Shown: positions 1 to 64,000 of the stretch, one piece after another
How the letters are laid out: every line of letters starts with the position of its first letter
How positions within the stretch are numbered: the stretch's first letter is position 1
Source of the DNA: Brachionus plicatilis
Lineage: Eukaryota > Rotifera > Eurotatoria > Ploima > Brachionidae
Reading direction: 5' to 3'
DNA: 64,000 nucleotides
NCBI GenBank assembly: GCA_010279815.1
Contig: QEOQ01000221.1
Location: 264,973 to 328,972 of the forward strand
Position numbers and translations under genes: made by a program
The notes under the pieces: model-generated
What the model was told of the DNA's origin: nothing
The model's database searches: none
Seen by the model: the letters and a program-made list of their open reading frames with translations, nothing else

Positions 1-42
1 GAATAATAAATTAAAACAGAATAATTTTCTGAATTAATAAAT

Positions 43-296
43 CTACCACAAAGCAGCAGTAGAACCACAGCCCAAGTTCAATGGTGCAGCAGCAGTGTTC
101 CAGTTTCCCCAGGTGATGGTGCTTCAGTTAAAGGAAGAGTATTCCAATTGTTGTAAGCGAGTGGAGCAGCTGCTAATGGAAGAGCGTTCCAATTGTTGGT
201 GGCAAGTGGAGTAGCACTCAAAGGCAGAGTATTCCAATGGTTCCAGGTAAGAGGAGCAGTAGCCAATGGGGCAGTCAATGATAATCCACAAGTCAT
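43..296 (-). pseudogene. Pair 1, A member: frameshifted small W/N-rich repeat protein
   Basis: This is the minus-strand partner of the gene at 710. It starts with the family's MTCGLSLTAPLA and carries four 15-residue units. It resembles the copy at 5345 in reading LATAPLTW and TPLATNNWNA. Around 105-110 it reads ggtgatgg where the other copies have ggtgagtgg, a one-base deletion. The frame therefore leaves the family sequence after TEAP, and translation stops at 78 after 72 residues. Without the deletion it would end at the TAG at 43-45, as the other A members do. It may be a real pseudogene or a single-base assembly error. The window begins inside its 3' flank. Confidence 0.8.
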
Positions 297-709
297 TTTA
301 TAATTTGAATGTGATGGTATTTTATTTAAAAATATTATTTTTACTAAAATTGAATGTTTGATGATTTTTTTAATTTTATTTCCGAATATTTATATTCCCA
401 TGTTTCGATTCAAAAAAAAAAATTTATTTAAATTGATTTTAATAGGCTTTAAGAATTTAAATGAAAAATGTTTATTTCTAATCAAATTCAAAATATTGAT
501 TGTTTAAAATGAAGTATTAGGTGGTATTTGATTGTTTTAAAACCTATTAAATCAAATTAAATTAGGGACATCAAATGATGCATTAAAGTAAACAAAGAAA
601 TTCTAAATGCATATAAATATCGAAAACTATTGAAGAAAAAATCATCAAACATTCAATTTGAGTAAAAATATTATTTTTAAAGAAAATACCATCACAAACA
701 AATTATAAA
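297..709. promoter_or_regulatory. Bidirectional promoter of pair 1
   Basis: This 413 bp lies between two divergent ATGs. Outward TATAAATAT boxes lie at 385-394 (minus) and 612-620 (plus), each starting 98 nt from its ATG. About 29 nt downstream of each TATA both sides have ATCATCAAACATTCAATTT, a likely transcription start region, giving 5' leaders of about 66 nt. The outer ~76 nt on each side are near-perfect inverted copies. The central ~220 bp is not palindromic. In this pair the core with GGGAATATAAATATT (alpha) faces A, and the core with ATGCATATAAATATCGA (beta) faces B. Confidence 0.7.
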
Positions 710-1009
710 ATGACTTGCGGATTATCATTGACTGCCCCATTGGCTGCTGCTCCTCTTACCTGGAACAATTGGAATACCTTGCCTTTGAGTGCTACTCCAC
801 TCGCTTACAACAATTGGAATACTCTTCCATTAGCAGCTGCTCCACTCGCTTACAACAATTGGAATACTCTTCCATTAGCAGCTGCTCCACTCGCTTACAA
901 TAATTTGAACACTCTTCCTTTAACTGAAGCACCACTCACCTGGGGAAACTGGAACACTGCCGCTGCACCATTGAACTTGGGCTGTGGTTCTACTGCTGCT
1001 TTGTGGTGA
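710..1009 (+). CDS. Pair 1, B member: small W/N-rich 15-residue repeat protein (99 aa)
   Basis: I do not recognise this family; it occurs 16 times here. The protein starts MTCGLSLTAPLAA, continues as five units of about 15 residues (pattern A/T-PL-A/T-Y/W-N-N-W/L-NTLPL), and ends in APLNLGCGSTAALW. There are two cysteines, at residue 3 and about 7 from the end. There is no lysine, arginine or aspartate and only one glutamate. The N-terminus has no basic residue, so a standard signal peptide is not evident. No intron is seen. The ATG follows AAATTATAAA, the same start context in all copies. It ends with TGA and a B-type 3' flank (agtctgtcaaata). Unit 1 reads TWNNWNT where most copies have TWNHWNT. 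The composition suggests a structural, self-associating protein such as a cuticle, shell or glue component, but that is inference. Confidence 0.75.
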   Translation: MTCGLSLTAPLAAAPLTWNNWNTLPLSATPLAYNNWNTLPLAAAPLAYNNWNTLPLAAAPLAYNNLNTLPLTEAPLTWGNWNTAAAPLNLGCGSTAALW

Positions 1010-2427
1010 AGTCTGTCAAATATCCTTTTATTTTATATATTTTAGCCTTTATTTAAATAGAATTGTTTTATATTTTTAATTATGAATTTTATTTTCTTAC
1101 CTAATATATAAAATCTTGCAATTTTAATAAATCTTTATAAAATATTTAAATTACTTAAGTAAAAAAAAATTTAAAAATTTCTAGTAAATTTTACTTTTCA
1201 TTTTTAATACATTCTTATTTGACTTCTAAAAAAGTCATGATTTAAAGTTTGAATAGCAAAAAATTTAATCTCAACAAACGAATTTTAATATATTTATTTT
1301 TTAATTATAGAATATAATCTGAATTGCAGAAATAATTAATTTCTTTTAAAAAAAAATCTCGAAAATAATTAATTTCGATGTCTAAATATTTTATTGTTTA
1401 ACCAAACATTTTTTTCCATTAGCTTTTCGACCTTCCTTAGCTTTTGCAGCAATAGGATCCTTATTATATTCTAAAAGCATCTCTTTATATTTTTGATCAA
1501 CAGCTAATGCAATTATGTGAAAACAAATGTACTTTTTTAAAAAATTACTACAAGACTTCTAGTTCTACTTTTGTACAGTTCTTTAAAATTAAAATTTTTA
1601 AGCTTATCATATTTTGCACACAAAAAGTCTTTTTTGCCATAATAAGATAGCTTTTTTCTTTTACACTCTTATTGTAAGTCGACTATCTTCCAGTTTTGAT
1701 GAAAATATTTCATTTTAGTACGAAACTAATTAATTTAGTGCAAAATTAAGTTTTAATTATAATTAGCTAAGAAATTATAAGAAATTTTCTTCCTAAAAAA
1801 ATAATTTTTTTTTAGCACAAGCTAATTTTTTTTGAACAAAAAGTAATTATTTTAGCAATACAGGTAATTACCATCCTTTTGTAATTATATTTAATAGACA
1901 TTACTAATTAATAAAAAATTCTAGTTGTTTCATATTTTATTATCAGAAAGATGCCATCTCGAACATCTTTAGTTCTTTTAGTGCAAAAGTTTATTTCATT
2001 TTTGAAATTCACCGGATTTATGTCCTCATGATTTTTCAATAGGAATCCATTATGTAGAGAAATAAATATTTAAAATAAAAATTAATAAAATTAAAAATCA
2101 TGCTTTGGTTATTTACTGTTTCTTCTTTTTTAAGGAAACGTTTAATAATTTAATAAGTATCATCTTTCATTACTTATATTTTATTTTTTTTATATTTTTT
2201 CATTATTTTATATATGGTTGAGATACGGTTTAATATGTGGTGCTTTCTTTAAATTAGTTTATTTAAATTATTTTTTATCTAGTATTTATATTTTGACAAT
2301 TTTATTTAAACAAAACAACTTTAAAAAAAAAAATTTGATTAATGATTCAAATTATTTTTTTAAATAAGAGTCTAAAACAAACTAGATTTGATTGTAAATT
2401 AAAAAAAAATCAAATAAATGAATTTAT
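1010..2427. other. Noncoding AT-rich DNA between pair 1 and the REXO4-like gene
   Basis: The first ~70 bases are B-type 3' flank. I see no coding signal in the rest. From about 1,880 onward the sequence is the 3' flank of the exonuclease gene and is repeated in inverted form at 59,410-59,945. Confidence 0.5.
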
Positions 2428-3765
2428 TTATTTTTTTAATAAAAATTTATTTCTGTTTAGACGCTTTTTTAGCTTATTTTTAACATATTTTTTATGACTT
2501 TCATTTCCCTTTATTTTCATATCATCCAACTGCGTTCCTAGTTCAATTTTTTGTGTAGCCATCTCTGTTCCTTCTTTTTTGCTGATAATCTTTCCTGATT
2601 TCCTATCTCTCAAAAATTGTTCCCACTCTTTTTTAAAAGTTGTATAAATTCGCATTGCTGCTTGAGCATCCTGTACTGAATTATGCTCTCCATCTTGGAT
2701 TGAAATTCCTAGTAAAGTTTGTGCCAATTTTTTCAGCGACGACAAACTTCCAAGTGTTGGAAATTTTTGCCTAAATAACTTACACTTTTGTGTATCCCTT
2801 AGCTTCTTTTTTGGATGACTCAATAACAAGACTTGCAAATCATTATGAAGAGCGTGACCAACCAGAGTCTTGCCATCTATTAGTTCAGCGACTTCCTTTT
2901 GAATTAGCTTGAAAGAGTGAGCATTGTGTTTTTTTAGATCCTCTGGACGAATTCCACTGACATGAGTTCGGTAATCTGTTACTATTTCTGTTGGTAGAGC
3001 ATATTTATCATAAATTACTTCACCAAATTGATTAATAATACTGACTCTGGCTAAAATTGAATCTTTTCCCGCTTCTCCAACGCCTACCATTTCACAGTCC
3101 ATAGCCACAACTTTGGTGATCTTTGCATCAGTAACAGTTGTAGTATTTTGATTAATTAGCTCATTTTTTTCCGGCAAAAAAACTTTATCAACTTCGAACC
3201 AAATTTTTTGGCTTTCAGTTTGTACTGGTGTTGATTCAGCTAGAGGGGGCAGCCCTTTTTGAGCGCGTCGTTTATCTCGCAGTTGTCTTAGACGTTTTGC
3301 TTGTTTGGCAGTATCTTCTAGGACTTTTTTTAAATTTATCGAATTGCTCTTTTTTAAATCGACAATAACTTTGAAATTTTCTTTTTTGTTCTTTTTGTTA
3401 TGGGACTTTTTTGAGGGTTTTTTTCCAGACTTGGAATGGTCCTTATTTGTAGTTGATTTTTTATTTGATTTCATTTTATAATTTTTTTCACAATAATTTT
3501 TAAAATAAACCATTACTTGTGTACTATATATTTTTTTAAATGTTAAATAGTTTTGATTAAATTTTAATTGAAAAAGTTAGTTAACTTTTTTTTTGTTTGA
3601 AATTTTCTTTGCAAAAGCTTACAAAAATGCTGCTGAGAAAAAAAATTTATTCTTGTTGTCTAAATTTTCAATAATAAGTCCTGCTCAAAATTTGAAAAAA
3701 AAGTAAATTTTTATTTAGATTGCATTATCAATTAATGAAAAATGTTAACTTCTAAAAGAATTTGG
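1880..3765. repeat. Left copy of inverted segmental duplication carrying the REXO4-like gene
   Basis: This segment matches the reverse complement of about 58,068-59,945, covering the gene plus several hundred bases on each side. Landmarks in both are atgccatctcgaac, taaacgtttcc and cagtaatttt-type upstream sequence ending near agaatttggttt / aaataaaattctttt. The ends were judged by eye and could be off by some tens of bases. Confidence 0.75.
2428..3513 (-). CDS. REXO4: REXO4-like 3'-5' RNA exonuclease (copy 1)
   Basis: This is a 361-residue protein of the DEDDh exonuclease superfamily (REXO4/ISG20 type), whose members trim RNA; REXO4/Rex4 is nucleolar and tied to rRNA processing. The N-terminal ~100 residues are lysine-rich and low in complexity, fitting nucleolar targeting. 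The exonuclease domain spans about residues 133-295. Exo I is VVAMDCEMVG (catalytic D and E), Exo II is LVGHALHNDLQVL (D), and Exo III is EHNSVQDAQAAMRIY (H and D). All catalytic residues are present. The C-terminal ~65 residues are basic. No intron is seen. A second in-frame ATG (MKSNKK, residue 14) could be the true start. A second intact copy in inverted orientation at 58,324 differs at four residues by eye, all in the N-terminal part. Confidence 0.88.
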   Translation of the reverse strand: MVYFKNYCEKNYKMKSNKKSTTNKDHSKSGKKPSKKSHNKKNKKENFKVIVDLKKSNSINLKKVLEDTAKQAKRLRQLRDKRRAQKGLPPLAESTPVQTESQKIWFEVDKVFLPEKNELINQNTTTVTDAKITKVVAMDCEMVGVGEAGKDSILARVSIINQFGEVIYDKYALPTEIVTDYRTHVSGIRPEDLKKHNAHSFKLIQKEVAELIDGKTLVGHALHNDLQVLLLSHPKKKLRDTQKCKLFRQKFPTLGSLSSLKKLAQTLLGISIQDGEHNSVQDAQAAMRIYTTFKKEWEQFLRDRKSGKIISKKEGTEMATQKIELGTQLDDMKIKGNESHKKYVKNKLKKRLNRNKFLLKK

Positions 3766-4779
3766 TTTACTTATTATTTCAATTCTTTTAAAAACAAGAC
3801 TTTTTTTTCTAGAGATTTATTTATTTAAATTTAATAAAAAATTTAAAATGGCTTCGAGCTCACTAATTGAGTGTTACCTCTTTCAGTTCGCTCCTTCAGC
3901 CTAAATAAGATAAAATAAATAAAAATTAAATAAAATTATTGTTTTACAATAAACGAAAAAAAAACAGTCAAACTTGTTATAAATTACTCAGGATAAATCA
4001 AATTTTTACGTTTGATTTTACACAAGAACCAAAGATTTTTCAACCTTTGGAAAGAACGTATATTAAAAAAACAAGAGTAAGGTACAATCGAATTAGGACT
4101 ATGCAGACAAAAAATTCCAAATTTATATGCTTAAAGAAAGGCACTTAGGCCTTTTAATTTCTAATTTCCTTGGGAAATTATCTGAAATATGGTAAAGGTA
4201 TTAATGTAAAATGTTTGCAAAAAATCAAAAATTTCGCATAATTTCTCAGGGAAATTAAAAGGTGTTTCATTTAATTGCCTATAGGGCATTAAGTACATAC
4301 GGTAATAACAATATCTTTTATCGAAGAAATATTTTTAAACATCTTATTTAAAAAATTTTCATCGATAAATCAAGTAATTTTCTGAAATTTATTCGTCATT
4401 CTATGAGAAAAATTAATTTAATTATTTTTTTAAGATTAAAAAAAACTATTTATTTATTTAAACTTCTGAGCCTCATAGACTAATGCCCAATAAAAAGATT
4501 TAAATTTTACAAATTGTAAAAAAAAAAAAGAAAAGAAAAAGAATTATTTACCAAGCTAATACCGAGTTCCCTTTAACGAAATTCCGATTTAACGCAATCG
4601 CAGAAATTAACCGAGCAATACCGTACCTTAAATTAAATGACACACATTAATTAACACCTTGTTATTGTTTATCTGAGAATTCTAATTGATAATGTATAAA
4701 TAAGTTGCCCATGGTGTCAATCGATAGCACCTTGACTGCGCGTGGATTAGAGGCAGAAAAACAAAATTTTTAATTTTTT
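3766..4779. other. Noncoding stretch with MITE-like and LINE-tail scraps
   Basis: No convincing gene is present; the 69-codon open frame at 3,939 is AT-rich and looks random. About 4,195-4,310 (tttcgcataatttc, aattaaaaggtgtttcattt, gcattaagtacata) is an inverted relative of 25,392-25,480. At 4,446-4,490 tatttatttatttaaac followed by ctgagcctcatag looks like the reversed 3' tail of a jockey/CR1-like LINE. At 4,560-4,625 a block with taccgag and cgatttaacgc resembles pogo-type ends, but no matching inverted repeat was found. Confidence 0.4.
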
Positions 4780-5344
4780 ATATCACAAACCTCCCAATAT
4801 TCTTTGATCACAATTGAGTCAAATTTAAGCTAAATTAATCAGATTTTAGCATTTTTTTTCTTAAAAAAAAAATAATTAAATTCAATTCAAACCCAATATT
4901 TTAAAAAAAAAACTAAAAATACAATATGTATTAATAAAAGAAAAGTAAGTGACTGAAAATAGTGATTCAAGACCTAGCTTGACCAAGAATATATGCGAAT
5001 TGAGCTTGTAAGACTAATCCGCAACCATGCTTGATGTACGTAAAATTACCAAAAATCGATGCATAAAATCAGAATTACATAACAAAAATTGGTAATTATA
5101 CAAAATTTTTTTTCAATACCAATAAGATTTTTCGTCTAAGTAACATTTGAGTTGCAAATGTTACAAAGGTCAAAGATACTGAATTAGGTGGTTCAAACCA
5201 GTCTGAAGTTTAAAATGTTGGATGGAAAAGAGTTTTATATGAATGATTAATATGTTTCCATTTTAAAAGCCTTTATTTAAATAAAAATGTTTTAACAAAA
5301 TTGAATAATAAATTAAAACAGAATAATTTTCTGAATTAATAAAT
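4780..5344 (-). repeat. A-type 3' flank of pair 2
   Basis: Read on the minus strand, this holds the sequence that follows A members: attcagaaaattattctg, then tttaaataaaggctttt (probable AATAAA polyadenylation signal), then a variant with ccaacattttaaacttcagac. The same variant follows the A member of pair 8 (61,634-61,830), while pairs 3-6 have cagcattttaatcttcagac. A more diverged part reaches back to about 4,780. Confidence 0.6.
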
Positions 5345-5644
5345 CTACCACAAAGCAGCAGTAGAACCACAGCCCAAGTTCAATGGTGCAGCAGCAGTGT
5401 TCCAGTTTCCCCAGGTGAGTGGTGCTTCAGTTAAAGGAAGAGTGTTCAAATTATTGTAAGCAAGTGGAGCAGCTGCTAATGGAAGAGCATTCCAATTGTT
5501 GTAAGCAAGTGGAGCAGCTGCTAATGGAAGAGCGTTCCAATTGTTGGTGGCAAGTGGAGTAGCACTCAAAGGCAGAGTATTCCAATGGTTCCAGGTAAGA
5601 GGAGCAGTAGCCAATGGGGCAGTCAATGATAATCCACAAGTCAT
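5345..5644 (-). CDS. Pair 2, A member: small W/N-rich repeat protein (99 aa)
   Basis: This has five repeat units and a TAG stop. Residues LATAPLTW near the N-terminus and TPLATNNWNA in unit 2 are shared with the frameshifted copy at 43-296, so those two A members are close relatives. Both terminal cysteines are present. A second open frame (62 codons, 5,451-5,639) overlaps it in another phase but is a shadow of the repeats. Function is unknown. Confidence 0.75.
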   Translation of the reverse strand: MTCGLSLTAPLATAPLTWNHWNTLPLSATPLATNNWNALPLAAAPLAYNNWNALPLAAAPLAYNNLNTLPLTEAPLTWGNWNTAAAPLNLGCGSTAALW

Positions 5645-6055
5645 TTTATAATTTGAATGTGATGGTATTTTCTTTAAAAATAATATTTTTACTCAAATTG
5701 AATGTTTGATGATTTTTTCTTCAATAGTTTTCGATATTTATATGCATTTAGAATTTCTTTGTTTACTAAAATGCATCATTTGATGTCCCTAATTTAATTT
5801 GATTTAATATGTTTTAAAACAATCAAATACCACCTAATACTTCATTTTAAACAATCAATATTTTGAATTTGATTAGAAATAAACATTTTTCATTTAAATT
5901 CTAAAACCCTATTAAAATCAATTTAAATAAATTTTTTTTTGAATTGAAACATCGGAATATAAATATTCGGAAATAAAATTAAAAAAATCATCAAACATTT
6001 AATTTGAGTAAAAATAATATTTTTAAAGAAAATACCATCACAAACAAATTATAAA
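5645..6055. promoter_or_regulatory. Bidirectional promoter of pair 2 (flipped spacer)
   Basis: TATAAATAT lies at 5,734-5,742 (minus) and 5,958-5,967 (plus), each 98 nt from its ATG. Here the beta core (ATGCATATAAATATCGA) faces the A gene and the alpha core (GGAATATAAATATTCGG) faces the B gene, the opposite of pair 1. The whole central spacer is inverted relative to the A/B ends. Confidence 0.7.
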
Positions 6056-6310
6056 ATGACTTGTGGATTATCATTGACTGCCCCATTGGCTGCTGCTCCT
6101 CTTACCTGGGACCATTGGAATACTCTGCCTTTGAGTACTGCTCCACTTGCTTACAACAATTGGAACGCTCTTCCATTAGCAGCTGCTCCACTTGCTTACA
6201 ATAATTTGAACACTCTTCCTTTAACTGAAGCACCACTCACTTGGGGAAACTGGAACACTGCTGCTGCACCATTGAACTTGGGCTGTGGTTCTACTGCTAC
6301 TTTGTGGTGA
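6056..6310 (+). CDS. Pair 2, B member: small W/N-rich repeat protein (84 aa)
   Basis: This has four repeat units, a TGA stop and a B-type 3' flank. It is unusual in reading TWDHWNT in unit 1, one of the very few acidic residues in the family, and STATLW at the C-terminus. It is one unit (45 bp) shorter than its divergent partner. Confidence 0.75.
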   Translation: MTCGLSLTAPLAAAPLTWDHWNTLPLSTAPLAYNNWNALPLAAAPLAYNNLNTLPLTEAPLTWGNWNTAAAPLNLGCGSTATLW

Positions 6311-7389
6311 AGTCTGTCAAATATACTTTTATTTGCTTTATTTTATTTATTTTGGCCTTTATTTAAATAAAATTGTTTGAAAATTATCTCAATTTTTTAT
6401 TTTATCATCTTATAAGAAAATCAAAACATAATAGATTTAGTGATTTAATAATAAAATTCATTTAATTATAATTAAATGAAATAAAATTTTAAAGTAAAAT
6501 AATTTATAGGTAAAATAAGTTGAACAAAAAAAAATTGAAAAATTAATGACAGGTGCAACATGATAATTTCATGAAAGAAAGGTACTAATTACATAATGGA
6601 GTAGGGTATTGGATATCTTGAATCGAAGCCTGCTCCGAAAGCCCAACTAAGAGATGAAATGTAGTAGTTTAAATCACAACCACCTTCAAAAACAGTCAAA
6701 TCATATTTAGATTTTACTGATGCTCCTCACAAGTGAAGGACAGTAGGTAACAAACCAGAGATAGAACTTTAACATGTAATTATATTCAAGGATTTATTTT
6801 AAAATTATCAAAACATTGGTTAAAGAATTTATTAGAGTTTTTTTTAACTAATCTTAACTTTCTAATGTCAGATTTAATTAAATGAACTATGCGAATAAAA
6901 AATTTTTTTTTAATTTATTCTTCATTAGCTTAGTCTTGTTTTTTTGATAATTCCTTTTTTTTTAAATAATTATGGAAATTTTAACAAAGATATTAATCGA
7001 GCCCAAAAATTGTTTACTTAAATTTTTATTAAATATTCTATGAATTAAAAGGGACGGCTCAAAATTAAGGAATTGTTAAAGTTTTATTAACAAAGTTCTT
7101 AATACCACTTTTAATCGTCGATTGACTAGAAGTTAAAAATTATTTTTTCAAAGGAGGAAAATTATTTTTTGATAAATTCAATATTCATTGACAAAATATT
7201 CCATTTTGGAATGGTACAATATTTATTGTAAGTAAAAGAGTAAACGAACAAAATCAGATCAGAATATATTCTTTTGCAGACACATGATTCACTGGGTTTT
7301 ATTTCATTTGGATCTATTTTAATCCACTTTCAGTTTTTTTGAAAAATTAGTTGTCTATGAATTAGTTTCTGACCTAAGCGCAGCAAGAG
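6311..7389. repeat. Extended B-type 3' flank of pair 2, then noncoding DNA
   Basis: From 6,311 to about 6,780 the sequence matches the reverse complement of about 60,190-60,667 beside pair 8, including ggtgcaacatgat, ctaagagatgaaatg and acaaccaccttcaaa. The other pairs keep only the first ~250 bp of B flank. The remainder to 7,389 is AT-rich with no recognised content. Confidence 0.6.
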
Positions 7390-8030
7390 ATAAAAAGATG
7401 ATTAACATTTTGCTTTTCATTGACATTTTTAAAGCATTTGACTTAATCATCTTCTAGTAGATTTAATCTTCTCATTTTAAAGCTATTTCATTATGGTTTT
7501 GATAATTCCTGCCTATCCTTGATATCTAATTATTTTACAAAAAGAAAACAAGTAACAATACGAAAAAATATAAATTCTTTACCAAAAGAATTGAAACTTG
7601 GAGTCCCTCAAGGTTCTTTACTGGGTCCTTTATATTTTTTAATTTTTATAAATGATTTTCCTTTGCTAATCAAAGAATTAAAATGTAAATTGTTCACAGA
7701 TGACATAACTTTCTGTTTGTCTGGAAAAACTATTGATGAACTAATCATAAAGTTTAAAATTTTTATTTAAAAAACTGAACCAAGTGTATCCTGGTGAAAC
7801 TAAAACAAATTAAACATAAATTTGACCAAAACATTTGGTATTTTGTTACAAATAAAACACTCCCATCGTTTATAGTTATTAAAAATATGCAAGTTACTGT
7901 AGTAAAGGAATTTTAAATTTTCGGAGTTACAATTGACAATAAATTAACCTTCAGTAAATATGCCTTTAATAGTTTTATTTGATTTATAAAAACTCTATTC
8001 AATAAAAAGGTTATTACACTTATCAACATC
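7390..8030 (+). pseudogene. Decayed LINE reverse transcriptase (jockey/CR1-like)
   Basis: Reverse-transcriptase motifs are spread over broken frames. IDIFKAFDLI (motif A) is at about 7,420-7,450. LGVPQGSLLGPLYFLIFIND followed by LFTDDITF (motif C, with FTDD for the usual FADD) lies in the 83-codon open frame at 7,519-7,770. A downstream fragment reads FGVTIDNKLTF near 7,920. Stops and frameshifts separate the pieces, so this is a dead insertion. It appears to be a different subfamily from the LINE at 19.6-23.5 kb. Confidence 0.75.
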
Positions 8031-9041
8031 AGTTAAAATTCAATTTAAATTACACTTATATTATTAATTTATAAATTTTATTGCACTTGTTTACACAAAA
8101 TTTTTCACTTTGATTTTTTTGGGTAAGGCTTTAATTCTTAATTTCTAAATTAAAATGGAATTTGGTGAAATGAGCTTTTCTTATTTTTTTTCCAAAATTA
8201 ATTAATAATTTTTGTAATTGAAAAAATCAGTTTAAGATGTCTGGATTTAATTATATAAACTTAGTTTACACAAGAGCGTGTAATTTTTTTCAAATTATTT
8301 CATAAAGAACAATTCGCTGCGTCCAATGACATTTCGCTCATTTACAATTTATTAAAGAAAAAACTTTCCATAAAGAATTATAAATTCAAATTAAAGGTCT
8401 TTAACTCATCTTTCGGTAAAATTATTTTATATTTTTAGTTTCCCTAATAAAAATGTCAATTTTTCCTGAACAAAAATAAAATTTTTTTTTTTAAATTTCC
8501 TGCTAAATTTGCAATAAATAATTTAGCTAAAAAATAATTTTTATAATAAGAAATACTATATTTGCTCGTAGTGCTGTAAATATTATGATATTTCTGCAAA
8601 ATATTAGTAAGGTTCGCGCGTAGCAAAACTACAGCACTATCTGAATTTCGGCAAACCGACTTTAAAAAATTAATCTGCATACTTGAAAACCTAGAAAAAA
8701 TGATTTTTTAGGTATTGTAAAAAAATAATTTTTTGACCCCACCCCTTCAAAGATCGAAAAAAAAACAAAAGTTAGTTACCTTTGAGCTAAAATATCTCAT
8801 GTTCTAATAGACATAACCTTATTAATATATATATATATATTCATTTAATTATAATGAAAGTATTTTATTATTAAATAAATCACTAAATTTACTTTATTTG
8901 ATATTTTGATTTCTTTATAAGAAGGAGCTCTAACTAGGCACAGAAAAAATAATGAAAAATTGAGATGATTTTCAAACAATTTTATTTAGATAAAGGCCAA
9001 AATAAATAAAATAAAGCAAATAAAAGTATATTTGACAGACT
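8031..9041. other. Noncoding DNA and B-type flank of pair 3
   Basis: Up to about 8,850 I see no gene; a short at-repeat (tatatatatata) lies near 8,825. The 74-codon frame at 8,456-8,680 is low complexity with no homology I recognise. From about 8,850 to 9,041 the reversed B flank (tttgacagacttcaccac, ggagctctaactaggcacag) leads into the B gene. Confidence 0.45.
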
Positions 9042-9341
9042 TCACCACAAAGCAGAAGTAGAACCACAGCCCAAGTTCAATGGTGCAGCAGCAGTGTTCC
9101 AGTTTCCCCAGGTGAGTGGTGCTTCAGTTAAAGGAAGAGTGTTCAAATTATTGTAAGCAAGTGGAGCAGCTGCTAATGGAAGAGCATTCCAATTGTTGTA
9201 AGCGAGTGGAGCAACACTCAAAGGCAAGGTATTCCAATTGTTGTTGGCAAGTGGAGCAGTACTCAAAGGCAGAGTGTTCCAATGGTTCCAGGTAAGAGGA
9301 GCAGCAGCCAATGGGGCAGTCAATGATAATCCACAAGTCAT
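9042..9341 (-). CDS. Pair 3, B member: small W/N-rich repeat protein (99 aa)
   Basis: This has five repeat units and a TGA stop, and ends STSALW. The serine before ALW is shared with the B members of pairs 4, 5 and 6 and absent from all A members. Unit 2 reads APLANNNWNT and unit 3 follows LSVAPLAY. Its divergent partner is also 99 codons, so both members of this pair carry the same unit number. Confidence 0.75.
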   Translation of the reverse strand: MTCGLSLTAPLAAAPLTWNHWNTLPLSTAPLANNNWNTLPLSVAPLAYNNWNALPLAAAPLAYNNLNTLPLTEAPLTWGNWNTAAAPLNLGCGSTSALW

Positions 9342-9753
9342 TTTATAATTTGTTTGTGATGGTTTTTTCTTTAAAAATAATATTTTTACTCAATTTGAAT
9401 GTTTGATGATTTTTTCTTTAGTATTTATCAATATTTATATGCATTTGGAATTTCTTTGTTTACAAAAATGCATCATTTGATGTCCCTAATTTAATTTGAT
9501 TTAATAGGTTTTAAAACAATCAAATACCACCTAATACTTCATTTTAAACAATCAATATTTTGAATTTGATTAGAAATAACCATTTTTCATTTAAATTCTT
9601 AAAGCCTATTAAAATCAATTTAAATAATTTTTTTTCTTGAATCGAATCATGAGAATATAAATATTGGGAAATAAAATTAAAAAAATCATCAAACATTTAA
9701 TTTGAGTAAAAATAATATTTTTAAAGAAAATACCATCACAAAAAAATTATAAA
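9342..9753. promoter_or_regulatory. Bidirectional promoter of pair 3
   Basis: TATAAATAT is at 9,431-9,439 (minus) and TATAAATATT at 9,656-9,665 (plus), each 98 nt from its ATG. Beta faces B and alpha faces A, the majority arrangement. Confidence 0.7.
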
Positions 9754-10053
9754 ATGACTTGTGGATTATCATTGACTGCCCCATTGGCTGCTGCTCCTCT
9801 TACCTGGAACCATTGGAATACTCTGCCTTTGAGTACTGCTCCACTTGCCACCAACAATTGGAATACCTTGCCTTTGAGTACTGCTCCACTCGCTTACAAC
9901 AATTGGAACGCTCTTCCATTAGCAGCTGCTCCACTTGCTTACAATAATTTGAACACTCTTCCTTTAACTGAAGCACCACTCACTTGGGGAAACTGGAACA
10001 CTGCTGCTGCACCATTGAACTTGGGCTGTGGTTCTACTGCTGCTTTGTGGTAG
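9754..10053 (+). CDS. Pair 3, A member: small W/N-rich repeat protein (99 aa)
   Basis: This has five repeat units and a TAG stop, ending STAALW. Units 2 and 3 both carry LSTAPLA, so the second and third blocks look like a recent 45-bp internal duplication. AATAAA lies downstream near 10,121 within tttaaataaaggctttt. Confidence 0.75.
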   Translation: MTCGLSLTAPLAAAPLTWNHWNTLPLSTAPLATNNWNTLPLSTAPLAYNNWNALPLAAAPLAYNNLNTLPLTEAPLTWGNWNTAAAPLNLGCGSTAALW

Positions 10054-12066
10054 ATTTATCAATTCAGAATATTATTCTGTTTTATTTATTATTCAATTTT
10101 GTTAAAACAATTTTATTTAAATAAAGGCTTTTAAAATGGAAATCTGTTAATCATTCGTAAAAAGTTCTTTTTCCATCCAGCATTTTAATCTTCAGACTTG
10201 TGTGAACCACATTATTTAGTATCTTTGACATTCGTTTGCAACTCAAATGAATAATTTCTTAGTTAGACTTTAGCTTTTTTTTGTATCTTAAAATATTTTA
10301 TTTGTTTTTACCAATTTTTTAAAACAGTTTTGCTAAAATAATTGGATTTTTGGTAATTTTACGTATTTGAAGAAAGGGAAAGTTTGCTATTATTGACGTG
10401 AATAAATAAAATAATCAAAGTATAAGTTTCATCAAGCATGTTTGCGTAGAAATTTTACAAGCAAAATAATAGCTAAAAATAGTATCTAATTTCGCATAAA
10501 TTCTGTGACATGCTTAGTCTTAAATTGCTATTTTCAGTTATTTATAGTACTTTTCTTTTATTTTTAGTTTTTATAAAAATATTTGGTTTGACTTTAAATT
10601 ATCATATTTTTTATATAATTGGTTGAATACGTTGCTTTTATGACTTTGGCTGGCAAGCATGCATCTTCTTTTCTCAAAAATATAAAGACCGAGAAATAAA
10701 AATTTCAATTAATTTAAGTTTTTAACTTTTATAATTTGATTTTCTTTTAGTTTTATTGACTGATTAATGAGTTTATCTTCAAGAATTGGTTAAGTATATC
10801 AAAATTTATACAGTTTGTTTCTAACTTAATACGGTTTGCTTAACTTTGAAATACTACTCTGGATAGAATTTTACGATTCAAAAATAATTTATAATTTTTT
10901 TTTCAAAGTTCAAAGTTATAAATAAATTTTAGAAGCTAATTTTCTGTAGTCATCATTTAGCTTAAAGAATTTGTCTTCAATTAATATTCAAAAGATTTTT
11001 TTTTATGAAAAAAAAGTTAAAATCTGATCATTTAGCTTAAATTTGACACAATTGTGTACAATGATTATGGGGAATTATTAAAAAAAAATTAAAATTTTGA
11101 ATTTTAGGATATTGTTCTAAAGAGCTTGACAAGCTGAACAATAAATTTAATAAATACGAAAATCGGAACTTTCTTAAAACACATATATAATCTCAAAGTT
11201 ATAATCAATATTTTACTTAAAATGGTAATTTCTTTGCTAAATTTTAAGTTTTTTAAGGGCTATAAATTGATTCTATAATTCAATGATCAAACTAATATTT
11301 TTTAATTGATTTCTTTTTATTGGATTTCCGTTTAGTTTGAAAAAATTTTTGTCAAGACAAATTTTTGTTTTAAAAAATTTTATTTAGGCATAAAATAATT
11401 TGACAAAAAAAGTTAGACAAAATTTAATGAGGCAAAATTTTTTAGACAAAACAAAATAAATATAAAATTAATAATACAAAATTTATTCTACAATTTTTTT
11501 CATTATCAAAATCGTCAATTATTTTCGCTTTTCTTGTGGTTATCTTACAGATTATGTGTACAGATTTTCGGTATTTGATTGCTCAAATTTTAAACTATCA
11601 ATTATAGCAGTTTGAGAAAAGACGTTTTAAGTTTTGTTCATTGTAAAATTTGTTTGATTTAAGTTTTTAAATGTAAGTTTATAAGTTAATGTATTCAATT
11701 TAGTTAATCATTATTTTAATTATTATCAGATTTTTTAATATTTAAGTTTAGTTAAGGTTATGGATTCAGACCTCGTGTCCCAAAAAAATTACTTCAAATA
11801 CCTAATTTTTTTAATTAAAAAACAACCCAATAGAAAGAGGGACATCTGACTAAACGGAGTCAGAAGACGTAGCCTAAATCAAAACTTTTAGACAATCAAA
11901 TACATTATGTGAGGATGAGATTTGATGGTTTGAGGGATAATTTCATCCATTTCGACAACAAAAAAATTAATTGTCTTAAAAGCTGATTTATTAATAAGAA
12001 ATTTTGAAACATAAATAGTAGAAGTAGAACAAATTTGACCAATAAATGTCCATTTTTAGTTGAATT
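10054..12066 (+). repeat. Long A-type flank of pair 3
   Basis: From 10,054 to about 10,860 this matches 15,212-16,018 downstream of pair 4 almost base for base (landmarks ggcaagcatgcatcttc, tgacatgcttagtc). From about 10,900 to 12,060 it matches the reverse complement of 17,640-18,380 (landmarks cacaattgtgtacaatg, gactccgtttagtcag in reverse). No coding potential is seen. It seems to be DNA carried along during amplification of the gene pairs. Confidence 0.7.
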
Positions 12067-13181
12067 AAATTAAAAGTGCTCGGATGAGTGGCGCTGTTTA
12101 TGATGAACGTCCCACGTGCTTCTTAGGGGAAGACGCCGTCATAACTATGCCGTATGCCGGTCCCAAGCCCGGATGAAAAAATAGGAGGGTGACAAAAATT
12201 TTACGTACAAATATTTTTAACTATTTTTATTTAAAAAAAACAGATCCTTGAAAAAAAAACATTGTTTAGGTAAAAAATTGTAATTTTGTTCAAGCTTTAA
12301 CTTTAATTATTTTTCAAGTGTATTGAACTACATTGAGTTCGTTGCCAAATTATAATTGCTCTGATATTTTCTAACCAAATGTCGATTTTAAATTTGTCTT
12401 TAAAGTTTTCAAATAAAGATTTTAGAAGAATCAATGAAAAGCAGGATGAAACAATGACTTATTTTTATCAATTTTAAAAAATAAAGCTTTTATTTAAAAT
12501 ACATTATAAGCCACCATAACTCTGCCGTAAGCCGGTCCCAAGCCCAGGATGAGAAAAGAGGAGGGTGGTGGCAGCCACACTATGTGGTCTTCTACGAGTC
12601 TGAAGAAGAGCTGTATTACGGGTACATAGATCTACGGGTCTTTGTCCTAGTCTTGTCGTATGAGGGTGCCGCTGGCTTGACCATCATCCAGTATAGAATC
12701 TTAGCAGAGCGAGAACTTGTTTTACAGCTGACCCTCTTTGGATAGCCGTAACTTTGGAAGCACTAAAGTTAAGGCATTCTCTCTTTCTAAATTGAGAATG
12801 TCGCTTGGTTTGTGGTTCCAAGCTAGTCTAAATAGTAGCCGAGTTCGCAGCCAAATTAAAAGTGCTCGGATGAGTGGCGCTGTTTATGATGAACGTCCCA
12901 CGTGCTTCTTAGGGGAAGACGCCGTCATAACTATGCCGTATGCCGGTCCCAAGCCCGGATGAAAAAATAGGAGGGTGACAAAAATTTTACGTACAAATAT
13001 TTTTAACTATTTTTATTTAAAAAAAACAGATCCTTGAAAAAAAAACATTGTTTAGGTAAAAAATTGTAATTTTGTTCAAGCTTTAACTTTAATTATTTTT
13101 CAAGTGTATTGAACTACATTGAGTTCGTTGCCAAATTATAATTGCTCTGATATTTTCTGACCAAATGTCGATTTTAAATTT
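12067..13181 (+). mobile_element. GC-rich retroelement-like repeat, direct-repeat / unique / direct-repeat
   Basis: A ~329 bp block at 12,067-12,395 recurs at 12,853-13,181, offset 786 bp, around a unique middle. Three occurrences of GCCGGTCCCAAGCCC lie at 12,156, 12,531 and 12,942, each followed by a GGATGA and GGAGGGTG stretch. CCGG-TCCCAAGC-CCGG can fold as a hairpin. The GC-rich parts stand out sharply from the AT-rich surroundings. A nearly identical inverted copy is at 28,834-29,650. From memory, a motif of this form is seen in RTE-like LINEs and derived short repeats of other animals, but I cannot verify that here. A 74-codon frame (12,738-12,962) is identical in both copies but may be coincidental. 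Confidence 0.55.
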
Positions 13182-14294
13182 TATATATTTTGATTTTGAT
13201 TTTAAATAAAATGCCTATTATTTTACGTAGTAAAAAAAAATTTTCGAATTATTGTAGATTAAAAATCCAAAAAAATAAAAGTAAAAAGAAAAAACAATGA
13301 CAATTCATTGAATGATGCAGGGCCATTATTACATGAGAATCCGACAAATTTATTAATAAACCTAAAAAAGGTCGTCAAATTAGCTGGAAATTTGTTTTCC
13401 TTAAAATAGATTTCAATTTAATTATTTTGTAAATTTAATATTTAATTTTTTTAAATATATAATTTTTAAACACTATTTGAAAGAATTATTTAACAGATTT
13501 ATTAATTTTTTTTGTCACCAAAAAAAAATTGTGTTAACAAGTTATTTGGTTAAATATGAAAACATTAATTTTTTTTGAATTCGGCACGAAAAAATTGTGT
13601 TTTGTAGTGATTTGTGTTAAAAAGTTTTTGGTTTGTGGTGAAAAGTTTACAGTTTGTGGGGAACAGTTTTTGAATTGAGGGGAACCATTTATATCATTTA
13701 AAAAGTTATTACATATATATCATTCATTTTGTTCATTTTATTCGGTTTTTTCAATTTCTTCACAAACAAAAATATTAAAATCAAAATAATTAACTGAAAA
13801 AAATGAACAAAGTGTTCAAATTAAATTAAATTAACAAAATGAAAACAACGAATAAAAACAGAAAAATTTTCAGCACAAAAATAATTTGACAAAGACAAAA
13901 ACTGCTCTTCTTAAATAAAAAACTTCTAAACAAAAATTTTTTTTAATATCTATTAAAAACTGCCACTAAAAATTTTAGATAATAAAATGCCTATTATTTT
14001 ACGTAATAAAAAAAAAATTTCGAATTTTTGTAGATTAAAAATCCAAAAAACAAAAGTAAAAAGAAAAAGCAATGACAATTCATTGAATGATGCAGGGCCA
14101 TTATTAAATGAGAATCCGACAAATTTATTAATAAATATTATATATATTATTTGATATTTTGATTTCTTTATAAGAAGGAGCTCTAACTAGGCACAGAAAA
14201 AATAATGAAAAATTGAGATGATTTTCAAACAATTTTATTTAGATAAAGGCCAAAATAAATAAAATAAAGCAAATGAAAGTATATTTGACAGACT
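13182..14294. repeat. Repeats with no gene; ends in B-type flank of pair 4
   Basis: A ~150 bp block (aatgcctattattttacgta, gacaattcattgaatgatgc, gagaatccgacaaattta) occurs at about 13,210-13,360 and again at 13,980-14,140. An inverted third copy is at 24,945-25,190. Between them, at 13,610-13,690, three 21-22 bp units of the type aaaagttt...gtttgtgggg are in tandem. The last ~150 bp is the reversed B flank of pair 4. Confidence 0.55.
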
Positions 14295-14549
14295 TCACCA
14301 CAAAGCAGAAGTAGAACCACAGCCCAAGTTCAATGGTGCAGCAGCAGTGTTCCAGTTTCCCCAGGTGAGTGGTGCTTCAGTTAAAGGAAGAGTGTTCAAA
14401 TTATTGTAAGCAAGTGGAGCAGCTGCTAATGGAAGAGCATTCCAATTATTGTAAGCGAGTGGAGCAGCACTCAAAGGCAAGGTATTCCAATGGTTCCAGG
14501 TAAGAGGAGCAGCAGCCAATGGGGCAGTCAATGATAATCCACAAGTCAT
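14295..14549 (-). CDS. Pair 4, B member: small W/N-rich repeat protein (84 aa)
   Basis: This has four units and a TGA stop, ending STSALW. Its protein differs by eye from the B member of pair 6 at no position and from pair 5 B only at the LPLS/LSLS site. That indicates recent copying or gene conversion among the B members. Confidence 0.75.
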   Translation of the reverse strand: MTCGLSLTAPLAAAPLTWNHWNTLPLSAAPLAYNNWNALPLAAAPLAYNNLNTLPLTEAPLTWGNWNTAAAPLNLGCGSTSALW

Positions 14550-14956
14550 TTTATAATTTGTTTGTGATGGTATTTTCTTTAAAAATAATATTTTTACTCA
14601 AATTGAATGTTTGATGATTTTTTTTATTTTCTTTTCTCGATATTTATATGCATTTGGAATTTTTTTGTTTACAAAAATGCATTATTTGATGTCCCTAATT
14701 TAATTTGATTTAATATGTTTTAAAACAATCAAATACCACCTAATACTTCATTTTAAACAATCAATATTTTGAATTTGATTAGAAATAAACATTTTTCATT
14801 AAAATTGCCTATTAAAATCAATTTAAATAATTTTTTTTTTTGAATCGAATCATGAGAATATAAATATTGGGAAATAAAATTAAAAAAATCATCAAACATT
14901 CAATTTGAGTAAAAATATTATTTTTAAAGAAAATACCATCACAAACAAATTATAAA
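14550..14956. promoter_or_regulatory. Bidirectional promoter of pair 4
   Basis: Outward TATA boxes are at 14,640-14,648 (minus) and 14,859-14,868 (plus), 98-99 nt from the ATGs. At 407 bp it is the shortest of the eight spacers. Beta faces B and alpha faces A. Confidence 0.7.
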
Positions 14957-15211
14957 ATGACTTGCGGATTATCATTGACTGCGCCATTGGCTGCTGCTCC
15001 TCTTACCTGGAACCATTGGAATACTTTGCCTTTGAGTGTTGCTCCGCTCGCTTACAACAATTGGAATACTCTTCCATTAGCAGCTGCTCCACTTGCTTAC
15101 AATAATTTGAACACTCTTCCTTTAACTGAAGCACCACTCACCTGGGGAAACTGGAACACTGCCGCTGCACCATTGAACTTGGGCTGTGGTTCTACTGCTG
15201 CTTTGTGGTAG
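14957..15211 (+). CDS. Pair 4, A member: small W/N-rich repeat protein (84 aa)
   Basis: This has four units and a TAG stop, with LSVAPLAY in unit 2 as in the A members of pairs 5 and 6. It keeps TEAPLTW where those two have TEAALTW. Both terminal cysteines are present. Confidence 0.75.
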   Translation: MTCGLSLTAPLAAAPLTWNHWNTLPLSVAPLAYNNWNTLPLAAAPLAYNNLNTLPLTEAPLTWGNWNTAAAPLNLGCGSTAALW

Positions 15212-16053
15212 ATTTATCAATTCAGAAAATTATTCTGTTTTATTTATTATTCAATTTTGTTAAAACAATTTTATTTAAATAAAGGCTTTTAAAATGGAAA
15301 TCTGTTAATCATTCGTAAAAAGTTCTTTTTCCATCCAGCATTTTAATCTTCAGACTTGTGTGAACCACATTATTTAGTATCTTTGACATTCGTTTGCAAC
15401 TCAAATGAATAATTTCTTAGTTAGACTTAAGCTTTTATTTGTATCCTAAAATATTTTATTTGTTTTTACCAATTTTTTAAAACAGTTTTGCTAAAATAAT
15501 TGGATTTTTGGTAATTTTACGTATTTGAAGAAAGGGAAAGTTTGCTATTATTGACGTGAATAAATAAAATAATCAAAGTAAAAGTTTCATCAAGCATGTT
15601 TGCGTAGAAATCTTACAAGCAAAATAATAGCTAAAAATAGTAGCTAATTTCGCATAAATTCTGTGACATGCTTGGTCTTAAATTGCTATTTTCAGTTATT
15701 TATAGTACTTTTCTTTTATTTTAAGTTTTTAAAAAAATATTTGGTCTGACTTTAAATTATCATATTTTTTATATAATTGGTTGAATAGGTTGCTTTTATG
15801 ACTTTGGCTGGCAAGCATGCATCTTCTTTTCTCAAAAATATAAAGACCGAGAAATAAAAATTTCAATAAATTTAAGTTTTTAACTTTTATAATTTGATTT
15901 TCTTTTAGTTTTATTGACTGATTAATGAGTTTATCTTCAAGAATTGGTTAAGTATATCAAAATTTATACAATTTGTTTCTAACTTAATACGGTTTGCTTA
16001 ATTTTGTAATACTACTATGAAATCGACATTTGGTTAGAAAATATCAGAGCAAT
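15212..16053 (+). repeat. A-type flank of pair 4 ending in a GC-rich-element fragment
   Basis: 15,212-16,018 is a direct copy of 10,054-10,860. At about 16,019 it switches abruptly to ~35 bp (cgacatttggttagaaaata, tcagagcaatt) that is the reverse complement of the end of the 12-13 kb element, marking a rearrangement junction. Confidence 0.65.
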
Positions 16054-16230
16054 TGGCTTGTTTCAGAAGAAAAATATTTATTTTTATTAGTTTTTTGGTA
16101 GCAGCTAATTAGATCACATGAATAAAAAAACAAATTCAAGGATATAAAGAAATATTTTTGACATATTTTTGTTATAAATTCACATTTTAATAAATTAAAT
16201 TGTTTTTACGTCTTTTTCTTTAAGTCGGAA

Positions 16231-16480
16231 TTATTGAACTTTTTCGGCGTCACTATTTTGAACATTTAATGACTTTTGTGGAGGTCCTCTTCCACGTTTT
16301 TAAGCTAATGGCTGAATTGAAATGCTTGAAGCTACTTGATCAGTATTACTTAGAGGGACCGGTATTGAATTTTCAACAGTTTCTTTAATATTATTCGATG
16401 TTAATGGCTTAACTGGCGGCAAACTTTTGGGCTGATTAGGCTCTTGAATGTCATTATATTCTTTCTTTTCTTTTAATTAA
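16231..16480 (-). pseudogene. Fragment of an unknown protein C-terminus with AT-hook-like KRGRGPP
   Basis: One minus-strand frame runs KEKKEYNDIQEPNQPKSLPP and onward through a serine/proline-rich stretch to a TAA. After a single internal TAA it continues as KRGRGPPQKS, and it ends at 16,231-16,233. The basic KRGRGP sequence looks like an AT-hook or like the basic tail of some transposases. It sits ~300 bp from the MULE-like foldback and could be part of a related element. It is too short for a firm call. Confidence 0.3.
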
Positions 16481-16789
16481 ATGTTATCTTTTAAAAGACA
16501 ACACTTATCTACTGAAGAATTCATTTATCTGATAATCAATTTATATTGCTACTAAGAAAATTAATTATATAACAATTAGATACTATAAAATATTGTTAGT
16601 TGCTACCATAATTTTACGTTTTATTTACATTTGAATTAAATTTTTTCAATTATCATTAATTTTCGTTTTTTTTTTGATTAAGGGAAAGTTTTAGATATTT
16701 TTCAATTTTTTTTCAATGAAAAGTAAAGAGAGATTATTATTCTGAAAAAAATGATAAACTTTTTTGAATTATATATTTAATAATATTGT

Positions 16790-17475
16790 TTCCGCACAAA
16801 GAAAAATCTGTTCAGCACATAGACCCCTCTTCTCAGCACAAAAAATCTAATAAGTCTAAAAAAGCTTTTTAGAACAAAAATTTTGTGTTTAAACCATAAT
16901 TTTATTTAAATAAAAAAAAATGCAAAATATTTATTTAATTTTTAGATGAAGTCAAATTTAATGCCTGGAATGCCACCTTTCAGCCAATTTGTTTCTTCCT
17001 CTTTTCGGCTTGTTAGCAAACTCATCATTATCAAGCAATTCTTTTAATGCCATTAAATGAATTGCTTGGCATATTTCACAAAGTATTTGCAACTACATAC
17101 TTTTCTTTTGTATTCAAGGTGTAATAACCACTAAAGATATAACTTCTTTTTCCCATAAGTTTGAAATTATCATTAACGTAAGTATTAACAATATTTCGTA
17201 TCTTTTTTAATACGTATGGTTATAATTATTTTATGATGCAAAGAGTAATTTATTATATAATTTACCTGTTTTAAATTTGGTCTAGTGATCACATTTAACT
17301 CTGGGTTAATTAAATGTGTATTTGTTTTGGTGTTATATTAGTATCATTTTTAAATTAATGCAAAATAAAATTATTGTTTAAACACAAAATTTTTGTGCTA
17401 AAAAGCTTTTTTAGATGATTTAAATTTTTTGTGCTAAAAAGATTTTTGTTTGTGCGGAAAAAGGAGACCCATTAT
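16790..17475 (-). mobile_element. MULE-like foldback element with SWIM transposase remnant
   Basis: Long terminal inverted repeats of about 110 bp are seen. The left end (16,795-16,910) has ttccgcacaaag, cagcacaaaaaat and ttttgtgtttaaac. The right end (17,355-17,475) is their reverse complement. Inside, on the minus strand around 16,970-17,110, frames read CSCKYFVKYAKQAIHLMALK followed by a basic KPKRGRNKLAERWH. This looks like the SWIM zinc-finger end of a Mutator-like transposase with the second C-x-H partly lost and frames broken. Long inverted repeats plus a SWIM remnant support a MULE derivative. Target duplications were not resolved. Confidence 0.55.
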
Positions 17476-18527
17476 ATTTCTTTATTTAATCCCTTAAAAA
17501 TCTATCAAAATAGCCCTTTTGTACGAAAAAAAAATCCTTGAATTAAACTTTCACCTGTCTTCAGAATCTAAACAAAAAATATCAAAAAATCAGAAAATCC
17601 GAACTTGCCTTAAATATATATATAATATCATATTTAAAATCAATATTCAACTTAAAATGGACATTTTTGGTCAAATTTGTTCTATTTCTACTATTTATGT
17701 TTCGAAATTTCTTATTAATAACAGCAGCTTTTAAGACAATTAATTTTTTTGTTGTCGAAATGGATGAAATTATCCCTCAAACCATCAAATCTCATCCTCA
17801 CATAATGTATTTGATTGTCTAAAATTTTTGATTGAGGCTACGTCTTCTGACTCCGTTTAGTCAGATGTCCCTCTTTCGAATATCCAATAAAAAGAAATCA
17901 ATTAAAAATATTAGTTTGATCATTGAATTATAGAATCAATTTAAAGCCCTTAAAAAACTTAAAATTTAACAAAGAAATTACCATTTAAAGTAAAATATTG
18001 ATTATAACTTTGAGATTATATATGTGTTTTAAGAAAGTTCCGATTTTCGTATTTATTAAATTTATTGTTCAGCTTGTCAAGCTCTTTAGAACAATATCCT
18101 AAAATTCAAAATTTTAATTTTTTTTTAATAATTCCCCATAATCATTGTACACAATTGTGTCAAATTTAAGCTAAATGATCAGATTTTAACTTTTTTTTCA
18201 TAAAAAAAAATCATTTGGATATTAATTGAAGACAAATTCTTTAAGCTAAATGATGACTACAGAAAATTAGCTTCTAAAATTTATTTATAACGTTGAAATT
18301 TGAAAAAAATTAAATTAATCGTAAAATTAAATTCATAGTAGTATTTCAAAATTAAGCAAACCGTATTAAATTAGAAACAAATTGTATAAAGATTAAAATG
18401 CTGGATGGAAAAAGAACTTTTTACGAATGATTAACAGATTTCCATTTTAAAAGCCTTTATTTAAATAAAATTGTTTTAACAAAATTGAATAATAAATAAA
18501 ACAGAATAATTTTCTGAATTGATAAAT
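17476..18527 (-). repeat. A-type flank of pair 5 (inverted copy of the 10.9-12.0 kb block)
   Basis: From about 17,640 to 18,380 this is the reverse complement of 10,800-12,060. At about 18,390 it jumps directly to the gene-proximal A flank, lacking the middle ~600 bp that pairs 3 and 4 retain. The 71-codon frame at 17,519 is not supported as a gene. Confidence 0.65.
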
Positions 18528-18782
18528 CTACCACAAAGCAGCAGTAGAACCACAGCCCAAGTTCAATGGTGCAGCAGCAGTGTTCCAGTTTCCCCAGGTG
18601 AGTGCTGCTTCAGTTAAAGGAAGAGTGTTCAAATTATTGTAAGCAAGTGGAGCAGCTGCTAATGGAAGAGTATTCCAATTGTTGTAAGCGAGTGGAGCAA
18701 CACTCAAAGGCAAAGTATTCCAATGGTTCCAGGTAAGAGGAGCAGCAGCCAATGGCGCAGTCAATGATAATCCGCAAGTCAT
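18528..18782 (-). CDS. Pair 5, A member: small W/N-rich repeat protein (84 aa)
   Basis: This has four units and a TAG stop. It carries TEAALTW in the last unit, a change shared only with the A member of pair 6. The two proteins are identical by eye, consistent with a recent direct duplication of the whole cassette. Confidence 0.75.
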   Translation of the reverse strand: MTCGLSLTAPLAAAPLTWNHWNTLPLSVAPLAYNNWNTLPLAAAPLAYNNLNTLPLTEAALTWGNWNTAAAPLNLGCGSTAALW

Positions 18783-19194
18783 TTTATAATTTGTATGTGA
18801 TGGTATTTTATTTAAAAATATTATTTTTACTCAAATTGAATGTTTAATGATTTTTTTAAATTTAATTCCCAATATTTATATTCTTATGTTTCGATTCAAA
18901 AAAAAATTTATTTAAATTGATTTTAATAGGCTTTAAGAATTTAAATGAAAAATGTTTATTTCTAATCAAATTCAAAATATTGATTGTTTAAAATGAAGTA
19001 TTAGGTGGTATTTGATTGTTTTAAAACATATTAAATCAAATTAAATTAGGGACATCAAATAATGCATTTTTGTAAACAAAAAAATTCCAAATGCATATAA
19101 ATATCGAGAAAAGAAAATAAAAAAAATCATCAAACATTCAATTTGAGTAAAAATATTATTTTTAAAGAAAATACCATCACAAACAAATTATAAA
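18783..19194. promoter_or_regulatory. Bidirectional promoter of pair 5
   Basis: TATA boxes are at 18,871-18,880 (minus) and 19,096-19,104 (plus). Alpha faces A and beta faces B. The spacer is nearly identical to that of pair 6. Confidence 0.7.
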
Positions 19195-19449
19195 ATGACT
19201 TGTGGATTATCATTGACTGCCCCATTGGCTGCTGCTCCTCTTACCTGGAACCATTGGAATACCTTGTCTTTGAGTGCTGCTCCACTCGCTTACAATAATT
19301 GGAATGCTCTTCCATTAGCAGCTGCTCCACTTGCTTACAATAATTTGAACACTCTTCCTTTAACTGAAGCACCACTCACCTGGGGAAACTGGAACACTGC
19401 TGCTGCACCATTGAACTTGGGCTGTGGTTCTACTTCTGCTTTGTGGTGA
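19195..19449 (+). CDS. Pair 5, B member: small W/N-rich repeat protein (84 aa)
   Basis: This has four units and a TGA stop, ending STSALW. It reads NTLSLS where every other copy has NTLPLS, a proline to serine change in the first unit, and is otherwise identical to the B member of pair 6. Confidence 0.75.
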   Translation: MTCGLSLTAPLAAAPLTWNHWNTLSLSAAPLAYNNWNALPLAAAPLAYNNLNTLPLTEAPLTWGNWNTAAAPLNLGCGSTSALW

Positions 19450-19645
19450 AGTCTGTCAAATATACTTTTATTTGCTTTATTTTATTTATTTTGGCCTTTA
19501 TCTAAATAAAATTGTTTGAAAATCATCTCAATTTTTCATTATTTTTTCTGTGCCTAGTTAGAGCTCCTTCTTATAAAGAAATCAAAATATCAAATAAAGT
19601 AAATTTAGTGATTTATTTAATAATAAAATAATTTCATTATAATTA
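19450..19645 (+). repeat. B-type 3' flank of pair 5
   Basis: This matches the sequence after pair 6 (24,724-24,920) until the LINE tail begins. It includes tatctaaataaaattg (AATAAA) and ctgtgcctagttagagctcc. Confidence 0.65.
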
Positions 19646-19819
19646 AATTTATTTATTTATTTACAAATAGCCATTTAGGCCGGCTGCTTGGAGATCTCAC
19701 GCTCCCCTTTCAGCAAATTAAGCGCAATACAAAAATAATTTACTTGAATTACAATTTATAAAGTTTTTAAATAAACAAAAAAGTTTAAATTAAAGTTGAC
19801 CAAACAAAAAAAAATTTTT

Positions 19820-21100
19820 TTAATTGAGATCTTTTAGTAATGATTTAATCGGTTTAAATGTAGAGTTGTTGTATGAGTTAACTATTTCTGCAACCTCTTC
19901 ATCATATAAAGTTGAGCGAGTTAGATAGTTTGTTGTTAATTTTTTGAGCCTTTGTTCTACTGTCGACATTTCAGCGATTGCGTGGAGTATATTATTACTT
20001 GTATTTCGATTGACTTTGAAAATAATTTTGAGTGCTTTATTTTGAATAATTTGAAGTTTTTTTCTGATTTTTTCGCGAGTTATATGACATGGTAACATAC
20101 TATATTGAACTATTGATTGTAATGTTAACTTATAGACTGTAATTAGCGTTTTCGATTTGATCCCATAATGTTTTGAGCTTAGGATTTTAAGCAAGTTTAA
20201 TTTATTGCTACATTTGTTGATTGTTTCGGTGAAATGAGTTTCGAAATTAAGACCGGGGTCAAAATTGATACCTAAAATTTTTGCTTGTTTTACTTTTTCA
20301 ATTTTTTTGTTTTTTATTTCTAAGTTTAAGTTCAATGAAAGCTCATACGATGGTCTATTGTAGTTGTTGGCAATTAACATGTATTTTGTTTTGCGAATAT
20401 TGAGTTTCAAACCCCACTTTTCTGAATATTCATTGATTTTGTTGATGGCTTTTTGTAACAATTTGTTTATTTTTTTTAACTTTTAGCACTAAACCAGACT
20501 GTGATGTCATCAGCAAAGAGCGCGAATTTAACTCCGATTTTTTAAGTTCTTTTTCAATGTCGTTTATGAAAATCGCAAATAATAGGGCACTTAGGCAGCC
20601 ACCTTGGGGTATACCTGATTTGATCGGTTTTTTAGTTGAGTCTAACTCGTCATTTATTTGAAAAGTTCTTCCCTCCAGATAAGATCTGATCCATTTTTCG
20701 ATCATTAATGGGCATCTGTGTTTGTGATGTTTTTGTAGTATATTGGCATGTGGAACTGAGTCGAAAGCTTTTTCAAAATCGAATAAAACAAGGCCAGTTT
20801 TGTTTTTGTTTTTTAAATTTCTAATTGTTGGTTCGATTATTTTGAAAAGAACGTTTTGAGTTGATCTATGTCTACGGAAGCCAGATTTTTCGTTAATTAA
20901 TATTTTTCTTTGTTCAGCCCAAGTTGTAAGTCTCTCGTTTAAAATCCTTTCGAGTATTTTGCCAAGACAACTCAACAATGAAATTGGTCTAAAAGATGCT
21001 GGATCATTTGGGTCTTGTGGTTTTTTGTGTATCATTATCACCTTGGCATTCTTCCACAAACTTGGAACGTGTCCTAATGTAATGAAGCGTTAAAGATTTT
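19820..21100 (-). pseudogene. LINE ORF2, reverse-transcriptase part
   Basis: RT motifs are clear: SFRPISLLSCLGKILERIL, then LFDFEKAFDSVPH (motif A), GIPQGGCLSALLFAIFIND (motif B), then a frameshift before LFADDITVWF (motif C, near 20,500). After another shift comes KWGLKLNIRKTKYMLI and KILGINFDPGLNF (thumb side). Frames change near 21,080, 20,515 and 20,465, so no intact enzyme is made. Confidence 0.85.
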
Positions 21101-22455
21101 TAAAATGTTGTTAAGACACGTTTGATTTAAATTCTTAATTGTTTTGGTACTGATTTTGTCGTATCCTGTTGACATTTTTGTTTTTGTTTGATCAATTGAA
21201 CTCATCAACTCGGTCATACAAATTGGTTGATTGTATTTTTTTGACTTGTAGTATTTAAAAAAATTGCTTGAGCTTTTATTTTGTGAGTGTGGATTTGAAA
21301 AGACGTTTTGAAGGTGATCTGCTAGTAATTTTACTTTTTCATTGTTTGTTTTATCAGAATTTGGTAAAAATTTTTTTTCTGTTTCGTTATTTGTATTGAT
21401 TGCTCGCCAAAATTTTCGTTCACTCGGATTTGTGTTTGTTATGCTTTCGAAAATAGAGTTCCATTTTTGGTTATTTAGCGATGTTACTGTTCGTTTGATT
21501 TTGTTATCAAGGTTGTTTGCTAAATTTTTTGTTTGTGTGTTCCGGTTTTCGAGTATTCTCTAAGAAGTTTTTTTTTAAGACAAATAATATATAATAAAGT
21601 ACCTGGTAAATTTATTTTTTGATTTTGGATTGTTTTTTCAGTTGTTGCATTTTCTAGTGATGTTTTGATTGTTTCAGTGAATTCATCGATTTTTTGTTCA
21701 AGTTGTTCGATTGTTTCAATCGGATCAATAATTGGCTCAATATATTTTATACTCTCTTTGAAACATTCCCAATTGATTATTTTAATTTTCGTCCTTGTTA
21801 ATTCGGTTTGAGCTTCGAAGCTAATTGGATAGTGATCTGATGCTGTAAAGTTCGTGTGAACTTTAAAATTATTTATACAATTTGCTAAGTCGTTTGAACA
21901 AAGGGCCAAATCAAGGATGTTTGAGCTTTTACGAAATGTTGGGGTGTCATTATTTACGATGCAAATTTTATTTTGGTTCAATAAATTGTTTAATATATTG
22001 CCTCGTTTATTTGTATTTTTGCAATACCAATCTGAGCTAAGAGAATTAAAATCTCCAGTAATGATTAGCTTTTTCTGGTTTATTATTTTTGATAAAAATT
22101 CAAAATTAGTTTTGCTGTTTGGGTGAACATATATCGATAAAAAAACGATTTTTTGCGATTTGTCTAAAATTTCAATTGCTTTTAGTTCGTATTGTTCATT
22201 TGATAAAAGCGTGAGAATTTTGAATTTCAAATTGCTTTTTATAATTATGGCGACTTCACCACCTTTAGAATGTGTTCGATCGCATCGAATTATTCGGTGA
22301 TTTTTTATGAAGTTGTGATTATTGTGTTTTTTTGATAGATTCGTTTCATTAAAGGAAAGGACGTCGATTCCTTCTTTGTTAATGAAATTGAAAATTTGTG
22401 CAAATTTGTTTGAGAACGAGCGAACATTTAAATGGGCGATTTTTAGCTTATTCAT
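21100..22455 (-). pseudogene. LINE ORF2, endonuclease part and linker
   Basis: The ATG at 22,455 overlaps the ORF1 stop in ATGAATAA, a typical coupled arrangement. The endonuclease has NETNLS, ITGDFNS and TASDHYPI motifs of the exonuclease/endonuclease/phosphatase fold, which nicks target DNA for priming. The frame closes at 21,520, near an A-rich run where one frameshift occurs. The linker continues in another frame (readable as SIFESITNTNPSERKFWRAI) to about 21,085. Confidence 0.85.
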
Positions 22456-23500
22456 TTTGAATTCTAGAAATTAAGTTTTCGATTGCTTTATTTATTTGAT
22501 CTAGACTCGATGTGTCTATTGATTCTAGGGTAATTAGCGTGGATAAATTGGCAATTATTCTGGTGATAATTGTTTTGTATTCACTTGTAGATGTATGTGA
22601 GGATTCGTTTGTATTGGTGTTTTGAGAGTTAGAATTTTGTTTCATTGTTTGGCTTCGGTTGTGTTGAGTAAGTGGTTTTGTTACTTGAGTTGCGTAAGTT
22701 TGATTGTCTGGATATTGATTTTGAGTTTGGGATGTGACTGTTTGAGGTAAATTTTGTTTTTGTCCAGCTTGATTAGTTGTTTCATGGTTTTGAATTTTTT
22801 TGGTCAGTTTGTTTGTTTCGTTAATCATAATTTTGCATAATTTACTAAATGCTGGATGTTTGCCTAGACAATTTGAACATTTTATTTTTTTTTGTGTGTT
22901 TCGATTCGGGCAATTATCTAGTTGATGGTTTTGTGTACATAGTGGGCATGTGAATACTTTGTCTGTGCAGTCGTTTGTAGTGTGTCCAAATTTGTTGCAT
23001 TTTCGGCATTGTGTTGGTCTTTGTTGGTGTTTCCATAGTTCAGTTTTATAGTTGACATAACCGATTTGGAGACCTTGTGACAAAATATGATTAGCGCATA
23101 GTTCGTCTGTTACTTTTATTTTTAAAAGGTTAAGCTCTTTGCTTTCGCTTTTTTTGGTAATCCTATACAACTCGATGATTGGAATGTATTTGCTTTTGAT
23201 TTTACGAATTGTCTTCTCGTCTTAAATGTCAACTGATGTTGGAACTCCTCTGACTGCGATGAAAAAAGCTTTTTCTTTTGGTTTAACTTTGTTGATCCCA
23301 GATCCAAATGCGTCTTTATCCCATGAATGTTTTTCAAGATGTTTTATAGTTCTTAAGTCGCTTGAAATTATGTATAGCTGTTTGATTTTACTGTTAATAA
23401 AAGCTCTGTCTATTTTTGTGTCATCGTATTCAATGAATTTATCAATTTCTTCTTGCATTTTTATTGGACTTGAATAGTTCAATAGATTATTTCCTTCAAA
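22448..23500 (-). pseudogene. LINE ORF1 (gag-like, CCHC zinc knuckles), 5'-truncated with one stop
   Basis: Three cysteine clusters are seen: CRKCNKFGHTTNDC, CPLCTQNHQLDNC and CSNCLGKHPAFSKLC, matching jockey-type ORF1 nucleic-acid-binding knuckles. A Gln/Asn/Thr-rich tail follows. An in-frame TAA at 23,222-23,224 splits the frame. The N-terminus is open into the junction at about 23,500, so the true start is missing. Confidence 0.8.
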
Positions 23501-23801
23501 TCTAAAAATCCAATTATTTTAGCAAAACTGTTTTAAAAAATTGGTAAAAACAAATAAAATATTTTAAGATACAAATAAAAGCTTAAGTCTAACTAAGAAA
23601 TTATTCATTTGAGTTGCAAACGAATGTCAAAGATACTAAATCATGTGGTTCACACAAGTCTGAAGATTAAAATGCTGGATGGAAAAAGAACTTTTTACGA
23701 ATGATTAACAGATTTCCATTTTAAAAGCCTTTATTTAAATAAAATTGTTTTAACAAAATTGAATAATAAATTAAACAGAATAATATTCTGAATTGATAAA
23801 T
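23501..23801 (-). repeat. A-type flank of pair 6
   Basis: This is the reversed A flank, starting within aaaatccaattattttagc where the LINE ends and running to the TAG of the A gene. It is close to the flanks of pairs 3 and 4. Confidence 0.65.
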
Positions 23802-24056
23802 CTACCACAAAGCAGCAGTAGAACCACAGCCCAAGTTCAATGGTGCAGCAGCAGTGTTCCAGTTTCCCCAGGTGAGTGCTGCTTCAGTTAAAGGAAGAGT
23901 GTTCAAATTATTGTAAGCAAGTGGAGCAGCTGCTAATGGAAGAGTATTCCAATTGTTGTAAGCGAGTGGAGCAACACTCAAAGGCAGAGTATTCCAATGG
24001 TTCCAGGTAAGAGGAGCAGCAGCCAATGGGGCAGTCAATGATAATCCACAAGTCAT
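23802..24056 (-). CDS. Pair 6, A member: small W/N-rich repeat protein (84 aa)
   Basis: This has four units and a TAG stop. It is identical by eye to the pair 5 A protein, including TEAALTW. The surrounding ~1.2 kb is also nearly identical to 18,390-19,645. Confidence 0.75.
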   Translation of the reverse strand: MTCGLSLTAPLAAAPLTWNHWNTLPLSVAPLAYNNWNTLPLAAAPLAYNNLNTLPLTEAALTWGNWNTAAAPLNLGCGSTAALW

Positions 24057-24468
24057 TTTATAATTTGTATGTGATGGTATTATATTTAAAAATATTATTT
24101 TTACTCAAATTGAATGTTTAATGATTTTTTTAAATTTAATTCCCAATATTTATATTCTTATGTTTCGATTCAAAAAAAAATTTATTTAAATTGATTTTAA
24201 TAGGCTTTAAGAATTTAAATGAAAAATGTTTATTTCTAATCAAATTCAAAATATTGATTGTTTAAAATGAAGTATTAGGTGGTATTTGATTGTTTTAAAA
24301 CATATTAAATCAAATTAAATTAGGGACATCAAATAATGCATTTTTGTAAACAAAAAAATTCCAAATGCATATAAATATCGAGAAAAGAAAATAAAAAAAA
24401 TCATCAAACATTCAATTTGAGTAAAAATATTATTTTTAAAGAAAATACCATCACAAACAAATTATAAA
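24057..24468. promoter_or_regulatory. Bidirectional promoter of pair 6
   Basis: TATA boxes are at 24,145-24,154 (minus) and 24,370-24,378 (plus). Alpha faces A and beta faces B. Confidence 0.7.
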
Positions 24469-24723
24469 ATGACTTGTGGATTATCATTGACTGCCCCATT
24501 GGCTGCTGCTCCTCTTACCTGGAACCATTGGAATACCTTGCCTTTGAGTGCTGCTCCACTCGCTTACAATAATTGGAATGCTCTTCCATTAGCAGCTGCT
24601 CCACTTGCTTACAATAATTTGAACACTCTTCCTTTAACTGAAGCACCACTCACCTGGGGAAACTGGAACACTGCTGCTGCACCATTGAACTTGGGCTGTG
24701 GTTCTACTTCTGCTTTGTGGTGA
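24469..24723 (+). CDS. Pair 6, B member: small W/N-rich repeat protein (84 aa)
   Basis: This has four units and a TGA stop, ending STSALW. It differs from the pair 5 B protein at one residue (P for S in the first NTLPLS). AATAAA lies ~60 bp downstream in tatctaaataaaattg. Confidence 0.75.
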   Translation: MTCGLSLTAPLAAAPLTWNHWNTLPLSAAPLAYNNWNALPLAAAPLAYNNLNTLPLTEAPLTWGNWNTAAAPLNLGCGSTSALW

Positions 24724-25327
24724 AGTCTGTCAAATATACTTTTATTTGCTTTATTTTATTTATTTTGGCCTTTATCTAAATAAAATTGTTTGAAAATCAT
24801 CTCAATTTTTCATTATTTTTTCTGTGCCTAGTTAGAGCTCCTTCTTATAAAGAAATCAAAATATCAAATAAAGTAAATTTAGTGATTTATTTAATAATAA
24901 AATAATTTCATTATAATTAAATGAATTTAAAGTAAAATAATATATAGAACTGAATTATATATTTAAAAAAATTAAATATTAAATTTACAAAATAATTAAA
25001 TTGAAATCTATTTTAAGGAAAACAAATTTCCAGCTAATTTGACGACCTTTTTTAGGTTTATTAATAAATTTTTCGGATTCTCATATAATAATGGGCCTGC
25101 ATCATTCAATGATTTTTCATTGTCATTGTTTTTTCTTTTTTTCTTTTATTTTTTTGGATTTTTAATCTACAAAAATTCGAAAATTTTTTTTTTGCGGGGA
25201 AAAGTTTTTGATTTGTAATTGACAGTTTTTGTGTGTGGGGACTAGGGAGAACCCTTTTTAAATAGGTTTAGCAGTCTGAATGTATTAAATACAGAACGTC
25301 TGATTAAAGGACCGTCGTCACTACCTC
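24724..25327. repeat. B flank of pair 6 and inverted copy of the 13.2 kb repeat
   Basis: B flank runs to about 24,940. About 24,945-25,190 is the reverse complement of 13,210-13,440 (aatctacaaaaattcga, tctcatataataatgg, catcattcaatga). At 25,195-25,255 ggggaaaagtttttgatttg resembles the tandem units at 13,610-13,690. No gene is present. Confidence 0.55.
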
Positions 25328-25393
25328 ATTTTTATAAATGACTTGCCTTTCTTTATTAAAGAATTAAAATTTAAATTGTTCGCAGATGACATA
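25328..25393 (+). pseudogene. LINE reverse-transcriptase scrap with FADD box
   Basis: One frame reads IFINDLPFFIKELKFKLFADDI, the region from the end of motif B to the FADD catalytic box. It is close to the 7.5 kb LINE remnant (FINDFPLLIKELKCKLFTDD). It is cut off on the right by a different repeat that starts at taccgtatttcc. Confidence 0.7.
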
Positions 25394-25480
25394 CCGTATT
25401 TCCTCACTTAATGCCCTATGGGCAATTAAATGAAACACCTTTTAATTTCCCAGTGAAATTATGCGAAATTTTTGATTTTT
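25392..25480. repeat. MITE-like fragment shared with 4.2 kb
   Basis: The block with cacttaatgccctatgggca, aaacaccttttaatttccc and atgcgaaatttttgat is an inverted relative of 4,195-4,310. Its start directly truncates an RT fragment, as expected of an insertion. A family is not assigned. Confidence 0.45.
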
Positions 25481-25508
25481 TGCAAATAAGATACAGGAAG
25501 CTTTTATA

Positions 25509-25613
25509 TATGCGAGTAACGAGCCGTTATTTTATATAAAATGTATGCGAGTAACGAGCCGTTATTTTATATAAAATGTATGCGAGTAACGAGCCGTTAT
25601 TTTATATAAAATG
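25509..25613. repeat. Three tandem 35-bp repeats
   Basis: The unit tatgcgagtaacgagccgtt followed by attttatataaaatg starts at 25,509, 25,544 and 25,579. The copies are identical by eye, suggesting recent expansion. Confidence 0.85.
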
Positions 25614-26620
25614 TGTTGAAACATTGATGGGCTTTGTTCAAAGAGGGTAGAGGAGGTTTTATTTAAATAAATTTATTTTTCAAATTGTAAATGAAATAAG
25701 ATTTTAAAATATCAAATAAAAGTAAAAATAAAATGTCTTAATTGGTACACAAAAGATTTTTCAACTTGTTTTTGATTAAGCATTGAGTTTTAAGGCTAAA
25801 TTAGTATTTTAAAAAATCTATATATATGTTATTAATATTTTTATTAATCATTAATCATTTTAGATAAGTATAAAAAATTACAGAAAATTGTATTTGAAAT
25901 GTAAAATTTTGATTAAATATATATGTTTTGAATAGAAATTACAGGTAGTTACATAGGCTGTTGACATTTGTTAGCTGCCGTTGTTCTTGTTCTTTTTTTT
26001 GGTTTAGAAACGTCAGGGGATTCTTTATTTGATTTTGAAATTGGTGTGGTGTCTATTTCTTTTGATGAATAATGGTTTTATTTGTCGAAGATTAATTAAC
26101 TAATTGTAAATTTCATGGCAGATAAAAAAGTAAAAGAACAATAATTGTATGTTGCTTTCTTATATTCTTATTATTTTAATATTAAAGTGTTAGAATTTAT
26201 TATTAAACAAAACCGATAACCAATAGTTTCGGTGAACTATTCGTCGAATCAGAATGCAGGGTTTCAATTCTTGAATTGAAAAATCGTTCAGTATCCTAGA
26301 TTTTCCAATGTACACATCTGGTTATTAGCTCGTCGCGATGCTCGTTCCTCGCAATAATTACCCTGGGATATTAAATGAAACATGGTAAATTAATAATGCG
26401 ATTTATAAAAGAATTATTATCAAAAACTCTTTTCAACCATTTTGAAACAGTCAATTTTCTTAGTGACTGTTATTTTTTTAAACATATTAATTTCTCTGGT
26501 TCTTATAAAAAAATCTTGATCTTTTTTAAATATCTTTTTGAACTTGAACTCAAAATTAAAATACAGCATAAAAGCATGATGTTTGAAATACATATCATAA
26601 GATTTAAACCATTTATCAAA
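25614..26620. other. Noncoding AT-rich stretch
   Basis: I see no gene. The upstream open frame from 26,375 into the pogo remnant is low complexity and not convincingly coding before 26,621. A short block near 26,350-26,400 (attaaatgaaaca) weakly recalls the 25.4 kb repeat. Confidence 0.35.
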
Positions 26621-26968
26621 ATGGCACAAACTAAATACGCTAGATATAGCTTGGCTTATAAAATGAAAGTAATTAAATATGCCTAAACTCATTCAAAGAA
26701 CAAAGCTCACAAAGAGCTTAAAGTAAGCAATAAGCTAATAAGACTCTGGGCGACGAACAAAGACAAAATCTTGGCCTCGCCTAATAGAGTCTCAAGAGTA
26801 AGAGTTCAATAACATAACACTGCTTTGTATCCAAGTTTGGAAAATGATTTAAAATCATTGGTGATTGAACAAAGATTGCTAGGTTATATTGTTGATGGTC
26901 AAAGAATTAAACAGCAGGCTTTAGATTTTGCAAAGCGTATAAAAATTTTCAAAGAAATATTCTCATAG
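26621..26968 (+). pseudogene. Pogo/Tigger-like transposase N-terminal fragment
   Basis: One frame is readable from ATG to a TAG at 26,966, interrupted only by TAA at 26,684 and 26,810. It reads YSLAYKMKVIKYA, then LKVSNKLIRLWATNKDKILA, then YPSLENDLKSLVIEQRLLGY and RIKQQALDFAKRI. This is the layout of a psq-type helix-turn-helix followed by a CENPB-type DNA-binding domain of pogo-superfamily transposases. No DDE catalytic domain follows. The 3' end lies at the start of an inverted repeat shared with 29.7 kb. Confidence 0.65.
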
Positions 26969-27180
26969 ATTTTTTTTTTCTTAAAAATTATGTTCAAAAC
27001 TTTAATAGAAAAAATTTAAAGATTAAATTTATTTAAAATTTTTTATACGAACCAATTTTAAATGAACATATTTTTTGGTAGCAGATTATTATATTCTTTC
27101 GTATCTAATTTTAATTATGAAAAAAATATAAATTATTCACAACTTTATTTCACAACTATATTTAAAAAATACTTTTCAGT
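26935..27180. repeat. Inverted repeat partner of 29,655-29,890
   Basis: About 245 bp (aagaaatattctcatag, gaacatattttttggtagca, tctttcgtatctaatttt) recurs reverse-complemented at 29,655-29,890, on the far side of the GC-rich element. The two flank a ~2.5 kb interval. Confidence 0.7.
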
Positions 27181-28090
27181 TTTTTAATGGTTGTATAGGA
27201 GTAAAAATCTTCGCCATGTTAAATGATTTGTATACGAGGTTGGGAGGAGTTTCTGTATTTTATTAACAAATTATTTAAAAATAATCTTTTGCTTAGAAGT
27301 TAATTAATTAAAAAAAGTTCGAATTTAATTTGATTAATTTTTTGAAATTTTTTTATAAAAAGCGCACAATATTAAGGGTAATATAAATTAAATTGATATT
27401 ATAGTTAATGAGTAAACTAAAAGTAACAGTAATCTAAGAACAAAATCAATAATTTCTTTCCACCTCTCAAATAGTCAATTGCTTACCAAATTTATCCTAG
27501 ATACTATCCATGAAAAATGCATAAAAATTTAGATGGTACCTTTTAAAGTTTTCTTATCAACTAATTGTCCAAATTCTATGAATCATTAATTTATAACTTA
27601 ATTATTCCATTTTCTCGTGACCTCAAATTTATTTATATCGGAACAACTTAGGGAGGACATCTCTTAAAAAAGTCATTAGTGTGGTAAGCTTAACTAAAGA
27701 AAGAAATAGCAAGTAAGTTGAAGAAATATTCTAACATTTTAAAATAAAAGCAAGTAATCAATATTAAATTCTCAAGCACTTTAGAAAGCTTATTATTTAA
27801 ACTGATAAATTAAAAATATTCAAGCAATTTAAAAAAAAAAAATTGGAATTAAAATTGTCTAAAATTTTTTACTAAGATGGGAAAAAATCCACTCTGAAGC
27901 AGGATTTTTGTTTTGGAATAAAAATAAATAATTTACTATAAAAAATGAGATTAATTTCACTTTTGGTCACAAATAAAGAAGGGTTCTCAACTATATTTAA
28001 AAAACAATTTTCAGTTTTTTAAATGTTTGTTTTGGAGCAAAAATATTTGCCATGTTATAAAATTTGTATACGAGGTTGGGAGGAGTTTAA
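27155..28090. repeat. Direct repeat pair ending tttgtatacgaggttgggag
   Basis: A ~100 bp block at 27,155-27,255 and 27,965-28,085 shares caactatatttaaaaaa, ttttcagtttttta and gtatacgaggttgggaggag. No gene lies between the copies. The sequence between is AT-rich and unassigned. Confidence 0.65.
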
Positions 28091-28833
28091 ATTTTGCATG
28101 TGAAATATATGTTTAAAAGCTGCTTTACTTTGAACGTTGATTATTTTAAAAGTTTGGGCAGTTGATTTAAAAAATGTGCGAATTACAGTATTTTTAATTT
28201 TTAAAAAATTGAAATTAATGGTGCAAAATTTGAGTTCCAAAAAATAATATAAAAGTGGAATGATATTCTTAATAATAATTGTAAATAAAAATAAATTAAA
28301 ACTCTTAAAATGTCGTTTGAGAATAAGAATTGTTTCTTAATGAACTTGAATCAAAACTTATGTATTCCTTTTGTTTATTTATTTAAAAAAATGTTAAGCC
28401 TCATAGGCAAGTTGAAAAATAAAAAAAAATCTGTTTTACAAATCACATTAGGTTTCATATTTCTAGTTTAATTTACATTTTTTTAGAGTAATTATTTAGT
28501 ATGATTTCAAATATTTGTCTTTAATCTCTTTAAAACTGTTGAAATAAATAATAATAATAATAAAAATAATAATAAAATTTTATAAAAATTTTGTATGTAA
28601 TAAATGATTAAAAGTAATTAACGTAAACAATTTAACTTGGCATGAAGTTAAAGACAACGAAAAAAGTGGATCAAATGCTCAAATCCCATCGGTGTTTTCA
28701 CCTCACCAAAGAAGGATTCATTTTTTCAAACCTGTAGCAAAGCGTTTCAAAGAAATAAACCGTTAATTTTTTTCGTGGAAAAAACACTATTCGTGCAAAA
28801 ATAAAAAACCTTAGAATGCCTTAGAAAGAAATT
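28091..28833. other. Noncoding stretch with a possible LINE 3' tail
   Basis: At 28,372-28,440 tttgtttatttatttaaa followed by gttaagcctcataggcaag looks like a reversed LINE tail, similar to 4,446-4,490. A short taa trinucleotide run lies near 28,545-28,575. No gene is seen. Confidence 0.35.
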
Positions 28834-29650
28834 TTTGTCACCCTCCTATTTTTTCATCCGGGCTTGGGACCGGCATACGGCATAGTTATGACGGCGTCTT
28901 CCCCTAAGAAGCACGTGGGACGTTCATCATAAACAGCGCCACTCATCCGAGCACTTTTAATTTGGCTGCGAACTCGGCTACTATTTAGACTAGCTTGGAA
29001 CCACAAACCAAGCGACATTCTCAATTTAGAAAGAGAGAATGCCTTAACTTTAGTGCTTCCAAAGTTACGGCTATCCAAAGAGGGTCAGCTGTAAAACAAG
29101 TTCTCGCTCTGCTAAGATTCTATACTGGATGATGGTCAAGCCAGCGGCACCCTCATACGACAAGACTAGGACAAAGACCCGTAGATCTATGTACCCGTAA
29201 TACAGCTCTTCTTCAGACTCGTAGAAGACCACATAGTGTGGCTGCCACCACCCTCCTCTTTTCTCATCCTGGGCTTGGGACCGGCTTACGGCAGAGTTAT
29301 GGTGGCTTATAATTCATTTTTAATAAAAGCTTTATTTTTTAAAATTGATTTAAATAAGTCATTGTTTCATCCTTCTTTTAATTGATTCTTCTAAAATCTT
29401 TATTTGAAAACTTTAAAGACAAAGTTAAAATCGAATTTTGGTTAGAAAATATCAGAGCAATTTTAATTCGGCAACGAACTCAATGTAGTTCAAGACACTT
29501 GAAAAATAATTAAAGTTGAAGCTCGAACAAAATTACAATTTTTTACCTAAACAATGTTTTGAGGATCTGTTTTTTTTTTAATAAAAATACTAAAAAATAT
29601 TTGTACGTAAAATTTTTGTCACCCTCCTATTTTTTCATCTGGGCTTGGGA
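28834..29650 (-). mobile_element. Second copy of the GC-rich retroelement-like repeat
   Basis: In reverse complement this matches the 12.1-13.0 kb element almost exactly through the GC-rich parts. It starts and ends at the CCCAAGCCC / GGATGAAAAAATAGGAGGGT motif instead of at the same points as the other copy. Its ends are therefore permuted relative to the first copy, as for a tandemly arranged or circular source. It lies between the inverted repeats of 26.9 and 29.7 kb. Confidence 0.6.
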
Positions 29651-30148
29651 GAAGTATTTTTTAAATATAGTTGTGAAATATAGTTGTGAATAATTTATAT
29701 TTTTTTCATAATTAAAATTAGATACGAAAGAATATAATAATCTGCTACCAAAAAATATGTTCATTTAAAATTGGTTCGTATAAAAAATTTTAAATAAATT
29801 TAATCTTTAAATTTTTTCTATTAAAGTTTTGAACATAATTTCTATGAAAAAAAAATTCTATGAGAATATTTCTTTGAAAATTTTTATATGAGTTTTTTTT
29901 TATTTTATTAATTTGTTATGAATTAGTTTTTTGATGAATTAATACATCATCTTTAAGACAATATCCTTTAATTCAAAATTTTGATTTTTTTTCCATATAA
30001 CTTTATTAAAACCTTTAGTTTTTAAGTGAAAAAGTGCTCGACCATATGCAATAATAAAACAATAAGAATTTTTTAAAATTTTTTATTCTCTTACAGTAAC
30101 AAAGAAAAAAAATGAACCTTTTTATTTAAATTCTTTACATTAATCTCC
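29651..30148. other. Repeat and 3' flank of the coiled-coil gene
   Basis: 29,655-29,890 is the inverted partner of 26,935-27,180. The rest is AT-rich. A possible polyadenylation signal for the minus-strand gene (tttatt in the plus strand) lies at about 30,120. Confidence 0.4.
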
Positions 30149-33100
30149 TTATCTAAATGATCTTGGAGTATTTGTAAGCGAATTAATGTCGGAAGTCATA
30201 TTTAGAATGTAATTGTTGGCTTCATTTTTCGAAGCTAAGGCGTATTTGTTCACATTTCCAGTGTTGTAGTTTATATCCCAGCAACTGGTATTCATATCGG
30301 TCCAAAGTTTTGTCGCTTTGTCTATATTTTCAACCGAGTTGAAATTTTTTTTCTTGCTCACTAGTAAAACAGGGGGAGAATTTGACTTAACAGGCGGTAG
30401 ATGTGCAGCAGAATTTTTTGAAGATGGAGCCAAATCAAAAATATCAGAGGACAATGCATTTAGTTGGAGTTCTCTTCTCAGTTTATTTTTTTCTTTTATC
30501 AAGGCTTCGAGTCTGTCATTTAAATTTTCTGTCTCATCATTTAGAAGTTTTATTTTACAATTGAGTTGGGCGTTTTGGCGGCGCAGGTCGCGTATTCTTG
30601 AGTCCCGGTCAGCAAGAGATGTCACCAGATTGTTTCTCTCTTCTACTAAAAGTTGGTAAGACGAGTTTTCTTGGTCATTAGTAATTTTAATTTGAGCATT
30701 TGTCAAAAGATCTTTGTATTTGGTCCTTTCTTTTTGGAAATAATCCCACAGTCTTTCGATTTTATTTTTTTGTTTAGTTTTTCTAAGCTCATATTTTTGC
30801 ATTAATAGATCAAATTTTTGGCTATATTCGGAACATTTGACTTCTGAATGTTCCAATTTTTTCCTCATTTCATTCAATTGGTCCTGCAAAGCTGAATTTT
30901 TTTCCAGTTCTGTATGACTTTTGTCTGCAATTAGATCCAATCTGGATTTAACTCCGGTCAGTTGATTTCTATAGTCGACATTTTCATGTTTTAGCTCGGC
31001 ATTCTCGTCCTGGAGCAGGGTTAATTTTTGCTTTATTTTTTTTGCCTCTTCTCTCAACTGTTCTTGTTTTGATTCCAACTTATCGCGACGGGTTTTTTCG
31101 CTGTCCAGCTCGTTTTTAAGGTTTTTTATTTCATCTAATTTTTGGCTATAGCCGGATTTAAAATGAGTCAGTTCGTTTATTACTCCATTGGACTTGATCA
31201 ATTCATGTTTTGTTTCGTTTAGAGTGTTCTTTAAATCGCTGATTTCGATTTCCTGTCTGCTGTTTGTTTCCAAAACTTTTGATAGAGTGTCACGTTCTTC
31301 ATCTAATTCTTTGATTAATTGCTCAAATTTAGACTGCAAACTTTCAAGCTGAAAAAAATTAAAATTTTAAATTTCATTCTGAAACAAGTCTTGGAAATAA
31401 TCAAAAGAAATTAAAAAATTTGAATTGGCAATTCTTGAATAAAATTGTTATTTGAAGATAAAAAAAATAATTTAAAAACATTTGTTTAACGTCAAAAAAG
31501 GGAAGCTTAAATTGTAAGAAGGACACTTAATTTTCTCACAATTTTCTTACAATTTAATATTGTACTTAATTTTTTCATCAGAAAAAAATGATAGTAAAAA
31601 GAATCTGTTGAATTAAAATATTTTGTTTGAATTTGATTTTAAACTTCGAAAAAGACAAGATTATAATATTCTTTTTTAATTTAAAAACCTTTATTTAAAT
31701 AAAAATGTTTTAACAAAATTGAAAAATAAATTAAACAGAATAATTTTATGAATTAAAAAATCTACTAATTAAAAAATAATGAAAAATTGAGATGATATTC
31801 AAACAATTTCATTTAGATAAAGGCCAAAATAAATAAAATAAAGCAAATAAAAGTATATTTGACAGACTTCACCACAAAGCAGCAGTAGAACCACAGCCCA
31901 AGTTCAATGGAGCAGCAGCGGTGTTCCAATTTCCCCAGGTGAGTGGTGCTTCAGTTAAAGGAAGAGTGTTCAAATTATTGTAAGCAAGTGGAGCAGCTGC
32001 TAATGGAAGAGTATTCCAATTATTGTAAGCGAGTGGAGCAGCACTCAAAGGCAAGGTATTCCAATGGTTCCAGGTAAGAGGAGCAGCAGCCAATGGGGCA
32101 GTCAATGATAATCCACAAGTCATTTTATAATTTGTTTGTGATGGTATTTTCTTTAAAAATAATATTTTTACTCAAATTGAATGTTTGATGATTTTTTTTC
32201 TTTTCTTTTCTCGATATTTATATGCATTTGGAATTTTTTTGTTTACAAAAATGCATTATTTGATGTCCCTAATTTAATTTGATTTAATATGTTTTAAAAC
32301 AATCAAATACCACCTAATACTTCATTTTAAACAATCAATATTTTGAATTTGATTAGAAATAAACATTTTTCATTTAAATTCTTAAAGCCTATTAAAATCA
32401 ATTTAAATAAATTTTTTTTTGAATCGAAACATAAGAATATAAATATTGGGAAATAAAATTAAAAAAATCATCAAACATTTAATTTGAGTAAAAATAATAT
32501 TTTTAAATATAATACCATCACATGCAAATTATAAAATGACTTGTGGATTATCATTGACTGCCCCATTGGCTGCTGCTCCTCTTACCTGGAACCATTGGAA
32601 TACCTTGCCTTTGAGTTCTGCTCCACTTGCTTACAACAATTGGAATACTCTACCATTAGCAGCTGCTCCACTTGCTTACAATAGTTTGAACACTCTTCCT
32701 TTAACTGAAGCACCACTCACCTGGGGAAACTGGAACACTGCTGCTGCACCATTGAACTTGGGCTGTGGTTCTACTGCTGCTTTGTGGTAGATTTTTTAAT
32801 TCAGAAAATTATTCTGTTTAATTTATTTTTCAATTTTGTTAAAACATTTTTATTTAAATAAAGGCCTTTTAAATTGAAATACATTTATGTATCTTAATTC
32901 CTTTTTTTTTATAATATTTAGTTTTTACTTTTTTTAAATTTATCTGTTAAATTTTTTTATTTAATTCTTTTCTTAATTTAATTTTTACCTTATACAAAGA
33001 TATTTTTAATTTGTCGCCATAAGGATATTTTGGTATGTTTTTAATTCTTTTTTTTTTTTAAATTATGTTTTAATTTATCTTAGATTTAAACTGGTTGTTA

Positions 33101-36100
33101 AATTATATAGATTAAATTTTCATAGAATATCCTATTATAATTTGAATGGAAGGCTCAATTTTTTCCAGTTATTGAATTTCTATTACGAAATAACTTTTAA
33201 GATTAGAAGTATATTTTCATTATAGTTGTGTGTATCTTATTCGCTTTTTTTTGAAAATTTTAAATTTTGGCTAAATAAAAAAAATATTTCGATACAAATA
33301 ATACTGACGGTTAAAAATTAAATCTCTGAATTGTAAATTTTTTTAAAAAAATTAAAATTTTTGCAAAAATTCTAATAGTTACCTCTTTAGCTTTTTGTTC
33401 CAACTTTGAGTTTTGAAGTTCAATTTTACTAATCTTAATATTCAACTCTCCGATTTTGTTCAAATTCTAACATTGAATAAAAAATCAAAAAAATTTTTTT
33501 GAAATAGAAAAACTTACTTTTTCATTTATACTTTCCAGACTTTTCATCCTATCATAAATCTGACCCTTTTCCATTTTTTCCTGGTCCAATTTTAAATTCA
33601 AACCAATTTTCTCGTTCTCCAATTTAATAGCCAAATCGCTTTTTTCACAAAAAATCTTATTCTGCTCTTTGCTGGTCTCATTAATCATTTCCAATTCAAA
33701 ACTAGCCTTGTTATACTTTTCCTGTAAACTCAAATAATCTTGCATCATTTTGGAATTCTGCTGTTCATTTTGATTGACTATAAACTTAAGCTCTTTGTTC
33801 AAGCTCTCAATTTCGAGCTTAAAATTAAATTCTTCTTTTTGATAATCACTTATTTTTTCATTTAAATTTTTTATTTCCGCATCAAGACTTTCAATACGAG
33901 CTTCAAAAGAGCTTCGTTCTTTTTCCGAATTTTCCTTTAAACTGCCATTTGTATTCTCCAGATCCTTAATAGCGGACTCTTGCAGACTTACTCTGATATT
34001 TAATTCGTGAATAGTCTCATTTTTGTTGTTCAAATTTTCATTTAAATCCTCAATTTGATTTTTAAATTTTTTTTTCTCAGTCTCCAGCTCCATTATACTT
34101 CCATTTTGTTGCTTAACCAAATTCAAAGAGTCTTTGTAGGCTATGTCCATATTACTTAGTTGGGACCATAAGTTGTCATTGCGCTGTAGCAATTCCTTAA
34201 GACGTTCTTCGCCCAGTTCAATGCTTTTTTGGTGCTCCTCTTTCTCGCAGTCTAAATCGTTCTCTAAATTGATAATTTTTTTCTGCAAAAGTAAAATGTC
34301 ATCTTTGGTTGTTTCGTTTTGTTCATATTTTTTGATAAATTCTTTCATTTCGTCATCTTTTAAGGCTATCTGTGACTTGAGCTCGTTGTACTGGCTTATC
34401 TTGTCATTCAGTTTGGTTTGTGTTTTTTCCAAATCCAGCAAAAGCTTTTCGTTTTCACCGCGTATCCATTCAAGCTCTAGCTTTGGTGTTTTCAAATTTT
34501 TCTCCTCGTTTTTTACTTGAGGAATTGTGACAGTTTGGACCCGTGGTGAACTCAGCTTATCGTTGAGCAGTTTTTCATGCTGCTTTAGACAGGTGCTCAA
34601 TTTGTCATATTCTTTTTTTAAGTGTTCATAGTTCAGCTTGTACTGGACCAATTCATCAAGTTCGTTGTTCAAGTTTTCTATTTCGGCCTGAAATGTTTTG
34701 CTCTCATCTTTGAGTTGTTTTGTTTCGGATTCAAAAATGCCAATTTCATCATAAAGTTTTTCTACTTCGATTTTTAAATTTTGGTTCTCTTGTGCAAGCT
34801 TTGTGTTTTCCAGCTTTAGAAAGTCGTCACTACTTGATGTAGGACTTGATTCATCTTCCTGATTTTTTTTGGTCAAATCGTCCACTTGTTTTCTTAAATT
34901 TTCTATTTCAGTTTGATGTGAATTGAATTCTTCGAGTTCTTGAGAAAATGGCACTGTGTTCTTCAACGCAGATAGTTCTTCTTGTAGACGATGTCGGTCG
35001 GCTAGGATTACGGCAATTTTTTCGTGTGTAGGTGCGCCAACTATTTTTCCAAAGCCTTCAAGTATCAAAATTTCAATGGTCGCTTCGGAAAGGTCTTCGG
35101 ATGTATCCGAACTAGATATGTCATTAGCAGAAGCTTGATTTTTCAGACAGACCTCCAATTCATACTGGGTATTTTCAAGTTCGGATTCTAAATTTTTAAT
35201 TTTTGATTTGAGTTGAGTATTTAAGTTTTCACGTTCTTCAATTAGTTGCTTCACTTTTAAAATTGTGTCTTGTAGCTTAAAAAAAATAAAAATAAAAATT
35301 TATAAAATTAAATAATCAGTTTTTGAAATCATAAAGACCATTTACTTAAAGATACATTGAGGGAATAAAAGATGCGAAAATTTATCAATAAAAGAAATCA
35401 TGTTTTTGAAATAATTAAAAAAAAAAAACATTGTTATTAAGATTTTTTTTATAGATCTTAAAAGACGATATTTTGTTCTATGAAAATTTTTTTTCTAAGG
35501 GTATGAAATTAGCTCTGAAAAATTTGAAGAGCAATAATCTCAGTAGCACTTTTTGATCTGAATTTTTAATTATAAAAAAATTAAATTAGCTTTAATTATA
35601 TTAATTATATAAAATAATTTTACAAAAACTTCATTTATTTAATAAATATGTTATCGAAAATAAGAATATGCTATCCCAAATACAAATATATTAAATTAAT
35701 ATATCAATTTTCTAGAAATGTCACTTATGAACATAAATGGAGAGCTTTTAATTCATCTTTTTTTCAAAAGTGATGATAAATGTCATAGATAATAGAAAAA
35801 TAATAAAAAAATCATTTGATTTGAGAAGTAAGCTCTCAAATTATTGTATTAATTTTACTTCTAATTCATCGTACTCTCTTATCCCATGAACCATTTAATT
35901 TTATAACCATGAATGGTAACCTCAAATGACAAGTAACACACGCAGGAAATAAAGTTAGTTAAGTTTTGGAGCAAATTTAAAAGATTTTCAAAAACTAAAT
36001 TTCATATTTGTAAAGCCATCTTCAATGTGTCATAGAAATTTGGAACTTTTACAAGGGGAAAATATATAAACCATGAATGGGAGCAAAGAAGAGAAAGTAA

Positions 36101-38221
36101 GTTTGAGATTATCTTGAGAGACTTGCCATGAGAATTTCGATTAAATGGAAATATGGAATAGACTACAAAATGAAAAATCTATATTTATAAAAATATTTTA
36201 AAAAATTTAAGAAAAAGCTAGACCATTTAAAAATAATTAGTAGTTTAATAATAATTAAACTCTTTTTCATTTATTGTTATCATTTATTTTTTTAACCAAC
36301 ATATATATATATATAAATTCAAGTGTTAGAACTATATCGTTAAATTATATCTAAAAAATTATAAGTAAACTTTTGTTAAATTTTTGAACTGAAATTAGAA
36401 TTGAACGATACAAAAAAAATTATTCTTATATTATAAATATAACGCTAACGGTTTTAATTAGCACTTGAATTTTCAACGTCTAACTTAAATGATCAAGTCA
36501 TAATTTTTATAAAAGATTTTTTTTTAATTATTTGAAATCTTTTTTTAGTAAAAATACTTAAAACTTAATTTCTCCTGCTTATAAAAATAGATCAAATTTG
36601 GTCAAATTTTCAAAATTTTCATTTTAAATAAAATAATGATTTTAAATTTAAACCTAGAGGTTCAATCTTTTTTTTAGTTTTTTCACTGCTAAAAGTTTAA
36701 TTTTCTTACTATTTGAAATAAATTTAGAAAAAAAAGGTCAATAGACTTTAAAGAGAAAAAATTAGACTTTAAAAATTATCTTGAGATTCATTAAAAAATT
36801 TAAAATTTAGTTTAAATTTAGTAAAAATTTTGACTGACTTTTAGTTTTAAAAAAAGATGAACTAATTTGGAGTAAATTAATTTCAAAATTAAAACAATTT
36901 TTTTAGAATTTTTTTAAATTAATTTTTTTTATAAGATGCCAGCATTTGACATTTCAGCTTTAAAAAGGGGGTTGTGAAGTTCGTTTCAATTCGATCTTTT
37001 CAATTCAGAAAAACTTGAATAACTTTTTTACTAAAAGAGAAAATTTAGTTCTGTTATTCAAGTTTTTCTGAATTGAAACGATCGAATTGAAATGAACTTC
37101 ACAACCCCTTTAAAAAGTCTGTAAAAAAATTATCGGAACACCAATTATTTGAAGCTTTTTCAAGAAATATAATAAAAAAATTAAAATCCTAACTTGAAGT
37201 CGTTTAAATTCTTTATTTTGATTATGAATTTTTTAACTTAATAAAAAAATGCCTAACAGCCAAAAAACAGGTTTAAGATAGTTATTTTTATATTTAATAA
37301 TGAACAGTAATTTAAGTATTTAAAATATTAATTGATAATACTGAACAGATCAACCAAAACTTTTGAAAAATTAAATTAGAAATACAAAATTGAAATCAAA
37401 TTTCTAATTTTCTCAAAAGATTTTCAATTTAGACTATGCTCTTTCATATTAGTTTTTTACAATTAAAAAGAGAAAATTAATTTAGGAATTAATTTACTCC
37501 AATTTAGTTCATCTTTTTTTATAATTAAAAGTCTAAGTCATGTGAAATTTTTAATTAAAACGATGTTTAAGCTATTTTAAAAGCAATTTGATAGATCTTT
37601 GATAAATAATAAACTGATTTTAAAATTAATAATTGATATTTTTTAAAAATAATCATAAATTTAAAAATATTTAAAAGCAATTAATTAAATTGAGTTTGAT
37701 TAAGAGTACAAGTTTCATATCAAAATTAAAAACTAATTTTATTTGCTAAAAATTTTAATTAAAAATCTAGGTCTAATTTACTTACTATTTGAACTTAATT
37801 TAGAAAAAAAAAGGTCTAAAGAGAAAATTAGACTTTTCAAATTATCTTGAGATTCATAAAAAAATCAAAAATATAATTAACCGATTCTCTAGAAATGTTC
37901 TACAAATCATCTTGAAATTTAAATTTATAACTGTCGTATAACCTCTGAATTACGGGGAAAAATGGGCATTGAAAAATTAAAATTTTTTAAAATTCTAATT
38001 AAAACAAATTTGAAATAAAAAAAACTTACTTGAGATATTTCTTCTTTGTGCTCCTGGTCAAATCTTTTAATATCCTCGATTTTAGTGAAATATTTCCTTT
38101 CCAAATCTGCAAACAAATTGAAAAAATAAGTTAACTTTGCATGTTCAGAGTCGTTAAGCAATTCTGGATCTAAATTAAGGCGTTCTTGTTCTTGTTCCAG
38201 AAAACTTTCTATCAAATCCAT
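30149..38221 (-). CDS. Large coiled-coil protein, four exons
   Basis: I join exons at 38,221-38,030, 35,275-33,518, 33,466-33,383 and 31,348-30,149. All boundaries fall between codons and use GT..AG (donors gtaagt, gtaagt, gtaact; acceptors taag, ttag, tcag). The protein is 1,077 residues. A 64-residue exon 1 begins MDLIESFLEQEQERLNL. A short non-coiled patch in exon 2 reads EGFGKIVGAPTHEKIAVILA. Long Glu/Lys/Leu/Asn-rich heptad stretches fill exons 2-4. The C-terminal ~100 residues (from about SSDIFDLAPSSKN) are not coiled and are Ser/Asn-rich. The make-up resembles golgins, centrosomal or motor-adaptor proteins, but I do not recognise the ortholog. Intron 2 is only 51 bp. Intron 1 holds a foldback element and intron 3 hosts gene pair 7. 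Confidence 0.8.
31869..32123 (-). CDS. Pair 7, B member: small W/N-rich repeat protein (84 aa)
   Basis: This has four units and a TGA stop. It ends STAALW, unlike the STSALW of the B members of pairs 3-6. It is transcribed in the same direction as the host coiled-coil gene and lies wholly within its third intron. Confidence 0.75.
   Translation of the reverse strand: MTCGLSLTAPLAAAPLTWNHWNTLPLSAAPLAYNNWNTLPLAAAPLAYNNLNTLPLTEAPLTWGNWNTAAAPLNLGCGSTAALW
32124..32535. promoter_or_regulatory. Bidirectional promoter of pair 7
   Basis: TATA boxes are at 32,214-32,222 (minus) and 32,438-32,447 (plus). Beta faces B and alpha faces A. This is an intronic promoter inside another gene. Confidence 0.7.
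32536..32790 (+). CDS. Pair 7, A member: small W/N-rich repeat protein (84 aa)
   Basis: This has four units and a TAG stop. It carries LSSAPLAY in unit 2 and AYNSLNT in unit 3, where others have AYNNLNT. It is antisense to the host coiled-coil gene. Confidence 0.75.
   Translation: MTCGLSLTAPLAAAPLTWNHWNTLPLSSAPLAYNNWNTLPLAAAPLAYNSLNTLPLTEAPLTWGNWNTAAAPLNLGCGSTAALW
35276..38029 (-). other. Intron 1 of the coiled-coil gene
   Basis: This is 2,754 bp of AT-rich sequence between exons 1 and 2 with no additional exon that I can see. Blocks near 36,700-36,780 and 37,790-37,860 repeat each other (aaaaaaaggtc, gagaaaattagac, ttatcttgagattcat). A foldback lies at about 36,958-37,117. Confidence 0.55.
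36958..37117. repeat. Foldback element with ~63 bp arms
   Basis: The left arm (36,958-37,023; gttgtgaagttcgtttcaat, caattcagaaaaacttgaat) and right arm (37,053-37,117) are near-perfect reverse complements around a ~30 bp loop. This is a small MITE-like hairpin within intron 1. Confidence 0.8.
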
Positions 38222-41025
38222 GTTTGGCTAAATTGAATTACTCGGTCCTAGCCGATATTTTCGCTTAAATTTTTGTTTAAACTAGCCAACGTTAATGACA
38301 AAAATTTAAAATTTGAATTTATAAAATACGGCACTCGCAAGGCTTCTCATCTAATCTTAAAAAAATAAAAAAAAATTTAAAAATTCAAGCAGCGTTAAAA
38401 TTCCGTATAAGTGAAATCGGTTGTTTAGCACCGATCTAATCAAATACATTCAAAGTAGTCCTTTATAGAGCTGAGTAGTCTATTTACGGTAAATATTATT
38501 TCGAGAACAGGTCTAGAATTAGATCGAATAAAATTAAAATCTGTTTTTCTCTAAGTAGCCTCGTTAAAACAGTTCTTGAAAGCATTCAAATTTGCACGTA
38601 GTTAAGGTGAATTTTTTTTCGAAATTTAATTTATGTTGAATAGGAGGTGAATATTTCAAAATTTCAAAAGGTAATAATCAACAAATGATAAAAGCTTGAT
38701 TTAAAAAAAATTCAAGTTGAAGACTCTCTCAAGTCCATTTATTAACCTAATAGCTCCAAGCAAATAGATTTATCTCGTTTTATCAAATTCATGTGAGTCT
38801 TGACAAAAATTTCAACTTACTTGTGTCAAAATGTTGTCCCAGTGCGAATTTTAGCAGTTTAAAAATTTAATATTGCTGAATTCAAAAAAGTTCGAATCCA
38901 AATCCCTTAGCTAATCGTGGGCAATTAAACTTAAAATCAAGTCTAAAAATACAAAATTGCATCAAATTTGTATTCTTCTTTTAATAGAACATGACCCAAA
39001 TTTTTGCTAGAATGGTAAAAAATTTTGATTCCCTTCTTGAAAATGAGAAAAGAAATAGTTTACATTTAAATTAAATTTTTGATTTTTTTCTTAAGTTATT
39101 TAATTAGCTTAATCGAAAGTTAAATGTAATTATTGCAAAATGATTCTTAATAGACATGAACTGTAAGTCTTTAATCCAAAATTGTAATAACTAAAATTTA
39201 TTAGGAGAGCGTTTAGAGCAAATTAAATTATTTTAGTTTGGTCAAATTTTCTTGTTTTAATGAAACATTGGAAACATGCTTGTGATCGGATTCATTCGAG
39301 CGTAACACAGGACACTTTGCTTTGTTTTTCTTTGATTCATATAAAGAATTTAAATGAAATTTTAAATTAGATTCAAAAAGTTTTGAAGAGCTTTGTTTAT
39401 TAAGAAATAAATTTAAACAAAACTATCGCAAATTGAAGTAAACTTTCGCATTTATTCAAAGATGAAATTTCTTATTTCCGATTGTTAGGGATCAACCTTT
39501 AATAAATAGAGACTTTTAAACTTTATTCAATGCATGAAATGTTTTTTCCAATTAAAATTATTTATCTTTTTATTTTTGACCTGGTTAATTTTTTTGATAA
39601 CTAAAATTAAATTAGTTTTTTTATTTGAATTTAATCGATTTTTAACAGTTAAGATCGACATTAATTTTTATTACCCAAAAATTTAGGTTAAAAATATTTT
39701 GAATTCTAAAATAGAATTCAAGCTATATTTATAAAACGTGCTTGTTTTTTTGATATTTGAAAAAAAGTTTCTTCATTTTAAATTTTGGTTAAATAAAATT
39801 TTAAAATATTGGATTTAAATTTTAACAATGCGTCAAATTATATTTGATTTTAAATAATTTCTAAAATTTTCAATTTGATCGATATAATTATTCTTTATTT
39901 CTATTAATTAAAAAATTTTGATTCATTTTAATTTTTTTTAATCGTAATGTGAAGGATGCAATCAAAATTTTGATAAAACTTAATTATTATAGATTTTTGA
40001 AATTTTTTCTATTTGCTCTGGTATTTGTTGTGGTAAAATATCGTAATTGGTAAGCCATATACCTTTATGTTTTAGGTTTAAGTCAAAGATGGTTAACTTT
40101 AAGCATCTTAAAGAAGTATAATATGAATTTAGAAAAATTCATCTTGCCGTTGCGAAATTATTTGTAAAGGAAAAAATTTACGTAAAAATCAATTAATTAA
40201 TAAAAAAATTATAGAATTTAAGATAAATTTTCTTCAAATATTTACTTTTTTAAATATCGAGAATATTTATGATTTGGAATGCTTTAAATATAATCAGACT
40301 AATGCTTAATTTTATTCTTATATGCTCCATAAAAGTCCTTAAAGGTCTAGACACTCTTATTTCTTCGTGTTTAGTGAGCGACCCAAATATTACTACTTTT
40401 TCAAATAGAAAATAGTTTTGTTAAGTTTTATCCAAAAGAAAGGTTAATCTTTGTTGAGATAAAAGACTTTCTGACTGTAAATGTTCAAACTCCTGTTCAC
40501 TTGCTAAAAAATAAAATTTTTGATTTTAGACATTTACTGACATCACGATAATTTGTGGTTGGTTTGAGGACAGAAAGTAATATCTTTTGTAACCAGAACT
40601 TGATACTAAATGCTACCGAATTGATTCAAAAGATTTTAAAGTTTTCAGTATGCTTTTTATATGCTTTTTTAGAATAAATTTAACACAAAATGTTTCAATT
40701 TTATTTTTTCTAAGGTATCTTATTTAGGTATTGACAATTCCAAATACAAATAGAACAAAATTCTTCATTTTTTGATAAATTAAAATTAAAGTTAATGAAA
40801 GAATTAAAAAAAAATACTATAACATAGTGCAACATACTTTTTTGCAGCTTTTTTACATTAAAATTTTATTTTGCTTTTTTTAGTAAATCAAATCAATAAT
40901 AAATTTAAATCTTATTGATGTTTGATTTTTTTCATTTTTTATATTAGAAAAATTATTTTAGGTAAAAAAGGTGCAATATGCTGCAGTATGTTTTAAAGTA
41001 TATTTTATTATCGTTTATTATTATG
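38222..41025. other. Noncoding AT-rich DNA upstream of the coiled-coil gene
   Basis: The first part should hold the promoter of the minus-strand gene, but no clear TATA box was chosen. I see no open frame with recognisable content across the remaining ~2.7 kb. Confidence 0.4.
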
Positions 41026-41836
41026 CAGACTTGGGAACAGTATAAGAAAAATCAGTATCAGTCAGTAATAGTATTAAGCCCAATCAGTATCAGTCATTAT
41101 CAGTATTAAGGATGAAATTCAGTATCGAAATCAGCCAGTACCAGTATTAAGGCTATCAGTATAAAATCATGTTTTTAAAAAAAAATTTAAATTTTCTAAT
41201 AAAATATATTTCAGTCTTTTTGTCAATTTTGTGACCATTCAGATAAAAATACAAAAACAAACAAATAAAGTTTATATCGGACTTATTTTAAAATTTTTTT
41301 AAAATTTAACAAAAAAAAATAGAATTTTTATTTTTATAGGTAATCCTTATTACATTTTAAGAACATTAAATTTGAAAGGTTATTGTATGTGAATCGACTT
41401 CGATGTGGTCTCATTAAAAATCCAGATACCGAAATTACCTGTTCGATCTTTGCTGAGGTAGCCTGAATACAAAAAATTTCCCTGGACATTGTTGATAAAA
41501 TTTTAAATCTACTTTCGTTTACCTTCCAATATTCTAATAGATCACATTTTCTATTAACCGCCCCTTTTATTTTTGTTTGTTTTTAAAACAATTATATCCA
41601 TTTTACATAAACATGTAAATTGATGAAACAAAAATAAAATTATGTTTCAAAATTAATTTGACATTTTTAAATTTTTTTTCTAATTTTCAGTATTTTCCAG
41701 TAATACTGAAATACTGATTATCAGCTCCAGTCAGTAGCAATATTTTAACGATCAGTATCAGTAACAGTATCAGTAATACTGAATACTGAAATATACTGAT
41801 ACTGATCAGTATAATACTGTCAGTATCCCAAGTCTG
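41026..41836. mobile_element. hAT-type non-autonomous element with CAGTAT subterminal repeats
   Basis: The termini are CAGACTTGGGA (41,026) and TCCCAAGTCTG (41,836), an 11-bp inverted repeat. Flanking 8-bp sequences are ttattatg (41,018-41,025) and ttattttg (41,837-41,844), 7 of 8 matching, as expected of a hAT target duplication. The first ~140 bp and last ~130 bp are packed with cagtat / atcagta repeats in opposing orientation, which resemble transposase-binding subterminal arrays. The internal ~540 bp shows no transposase. Confidence 0.7.
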
Positions 41837-43365
41837 TTATTTTGTATCAAAAAAGGAATTATTTTTGTTCAATTTGTATTCGAATTTCACAATACCCCTA
41901 TTTGTAAAAAGTAATTTGGGATTTTTTGGAATTTTAATTTTTAATAGAAAGTATAAAATTGTTTGTCAGTAACTGAAGAAAAAAATGCTTGGATAATTTT
42001 ATTACTTAAAATATTAACAAAATAATATTAATCAATATACAAAAAAGATGTTGAACATATAAAAGTGCAACCTATATCTTTTGAATGGTTTTTGATTTAA
42101 GTTCTTTGAAAAATGATAAATAATGCAAAAAACATGATAAATATAACCGTATTTCATCAAATATAAGTTTGGTCATCAAAGGATTTCTTCTATTCGAAAA
42201 TTTTTCACTTCTAAAATATGACTCAATTAAAAGAAATTAATAGCTATTTTTTTCGTCTATTAAATACAAGAAAAATGCATGTTTTACATGAGAGATGATT
42301 CATAAATTTTTTTTAAACAAGACACATATTCTCTAGGAAATAACTCAAATACGGTAGGTGAGGTTAGAGTTGGTCAAAAGTCAAAGTTTTACAAAGTTTA
42401 ATTTTTTTTATTAAGTCAAGACCAAAGCTTTTTCTTTTTTTTTTAGATGGCACTTTTTTGGGTTCTTATGTAATACCTGGAACGGCAAAAAATCATGTGA
42501 CTATAATTCTGATTGATGGATTGCGGTTTAGGCTAGTTATTTTGGCGGCCTAGTTCAAGTCTGAATCATTAAAATTAAAGTCCAAGTCCCGAATTTCAAA
42601 GTCAAAGTCAATCTTGAATAACTAATTTTATATTTTTTTTTTAAGATTTTTTAGATTTTGAGATATTTAAAAATGTTTTTCTAAGATTTGTTAAGAGGAA
42701 TTGTGATTTGCTTTTATTTATAAAAACTGCTGAATCCTTTGAAAAACATGGAATTATCCTTTAAATAAAATGAAAATAAAGTTTTAGAATTTAAAATGAA
42801 ACAAGAAATATTATTTACAATAGAATTTACTGAAATTTTTATTTTATTATGAATAATTATCTTTTTTTACAGTTTAGAACATTATTTTGTTAAAACTTAT
42901 GTAATATAATGAAATGTTACAAAAACTAACAAAATTTAATTGAAGAAGAAGAAGACATTTGAAGTAATTTTACTCGAAGATAATTATTTGAAAAAGTTAA
43001 AGACTTAATATTAGATAAAATAGACACATTCGTTGACATTTGCGTTCGCTTTATAATTGATAAATATTTGTCAGAAAGAATAATATCCGAAGAAATACGA
43101 AATAAAATAGTAAATTTTAACAAAGTATTACGAAAAAAATATTAAAAAAAGTGCTTATTTTCTAATATTCTTCATTATTTATTATTATTTCGGTTTATTA
43201 GGCTAAATAATAGAGCTAGAGCAAAAATAATTAAAAATTTGATTCCAGAGATTAAAAGGTACTAATTTTTATTTAAATATTTGATATTTAATAATTTTGG
43301 CAAAATCGACCTTTTCTGAATCACTGTGCAAATGTCAAAAATTTGTTTTCCAAATGAAACAAATT
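41837..43365. other. Noncoding AT-rich stretch
   Basis: No gene or clear repeat is recognised. The 65-codon minus-strand frame at 42,926-43,123 has no recognisable content. Confidence 0.35.
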
Positions 43366-43516
43366 GAAACAACTTTTTTTTCACCTACTGCGGAAGTCTA
43401 AAAAATTTGTGCAAATTAATTGCATCTTATTACTAATACCTTTAAATAGGGTGCAGTTTTGCAGAATTTGCACAGATTTTGCCGACTTCCGCAGTAGGTG
43501 AAAAAAAAGTTGTTTC
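43366..43516. repeat. 151-bp MITE with perfect 33-bp inverted ends
   Basis: The left arm 43,366-43,398 (core cacctactgcggaagtc) and right arm 43,484-43,516 are exact reverse complements, including an 8-base T/A run. A second, weaker symmetry (aatttgtgcaaatt / aatttgcacag) lies inside. Confidence 0.85.
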
Positions 43517-45263
43517 ACTTAACACTCAAAAACAGGGTTTTTTCGTTCCTTTTTGGTACTCCTTTTTTTGTTGTTCCAAAAATTTTATCTTTTTTGAAAA
43601 TTTTTTTTTCATCAAAACTAAAATCTAAAAAATATTTTAAATAATTAATTTTCATTACAAAATAATTTTATTTTCATGCTAAAAAAAGTATACGTTAAAC
43701 CCGGATTATAGAAAATAAAAAATGATAAAAAATGAGACCAAACAGTCAGCATTTTAACTTGTCCATCATAAATTTATATTGAATTGTAACAATTGTCATC
43801 CGAAAGCTGTAGATCCTAAACTTTCAATTACTAAAGGAGATACATCAGCTTTATCGGTATTTATTATGCAAGAGTTGTTTTATGCAAAAAGGTCCCTCTC
43901 AAAGCCATGTGGTCAAGAATTTGGTCATGTGGTAAAGCTCGATTTTTTCCGTCGCAAGTTGAAGTGTAAATTGATGATCATGAAAATGAAAAAAAAAGAA
44001 AAAAATTTAACTTTTTAAAGACGTCATGCTTTTTTGTTAAAAAACATTACATTTGTATTTTGAAAAGATTCTAAAATTTTAAAAAATTTAAGTAAAATGT
44101 AAATTTTTTTTTTACTTTTTATTTATACGGATTTGATCACAATAAATTTTTTTTTTATTTCTGTCAAATTTTGGATCACAAGTAATGTGATCAACGATTT
44201 GGTGATCAGTAATGTCGCAAAGTCCGCATGATACTGCTGACCACAAAATATGTGAACATCTGATCACATTTTACGCATGACCCTAAAATTCGACATAAAA
44301 ATTAATTATCTTTAATTTTAATTTATCAAAATAAAAAAGAAATTTTGTTCATTTTGCACTTGAAATTCCCAACACCATCCTTTACAAAGAAGAGAGATAA
44401 TTTTTTTTTCCACAAAAATAATAAAAACAACCACAAATTATATAAAAATATAATAAATATAATAATAATAAAACAAAAATTATATTTGTGTAATTATTTT
44501 ATTAAACTGTCATTAAAGAAAAAAATAATAACAAAAATAAAAACAATGTATCTTTTTTATTTGTATATCAAAGCTTATAAAGGTTTCCTAAAGTGTTTAA
44601 GTCAAGGCCCCAGTCAAGACAAGATTTTTATTAAATTTAGGCTTGAATTGCAACGTTCTTTAATTTCTTTAATCATTGAAGAAAAGGTTAATTTAGAATC
44701 AAATTTAATACCTAAGAACTTTATTTTTTTTTAAGCTTTCGATCCTATTCACATTGTCCTTAAATTAAACACAGAACTTTCTTTGTTGTCTTTAGTAAAA
44801 ATAGTAAAAATCATTGAGCAAGACTTTTCAACCGAGATCTTCATGAAAAGCCACTGTTCTAATTCAACTAAGTACTTATTCATCTTACTTTCTATATTTC
44901 CATTTTTTTTATAAATAAAAAAAGTGACAAGATCGTCTGAAACTTCGAAATGCCTACATTTTTTTTAAATTTCTTACTTGAAGGGAAAATTTCAATCTTT
45001 TTATTTTCTCAGATTGAAATTAAAACTTCAAAATTAAAATTTAATATATTGAAGTAAAAAATTCAAGCAATTTTTCAGCAAAAAGAGACTTGAAAAATAA
45101 TTTCAAGTCAAAAATTTCAAATGTCTAATTTTTTAAATTTTGAATTATACAAATAATAAAATATTTACAAAAATATCAAATTAGAATTCTTTTAGGCGAT
45201 TTTTAATTTTTTTGATTAATAAATAGAAAAATTATTAAAAATGCTTACGAACAAATTGTACTA
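43517..45263. other. Mostly noncoding; possible decayed transposase
   Basis: AT-rich frames at 43,779 and 44,345 have no clear homology. Around 44,620-44,900 a plus-strand reading with two or more stops (KFRLELQRSLISLIIEEKVN and on) could be part of the hAT transposase whose ends are seen downstream, but this is weak. Confidence 0.3.
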
Positions 45264-45360
45264 CAGTGTCACCTCGATTTTGTGAAACGTCTGGGTAAAC
45301 CAAAAAAATTTCACAAAAATTTAGATTTAGATAAGGGGTAACAAAATCGAGGTCGGACTG
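45264..45360. mobile_element. 97-bp pogo/Tigger-type MITE with TA target site
   Basis: The ends are CAGTGTCACCTCGATTTTGT and, in reverse complement, CAGTCCGACCTCGATTTTGT. TA lies on each side (45,262-45,263 and 45,361-45,362). The CCTCGATTTTGT core is typical of pogo/Tigger-type termini as I know them. Confidence 0.7.
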
Positions 45361-45382
45361 TATTACCGAAACTCCAACGTCT

Positions 45383-45725
45383 TTTAACCAAAAAAAGCGA
45401 AAAGAAATTGAACCAAGATCTTGGGCATGGTTGCATAGAGATTCAACAAAATGCAGGATTTGTCTAAAAGAAATAACTATTTACAATGGTTCTCCAAGTG
45501 AGGTTTCAAAGCATTTATTCATCAATTGATTTTTAAATTCGGGTTCAAATATTATGAACTATTGAACTTTAAATTTTCAGAAAAGAATACAATTGTGTAA
45601 CAGGAACCTCAGTACCCTCTGAAAACCTTTTCAGTAATGCAGGTTTAGTTCAAAAAGACCCAAGAAATCGGATGGAATCGTTTGCTTTAAATATGGTCAA
45701 TTTTATTATGAAAAACAAATTTTAA
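45383..45725 (+). pseudogene. Internally deleted hAT transposase (BED finger plus dimerisation end)
   Basis: At 45,383-45,529 a frame reads EPRSWAWLHRDSTKCRICLK to SEVSKHLFIN and a TGA, a BED-type zinc finger with C-x2-C and the first H. At 45,582-45,725, after ttttcag, another frame reads TGTSVPSENLFSNAGLV and NRMESFALNMVNFIMKNK, the C-terminal hAT dimerisation block. Only ~50 bp separates them, so the catalytic middle is absent. The tga / ttttcag context could represent an intron remnant. Confidence 0.7.
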
Positions 45726-45989
45726 ATTTTTTTCAATTTTTAATTCAATTTAATTACTCTCAAGTTCAAACTTTTTATTTTTTTTATTCTGTGCTTTCCT
45801 TTTTTTATAAATCGATTTTCTAATATCGAAATTTTTTGTGTTAAATTTATTTTCCAATTTAATAAACTGCAAAATAAGAAAATTTGAAATTTCACGGTTT
45901 AATTTTTTCAAACATTACAAATAAATTCATCTATTGCCAACGAAGTCATAAATATCTAGTATGGAACTTTAAAATGCTGTATATATTAT
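45726..45989. other. Noncoding AT-rich spacer
   Basis: Nothing is recognised between the hAT remnant and the minisatellite region. Confidence 0.35.
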
Positions 45990-46830
45990 GTTTCTTTTAT
46001 GTACTTCATGTGTGCATTTTTTTAATTTTTTAAATTTGTAAAATCTTATATTTAGTAAATATAATAAAATCTTTTAACCAACCAAAACTTTTATGTGCTT
46101 TATGTGCTTTATTCCATATAATTTAGTAAAGAAAATATTCTTTTTTTGTAAACTTTAAGGTAATTTAGAAAATTTAAAAAAATCTTGTAACAAACCAAGA
46201 CTTTTATGTTCTTTATGCACTTTTTACCATTTGAACAATGTAATAATTTCCTAATATGTTATCTTTTATGTAACATTTATCAGATTATTCCTGGCTACCT
46301 TAGGCTTTTATGTACTTTATGCACTTTAATCCATATTAAACCAAAGACTATTATTATTGATTTTATTGAAATATTGATTAATGAAAAAAAAAATTTAAAT
46401 AAAGCTAACCATTTAATTAACAATAGTTTGACTATGCGAAATACGTCACAAGACGCATTGAGCTTTGTCAAATTAGGGTTAACTTAATGGTTAGCTTTCT
46501 TTTAACAAAATTGGATTCAATTGCAGTTTAGGGTTCGGGTAAGGTGAGGTTAATTATTTTTTTATTTGAATTTAAAAATACTAGGTAAATACTTAAGTAA
46601 TGTTTAAAAGCCTTGGGTAGCCAGAAATAATTTTATAAAAGTAACATAAAAGATAACATACTAGGAATTAATTACATTGGTTCATATGGTATAAAGTGCA
46701 TAAAGTACATAAAAGTCTAAGGTAGTCAGGAATAATCTGATAAAAGTAACATTAAAGATAACATACTAGGAATTAATTACATTGGTTCATATGGTATAAA
46801 GTGCATAAAGTACATAAAAGTCTAAGGTTT
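45990..46830. repeat. Inverted minisatellite-like repeats with tttatgtactttatgcactt
   Basis: On the right, a ~120 bp unit (aagtgcataaagtacataaa, gtctaaggtagtcaggaata, catactaggaattaattaca) is present about twice in tandem at 46,595-46,830. On the left, 46,080-46,340 carries degenerate units in the opposite orientation. The 93-codon frame at 46,206 lies within the repeats and is not considered a gene. Confidence 0.7.
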
Positions 46831-47125
46831 CCAAGTCAGTTCATGGCTTCAATTTTCAAACAAAAATATGAGCCGACATAAAGGATATACTTTATCTTCC
46901 AGCCAAATTTTTTTTTTTAATTTTTTCTATTAAAAAGGATTGATTCTGGTATTAAAAAAATAACCTTGCTAGTTTTTATTAGCGTTATTGACAATACCTT
47001 AAAAATTTTGAAGATTTTTTTAATCTATTAGAAAAAAACGATTTTCAACGTTTGGAAAAAAAACTTCAAGTGAAATAATTTTGAAAAAATTTCGCTCAAC
47101 AAGCCTAGAATTATCAATTAGTAAA

Positions 47126-47410
47126 TTTTCATGATTTTGGGATAATTTTGGTAAAATTTGGTAAAATCAAAAACGGCCAATTCAAAATTCAAAATTTTTT
47201 CCAAAAATCGAAAATTTAAGACAGTTTTTTTTTCATAAATTGGTTAAAAAAATAGTTATTTTTAAATTGTTATAAAAAAATCTTTCTTAAATTTTCGATT
47301 TTTAGAAAAAAAAAGACATTTTTTCAAAAAATTTTGAATTTTGAATTGGCCGTTTTTAATTTTAGCAAATTTTACCAAAATTATCTCAAAATCATGAAAA
47401 TTTACGTATT
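47126..47410. repeat. Foldback with ~100 bp arms
   Basis: The left arm (catgattttgggataatttt, aaaaacggccaattcaaaat) at about 47,126-47,225 and its reverse complement at about 47,290-47,410 surround a short AT-rich centre. Confidence 0.75.
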
Positions 47411-47832
47411 TTTTTGTAAAATACTTCTTTTTCACTTTTTGGATTTTACGTTAATTTACGGTATTTTACTTAATTTTTCGTAAAATACCGTTATCAAATC
47501 ACCACTGTATATATTATAATTAGAAAAAGTTTTATTAAAATTTGTGGATAATTTTATTATGGTCCTACAAAGAAATGGGTTATGCACATTGTCAAATATT
47601 TGTGGCAACTTGACTGAATTAATTATGGCTCTGTTGCGAATCCATTATTTTTGTGCATGTAGTAAGACAAAATAAGTTTCGGCATGCGTGTGCTTTTGAT
47701 CAATAGTGTACCTGGTGCTAAAATGTTAATCAAGCCGACCGAATTTTAATAAATAATGTATTCATAATGCGTATAGCTAAATGGTTTATGAATTTGAACG
47801 CATGCAAGTAATTACTACAAGCCAAAACGGCA

Positions 47833-47841
47833 TATATAAAT
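47833..47841 (+). promoter_or_regulatory. TATA box of the HTH-BEN gene
   Basis: TATATAAAT stands ~310 bp before the ATG at 48,145 in a locally less AT-rich stretch (gaagcgaactcgatcaccaa follows). A start ~30 bp downstream would give a leader of about 280 nt. This is inferred from position alone. Confidence 0.45.
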
Positions 47842-48144
47842 GAAGCGAACTCGATCACCAATCTCCAAAAAGCATCTCATCACAAATTCAACTAAACAAA
47901 ATACAAGAAATTTTCTCAAAAACTCATTTTGTTCGTTTAATTTTCTCTTCGAATTTAGCTAAAACTATTAAAACATTCTCCTAATTTTTTGTAAGCTTAA
48001 ATTTAACTTTTAGCAAACATTCTCAACCGGACTTAAAATTAATTTAACTTATCGATTAGGTTCATAAGCTGCGCAAGAAAAGTCTAAGCCAACTGTCTTC
48101 AAAACAAATTTAACAAAGTAAAACTCAGCTGTGTCGCCAAAACG

Positions 48145-51100
48145 ATGGGCCGCCTCTCAGCCTATGCCAAAAATCGAATTCTTAAGCTGAGATTCAAGAA
48201 AAACAAGCGCATCATCCACATTGTAGAGATCTTGAAGCGGGACGACAACATCAAGGTGTCGCGCCAGGCAGTCAGCACCTTTTTGAAAAAGTACCTTGAA
48301 ACAAATTCCATATATGACAAGCCGCGCACCGGCCGCAAGCGCAAGCTCACCCACGAAGAAATTCAGCTGATAGGCCAAGTGACACGATTGAACCGTGACA
48401 TCACAGCCAGGGCCATCAAAGAGTACTTGAACCTGAATGTGTCGACGTACACCATTTTGAGGGCCACTAAGCTTTTCGAGTGGAACAAGTCAAATGAGGC
48501 TAAATTGGACGAGAATGGCAGCCCCAGACAAAAAGGCTCGCCCAACCGAGTGCCCAGAAAGTACACCAAGCGCAAATCGACTCAAGTGGCTGAGAGCGAT
48601 GAGCTCAATCAGTCGAATGATCTAAATGACTTGTCGCTGTTGAACGACGAGGACGAGATTGAGAAAATTCAAATCAAGCCTTTGACAAATCAGGAGATGA
48701 ACAAAAAAATGGCCGCCGCTGCCGCTGCTGCGTCTGGACTCAATTTGAACGAGGACAGCCAGGATTCTAAGTTTCATACCATCACCAAAACTAGACACAA
48801 TGCCAACTCTATTCCCGGTAACATTTTTTTTTCTCTTTTTTTAAGTTTATGTTTTTTTTCCAACTCGATTAAATATCTTTTTTTTTTAAATTATGTTTTT
48901 TTTTTTGATCTTTTTTTAAAATTTCACAATAATCAGGTCCTAAGCTCAATATATTCTTGGTTTTTTTTTGTTGAGAATATTTTCATTTAAAAAAAATTAA
49001 TTTAAGGACATTGTAAAATGGAAATTTTTTTTTTTCTCGGTTAACCAAAAAATTAAATTTTTTTTCTCTTTTTTTAGGTTTCGTTTTTTCAACTAATTTA
49101 AATTTCTTTTTTTTTTATTTAGTTTTTTTCTGATCAAGAATAAGATTCTTACTATATTAAAAGAAAATATTCCTAGCTTAATCTTAATGCGGTTCATTTA
49201 TTTTTGAAGGAAAACAAGTTTTTAAGAAATTATTTTTTTAATTTTTTTTCTGAAAAAAAATTTCACAAAAATCAGGTCCTAAACTCAATATATTCTTGTT
49301 TTTTTTTTGTTGAGAACATTTTCATTTAAATAAATAAATTTAAGTTTATTCTAGATTGTAAATTTTTTACTTTAAAATTTATAACATTTTTTTTCTCTTT
49401 AAGTTTTTTTTCCAACTAATTTAAATTTCTTATTTTTATTTAGTTTTTTTATTTTTCTAGAATAAGATTCATACCACTTTATTACAATTTTTAAAAGAAA
49501 ATATTCTTAGCATAATCTCATTTCGCTTTATTTATTTTTGAAGGAAAACAAGTTTTTAAGAAATTATTTTTTTAATTTTTTTTCTGAAAAAAAATTAAAT
49601 TTTTATCTCTAAAATTTAATGGGAAAAAATTAAAGATTTGTGAGTGTTGTAAAAGTATTTAAATGAATATTCAATTTTATGGGAATTATTTGCATGCGAA
49701 ATTTTTAACTAATAAACTATAGAAAAAATATTCTAATGAAAAATTATCATTCCAGTTTATCAATTCTAATTTATTCAACAGTTTTCGAAAATATTTAAAA
49801 TTTTCAAAATATCTAATGAAAATTTATTTCAAAAATTACGTATATTTCATTAAATTAAGCTCTTTGATTTAATTAAATCTTATTATTTGCCTTTATTTTT
49901 AAAATATTTTCCTACTTAGGATGGATTAGGCACTGTGATGCATATTTTATATGTAAAAAAAATATTATAGTTTCGCTTTATTTTTTTTAATTTTCAATGA
50001 ATTAGTTTTTCTTCGATTTACTAAAATAAACAATAAATCTTAATTAAATTCTTCAAATGTATTTAGCTTTATTATTTAATCATACTATTAATTTAAATCC
50101 TTAGCAGCTCTATGGCTTAAAAAATAAGGGGTTTTATATGTTCCTTAAGATGAGGACTGCATACTTGAACTCAAATTTTGAATTTTGAATAAATTTTTTT
50201 TAAAAAGAATTTTCAACAAACAAAAAAAAGTAAATTTTTAAAGGATTTCTTCTAACCCTAAAAAGTGACTCTATTAAAGAGAATTTTTTGCCAATTTTTA
50301 TCTCCGTAATAAAAATAAAGTTCTTGCAGTTGATAATTCATTATTCACACGTTTTCTTCTAAAAGAATAACTAAATTAAAATATAACTAAAAAGCTAAAA
50401 TAAATTTCTTACTTATGTAACTTTGTATACTTATATCTGAAATATTACTAAGAATCAAAACCTAATTATACTTCTTATTGTCAAATTATTTACTAGAAGC
50501 ATTTGTTGATTCATAATTTTTAAAAGTAAATTAAATCAAATCATTTTTTTTTACCTATTTTCAAATTAAGTTTAAATAAACGAATTTGATGCTTTTGTCT
50601 AGTTCTAAAATGCATCTATGATCAAGATCAAAAAATTTTTATTCTCCAAGTAATATTTTTACAGAGATTAGAATTTCCTTTCAGGGCTTTTTGGACGCTG
50701 ATTATTAAAATTATTCCAAATATTCAATTTTACAAATAGAAAATACTGAAAATATTAAAACTTTTTTTAAACAAAAATTGTTTTATCTTAATCATTGAAG
50801 TGGGTCTTGCAAAAATTAAAATATCTTTCCATCCAACGATATTATGCTAATTTGATGGATTTGCGATGGGTTCCCTTCTTTTGTTTTTAATTTTTAAAAG
50901 GAGATAATTTTTTCTTAAATTTTAAGTGCACAAAATTCGTATTAAAATTTTACAAATGATTAAATAATTTAATTGATTGTTTTGAATTGTGACAATTTCA
51001 TGTAAATAATAATTTAATTAATTCAAAAATAGATTGAATTATTTTTTTTTTAGTTTAAAATAAGGTTATTTTTAAAGTTTTTGGTGATAATCTAAGAGTT

Positions 51101-53715
51101 AACTTTCTGAACAAATTATAATTTAAAATATTTTTTTGTTCATTTAAACCCTTACGTTAGCTTTAGGTTCTATTATGGGAAATCGACCAAATTCCCAGTC
51201 CCCAAAAAATAATCATATTTTTTTTTTTTTTTTTTTATTTTATTCTAAAAGATTAATTGATTATCTCCCAAATTTATAATTTATAATTTATGAAATTCGT
51301 AAACTAAGTCCTTTGAGACCCTAAGATTAGTTTTTTTTGGGGGGACCAAAAAAAATTTTGTACCCAAGGGTTCTTAAATAACTTTCCGTCAATAAAGTTG
51401 TACTTCTTTCAGACCCAGGTATTCAGTGGTAAAATTTAAATATTTTTTTAAAAATCATATATATTCTGAAAGAGCGTAAAATTGTCTGCGAATTTTTTAA
51501 GAATATCGAATTCTTTACTTTAAAGATTTATTTAATGGAAAAATATGAAAATTTTAAAAAATCTAATGTTTTTGAGACTTTATTTATTCAAAATAAAGCC
51601 AAAATTCAAAAAAGTAAAACCATAGATTTGCTCAGAATTTTGTCTAGTTTATTTAAAAATAAAATAAACCTTTGGTTTCAAGTGATCTCTGGGACTACAA
51701 ACGATTTAAGTGAAAAAAAGCACTGTCTTTGGTTGTTTTTCAATAAAAAAAAATGACACACCTTTTTTTTAAATAAAAATATACACGAGAGTGTAGAAAT
51801 TTTTATGCTCTTTCAGAATATATCTAATTTTAAAATATATTTTAGCTTTATCATTGAATAATTGGGTCTGAAGGAACTACAACTTTTTAAAGAATCACTA
51901 ATTTTAAGACCCATGGGTACAAAATTTTTTTTATTCCCTACAAAAAAAATGAAATTTAAGATTTTAAAGGACGTTGTTTACTAATTTTGAGTCAAAAATT
52001 ATAAATTCAGTTTTGAATATATTTATTTAATTTTTTTCCACATCAAATTTCTTATAAAAAAAAAATAATTTGAAAAAAATGATCATTTTCGATGCTCAAA
52101 ATTATCAAATCAAATCAAACTAAAACTATAAAATAAATTTTAATTTTTTAATAGTATTAATGCAGAGGTAAATTTTTGGTTTTAACATACTTTGTTAAAT
52201 CTAAAGATAAAATCTGCAAAAGTCTGCAAAAAATTATCCACTTAAAATTATTATTACCACTAGCATCGCTTTGATGGTGTGCATTCTGCATTGTGCATTT
52301 TAATATTGCAGAGTTTATTTATTTATTTAACAAAGTATGCTAAATCCAAAAATGTATCTCTGCATTATTTCTATTAAGAAATAACAATTTATTTGATAGT
52401 TTTAGTCTGATTTGATCATTTTGAGCATCAAAAATTGATCATAAATTTCAAATTGCCGAAAAAAATTTTATTTTTTTGGAAATTTTATTTTTTGAAAATT
52501 TTATTTTTTTAAAAATTTTATTATTTTGAAAATTTTAATTTTGCTCCAACTAAAATAATTAAATTTTAAGACTTCGAAAAAGTAGACCTTAATTTGATAG
52601 AGCATCGCGAGCTTCTCATCCTAAAGAATCTGTCGTGCTCGCCCATGTCATTTGCGACCAAGATTTTGTTCAAAATATTCAAAATCGAAGAGCTGCACGG
52701 CCACAATGTGTCCGGCAAAACGCTGAACAAAAACCTGAAGGCCAAACTGCCGCTGGATCCGATTCGCATTGGCTACATTAAATTTCTAGTCGAGAAGTAC
52801 TATGACGAAAAAGAGTGCAGAGAAATGCTGCACGGCGCAACAAGCACCAAGCAGGACTTGTGGAAGTCGTGTCACACGGCCATAAACAAGAGCATTTTGA
52901 TCAGCGAGAGAAAGGCGGCCGTGGCCGTCCAGCTGGCTGAGAAGAAAAAAAGCGAGGAAATTGAGAAGAAAGAAGCCAAAGAGAACAAATCGGAGGAAAA
53001 AAAACGCAAGCGCACCTATGCATCGTCTTCTGAAGGCGACGATTTCGATGACATGCTCGAATCAGAGGAGTACGAATCCGGCGACAATGCCAATGATGAG
53101 GAGGATGACGAGGACGAGATCGAAATGTTCAAAAACAAGAAAGTCAATCGCAAAAAAAACCGACCCAAGGCCAAAAAATCCAATTCTCAATCAGATGAGT
53201 CAAACGAGTCGGACACTGACGAATATGCCAACGAGATTGAGCTCATTCAAAACATTGAAAATCGCCTGGTCAATCCAAAAGAGGCCGAGGAGCTCAAGAC
53301 ACCAGAGATCGAACAGGAAAAGGAAGAGTCCAGTGAGGCGCTGGCTGCTGCCAACATTGCTGCTGCCATGAAAAAAAGATTTGTTGTTGTTGCGCCGAAT
53401 AGTGAAATCAAGGAGTCCGAGGTGTCGGACCAGGATAAAAGGGAGGAAAAAAAATTGGTCAGGGTGGCCAAAAAAAATAAAAAAACCGAGGAAGAAATTG
53501 AGGTAAAGTCGGAGAAAGAGGTGCCCGGTGAGCCCAATTTGGTGCTGGTGCCTAAAAGAAATACTCGAAATAGCAGAGCTAGGAAGGAGTCGGATAGAGA
53601 AGAGGAAAAGTCGGAAAAAGACTCGGAGAAAAAGAACTCGGATTCGAGTGACCGCATTCAAACTAGACGTTCAACTAGGGCTACTGCTTTGAACAAATCA
53701 ACAAGTAGAAAATAG
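48145..53715 (+). CDS. Tc1/paired-type HTH plus BEN-domain nuclear protein, two exons
   Basis: I join 48,145-48,817 and 52,571-53,715. The donor (ccc g|gtaaca) and acceptor (tttaag|ac) split one codon and keep the frame, giving 605 residues. Residues 1-115 are a bipartite helix-turn-helix of Tc1/paired type: RIIHIVEILKRDDNIKVSRQ, the linker KPRTGRKRKLTHEEI, then TARAIKEYLNLNVSTYTILR. A polyalanine run lies near residue 190. Residues ~237-337 look like a BEN domain: SFATKILFKIFKIEELHGHN, LPLDPIRIGYIKFLVEKYY, and LWKSCHTAINKSIL. The tail is acidic then basic. No DDE catalytic domain is seen. Higher GC in the exons suggests selected coding sequence. Probably a DNA-binding chromatin or transcription factor derived from a transposase. 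Further small exons in the 3.75 kb intron cannot be excluded. Confidence 0.75.
48925..49590. repeat. Tandem ~330 bp duplication in the HTH-BEN intron
   Basis: tcaggtcctaa, ctcaatatattcttg and gttgagaa-attttcattt occur at 48,930-48,990 and 49,272-49,332. gaaggaaaacaagtttttaa with its surroundings occurs at 49,207 and 49,540. The two units alternate, so a block of about 330 bp was duplicated once. Confidence 0.7.
49591..51289. other. Intron sequence, no recognised content
   Basis: AT-rich intron DNA with long A/T homopolymers (for example a T run near 51,215). I see no exon-like frame. Confidence 0.4.
51290..51985. repeat. Large diverged foldback in the HTH-BEN intron
   Basis: The left arm (about 51,290-51,480; ttttgtacccaagggttctt, cttctttcagacccagg, ttctgaaagagc) and right arm (about 51,800-51,985) are reverse complements at roughly three-quarters identity by eye. 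The 73-codon frame at 51,535-51,756 lies between them and is not recognised. Confidence 0.65.
52075..52445. repeat. Foldback of ~370 bp just before the BEN exon
   Basis: Arms at about 52,080-52,200 and 52,330-52,445 share gatcattttcgatgctcaaa, aatgcagaggtaaatttttg and aacatactttgttaaat in inverted form. The element ends ~125 bp upstream of the splice acceptor. Confidence 0.75.
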
Positions 53716-54239
53716 TGTATACGTTATTTGGGTTTTAACATGCAAAAAAAAATAAAGTGTAAAAATTTTTGAAATTTTTTTTTTTCTCTTTTTTTAAGAT
53801 GACAATTTGCTAAAAAAAGAAATAATTGAGAAAAAAAAAAAACTCCGATTTTGTTATCTCTGATTTTGTAAATTTTTCACATTTTCGAAAAGCTCGTTTA
53901 AAATACCATTTGTTTTGTGAGATTTTTTTCTTGGAAAAAAAAAAAAAGAAGGAAAATTTTGGTCACATCGACATCTTGTTCTCTTTCTATTGAATGTTAT
54001 TTACTTTTTTTTTTAAATTAATATTTTTTTTTAATTTAAAACTAAATTAGTTAATCAACATGTTATAAATAAAGAATAAAACTCATGAGTGTCAAATTAT
54101 TTGCAAGGCTTTTGGAAAAAGACTTAAAAGAAAGTATCCTCAAAAAAAATTTCCATGCGAAAATATGACAGTGGTTGTCACAAAATAAATTTTAAATTAT
54201 TTAGTTAGCAAGGGTCTGATTAATGGGCTTGGTTCTTTT
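53716..54239. other. 3' region of the HTH-BEN gene
   Basis: aaaaaaaataaagtgt about 35 bp after the stop supplies an AATAAA signal. The rest is AT-rich and featureless. Confidence 0.45.
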
Positions 54240-54960
54240 TATAAGAATTTTTTTCATTGAATTGACATATAGAAAAAAAACTGATTTTTCATCGAAATTT
54301 TTTTTTTATAATAAAGACAAAAAAAACGTCGAAATGTAATATAGAAATTTTTTATATAGAATAATCATATAGAAATAAAATTCATTTTTAGCGGAAATAT
54401 TATTTATTGAAAGAGAGAATAAAAATGTCTAAATTCGATTTAAAAAAAATCAAGTCAATTAATTTTAAAATAAATTAATAAGATTTAAGAATACAAGAAA
54501 AGGTTATCCATAAAAATCAAAAAATTAAAACTATCTTAAGTTTGTGTTTTTTTGTTTTTGAAAAAATAATTTCTTTTTTATCTTCTTCTGGTAAAGCTTT
54601 ATCAAACTAATTCCTGGTATGGCTCTATTTCTAAGTCTTATCGGTGAATCGGTCATTTTTGATAGTAAAATAATGCTTTTTAAAAAAGGCGTTTTTAAAT
54701 TTTAATTAGAAAAGAATCAAAAGAGAGAAAAAATTTCTATATGAAATTTGTATGAAGATTATTCTCTTTTTTTTCAGCATTAATATTTTCTTTATTACAT
54801 TTCGACGTTTTTTTGTCTTTATTCTATAAAAAAATTTCGATGAAAAATCAGTTTTTTTTCTATATGTCAATTCTATGTAAAAAATTTCTATATTACATTT
54901 CGACGTTTTTTCGTCTTTATTCTATAATAAAAATTTCTATATAAAGACATAGAGCCTGAT
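54240..54960. repeat. Inverted and tandem repeat with acatttcgacgtttttttgt
   Basis: The block gacatatagaaaaaaaactg through gacaaaaaaaacgtcgaaat (54,260-54,340) reappears reverse-complemented at 54,795-54,880. A partial second copy in that orientation follows at 54,890-54,950. The layout suggests a foldback element with one duplicated arm. Confidence 0.65.
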
Positions 54961-55254
54961 TAATTAAAAAAATAGAAAATTTTTTTAATTATTTTTTTAT
55001 TAAACAATTTGCTGAACTATCATAATAGAGAGAAATTAAAATAGAGAAAAATTATTAAAAAGTGAATGTACATAATAGAGAATATACAAAATAGAGAAGA
55101 GAAAAATAAGTTTTTAAAACTAATTTAAAACGAATTATTAATTCGTGGATTTGCTATTCAATAATTGATTAATCAGTGTCGTTATTCGACGGCATTAAAA
55201 TAAAAATTCTCTGATTTACTTTCTTTATTATAAATATCTTTTAAATAAATTATT

Positions 55255-55425
55255 TTTAGTTTTCAAAAAATATTGGGTTTGACTTGAAATTATCATATTT
55301 TTTCTAGAATTGGTATACTATGTAGCTTTTATGACTTGGGCTAGCAAGCATGCATATATTCTCAAAAATATGAAGACAGACACATAAAAATTTCAACAAA
55401 TTTAAGTTTTTAATTTTTATAATTT
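55255..55425 (+). repeat. Orphan A-flank fragment without a gene pair
   Basis: About 170 bp (gacttgaaattatcatattt, tagcaagcatgcatat, aatttcaacaaatttaagt) match the distal A flank at 10,560-10,730 and 15,720-15,890. No family gene lies nearby, so this marks a lost or never-complete cassette, or the flank is an independent repeat. Confidence 0.65.
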
Positions 55426-55863
55426 ATCTTCTTCAAAATATTCAAACTGATAATTCCCACTTTCATTCATATGCTCGATTGTATAAGACAAAGACTGTTT
55501 TAATTGATAAATACAGTTTGAATATTTTGAAGAAGCTCAAGAACTAATAATAGGGTAAAAATAAATTCAAGATTTTCATCTCAGGTAATTCACAATACAT
55601 GGATAAGATATTCATCATGTTCATCAATGGATCCGATTCAAGAATGGTATTGCGACTGTAAAGCTGGTTCAAGGGTTTTTGGGGCCTGTTCCCATGTAAC
55701 AAGTGTAATTTGGTACTTAGGCTTTGCAAGACAAAATCCGAAAAAGATTGTATCAAATAAAAGCAAAACTTTTTATAATTTTTGCTTTGACTGCAGTAAA
55801 CAAGATAATTTTGAGAATGATGATACAATTTTAAACGATGACGACATTTCAGATACTGAATAA
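55424..55863 (+). pseudogene. SWIM zinc-finger fragment of a transposase-like protein, locally inverted
   Basis: In the plus strand VKINSRFSSQVIHNTWIRYS leads into QEWYCDCKAGSRVFGACSHV and IWYLGFAR, a SWIM finger with C-x-C and C-x-H. The frame ends with an acidic tail at 55,861-55,863. Immediately upstream, 55,424-55,497 encodes SYTIEHMNESGNYQFEYFEE on the minus strand, while part of the same text (FEYFEE) recurs on the plus strand at ~55,523. The upstream coding piece was therefore inverted. This protein type is known to me as a repeat-borne SWIM protein in invertebrates. The open frame from 55,627 is 78 codons. Confidence 0.6.
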
Positions 55864-56442
55864 TTGAAATAATAAAATAAAAAAATATTTTTTGTCTTTT
55901 AAAAAAGTTATTTTTTCCAGCTTTTTCCAATATTAAACCAATTGATTAATAAAACTTCTTTGATAGATAAAAGTTTTCCAAGAAGGGTTTCAATGCAGGA
56001 TCTGATTTTCTAGTATGTTTTAGACACTGAGCAACCCGAAAAAAATACATTTTTTTTTGGGGGGGTGTCCTTTGACATGGGGGTATCCGGGGGGTCTAAA
56101 GCGAGGCATAGCCAATTTTTGGTTTTTCAAGGATAGTTCATTTTTTACGTGATTTTTTTGACTTGATACTATTATTTTCAGATTCTTCGCTCTTTTTTGA
56201 ACATTTTGGTGTATTTTTTATAAAAAAATGATAAAATTTGACCAAGTTATGGCTTAAAAACCTAATATACCCTTAAAAACTTCCGAAGGCTATAATTCAT
56301 AAAATAATTACCTAGGACAAGAAAAACACATATATTTGGAATCAGCGCGTCAAGATCTACAAGAATCACTATAGAAAAGTTAAAAAATGTGAAAAGTCCT
56401 ATTTTAGACCTGATTGCACCATATCCTTTACAAATGAAAAAT
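55864..56442. other. Noncoding, with a short G-rich patch
   Basis: No gene is seen. At 56,058-56,108 ttttgggggggtgtcc, catgggggtatccgggg and gcgaggcatag form a GC-rich patch of unknown origin, possibly the end of an element. Confidence 0.35.
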
Positions 56443-56738
56443 AACGTAAATGTCCGATAAATATGACATGTCACTAAAACAGAATACCCTATTTTAGTGA
56501 CATGTAATATTTGAGTGAACACTGATTTTTAAAATTGAAATATTCGCTTTTAGTGACATGCAACAAAAAGCGAATATGCATAATATTTTCATAAAAAATA
56601 GCAATATTTATGCATATTTGCTTTTTGTTGCATGTCACTAAAAACGAATATTTCAATTTTAAAAATCAGTGTTCACTCAAATATTACATGTCACTAAATT
56701 TGTTAGTGACATGTCATATTTATCGGACAATTACGTTA
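56443..56738. mobile_element. 296-bp palindromic MITE
   Basis: The ends taacgtaaatgtccgataaa and, reverse-complemented, taacgtaattgtccgataaa continue as near-complete inverted arms (atatgacatgtcac, ttgagtgaacactgattttt, agcgaatatgcat) meeting in the middle. GTGACATG / CATGTCAC is repeated several times inside each arm. A TA target duplication would fit but is ambiguous. Confidence 0.75.
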
Positions 56739-57539
56739 ATTAAAAATTTTTTTAAATGATTTTTTTACTAATAAAAAATTGCTAAATTCTGATAAATTTA
56801 AACTGGGGTGAACTCTTGACATGAGTTAAAAAAATGGGTTAATTAAAAAATAACTCATTTTTTAACAACATATAAAACATATTATGTTTTATTTATGTTT
56901 TAATATGTTTTATTAAATTAGCATATGTTTTAATTTGCATAAAACATAATATGTTTTATATGTTTTATAAGTTTTAGTTTTATAGTATTTCACATAAGTT
57001 TAAAGTTCAATAAAAAGGAACATTTTAAAATTTAAAATATGAAAATAAACTTGACATGACATGTCAAGTAATTGCTTTGGAAAAAATTGATTTTTCCTCT
57101 ATTATTAAAAAAAAATATTACAATTTATATTTTGATCTTTTGATCTTGAACTTAAACTTCAATTTGCCAAACTTTCAAGAGGAAAATAGGAAATGGTAGA
57201 CCTGCTAAAATTGCGACGAAACTAATGGTTGCTAAACTTAGAGCCTATTTCAATCAAAAATCTGGCCAAAATGTCTACGTTGGAGAGTGTATTAAAAACG
57301 ACTTGAACCAATGATTAAAGAATATTATCAGGATGGCAATTAGCATAATCTCATTATGCGAATATGGTACAGAATTTTTAATAAAAAAGGTTTTTAATTG
57401 ATTTAAAATTTAAGATTTAAAGCAAAATAAAAAAATTTTAATAAAAAATAAAAAAATATTGTATAAATAATATTTTTTGCTTTCCTAACTTTAATTTCGA
57501 GATAAATTAGAAGTATTTTAGTCATCTGGAAAAAATTAT
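56739..57539. other. AT-rich stretch with a short transposase-like frame
   Basis: A run of aaaacatattatgtttt palindromes lies at 56,870-56,970. At about 57,193-57,312 one frame reads GNGRPAKIATKLMVAKLRAY and YVGECIKNDLNQ before a stop. It might belong to the element ending at 57,626, but I do not recognise it. Confidence 0.3.
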
Positions 57540-57626
57540 TCGATTTAATAGTCGACTAAAAACAAATAATCGATTTAAAGTTAGTCGATTATTGAATCGA
57601 TTATTGATAATCGATTGCCAACACTA
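57540..57626 (-). mobile_element. hAT-type terminus with ATCGATTA repeats
   Basis: In reverse complement the end reads TAGTGTTGGCAATCGATTAT followed by several AATCGATT / AGTCGACTA repeats, the known style of hAT subterminal regions. Only this end is identified here. Confidence 0.55.
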
Positions 57627-58067
57627 ATCTTGAAGTTGATGATCAATTCAAAATATCATTTCAATTCGAAGAGTTTATCTTTAAACATTAAAATTAATCT
57701 TTAAATTTATTTAAATAATTTTAATGCAAAGTGCTTTACATGTTATGTTGATTTAAAAAATAAAATAATTTAAAAAAATATTTTCTCAATCCGTTTATAA
57801 ATTGATTATTAAAATTTAAATTTATAAACATTAAAAATGAAATTCAGATATTAAATTCCAAATAAGTGATTAAATCAAAAGGTCGATCTTTCATACGAAT
57901 ATTTTCGAAATAAAAAATTTTTCCTTTTTTTAAATCTACAAAACATGTAAAGCATGTAACATTAAAATTTTATAAATTAATTCATAAATTGATTTTATAT
58001 AATAAACTAATGATAAACTAATTGAATTGAAATGATATCTTGAATTGGTCATAAAATTCAAGATGCC
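57627..58067. other. Noncoding AT-rich spacer
   Basis: Nothing is recognised before the duplicated REXO4 block begins. The minus-strand frame at 57,936-58,244 overlaps the gene's upstream region and is not supported. Confidence 0.35.
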
Positions 58068-59945
58068 GTAAATAAAATTCTTTTTGAAGTTTACATTTTT
58101 CTTTAATTGATAATGCAATGAAAATAAAAATTTACTTTTTTTCAAATTTTGAGCAGGACTTATTATAGAAAATTTAGACAACAAGAAAAAATTTTTTTTC
58201 TCAGCAACATTTCTGTAAGCTTTTGCAAAGAAAATTTCAAACAAAAAAAAAGTTAACTAACTTTTTCAACTAAAATTTAATCAAAACTATTTAACATTTA
58301 AAAAAATATATAGTACACAAGTAATGGTTTATTTTAAAAATTATTGTGAAAAAAATTATAAAATGAAATCAAATAAAAAATCAACTACAAATAAGGACCA
58401 TTCCAAGTCTGGAAAAAAACTCTCAAATAAGTCCCATAACAAAAAGAACAAAAAAGAAAATTTCAAAGTTATTGTCGATTTAAAAAAGAGCAATTCGACA
58501 AATTTAAAAAAAGTCCTAGAAGATACTGCCAAACAAGCAAAACGTCTTAGACAACTGCGAGATAAACGACGCGCTCAAAAAGGGCTGCCCCCTCTAGCTG
58601 AATCAACACCAGTACAAACTGAAAACCAAAAAATTTGGTTCGAAGTTGATAAAGTTTTTTTGCCGGAAAAAAATGAGCTAATCAATCAAAATACTACAAC
58701 TGTTACTGATGCAAAGATCACCAAAGTTGTGGCTATGGACTGTGAAATGGTAGGCGTTGGAGAAGCGGGAAAAGATTCAATTTTAGCCAGAGTCAGTATT
58801 ATTAATCAATTTGGTGAAGTAATTTATGATAAATATGCTCTACCAACAGAAATAGTAACAGATTACCGAACTCATGTCAGTGGAATTCGTCCAGAGGATC
58901 TGAAAAAACACAATGCTCACTCTTTCAAGCTAATTCAAAAGGAAGTCGCTGAACTAATAGATGGCAAGACTCTGGTTGGTCACGCTCTTCATAATGATTT
59001 GCAAGTCTTGTTATTAAGTCATCCAAAAAAGAAGCTAAGGGATACACAAAAGTGTAAGTTGTTTAGGCAAAAATTTCCAACACTTGGAAGTTTGTCATCG
59101 CTGAAAAAATTGGCACAAACTTTACTAGGAATTTCAATCCAAGATGGAGAGCATAATTCAGTACAGGATGCTCAAGCAGCAATGCGAATTTATACAACTT
59201 TTAAAAAAGAGTGGGAACAATTTTTGAGAGATAGAAAATCAGGAAAGATTATCAGCAAAAAAGAAGGAACAGAGATGGCTACACAAAAAATTGAACTAGG
59301 AACGCAGTTGGATGATATGAAAATAAAGGGAAATGAAAGTCATAAAAAATATGTTAAAAATAAGCTAAAAAAGCGTCTAAACAGAAATAAATTTTTATTA
59401 AAAAAATAAATAAATTCCTTGATTTTTTTCTTTTTAATTTACAATGAAATCTGGCTTGATTTAGTCTCTAAATAAAAAAATAATGATTTCAATCATTAAT
59501 CAACTTTTTTTTAAAAGAGGGCAGTTAAAATAAAATTGAATTAGCGAATGTCAAAATAATAATTAAAATAAACTAATTTAAAGAAAGCACCACATATGAA
59601 ACCGTATCTCAACCATATATAAAATAATGAAAAAATATAATAAAATAAAATATAAGTAATGAAAGATGATACTTATTAAATTATTAAACGTTTCCTGTAA
59701 AAAAGAAGAAACAGTTAATAACCAAAGCATAATTTTTAATTATATTAATTTTTATTTTAAATATTTATTTCTCTACATAATGGATTTCTATTGAAAAAAT
59801 CACGAGGACATAAATCTGGTGAATTTCAAAAATGAAATAAACTTTTGCACTTAAAGAGCTAAAAGTGTTCGAGATGGCATCTTTCTTATATTAAACAGTA
59901 AAACAACTAGAATTTTTATTAGTAAGTAATGAATATTAAATATAA
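58068..59945. repeat. Right copy of inverted duplication carrying the REXO4-like gene
   Basis: This is the reverse complement of about 1,880-3,765. Similarity extends ~250 bp upstream of the ATG and ~535 bp beyond the stop, with small indels only in the noncoding parts. Confidence 0.75.
58324..59409 (+). CDS. REXO4: REXO4-like 3'-5' RNA exonuclease (copy 2)
   Basis: This has 361 residues, the same length as the copy at 2,428-3,513. It keeps AMDCEMVG, GHALHNDLQ and EHNSVQDAQ. Differences seen by eye are confined to the N-terminal part: KLSNKSH for KPSKKSH, NSTNL for NSINL, and TENQK for TESQK. The exonuclease domain and C-terminus are the same. Both copies being intact argues for recent duplication, gene conversion, or selection to keep both. 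Confidence 0.88.
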   Translation: MVYFKNYCEKNYKMKSNKKSTTNKDHSKSGKKLSNKSHNKKNKKENFKVIVDLKKSNSTNLKKVLEDTAKQAKRLRQLRDKRRAQKGLPPLAESTPVQTENQKIWFEVDKVFLPEKNELINQNTTTVTDAKITKVVAMDCEMVGVGEAGKDSILARVSIINQFGEVIYDKYALPTEIVTDYRTHVSGIRPEDLKKHNAHSFKLIQKEVAELIDGKTLVGHALHNDLQVLLLSHPKKKLRDTQKCKLFRQKFPTLGSLSSLKKLAQTLLGISIQDGEHNSVQDAQAAMRIYTTFKKEWEQFLRDRKSGKIISKKEGTEMATQKIELGTQLDDMKIKGNESHKKYVKNKLKKRLNRNKFLLKK

Positions 59946-60667
59946 TTAAAAAATAAATACATTTAAATTCGTTTCATAAGAGCAAATTTCTTACTATTCA
60001 AACTTTTGAGCATCAGTTATTAAAAAGTAAATAAAGCTAGTTATTAGATCATTTTTTTAAATAAAAAAGTTGTTTGAAAATATAGAACTTTTAAGTTCAA
60101 TAAGAAAATATTAATTTTATAAAAATTTGTGAAATAAAATTTACAAAAAATATTTAAATTTTGTTTGAAATATTTTAGTCTCGTGCTTGTTGCCTACTAC
60201 CCTTCACTTGCGTAAAGTATCAGTGAAATATAAACATTATTTGACTATTTGTGAGGGTGGTTGTGATTTAAACCACTACACTTTATTTCTTAGTTGGGCT
60301 CTCAAAGCAGACTTCGATTGAAGATATTCAAAACCCGACTCCATAATTATGTAATTGCTGCCTTTCTTTCATTAACTGATCATGTTGCACATTAAGCATG
60401 TTGTACCTGTCATTAATTTTTCAATTTGTTTATTTTAAATTAATTTTTTATTTTGTTCAACTTATTTTAACTTTAAATTATTTTACTTTAAAATTTTATT
60501 TCATTTGATTATAATTAAATGAATTTTATTATTAAATCACTAAATCTATTATGTTTTGATTGTCATATAAGATAATAAAATGAAAAATTGAGATGATTTT
60601 CAAACAATTTTATTTAAATAAAGGCCAAAATAAATAAAATAAAGCAAATAAAAGTATATGACAGACT
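59946..60667 (-). repeat. Noncoding DNA, then extended B-type flank of pair 8
   Basis: From about 60,190 to 60,667 the sequence is the reverse complement of the B flank of pair 2 (6,311-6,780), with several substitutions. The region before it is AT-rich and unassigned. Confidence 0.55.
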
Positions 60668-60967
60668 TCACCACAAAGCAGCAGTAGAACCACAGCCCAA
60701 GTTCAATGGTGCAGCAGCAGTGTTCCAGTTTCCCCAGGTGAGTGGTGCTTCAGTTAAAGGAAGAGTGTTCAAATTATTGTATGCGAGAGGAGTAGCTGCT
60801 AATGGAAGAGTATTCCAATTGTTGTAAGCAAGTGGAGCAGCACTCAAAGGCAGAGTGTTCCAATTGTTGTAGGCAAGTGGAGTAGAACTCAAAGGCAAGG
60901 TATTCCAATGGTTCCAGGTAAGAGGAGCAGCAGCCAATGGGGCAGTCAATGATAATCCACAAGTCAT
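60668..60967 (-). CDS. Pair 8, B member: small W/N-rich repeat protein (99 aa)
   Basis: This has five units and a TGA stop. The frame is open to an earlier ATG at 61,006, which would add 13 residues (MFLKKIPSHTNYK). I prefer the start at 60,967 because every other copy begins MTCGLS with the same AAATTATAAA leader. Units 1-3 read LSSTPLAY, LSAAPLAY and LAATPLAY. Confidence 0.75.
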   Translation of the reverse strand: MTCGLSLTAPLAAAPLTWNHWNTLPLSSTPLAYNNWNTLPLSAAPLAYNNWNTLPLAATPLAYNNLNTLPLTEAPLTWGNWNTAAAPLNLGCGSTAALW

Positions 60968-61378
60968 TTTATAATTTGTATGTGATGGTATTTTCTTTAA
61001 AAACAATATTTTTACTCAAATTGAATGTTTGATGATTTTTTTAATTTTATTTCCCAATATTTATATTCCAAAGATTCGATCAAAAAAAAAATTAATTTAA
61101 ATTGACTTTAAAAGGCTTTTACAAATTAAAAAAAAATAAAGTATTCCTAATTAAATTCAAAATATTGTTTGTATAAAATGAAGTATTAGGCTGTATTTGA
61201 TTGTTTAAAAACCCATTAAATCAAATTAAATTATGGGCATCAAATGATGAATTTTAGTAAACAAAGAAATTCCAAATGCATATAAATATTGATAGCTACT
61301 GAAGAAAAAATCATCAAACATTCAAATTGAATATAAATATTATTTTTAAAGAAAATACCATCACAAACAAATTATAAA
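60968..61378. promoter_or_regulatory. Bidirectional promoter of pair 8 (flipped spacer)
   Basis: TATA boxes are at 61,056-61,065 (minus) and 61,281-61,290 (plus), 98 nt from the ATGs. Alpha faces B and beta faces A, as in pair 2 and opposite to the other six pairs. The centre has diverged more than in the other copies. Confidence 0.7.
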
Positions 61379-61633
61379 ATGACTTGTGGATTATCATTGA
61401 CTGCCCCATTGGCTGCTGCTCCTCTTACCTGGAACCATTGGAATACCTTGCCTTTGAGTGCTGCTCCACTCGCTTACAACAATTGGAATACTTTTCCATT
61501 AGCAGCTGCTCCACTTGCTTACAATAATTTGAACACTCTTCCTTTAACTGAAGCACCACTCACCTGGGGAAACTGGAACACTGCTGCTGCACCATTGAAC
61601 TTGGGCTGTGGTTCTTCTGCTGCTTTGTGGTAG
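61379..61633 (+). CDS. Pair 8, A member: small W/N-rich repeat protein (84 aa)
   Basis: This has four units and a TAG stop. It reads NTFPL in unit 2 and GCGSSAALW at the end. It is one unit shorter than its partner, like the B member of pair 2, so in pairs 2 and 8 the short member is the one on the plus strand but not the same A/B type. Confidence 0.75.
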   Translation: MTCGLSLTAPLAAAPLTWNHWNTLPLSAAPLAYNNWNTFPLAAAPLAYNNLNTLPLTEAPLTWGNWNTAAAPLNLGCGSSAALW

Positions 61634-62277
61634 ATTTATTAATTCAGAAAATTATTCTGTTTTAATTTATTATTCAATTTTGTTAAAACATTTTTATTTA
61701 AATAAAGGCTTTTAAAATAGAAATCTATTAATCATTCATAAAAAACTCTTTTCCATCCAACATTTTAAACTTCAGACTGATCTGAACCACCTGATTCAGT
61801 ATCTTTGATTTACCATTCAAATGTTAGTAAGACGGAAGCGCTTACTGGTATCTTAAAAAATTTTATTTTTTTTTACTCAATCATAATTAATATTCACTTA
61901 AGATTACGTGAGCTTACTATAAAATAATGTAAAATTACGTAATATAGCCCATTCTACACCTTTTATAAAAGCACTGCATAAAATAGTAGAGATTTCAATT
62001 ATTTTCAAAATAAGCATCAATTTTTTAAAATTTTAAATGCTTGGACAATTCTCTTTCATATAATTCATGGTCATAAGGTCAATATCTTTTCATTATCCTG
62101 AAAACATGTGGTCCGTAAACAGCCTCTCAGGATTTTTCACATTTTTTCTAGTTTTACAATCAACAAAAGTCAAAAACTAGGTCTTACAGTCCAACTGATA
62201 CTTAAGCGTTTAAGTTTATCAAATTCCCTACAAAATGGTCGATGGTGGACAGTTTTTGGATAATTCCTAGAACCATC
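61634..62277. repeat. A-type flank of pair 8, then noncoding DNA
   Basis: Up to about 61,830 this is A flank of the pair 2 subtype (ccaacattttaaacttcaga, ctgatctgaaccacctgatt). The rest is unassigned. Confidence 0.55.
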
Positions 62278-62555
62278 CGGGAGAAGGCATTGTGAAATTT
62301 GGTACAAAAAAAAAAAAGAAAATATTAAAAATGCCAAAGCTTAAGTTATGAAAGACCAAAACATGTTCTGTAAATTGTAGCAACTGATACATCCTTTGTA
62401 CCACCAATATGCTGATTCTGCAAAATTCTGCAATAAATCTGCAGAACTGAGAAAATTTTGAATTTGGGATAACCATGTTTTGGTTTTTCAGAATTTGAGC
62501 TTTGGCATTTTTTATATTTTATTTTTTGTACCAAAATTCTCAATGCCGCGGGAGA
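62278..62555. repeat. Foldback element beside the U2AF gene
   Basis: Left arm (gagaaggcattgtgaaattt, ggtacaaaaaa, atgccaaagctt, accaaaacatg) and right arm (catgttttggtttttc, gagctttggcattttt, ttgtaccaaaattctc) are reverse complements separated by ~90 bp with tctgcaaaattctgcaataa. Confidence 0.75.
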
Positions 62556-62680
62556 GCCAGCTCAAATGTTTACTTTGTAAATGAACAATTAAAAACACAA
62601 GTTCCAATAATTCATTTGGTCATTTAGATCAAATTTTTAAACATTTTATTGTGTTTATGTTATGTTTATATAATACATTC

Positions 62681-62796
62681 NNNNNNNNNNNNNNNNNNNN
62701 NNNNNNNNNNNNNNNNNNNNNNNNNNNNNNNNNNNNNNNNNNNNNNNNNNNNNNNNNNNNNNNNNNNNNNNNNNNNNNNNNNNNNNNNNNNNNNNN
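62681..62796. other. Assembly gap
   Basis: A run of 116 N characters. It falls in the 3' region of the U2AF gene; part of its 3' UTR may be missing. Confidence 0.99.
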
Positions 62797-62926
62797 AAAA
62801 AGAACAATTTCCTTTGTATAACCATTTTTTTATATTTTTTCTTTTTCTATTACATAGACCAAATAAATTGGTACATTCCAAACACTTCCACTCACACACA
62901 TGTAGAGACAAAGAAAAAGCTAAAGA

Positions 62927-64000
<1,074 letters not shown>

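Follow-up and report, generated by a model that had tools for sequence, protein, structure and literature searches.

Inverted mini-gene pairs of Brachionus plicatilis that appear to recombine between arms and may encode an abundant intracellular structural protein

We describe in the rotifer Brachionus plicatilis a family of mini-genes whose copies stand in head-to-head pairs, appear to exchange sequence between the inverted arms of those pairs, and may encode an abundant intracellular structural protein. For these three statements taken jointly we estimate a probability of about 0.45. That the copies form a gene family with recombination from arm to arm is held with high confidence; for an abundant structural protein of the cell interior, the chances seem to us about even.

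Results

The window, by which we mean the whole 64,000-nucleotide stretch analysed, holds 16 mini-gene copies between positions 43 and 61633, arranged as eight head-to-head pairs, the whole genome having been searched (Table 1). This is the arrangement given in the first-pass annotation, including the lengths of 84 or 99 residues and the single broken copy, and it is confirmed here: the frame runs uninterrupted from ATG to stop in 15 of the 16 copies, of which ten are 84 aa long and five 99 aa, whereas the left copy of pair 1 carries a one-base frameshift close to its 3' end. The two lengths differ by one in-frame repeat unit of 45 bp (15 aa). The divergent genes are paralogues in all eight pairs, with ATG-to-ATG spacers of 407-413 bp. 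Since 1267 bp of pairs 5 and 6 agree at 99%, and pairs 3 and 4 have 1995 bp in common at 92%, whole units were copied, and duplicated units occur in both orientations. Remains of retroelements lie in the region of the array. A REX4-like ORF was also noted, whose identity reaches 84% over 91% for a protein of B. plicatilis and 68% over 87% for one of B. calyciflorus.

Table 1. Mini-gene copies and predicted promoters in the window
Feature	Positions	Strand
Pair 1 left copy, frameshifted; original-frame stop at 43-45	43..296	-
Pair 1 bidirectional promoter; left spacer half B, right half A	297..709	.
Pair 1 right copy, 99 aa	710..1009	+
Pair 2 left copy, 99 aa	5345..5644	-
Pair 2 bidirectional promoter, flipped vs 3' flanks	5645..6055	.
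Pair 2 right copy, 84 aa	6056..6310	+
Pair 3 left copy, 99 aa	9042..9341	-
Pair 3 bidirectional promoter	9342..9753	.
Pair 3 right copy, 99 aa	9754..10053	+
Pair 4 left copy, 84 aa	14295..14549	-
Pair 4 bidirectional promoter	14550..14956	.
Pair 4 right copy, 84 aa	14957..15211	+
Pair 5 left copy, 84 aa	18528..18782	-
Pair 5 bidirectional promoter	18783..19194	.
Pair 5 right copy, 84 aa	19195..19449	+
Pair 6 left copy, 84 aa	23802..24056	-
Pair 6 bidirectional promoter	24057..24468	.
Pair 6 right copy, 84 aa	24469..24723	+
Pair 7 left copy, 84 aa	31869..32123	-
Pair 7 bidirectional promoter	32124..32535	.
Pair 7 right copy, 84 aa	32536..32790	+
Pair 8 left copy, 99 aa	60668..60967	-
Pair 8 bidirectional promoter, flipped vs 3' flanks	60968..61378	.
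Pair 8 right copy, 84 aa	61379..61633	+

Every arm has its own outward-pointing TATA box, TATAAATAT, at -98 or -99 (16 of 16), as well as ATCATYAAACATT at -69 (again 16 of 16). On the two strands of the window TATAAATAT occurs 21 times, and 17 of these occurrences lie within 200 bp upstream of mini-genes. We predict that each spacer is a bidirectional promoter with a TATA box on each side, from which two copies diverge; the shared two-way promoters suggested previously gain support from the fixed distance of the TATA box. The presumed leader would start about 70 bases before the ATG and is free of any other ATG in 15 of the 16 arms, and since a single open frame runs from its first ATG, no intron would be needed. 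AATAAA follows the stop by 54-68 bases in 14 of the 16 arms. These signals bear on a different reading of the pairs, namely that they are a source of RNA whose read-through hairpins feed small-RNA silencing, the open frame being secondary. Inverted arms about 97% alike in coding sequence would suit such a role, but transcripts driven by an outward TATA box on each arm, and ended in most arms by a poly(A) signal, would not overlap, and selection acts on the amino-acid sequence, as set out below; we consider an RNA source very improbable.

By several measures the mini-gene protein is under purifying selection. In the 105 comparisons among the 15 intact copies, pooled pN is 0.019 and pooled pS 0.076 (pN/pS 0.25), and omega is 0.39 between the window copies and a diverged paralogue on another contig (C41). 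Silent changes make up 18 of 33 derived alleles, against 9.6 expected (P 0.00125), and no derived allele is a stop, an outcome with a chance probability of 18%. Chance open frames are ruled out by this excess of silent change, and the copies behave as protein genes. The first-pass annotation had allowed for selection on the frames and had named beforehand a dN/dS near 1 as the value that would count against it; the pooled ratio speaks for selection.

The coding sequences of the two arms have been homogenised across sharply different surroundings. Arms fall into classes by promoter half, 3' flank and stop codon: spacer halves match at merely 54-64 of 100 bases, and the stop is TGA on flank X and TAG on flank Y, in eight of eight cases each. 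Across 252 coding columns in 15 copies, however, there is no fixed difference between arm classes, and coding distances are only marginally lower within classes than between them, at 0.0283 and 0.0324 when classes are defined by spacer half, or 0.0294 and 0.0314 by flank. The two copies of a pair differ by 0.030, little less than the 0.033 for copies on opposite arms of separate pairs, so that exchange would be array-wide and not tight within pairs. Additionally, two of the eight pairs (pairs 2 and 8) have the shared promoter in reverse orientation with respect to the outer flanks. The left copies of pairs 1 and 2 are alike in 3' flank and coding sequence except for one lost base, one substitution and one repeat unit, and yet they continue into opposite spacer halves, with the switch lying inside the leader. 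Such promoter reversal is what a crossover between inverted arms would produce. What is new here, as comparison of the copies indicates, is that the arms exchange sequence and that the coding region is homogenised across them; the homogenisation proposed in the earlier annotation is thus borne out by the lack of fixed differences, the promoter flips and the leader switch.

The likeness of the arms might instead be due to recent duplication of whole pairs, without any exchange between arms. The long identities shared by pairs 5 and 6 and by pairs 3 and 4 fit such copying, but duplication by itself does not account for flanking features that differ between arm classes around a coding region that does not, nor for the flipped promoters. 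Evidence against it also comes from other loci. The two arms of the C49 pair are identical in coding sequence, including about 50 silent sites, and distant in sequence from the other loci, with a dS of 0.61 to the window copies. Near the promoter, an arm as a rule resembles its partner at the same locus more than it resembles arms at other loci; there is a single tie (C41 left against C41 right, 90%; C41 left against C49 left, 90%). Arms have thus been homogenised despite a pairing that, judged from three loci, would be old, and we regard duplication alone as improbable.

Outside the window, the genome contains at least eight more copies or remains of the family, one of them intact; seven of eight are broken. 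The left copy of the C41 pair is intact (97 aa, dS 0.77), and a TATA box is present on this arm and lost from the dead one. Both frames of the C49 pair are open although they lack the ATG and the second Cys, so an open frame is not by itself proof of function. A genome search with the C41 protein as query added no reliable member; its C16 match, at E 0.32, is left out of the count. Matches in the 102.9-Mb genome are confined to four contigs, nearly all copies being clustered on one (C65), which disfavours a transposable element. Pairs that were mobile units, with a captured small ORF or one of their own, would suit the duplication of units both ways and the retroelement remains nearby, but so narrow a distribution does not, and none of 17 pattern matches in viral contigs or 12 in prokaryote contigs was confirmed as a relative; this origin seems to us hardly credible.

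Among about 5.8 billion predicted proteins, the only relatives were three hypothetical proteins of B. plicatilis, one of which is a fragment (P0003) and the sole addition from a profile search for a wider family. The frame is conserved beyond the array in the diverged C41 left copy and in P0001 and P0002 of B. plicatilis. Two members scanned against Pfam matched no family at E 0.1, and one member searched against solved structures had no match at E 10. The three B. plicatilis locus tags are not mentioned in the main texts of the literature searched. The view that this is no known family stands as far as these searches extend, and within the same limits the family appears to occur in Brachionus only.

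Discussion

The arrangement has parallels in other animals. According to PMC1803023, the Caenorhabditis genes F44E5.4 and F44E5.5, like the hsp-16 locus, are head-to-head homologues, there with a spacer of 446 bp; arms of such pairs are closer to each other than to the same genes elsewhere, and gene conversion was proposed to maintain them. The Brachionus pairs resemble these in joining divergent homologues across a short spacer (407-413 bp), but they encode an unrelated protein, stand eight to an array and show promoter flips. The parallel suggested heat-shock regulation, an idea we rejected: the three-part heat-shock element is absent from all eight Brachionus spacers, with one two-part match in pair 3. 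In human Y-chromosome palindromes such as P6, conversion homogenises inverted arms and crossover inversions are rarer, as related in PMC3723533. Against the roughly 100 kb arms given there, Brachionus arms measure about a kilobase or less, and several small palindromes share one array.

Within Brachionus, the mate-recognition (MMR) family combines tandem repeats, copy-number variation and concerted evolution, and its repeat unit of 261 or 276 bp comes with a signal peptide (PMC3495898). By this description the repeat unit of 45 bp sets the mini-genes apart; in the one copy profiled for hydropathy, no signal peptide is evident.

Short clustered genes with abundant products are familiar from histones, which include divergent pairs, and from the keratin-associated and corneous beta-protein clusters of vertebrates, in which Cys mediates cross-linking. 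The mini-genes have no sequence relation that we found to any of these, and their product has just two Cys per chain.

The protein is unusual in composition. It is built of 15-residue repeats with 7.1% Trp; Lys and Arg are absent from all 15 intact copies, and in 15 of 15 the sole Cys residues are the third from the N-terminus and the eighth from the C-terminus. Codon scores of the copies, which are not independent of one another, range from 0.053 to 0.126, compared with 0.025 to 0.084 among five actins; 14 other gene pieces span -0.114 to 0.008. An EF1A-like piece, chosen to represent high expression, came out at -0.016. Scores that equal or exceed those of the actins weakly suggest large output. 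The product in large amounts envisaged by the first-pass annotation is to this extent in keeping with the data; its secreted uses, in eggshell or adhesive, are not supported, since no signal peptide is evident from the first ATG (hydropathy of one copy, and no Lys or Arg in 15).

A secreted structural or adhesive protein, belonging to the egg shell, the resting-egg shell or the glue of the foot gland, nevertheless deserves consideration, and a repetitive, Trp-rich and charge-poor composition in many copies would suit it too. It would require unconventional export or a signal from an upstream exon. Against secretion stand the presumed leader, which would start close to the ATG and contains no further ATG in nearly every arm, and an N-terminus that lacks basic residues and whose 19-residue hydropathy, in the copy profiled, peaks at 0.84. 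We judge secretion possible but doubtful.

For an abundant intracellular structural protein, we envisage that high output is reached through the number of copies, promoters working in two directions and a codon choice like that of actin, and that a nearly charge-free protein rich in Trp, Asn, Pro and Leu would remain inside the cell, where its repeats would pack and the single Cys near each terminus would link chain ends into an insoluble material. Its most likely site may be the intracytoplasmic lamina, a skeletal layer that rotifers have within the epidermis; PMC13403294 describes such a layer for another monogonont, and a literature search for lorica or lamina proteins yielded male anatomy only. 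Placing the product there is a tentative step, taken from composition and the lack of an evident signal peptide. Equally tentative is the fuller proposal that the bulk of the lamina is a material protein of a class new in rotifers, with charge-poor, Cys-capped repeats, and that its genes form an array of miniature palindromes where exchange between arms would repair the copies and flip their shared promoter.

If these ideas are correct, the mini-genes would point to one definite candidate among rotifer material proteins that is invisible to proteomics based on trypsin: a chain without Lys or Arg yields no tryptic peptides from its interior and could therefore escape ordinary proteomics. The locus may also illustrate, on a small scale, how palindromes the size of a gene maintain likeness among many copies through recombination between arms, with promoter flips as its visible trace. 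Since breakage is the rule among copies beyond the cluster, the family can be used to test whether clustering in palindromes protects gene copies.

Results

The first-pass annotation had described eight divergent pairs of mini-gene copies, all intact but one, and both statements were borne out: the pairs lie between window positions 43 and 61633, where it had placed them, and 15 of the 16 copies are open (ten of 84 residues and five of 99, the difference being one in-frame 15-residue unit), with a one-base frameshift close to the end of p1L, the left copy of pair 1. The window belongs to contig C65 (526,881 bases), and across the genome searched (102.9 Mb, 173 contigs) we found at least eight more copies or remnants: C65 itself carries three, all upstream of the window, contigs C41 and C49 carry two each, and C40 carries one. 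The sole intact copy among these is the left one on C41 (C41L, 97 aa), the other seven of the eight being broken. Head-to-head pairing recurs at C41 and at C49, and whole units have been duplicated too, with both orientations represented. Upstream of the window on C65, a palindrome (stretch L009, 6549-10000), whose arms are 99.2% alike over the stretch examined and nearly without a spacer, contains two truncated mini-gene copies.

Paired TATA promoters and selection on the protein indicate that the mini-gene copies are real genes. Over the 105 comparisons among the 15 intact window copies, pooled pS is 0.076 and pN 0.019 (ratio 0.25), and window copies differ from C41L with a dS of 0.77 and a dN of 0.30. 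Across 252 shared columns, 18 of 33 derived alleles are silent, compared with a mean of 9.6 when the same base changes are placed randomly (P = 0.00125); none is a stop, an outcome that chance by itself yields in 18% of cases. Every arm carries the TATA motif TATAAATAT at -98 or -99 and ATCATYAAACATT at -69, the position at which transcription start would be expected. Both strands of the window together contain 21 instances of the TATA motif, of which 17 lie at most 200 bp upstream of mini-genes. In 15 of 16 arms the 75 bases preceding the start codon are free of any further ATG, and AATAAA lies 54-68 bases past the stop in 14 of 16, being absent from p1R and p7L. The C41 pair has kept its TATA box in the intact arm and lost it from the dead one. 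Against certainty, however, count the high proportion of broken copies outside the window and the C49 pair (stretch L016, 3573-4285), whose frames are open and identical in both arms although ATT replaces ATG, and Tyr the second Cys, in each. A DM-domain-like ORF, recognised by eye, lies near this pair.

Codon choice is weakly consistent with high expression. On a log-odds score derived from five actins and one EF1A-like piece (each left out in turn) versus 13 other gene pieces, with the families of the control genes labelled from Pfam hits and our own reading, the 15 copies score 0.053-0.126 and C41L 0.035; the actins score 0.025-0.084, the EF1A-like piece -0.016, and 14 other pieces -0.114 to 0.008.

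The arrangement of the pairs further indicates exchange of sequence between arms. The two halves of the spacer, A and B, are unlike: out of 100 bases, 54-64 match when an A half is compared with a B half, and 80-100 when two halves of one class are compared. The 3' flanks are of two unlike types, X with stop TGA (8/8) and Y with stop TAG (8/8). Grouped by either spacer half or flank, the 15 copies have no fixed coding difference in 252 columns, and mean coding distances are slightly smaller within than between classes (0.0283 and 0.0324 by spacer half, 0.0294 and 0.0314 by flank). Opposite arms taken from different pairs are hardly more distant (0.033) than the two copies of one pair (0.030, seven pairs), so exchange is array-wide rather than restricted to the pair. 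Six pairs combine A-X with B-Y, and pairs 2 and 8 combine A-Y with B-X, so that their promoter is inverted relative to its surroundings. Copies p1L and p2L agree from the 3' flank via the coding region as far as the leader, where they continue into opposite spacer halves; up to that point they differ only by one lost base, one substitution and one repeat unit. Such flips and switches are what crossing over between inverted arms would produce, and copying in of a spacer could also produce them by a less simple route. The C49 arms do not differ from each other at any of about 50 silent and 148 replacement sites, while their dS to the window copies is 0.61.

Over the 15 intact copies, the protein is rich in Leu (20.1%), Ala (19.6%), Asn (13.5%), Thr (11.8%), Pro (10.6%) and Trp (7.1%). 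The 15 intact copies contain neither Lys nor Arg and one acidic residue each (two in p2R), and all have exactly two Cys, one as the third residue and one as the eighth from the end. Conservation of the N- and C-terminal stretches extends to the C41 and B. plicatilis proteins. The highest 19-residue hydropathy mean, 0.84 in the one copy profiled, suggests neither a signal peptide nor a membrane span. As first annotated, the family is unrecognized: our searches returned no name, with no match to Pfam families (two members scanned) or solved structures (one member searched). A search of about 5.8 billion predicted proteins yielded no relatives other than three hypothetical proteins of B. plicatilis: P0001 (69 aa), P0002 (68 aa) and a fragment, P0003, matched only at its start. 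Their three locus tags appear nowhere in the literature searched. Together with the identities of a REX4-like ORF of the window (table), these matches place the host in Brachionus, probably as a sibling of B. plicatilis. The Brachionus mate-recognition (MMR) family was rejected as an identity on repeat length (PMC3495898).

Other window features are tabulated below. Both RAGATH-11 matches sit in repeated elements; genome-wide, all 47 scored candidates (from 2672 first-look candidates) exceeded the cut-off, partly in tandem on contig C5 at a spacing of 621-622 bp, and none occurred in 14 control genomes. This rotifer seems to carry RAGATH-11 as an abundant repeat RNA.

Further features of the window
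Feature	Position	Strand	Details
RAGATH-11 (Rfam)	12784-12906	+	101.3 bits, cut-off 79.4
RAGATH-11 (Rfam)	28910-29032	-	identical match, same score
Inverted duplication	1877-3770 and 58068-59953		95% alike, 1898 aligned columns; adjoins pairs 1 and 8; intact 361-aa REX4-like exonuclease ORF in each copy; one REX4-like ORF of the window has protein matches at 84% identity in B. plicatilis and 68% in B. calyciflorus
Non-LTR retroelement remains	20430-22455	-	located between pairs 5 and 6; ORFs for reverse transcriptase and for endonuclease occupy different frames
35-bp tandem repeat	25509-25614		three perfect copies
Intact 354-aa ORF	62927-63991	-	three RRM matches, U2AF65-like by eye; its bin has 43% G+C, the window maximum (remaining bins 20-35%)
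14-base perfect palindrome TTTATTTAAATAAA	15270-15283		overlaps presumed poly(A) signal AATAAA; matching site in other 3' flanks

Discussion

The organization of the mini-gene pairs is a variant of a kind already known from two systems: the inverted-repeat gene pairs of Caenorhabditis, with maintained arms (PMC1803023), and the palindrome arms of the human Y chromosome, with conversion and rare inversions (PMC3723533). We propose that the genes may provide a large output of an intracellular material, in which charge-poor repeats would pack and disulfide bonds would join the ends of chains. In rotifers a skeletal layer, the intracytoplasmic lamina, lies within the epidermal cytoplasm, as described for a monogonont (PMC13403294), and because this lamina lies inside the cytoplasm, a body-wall protein there requires no signal peptide. 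Tentatively, and with a probability of roughly one in five, the mini-gene protein could be placed in this lamina. Beyond the first-pass annotation, our analysis adds arm-to-arm recombination with promoter flips and a two-cysteine, charge-poor protein design.
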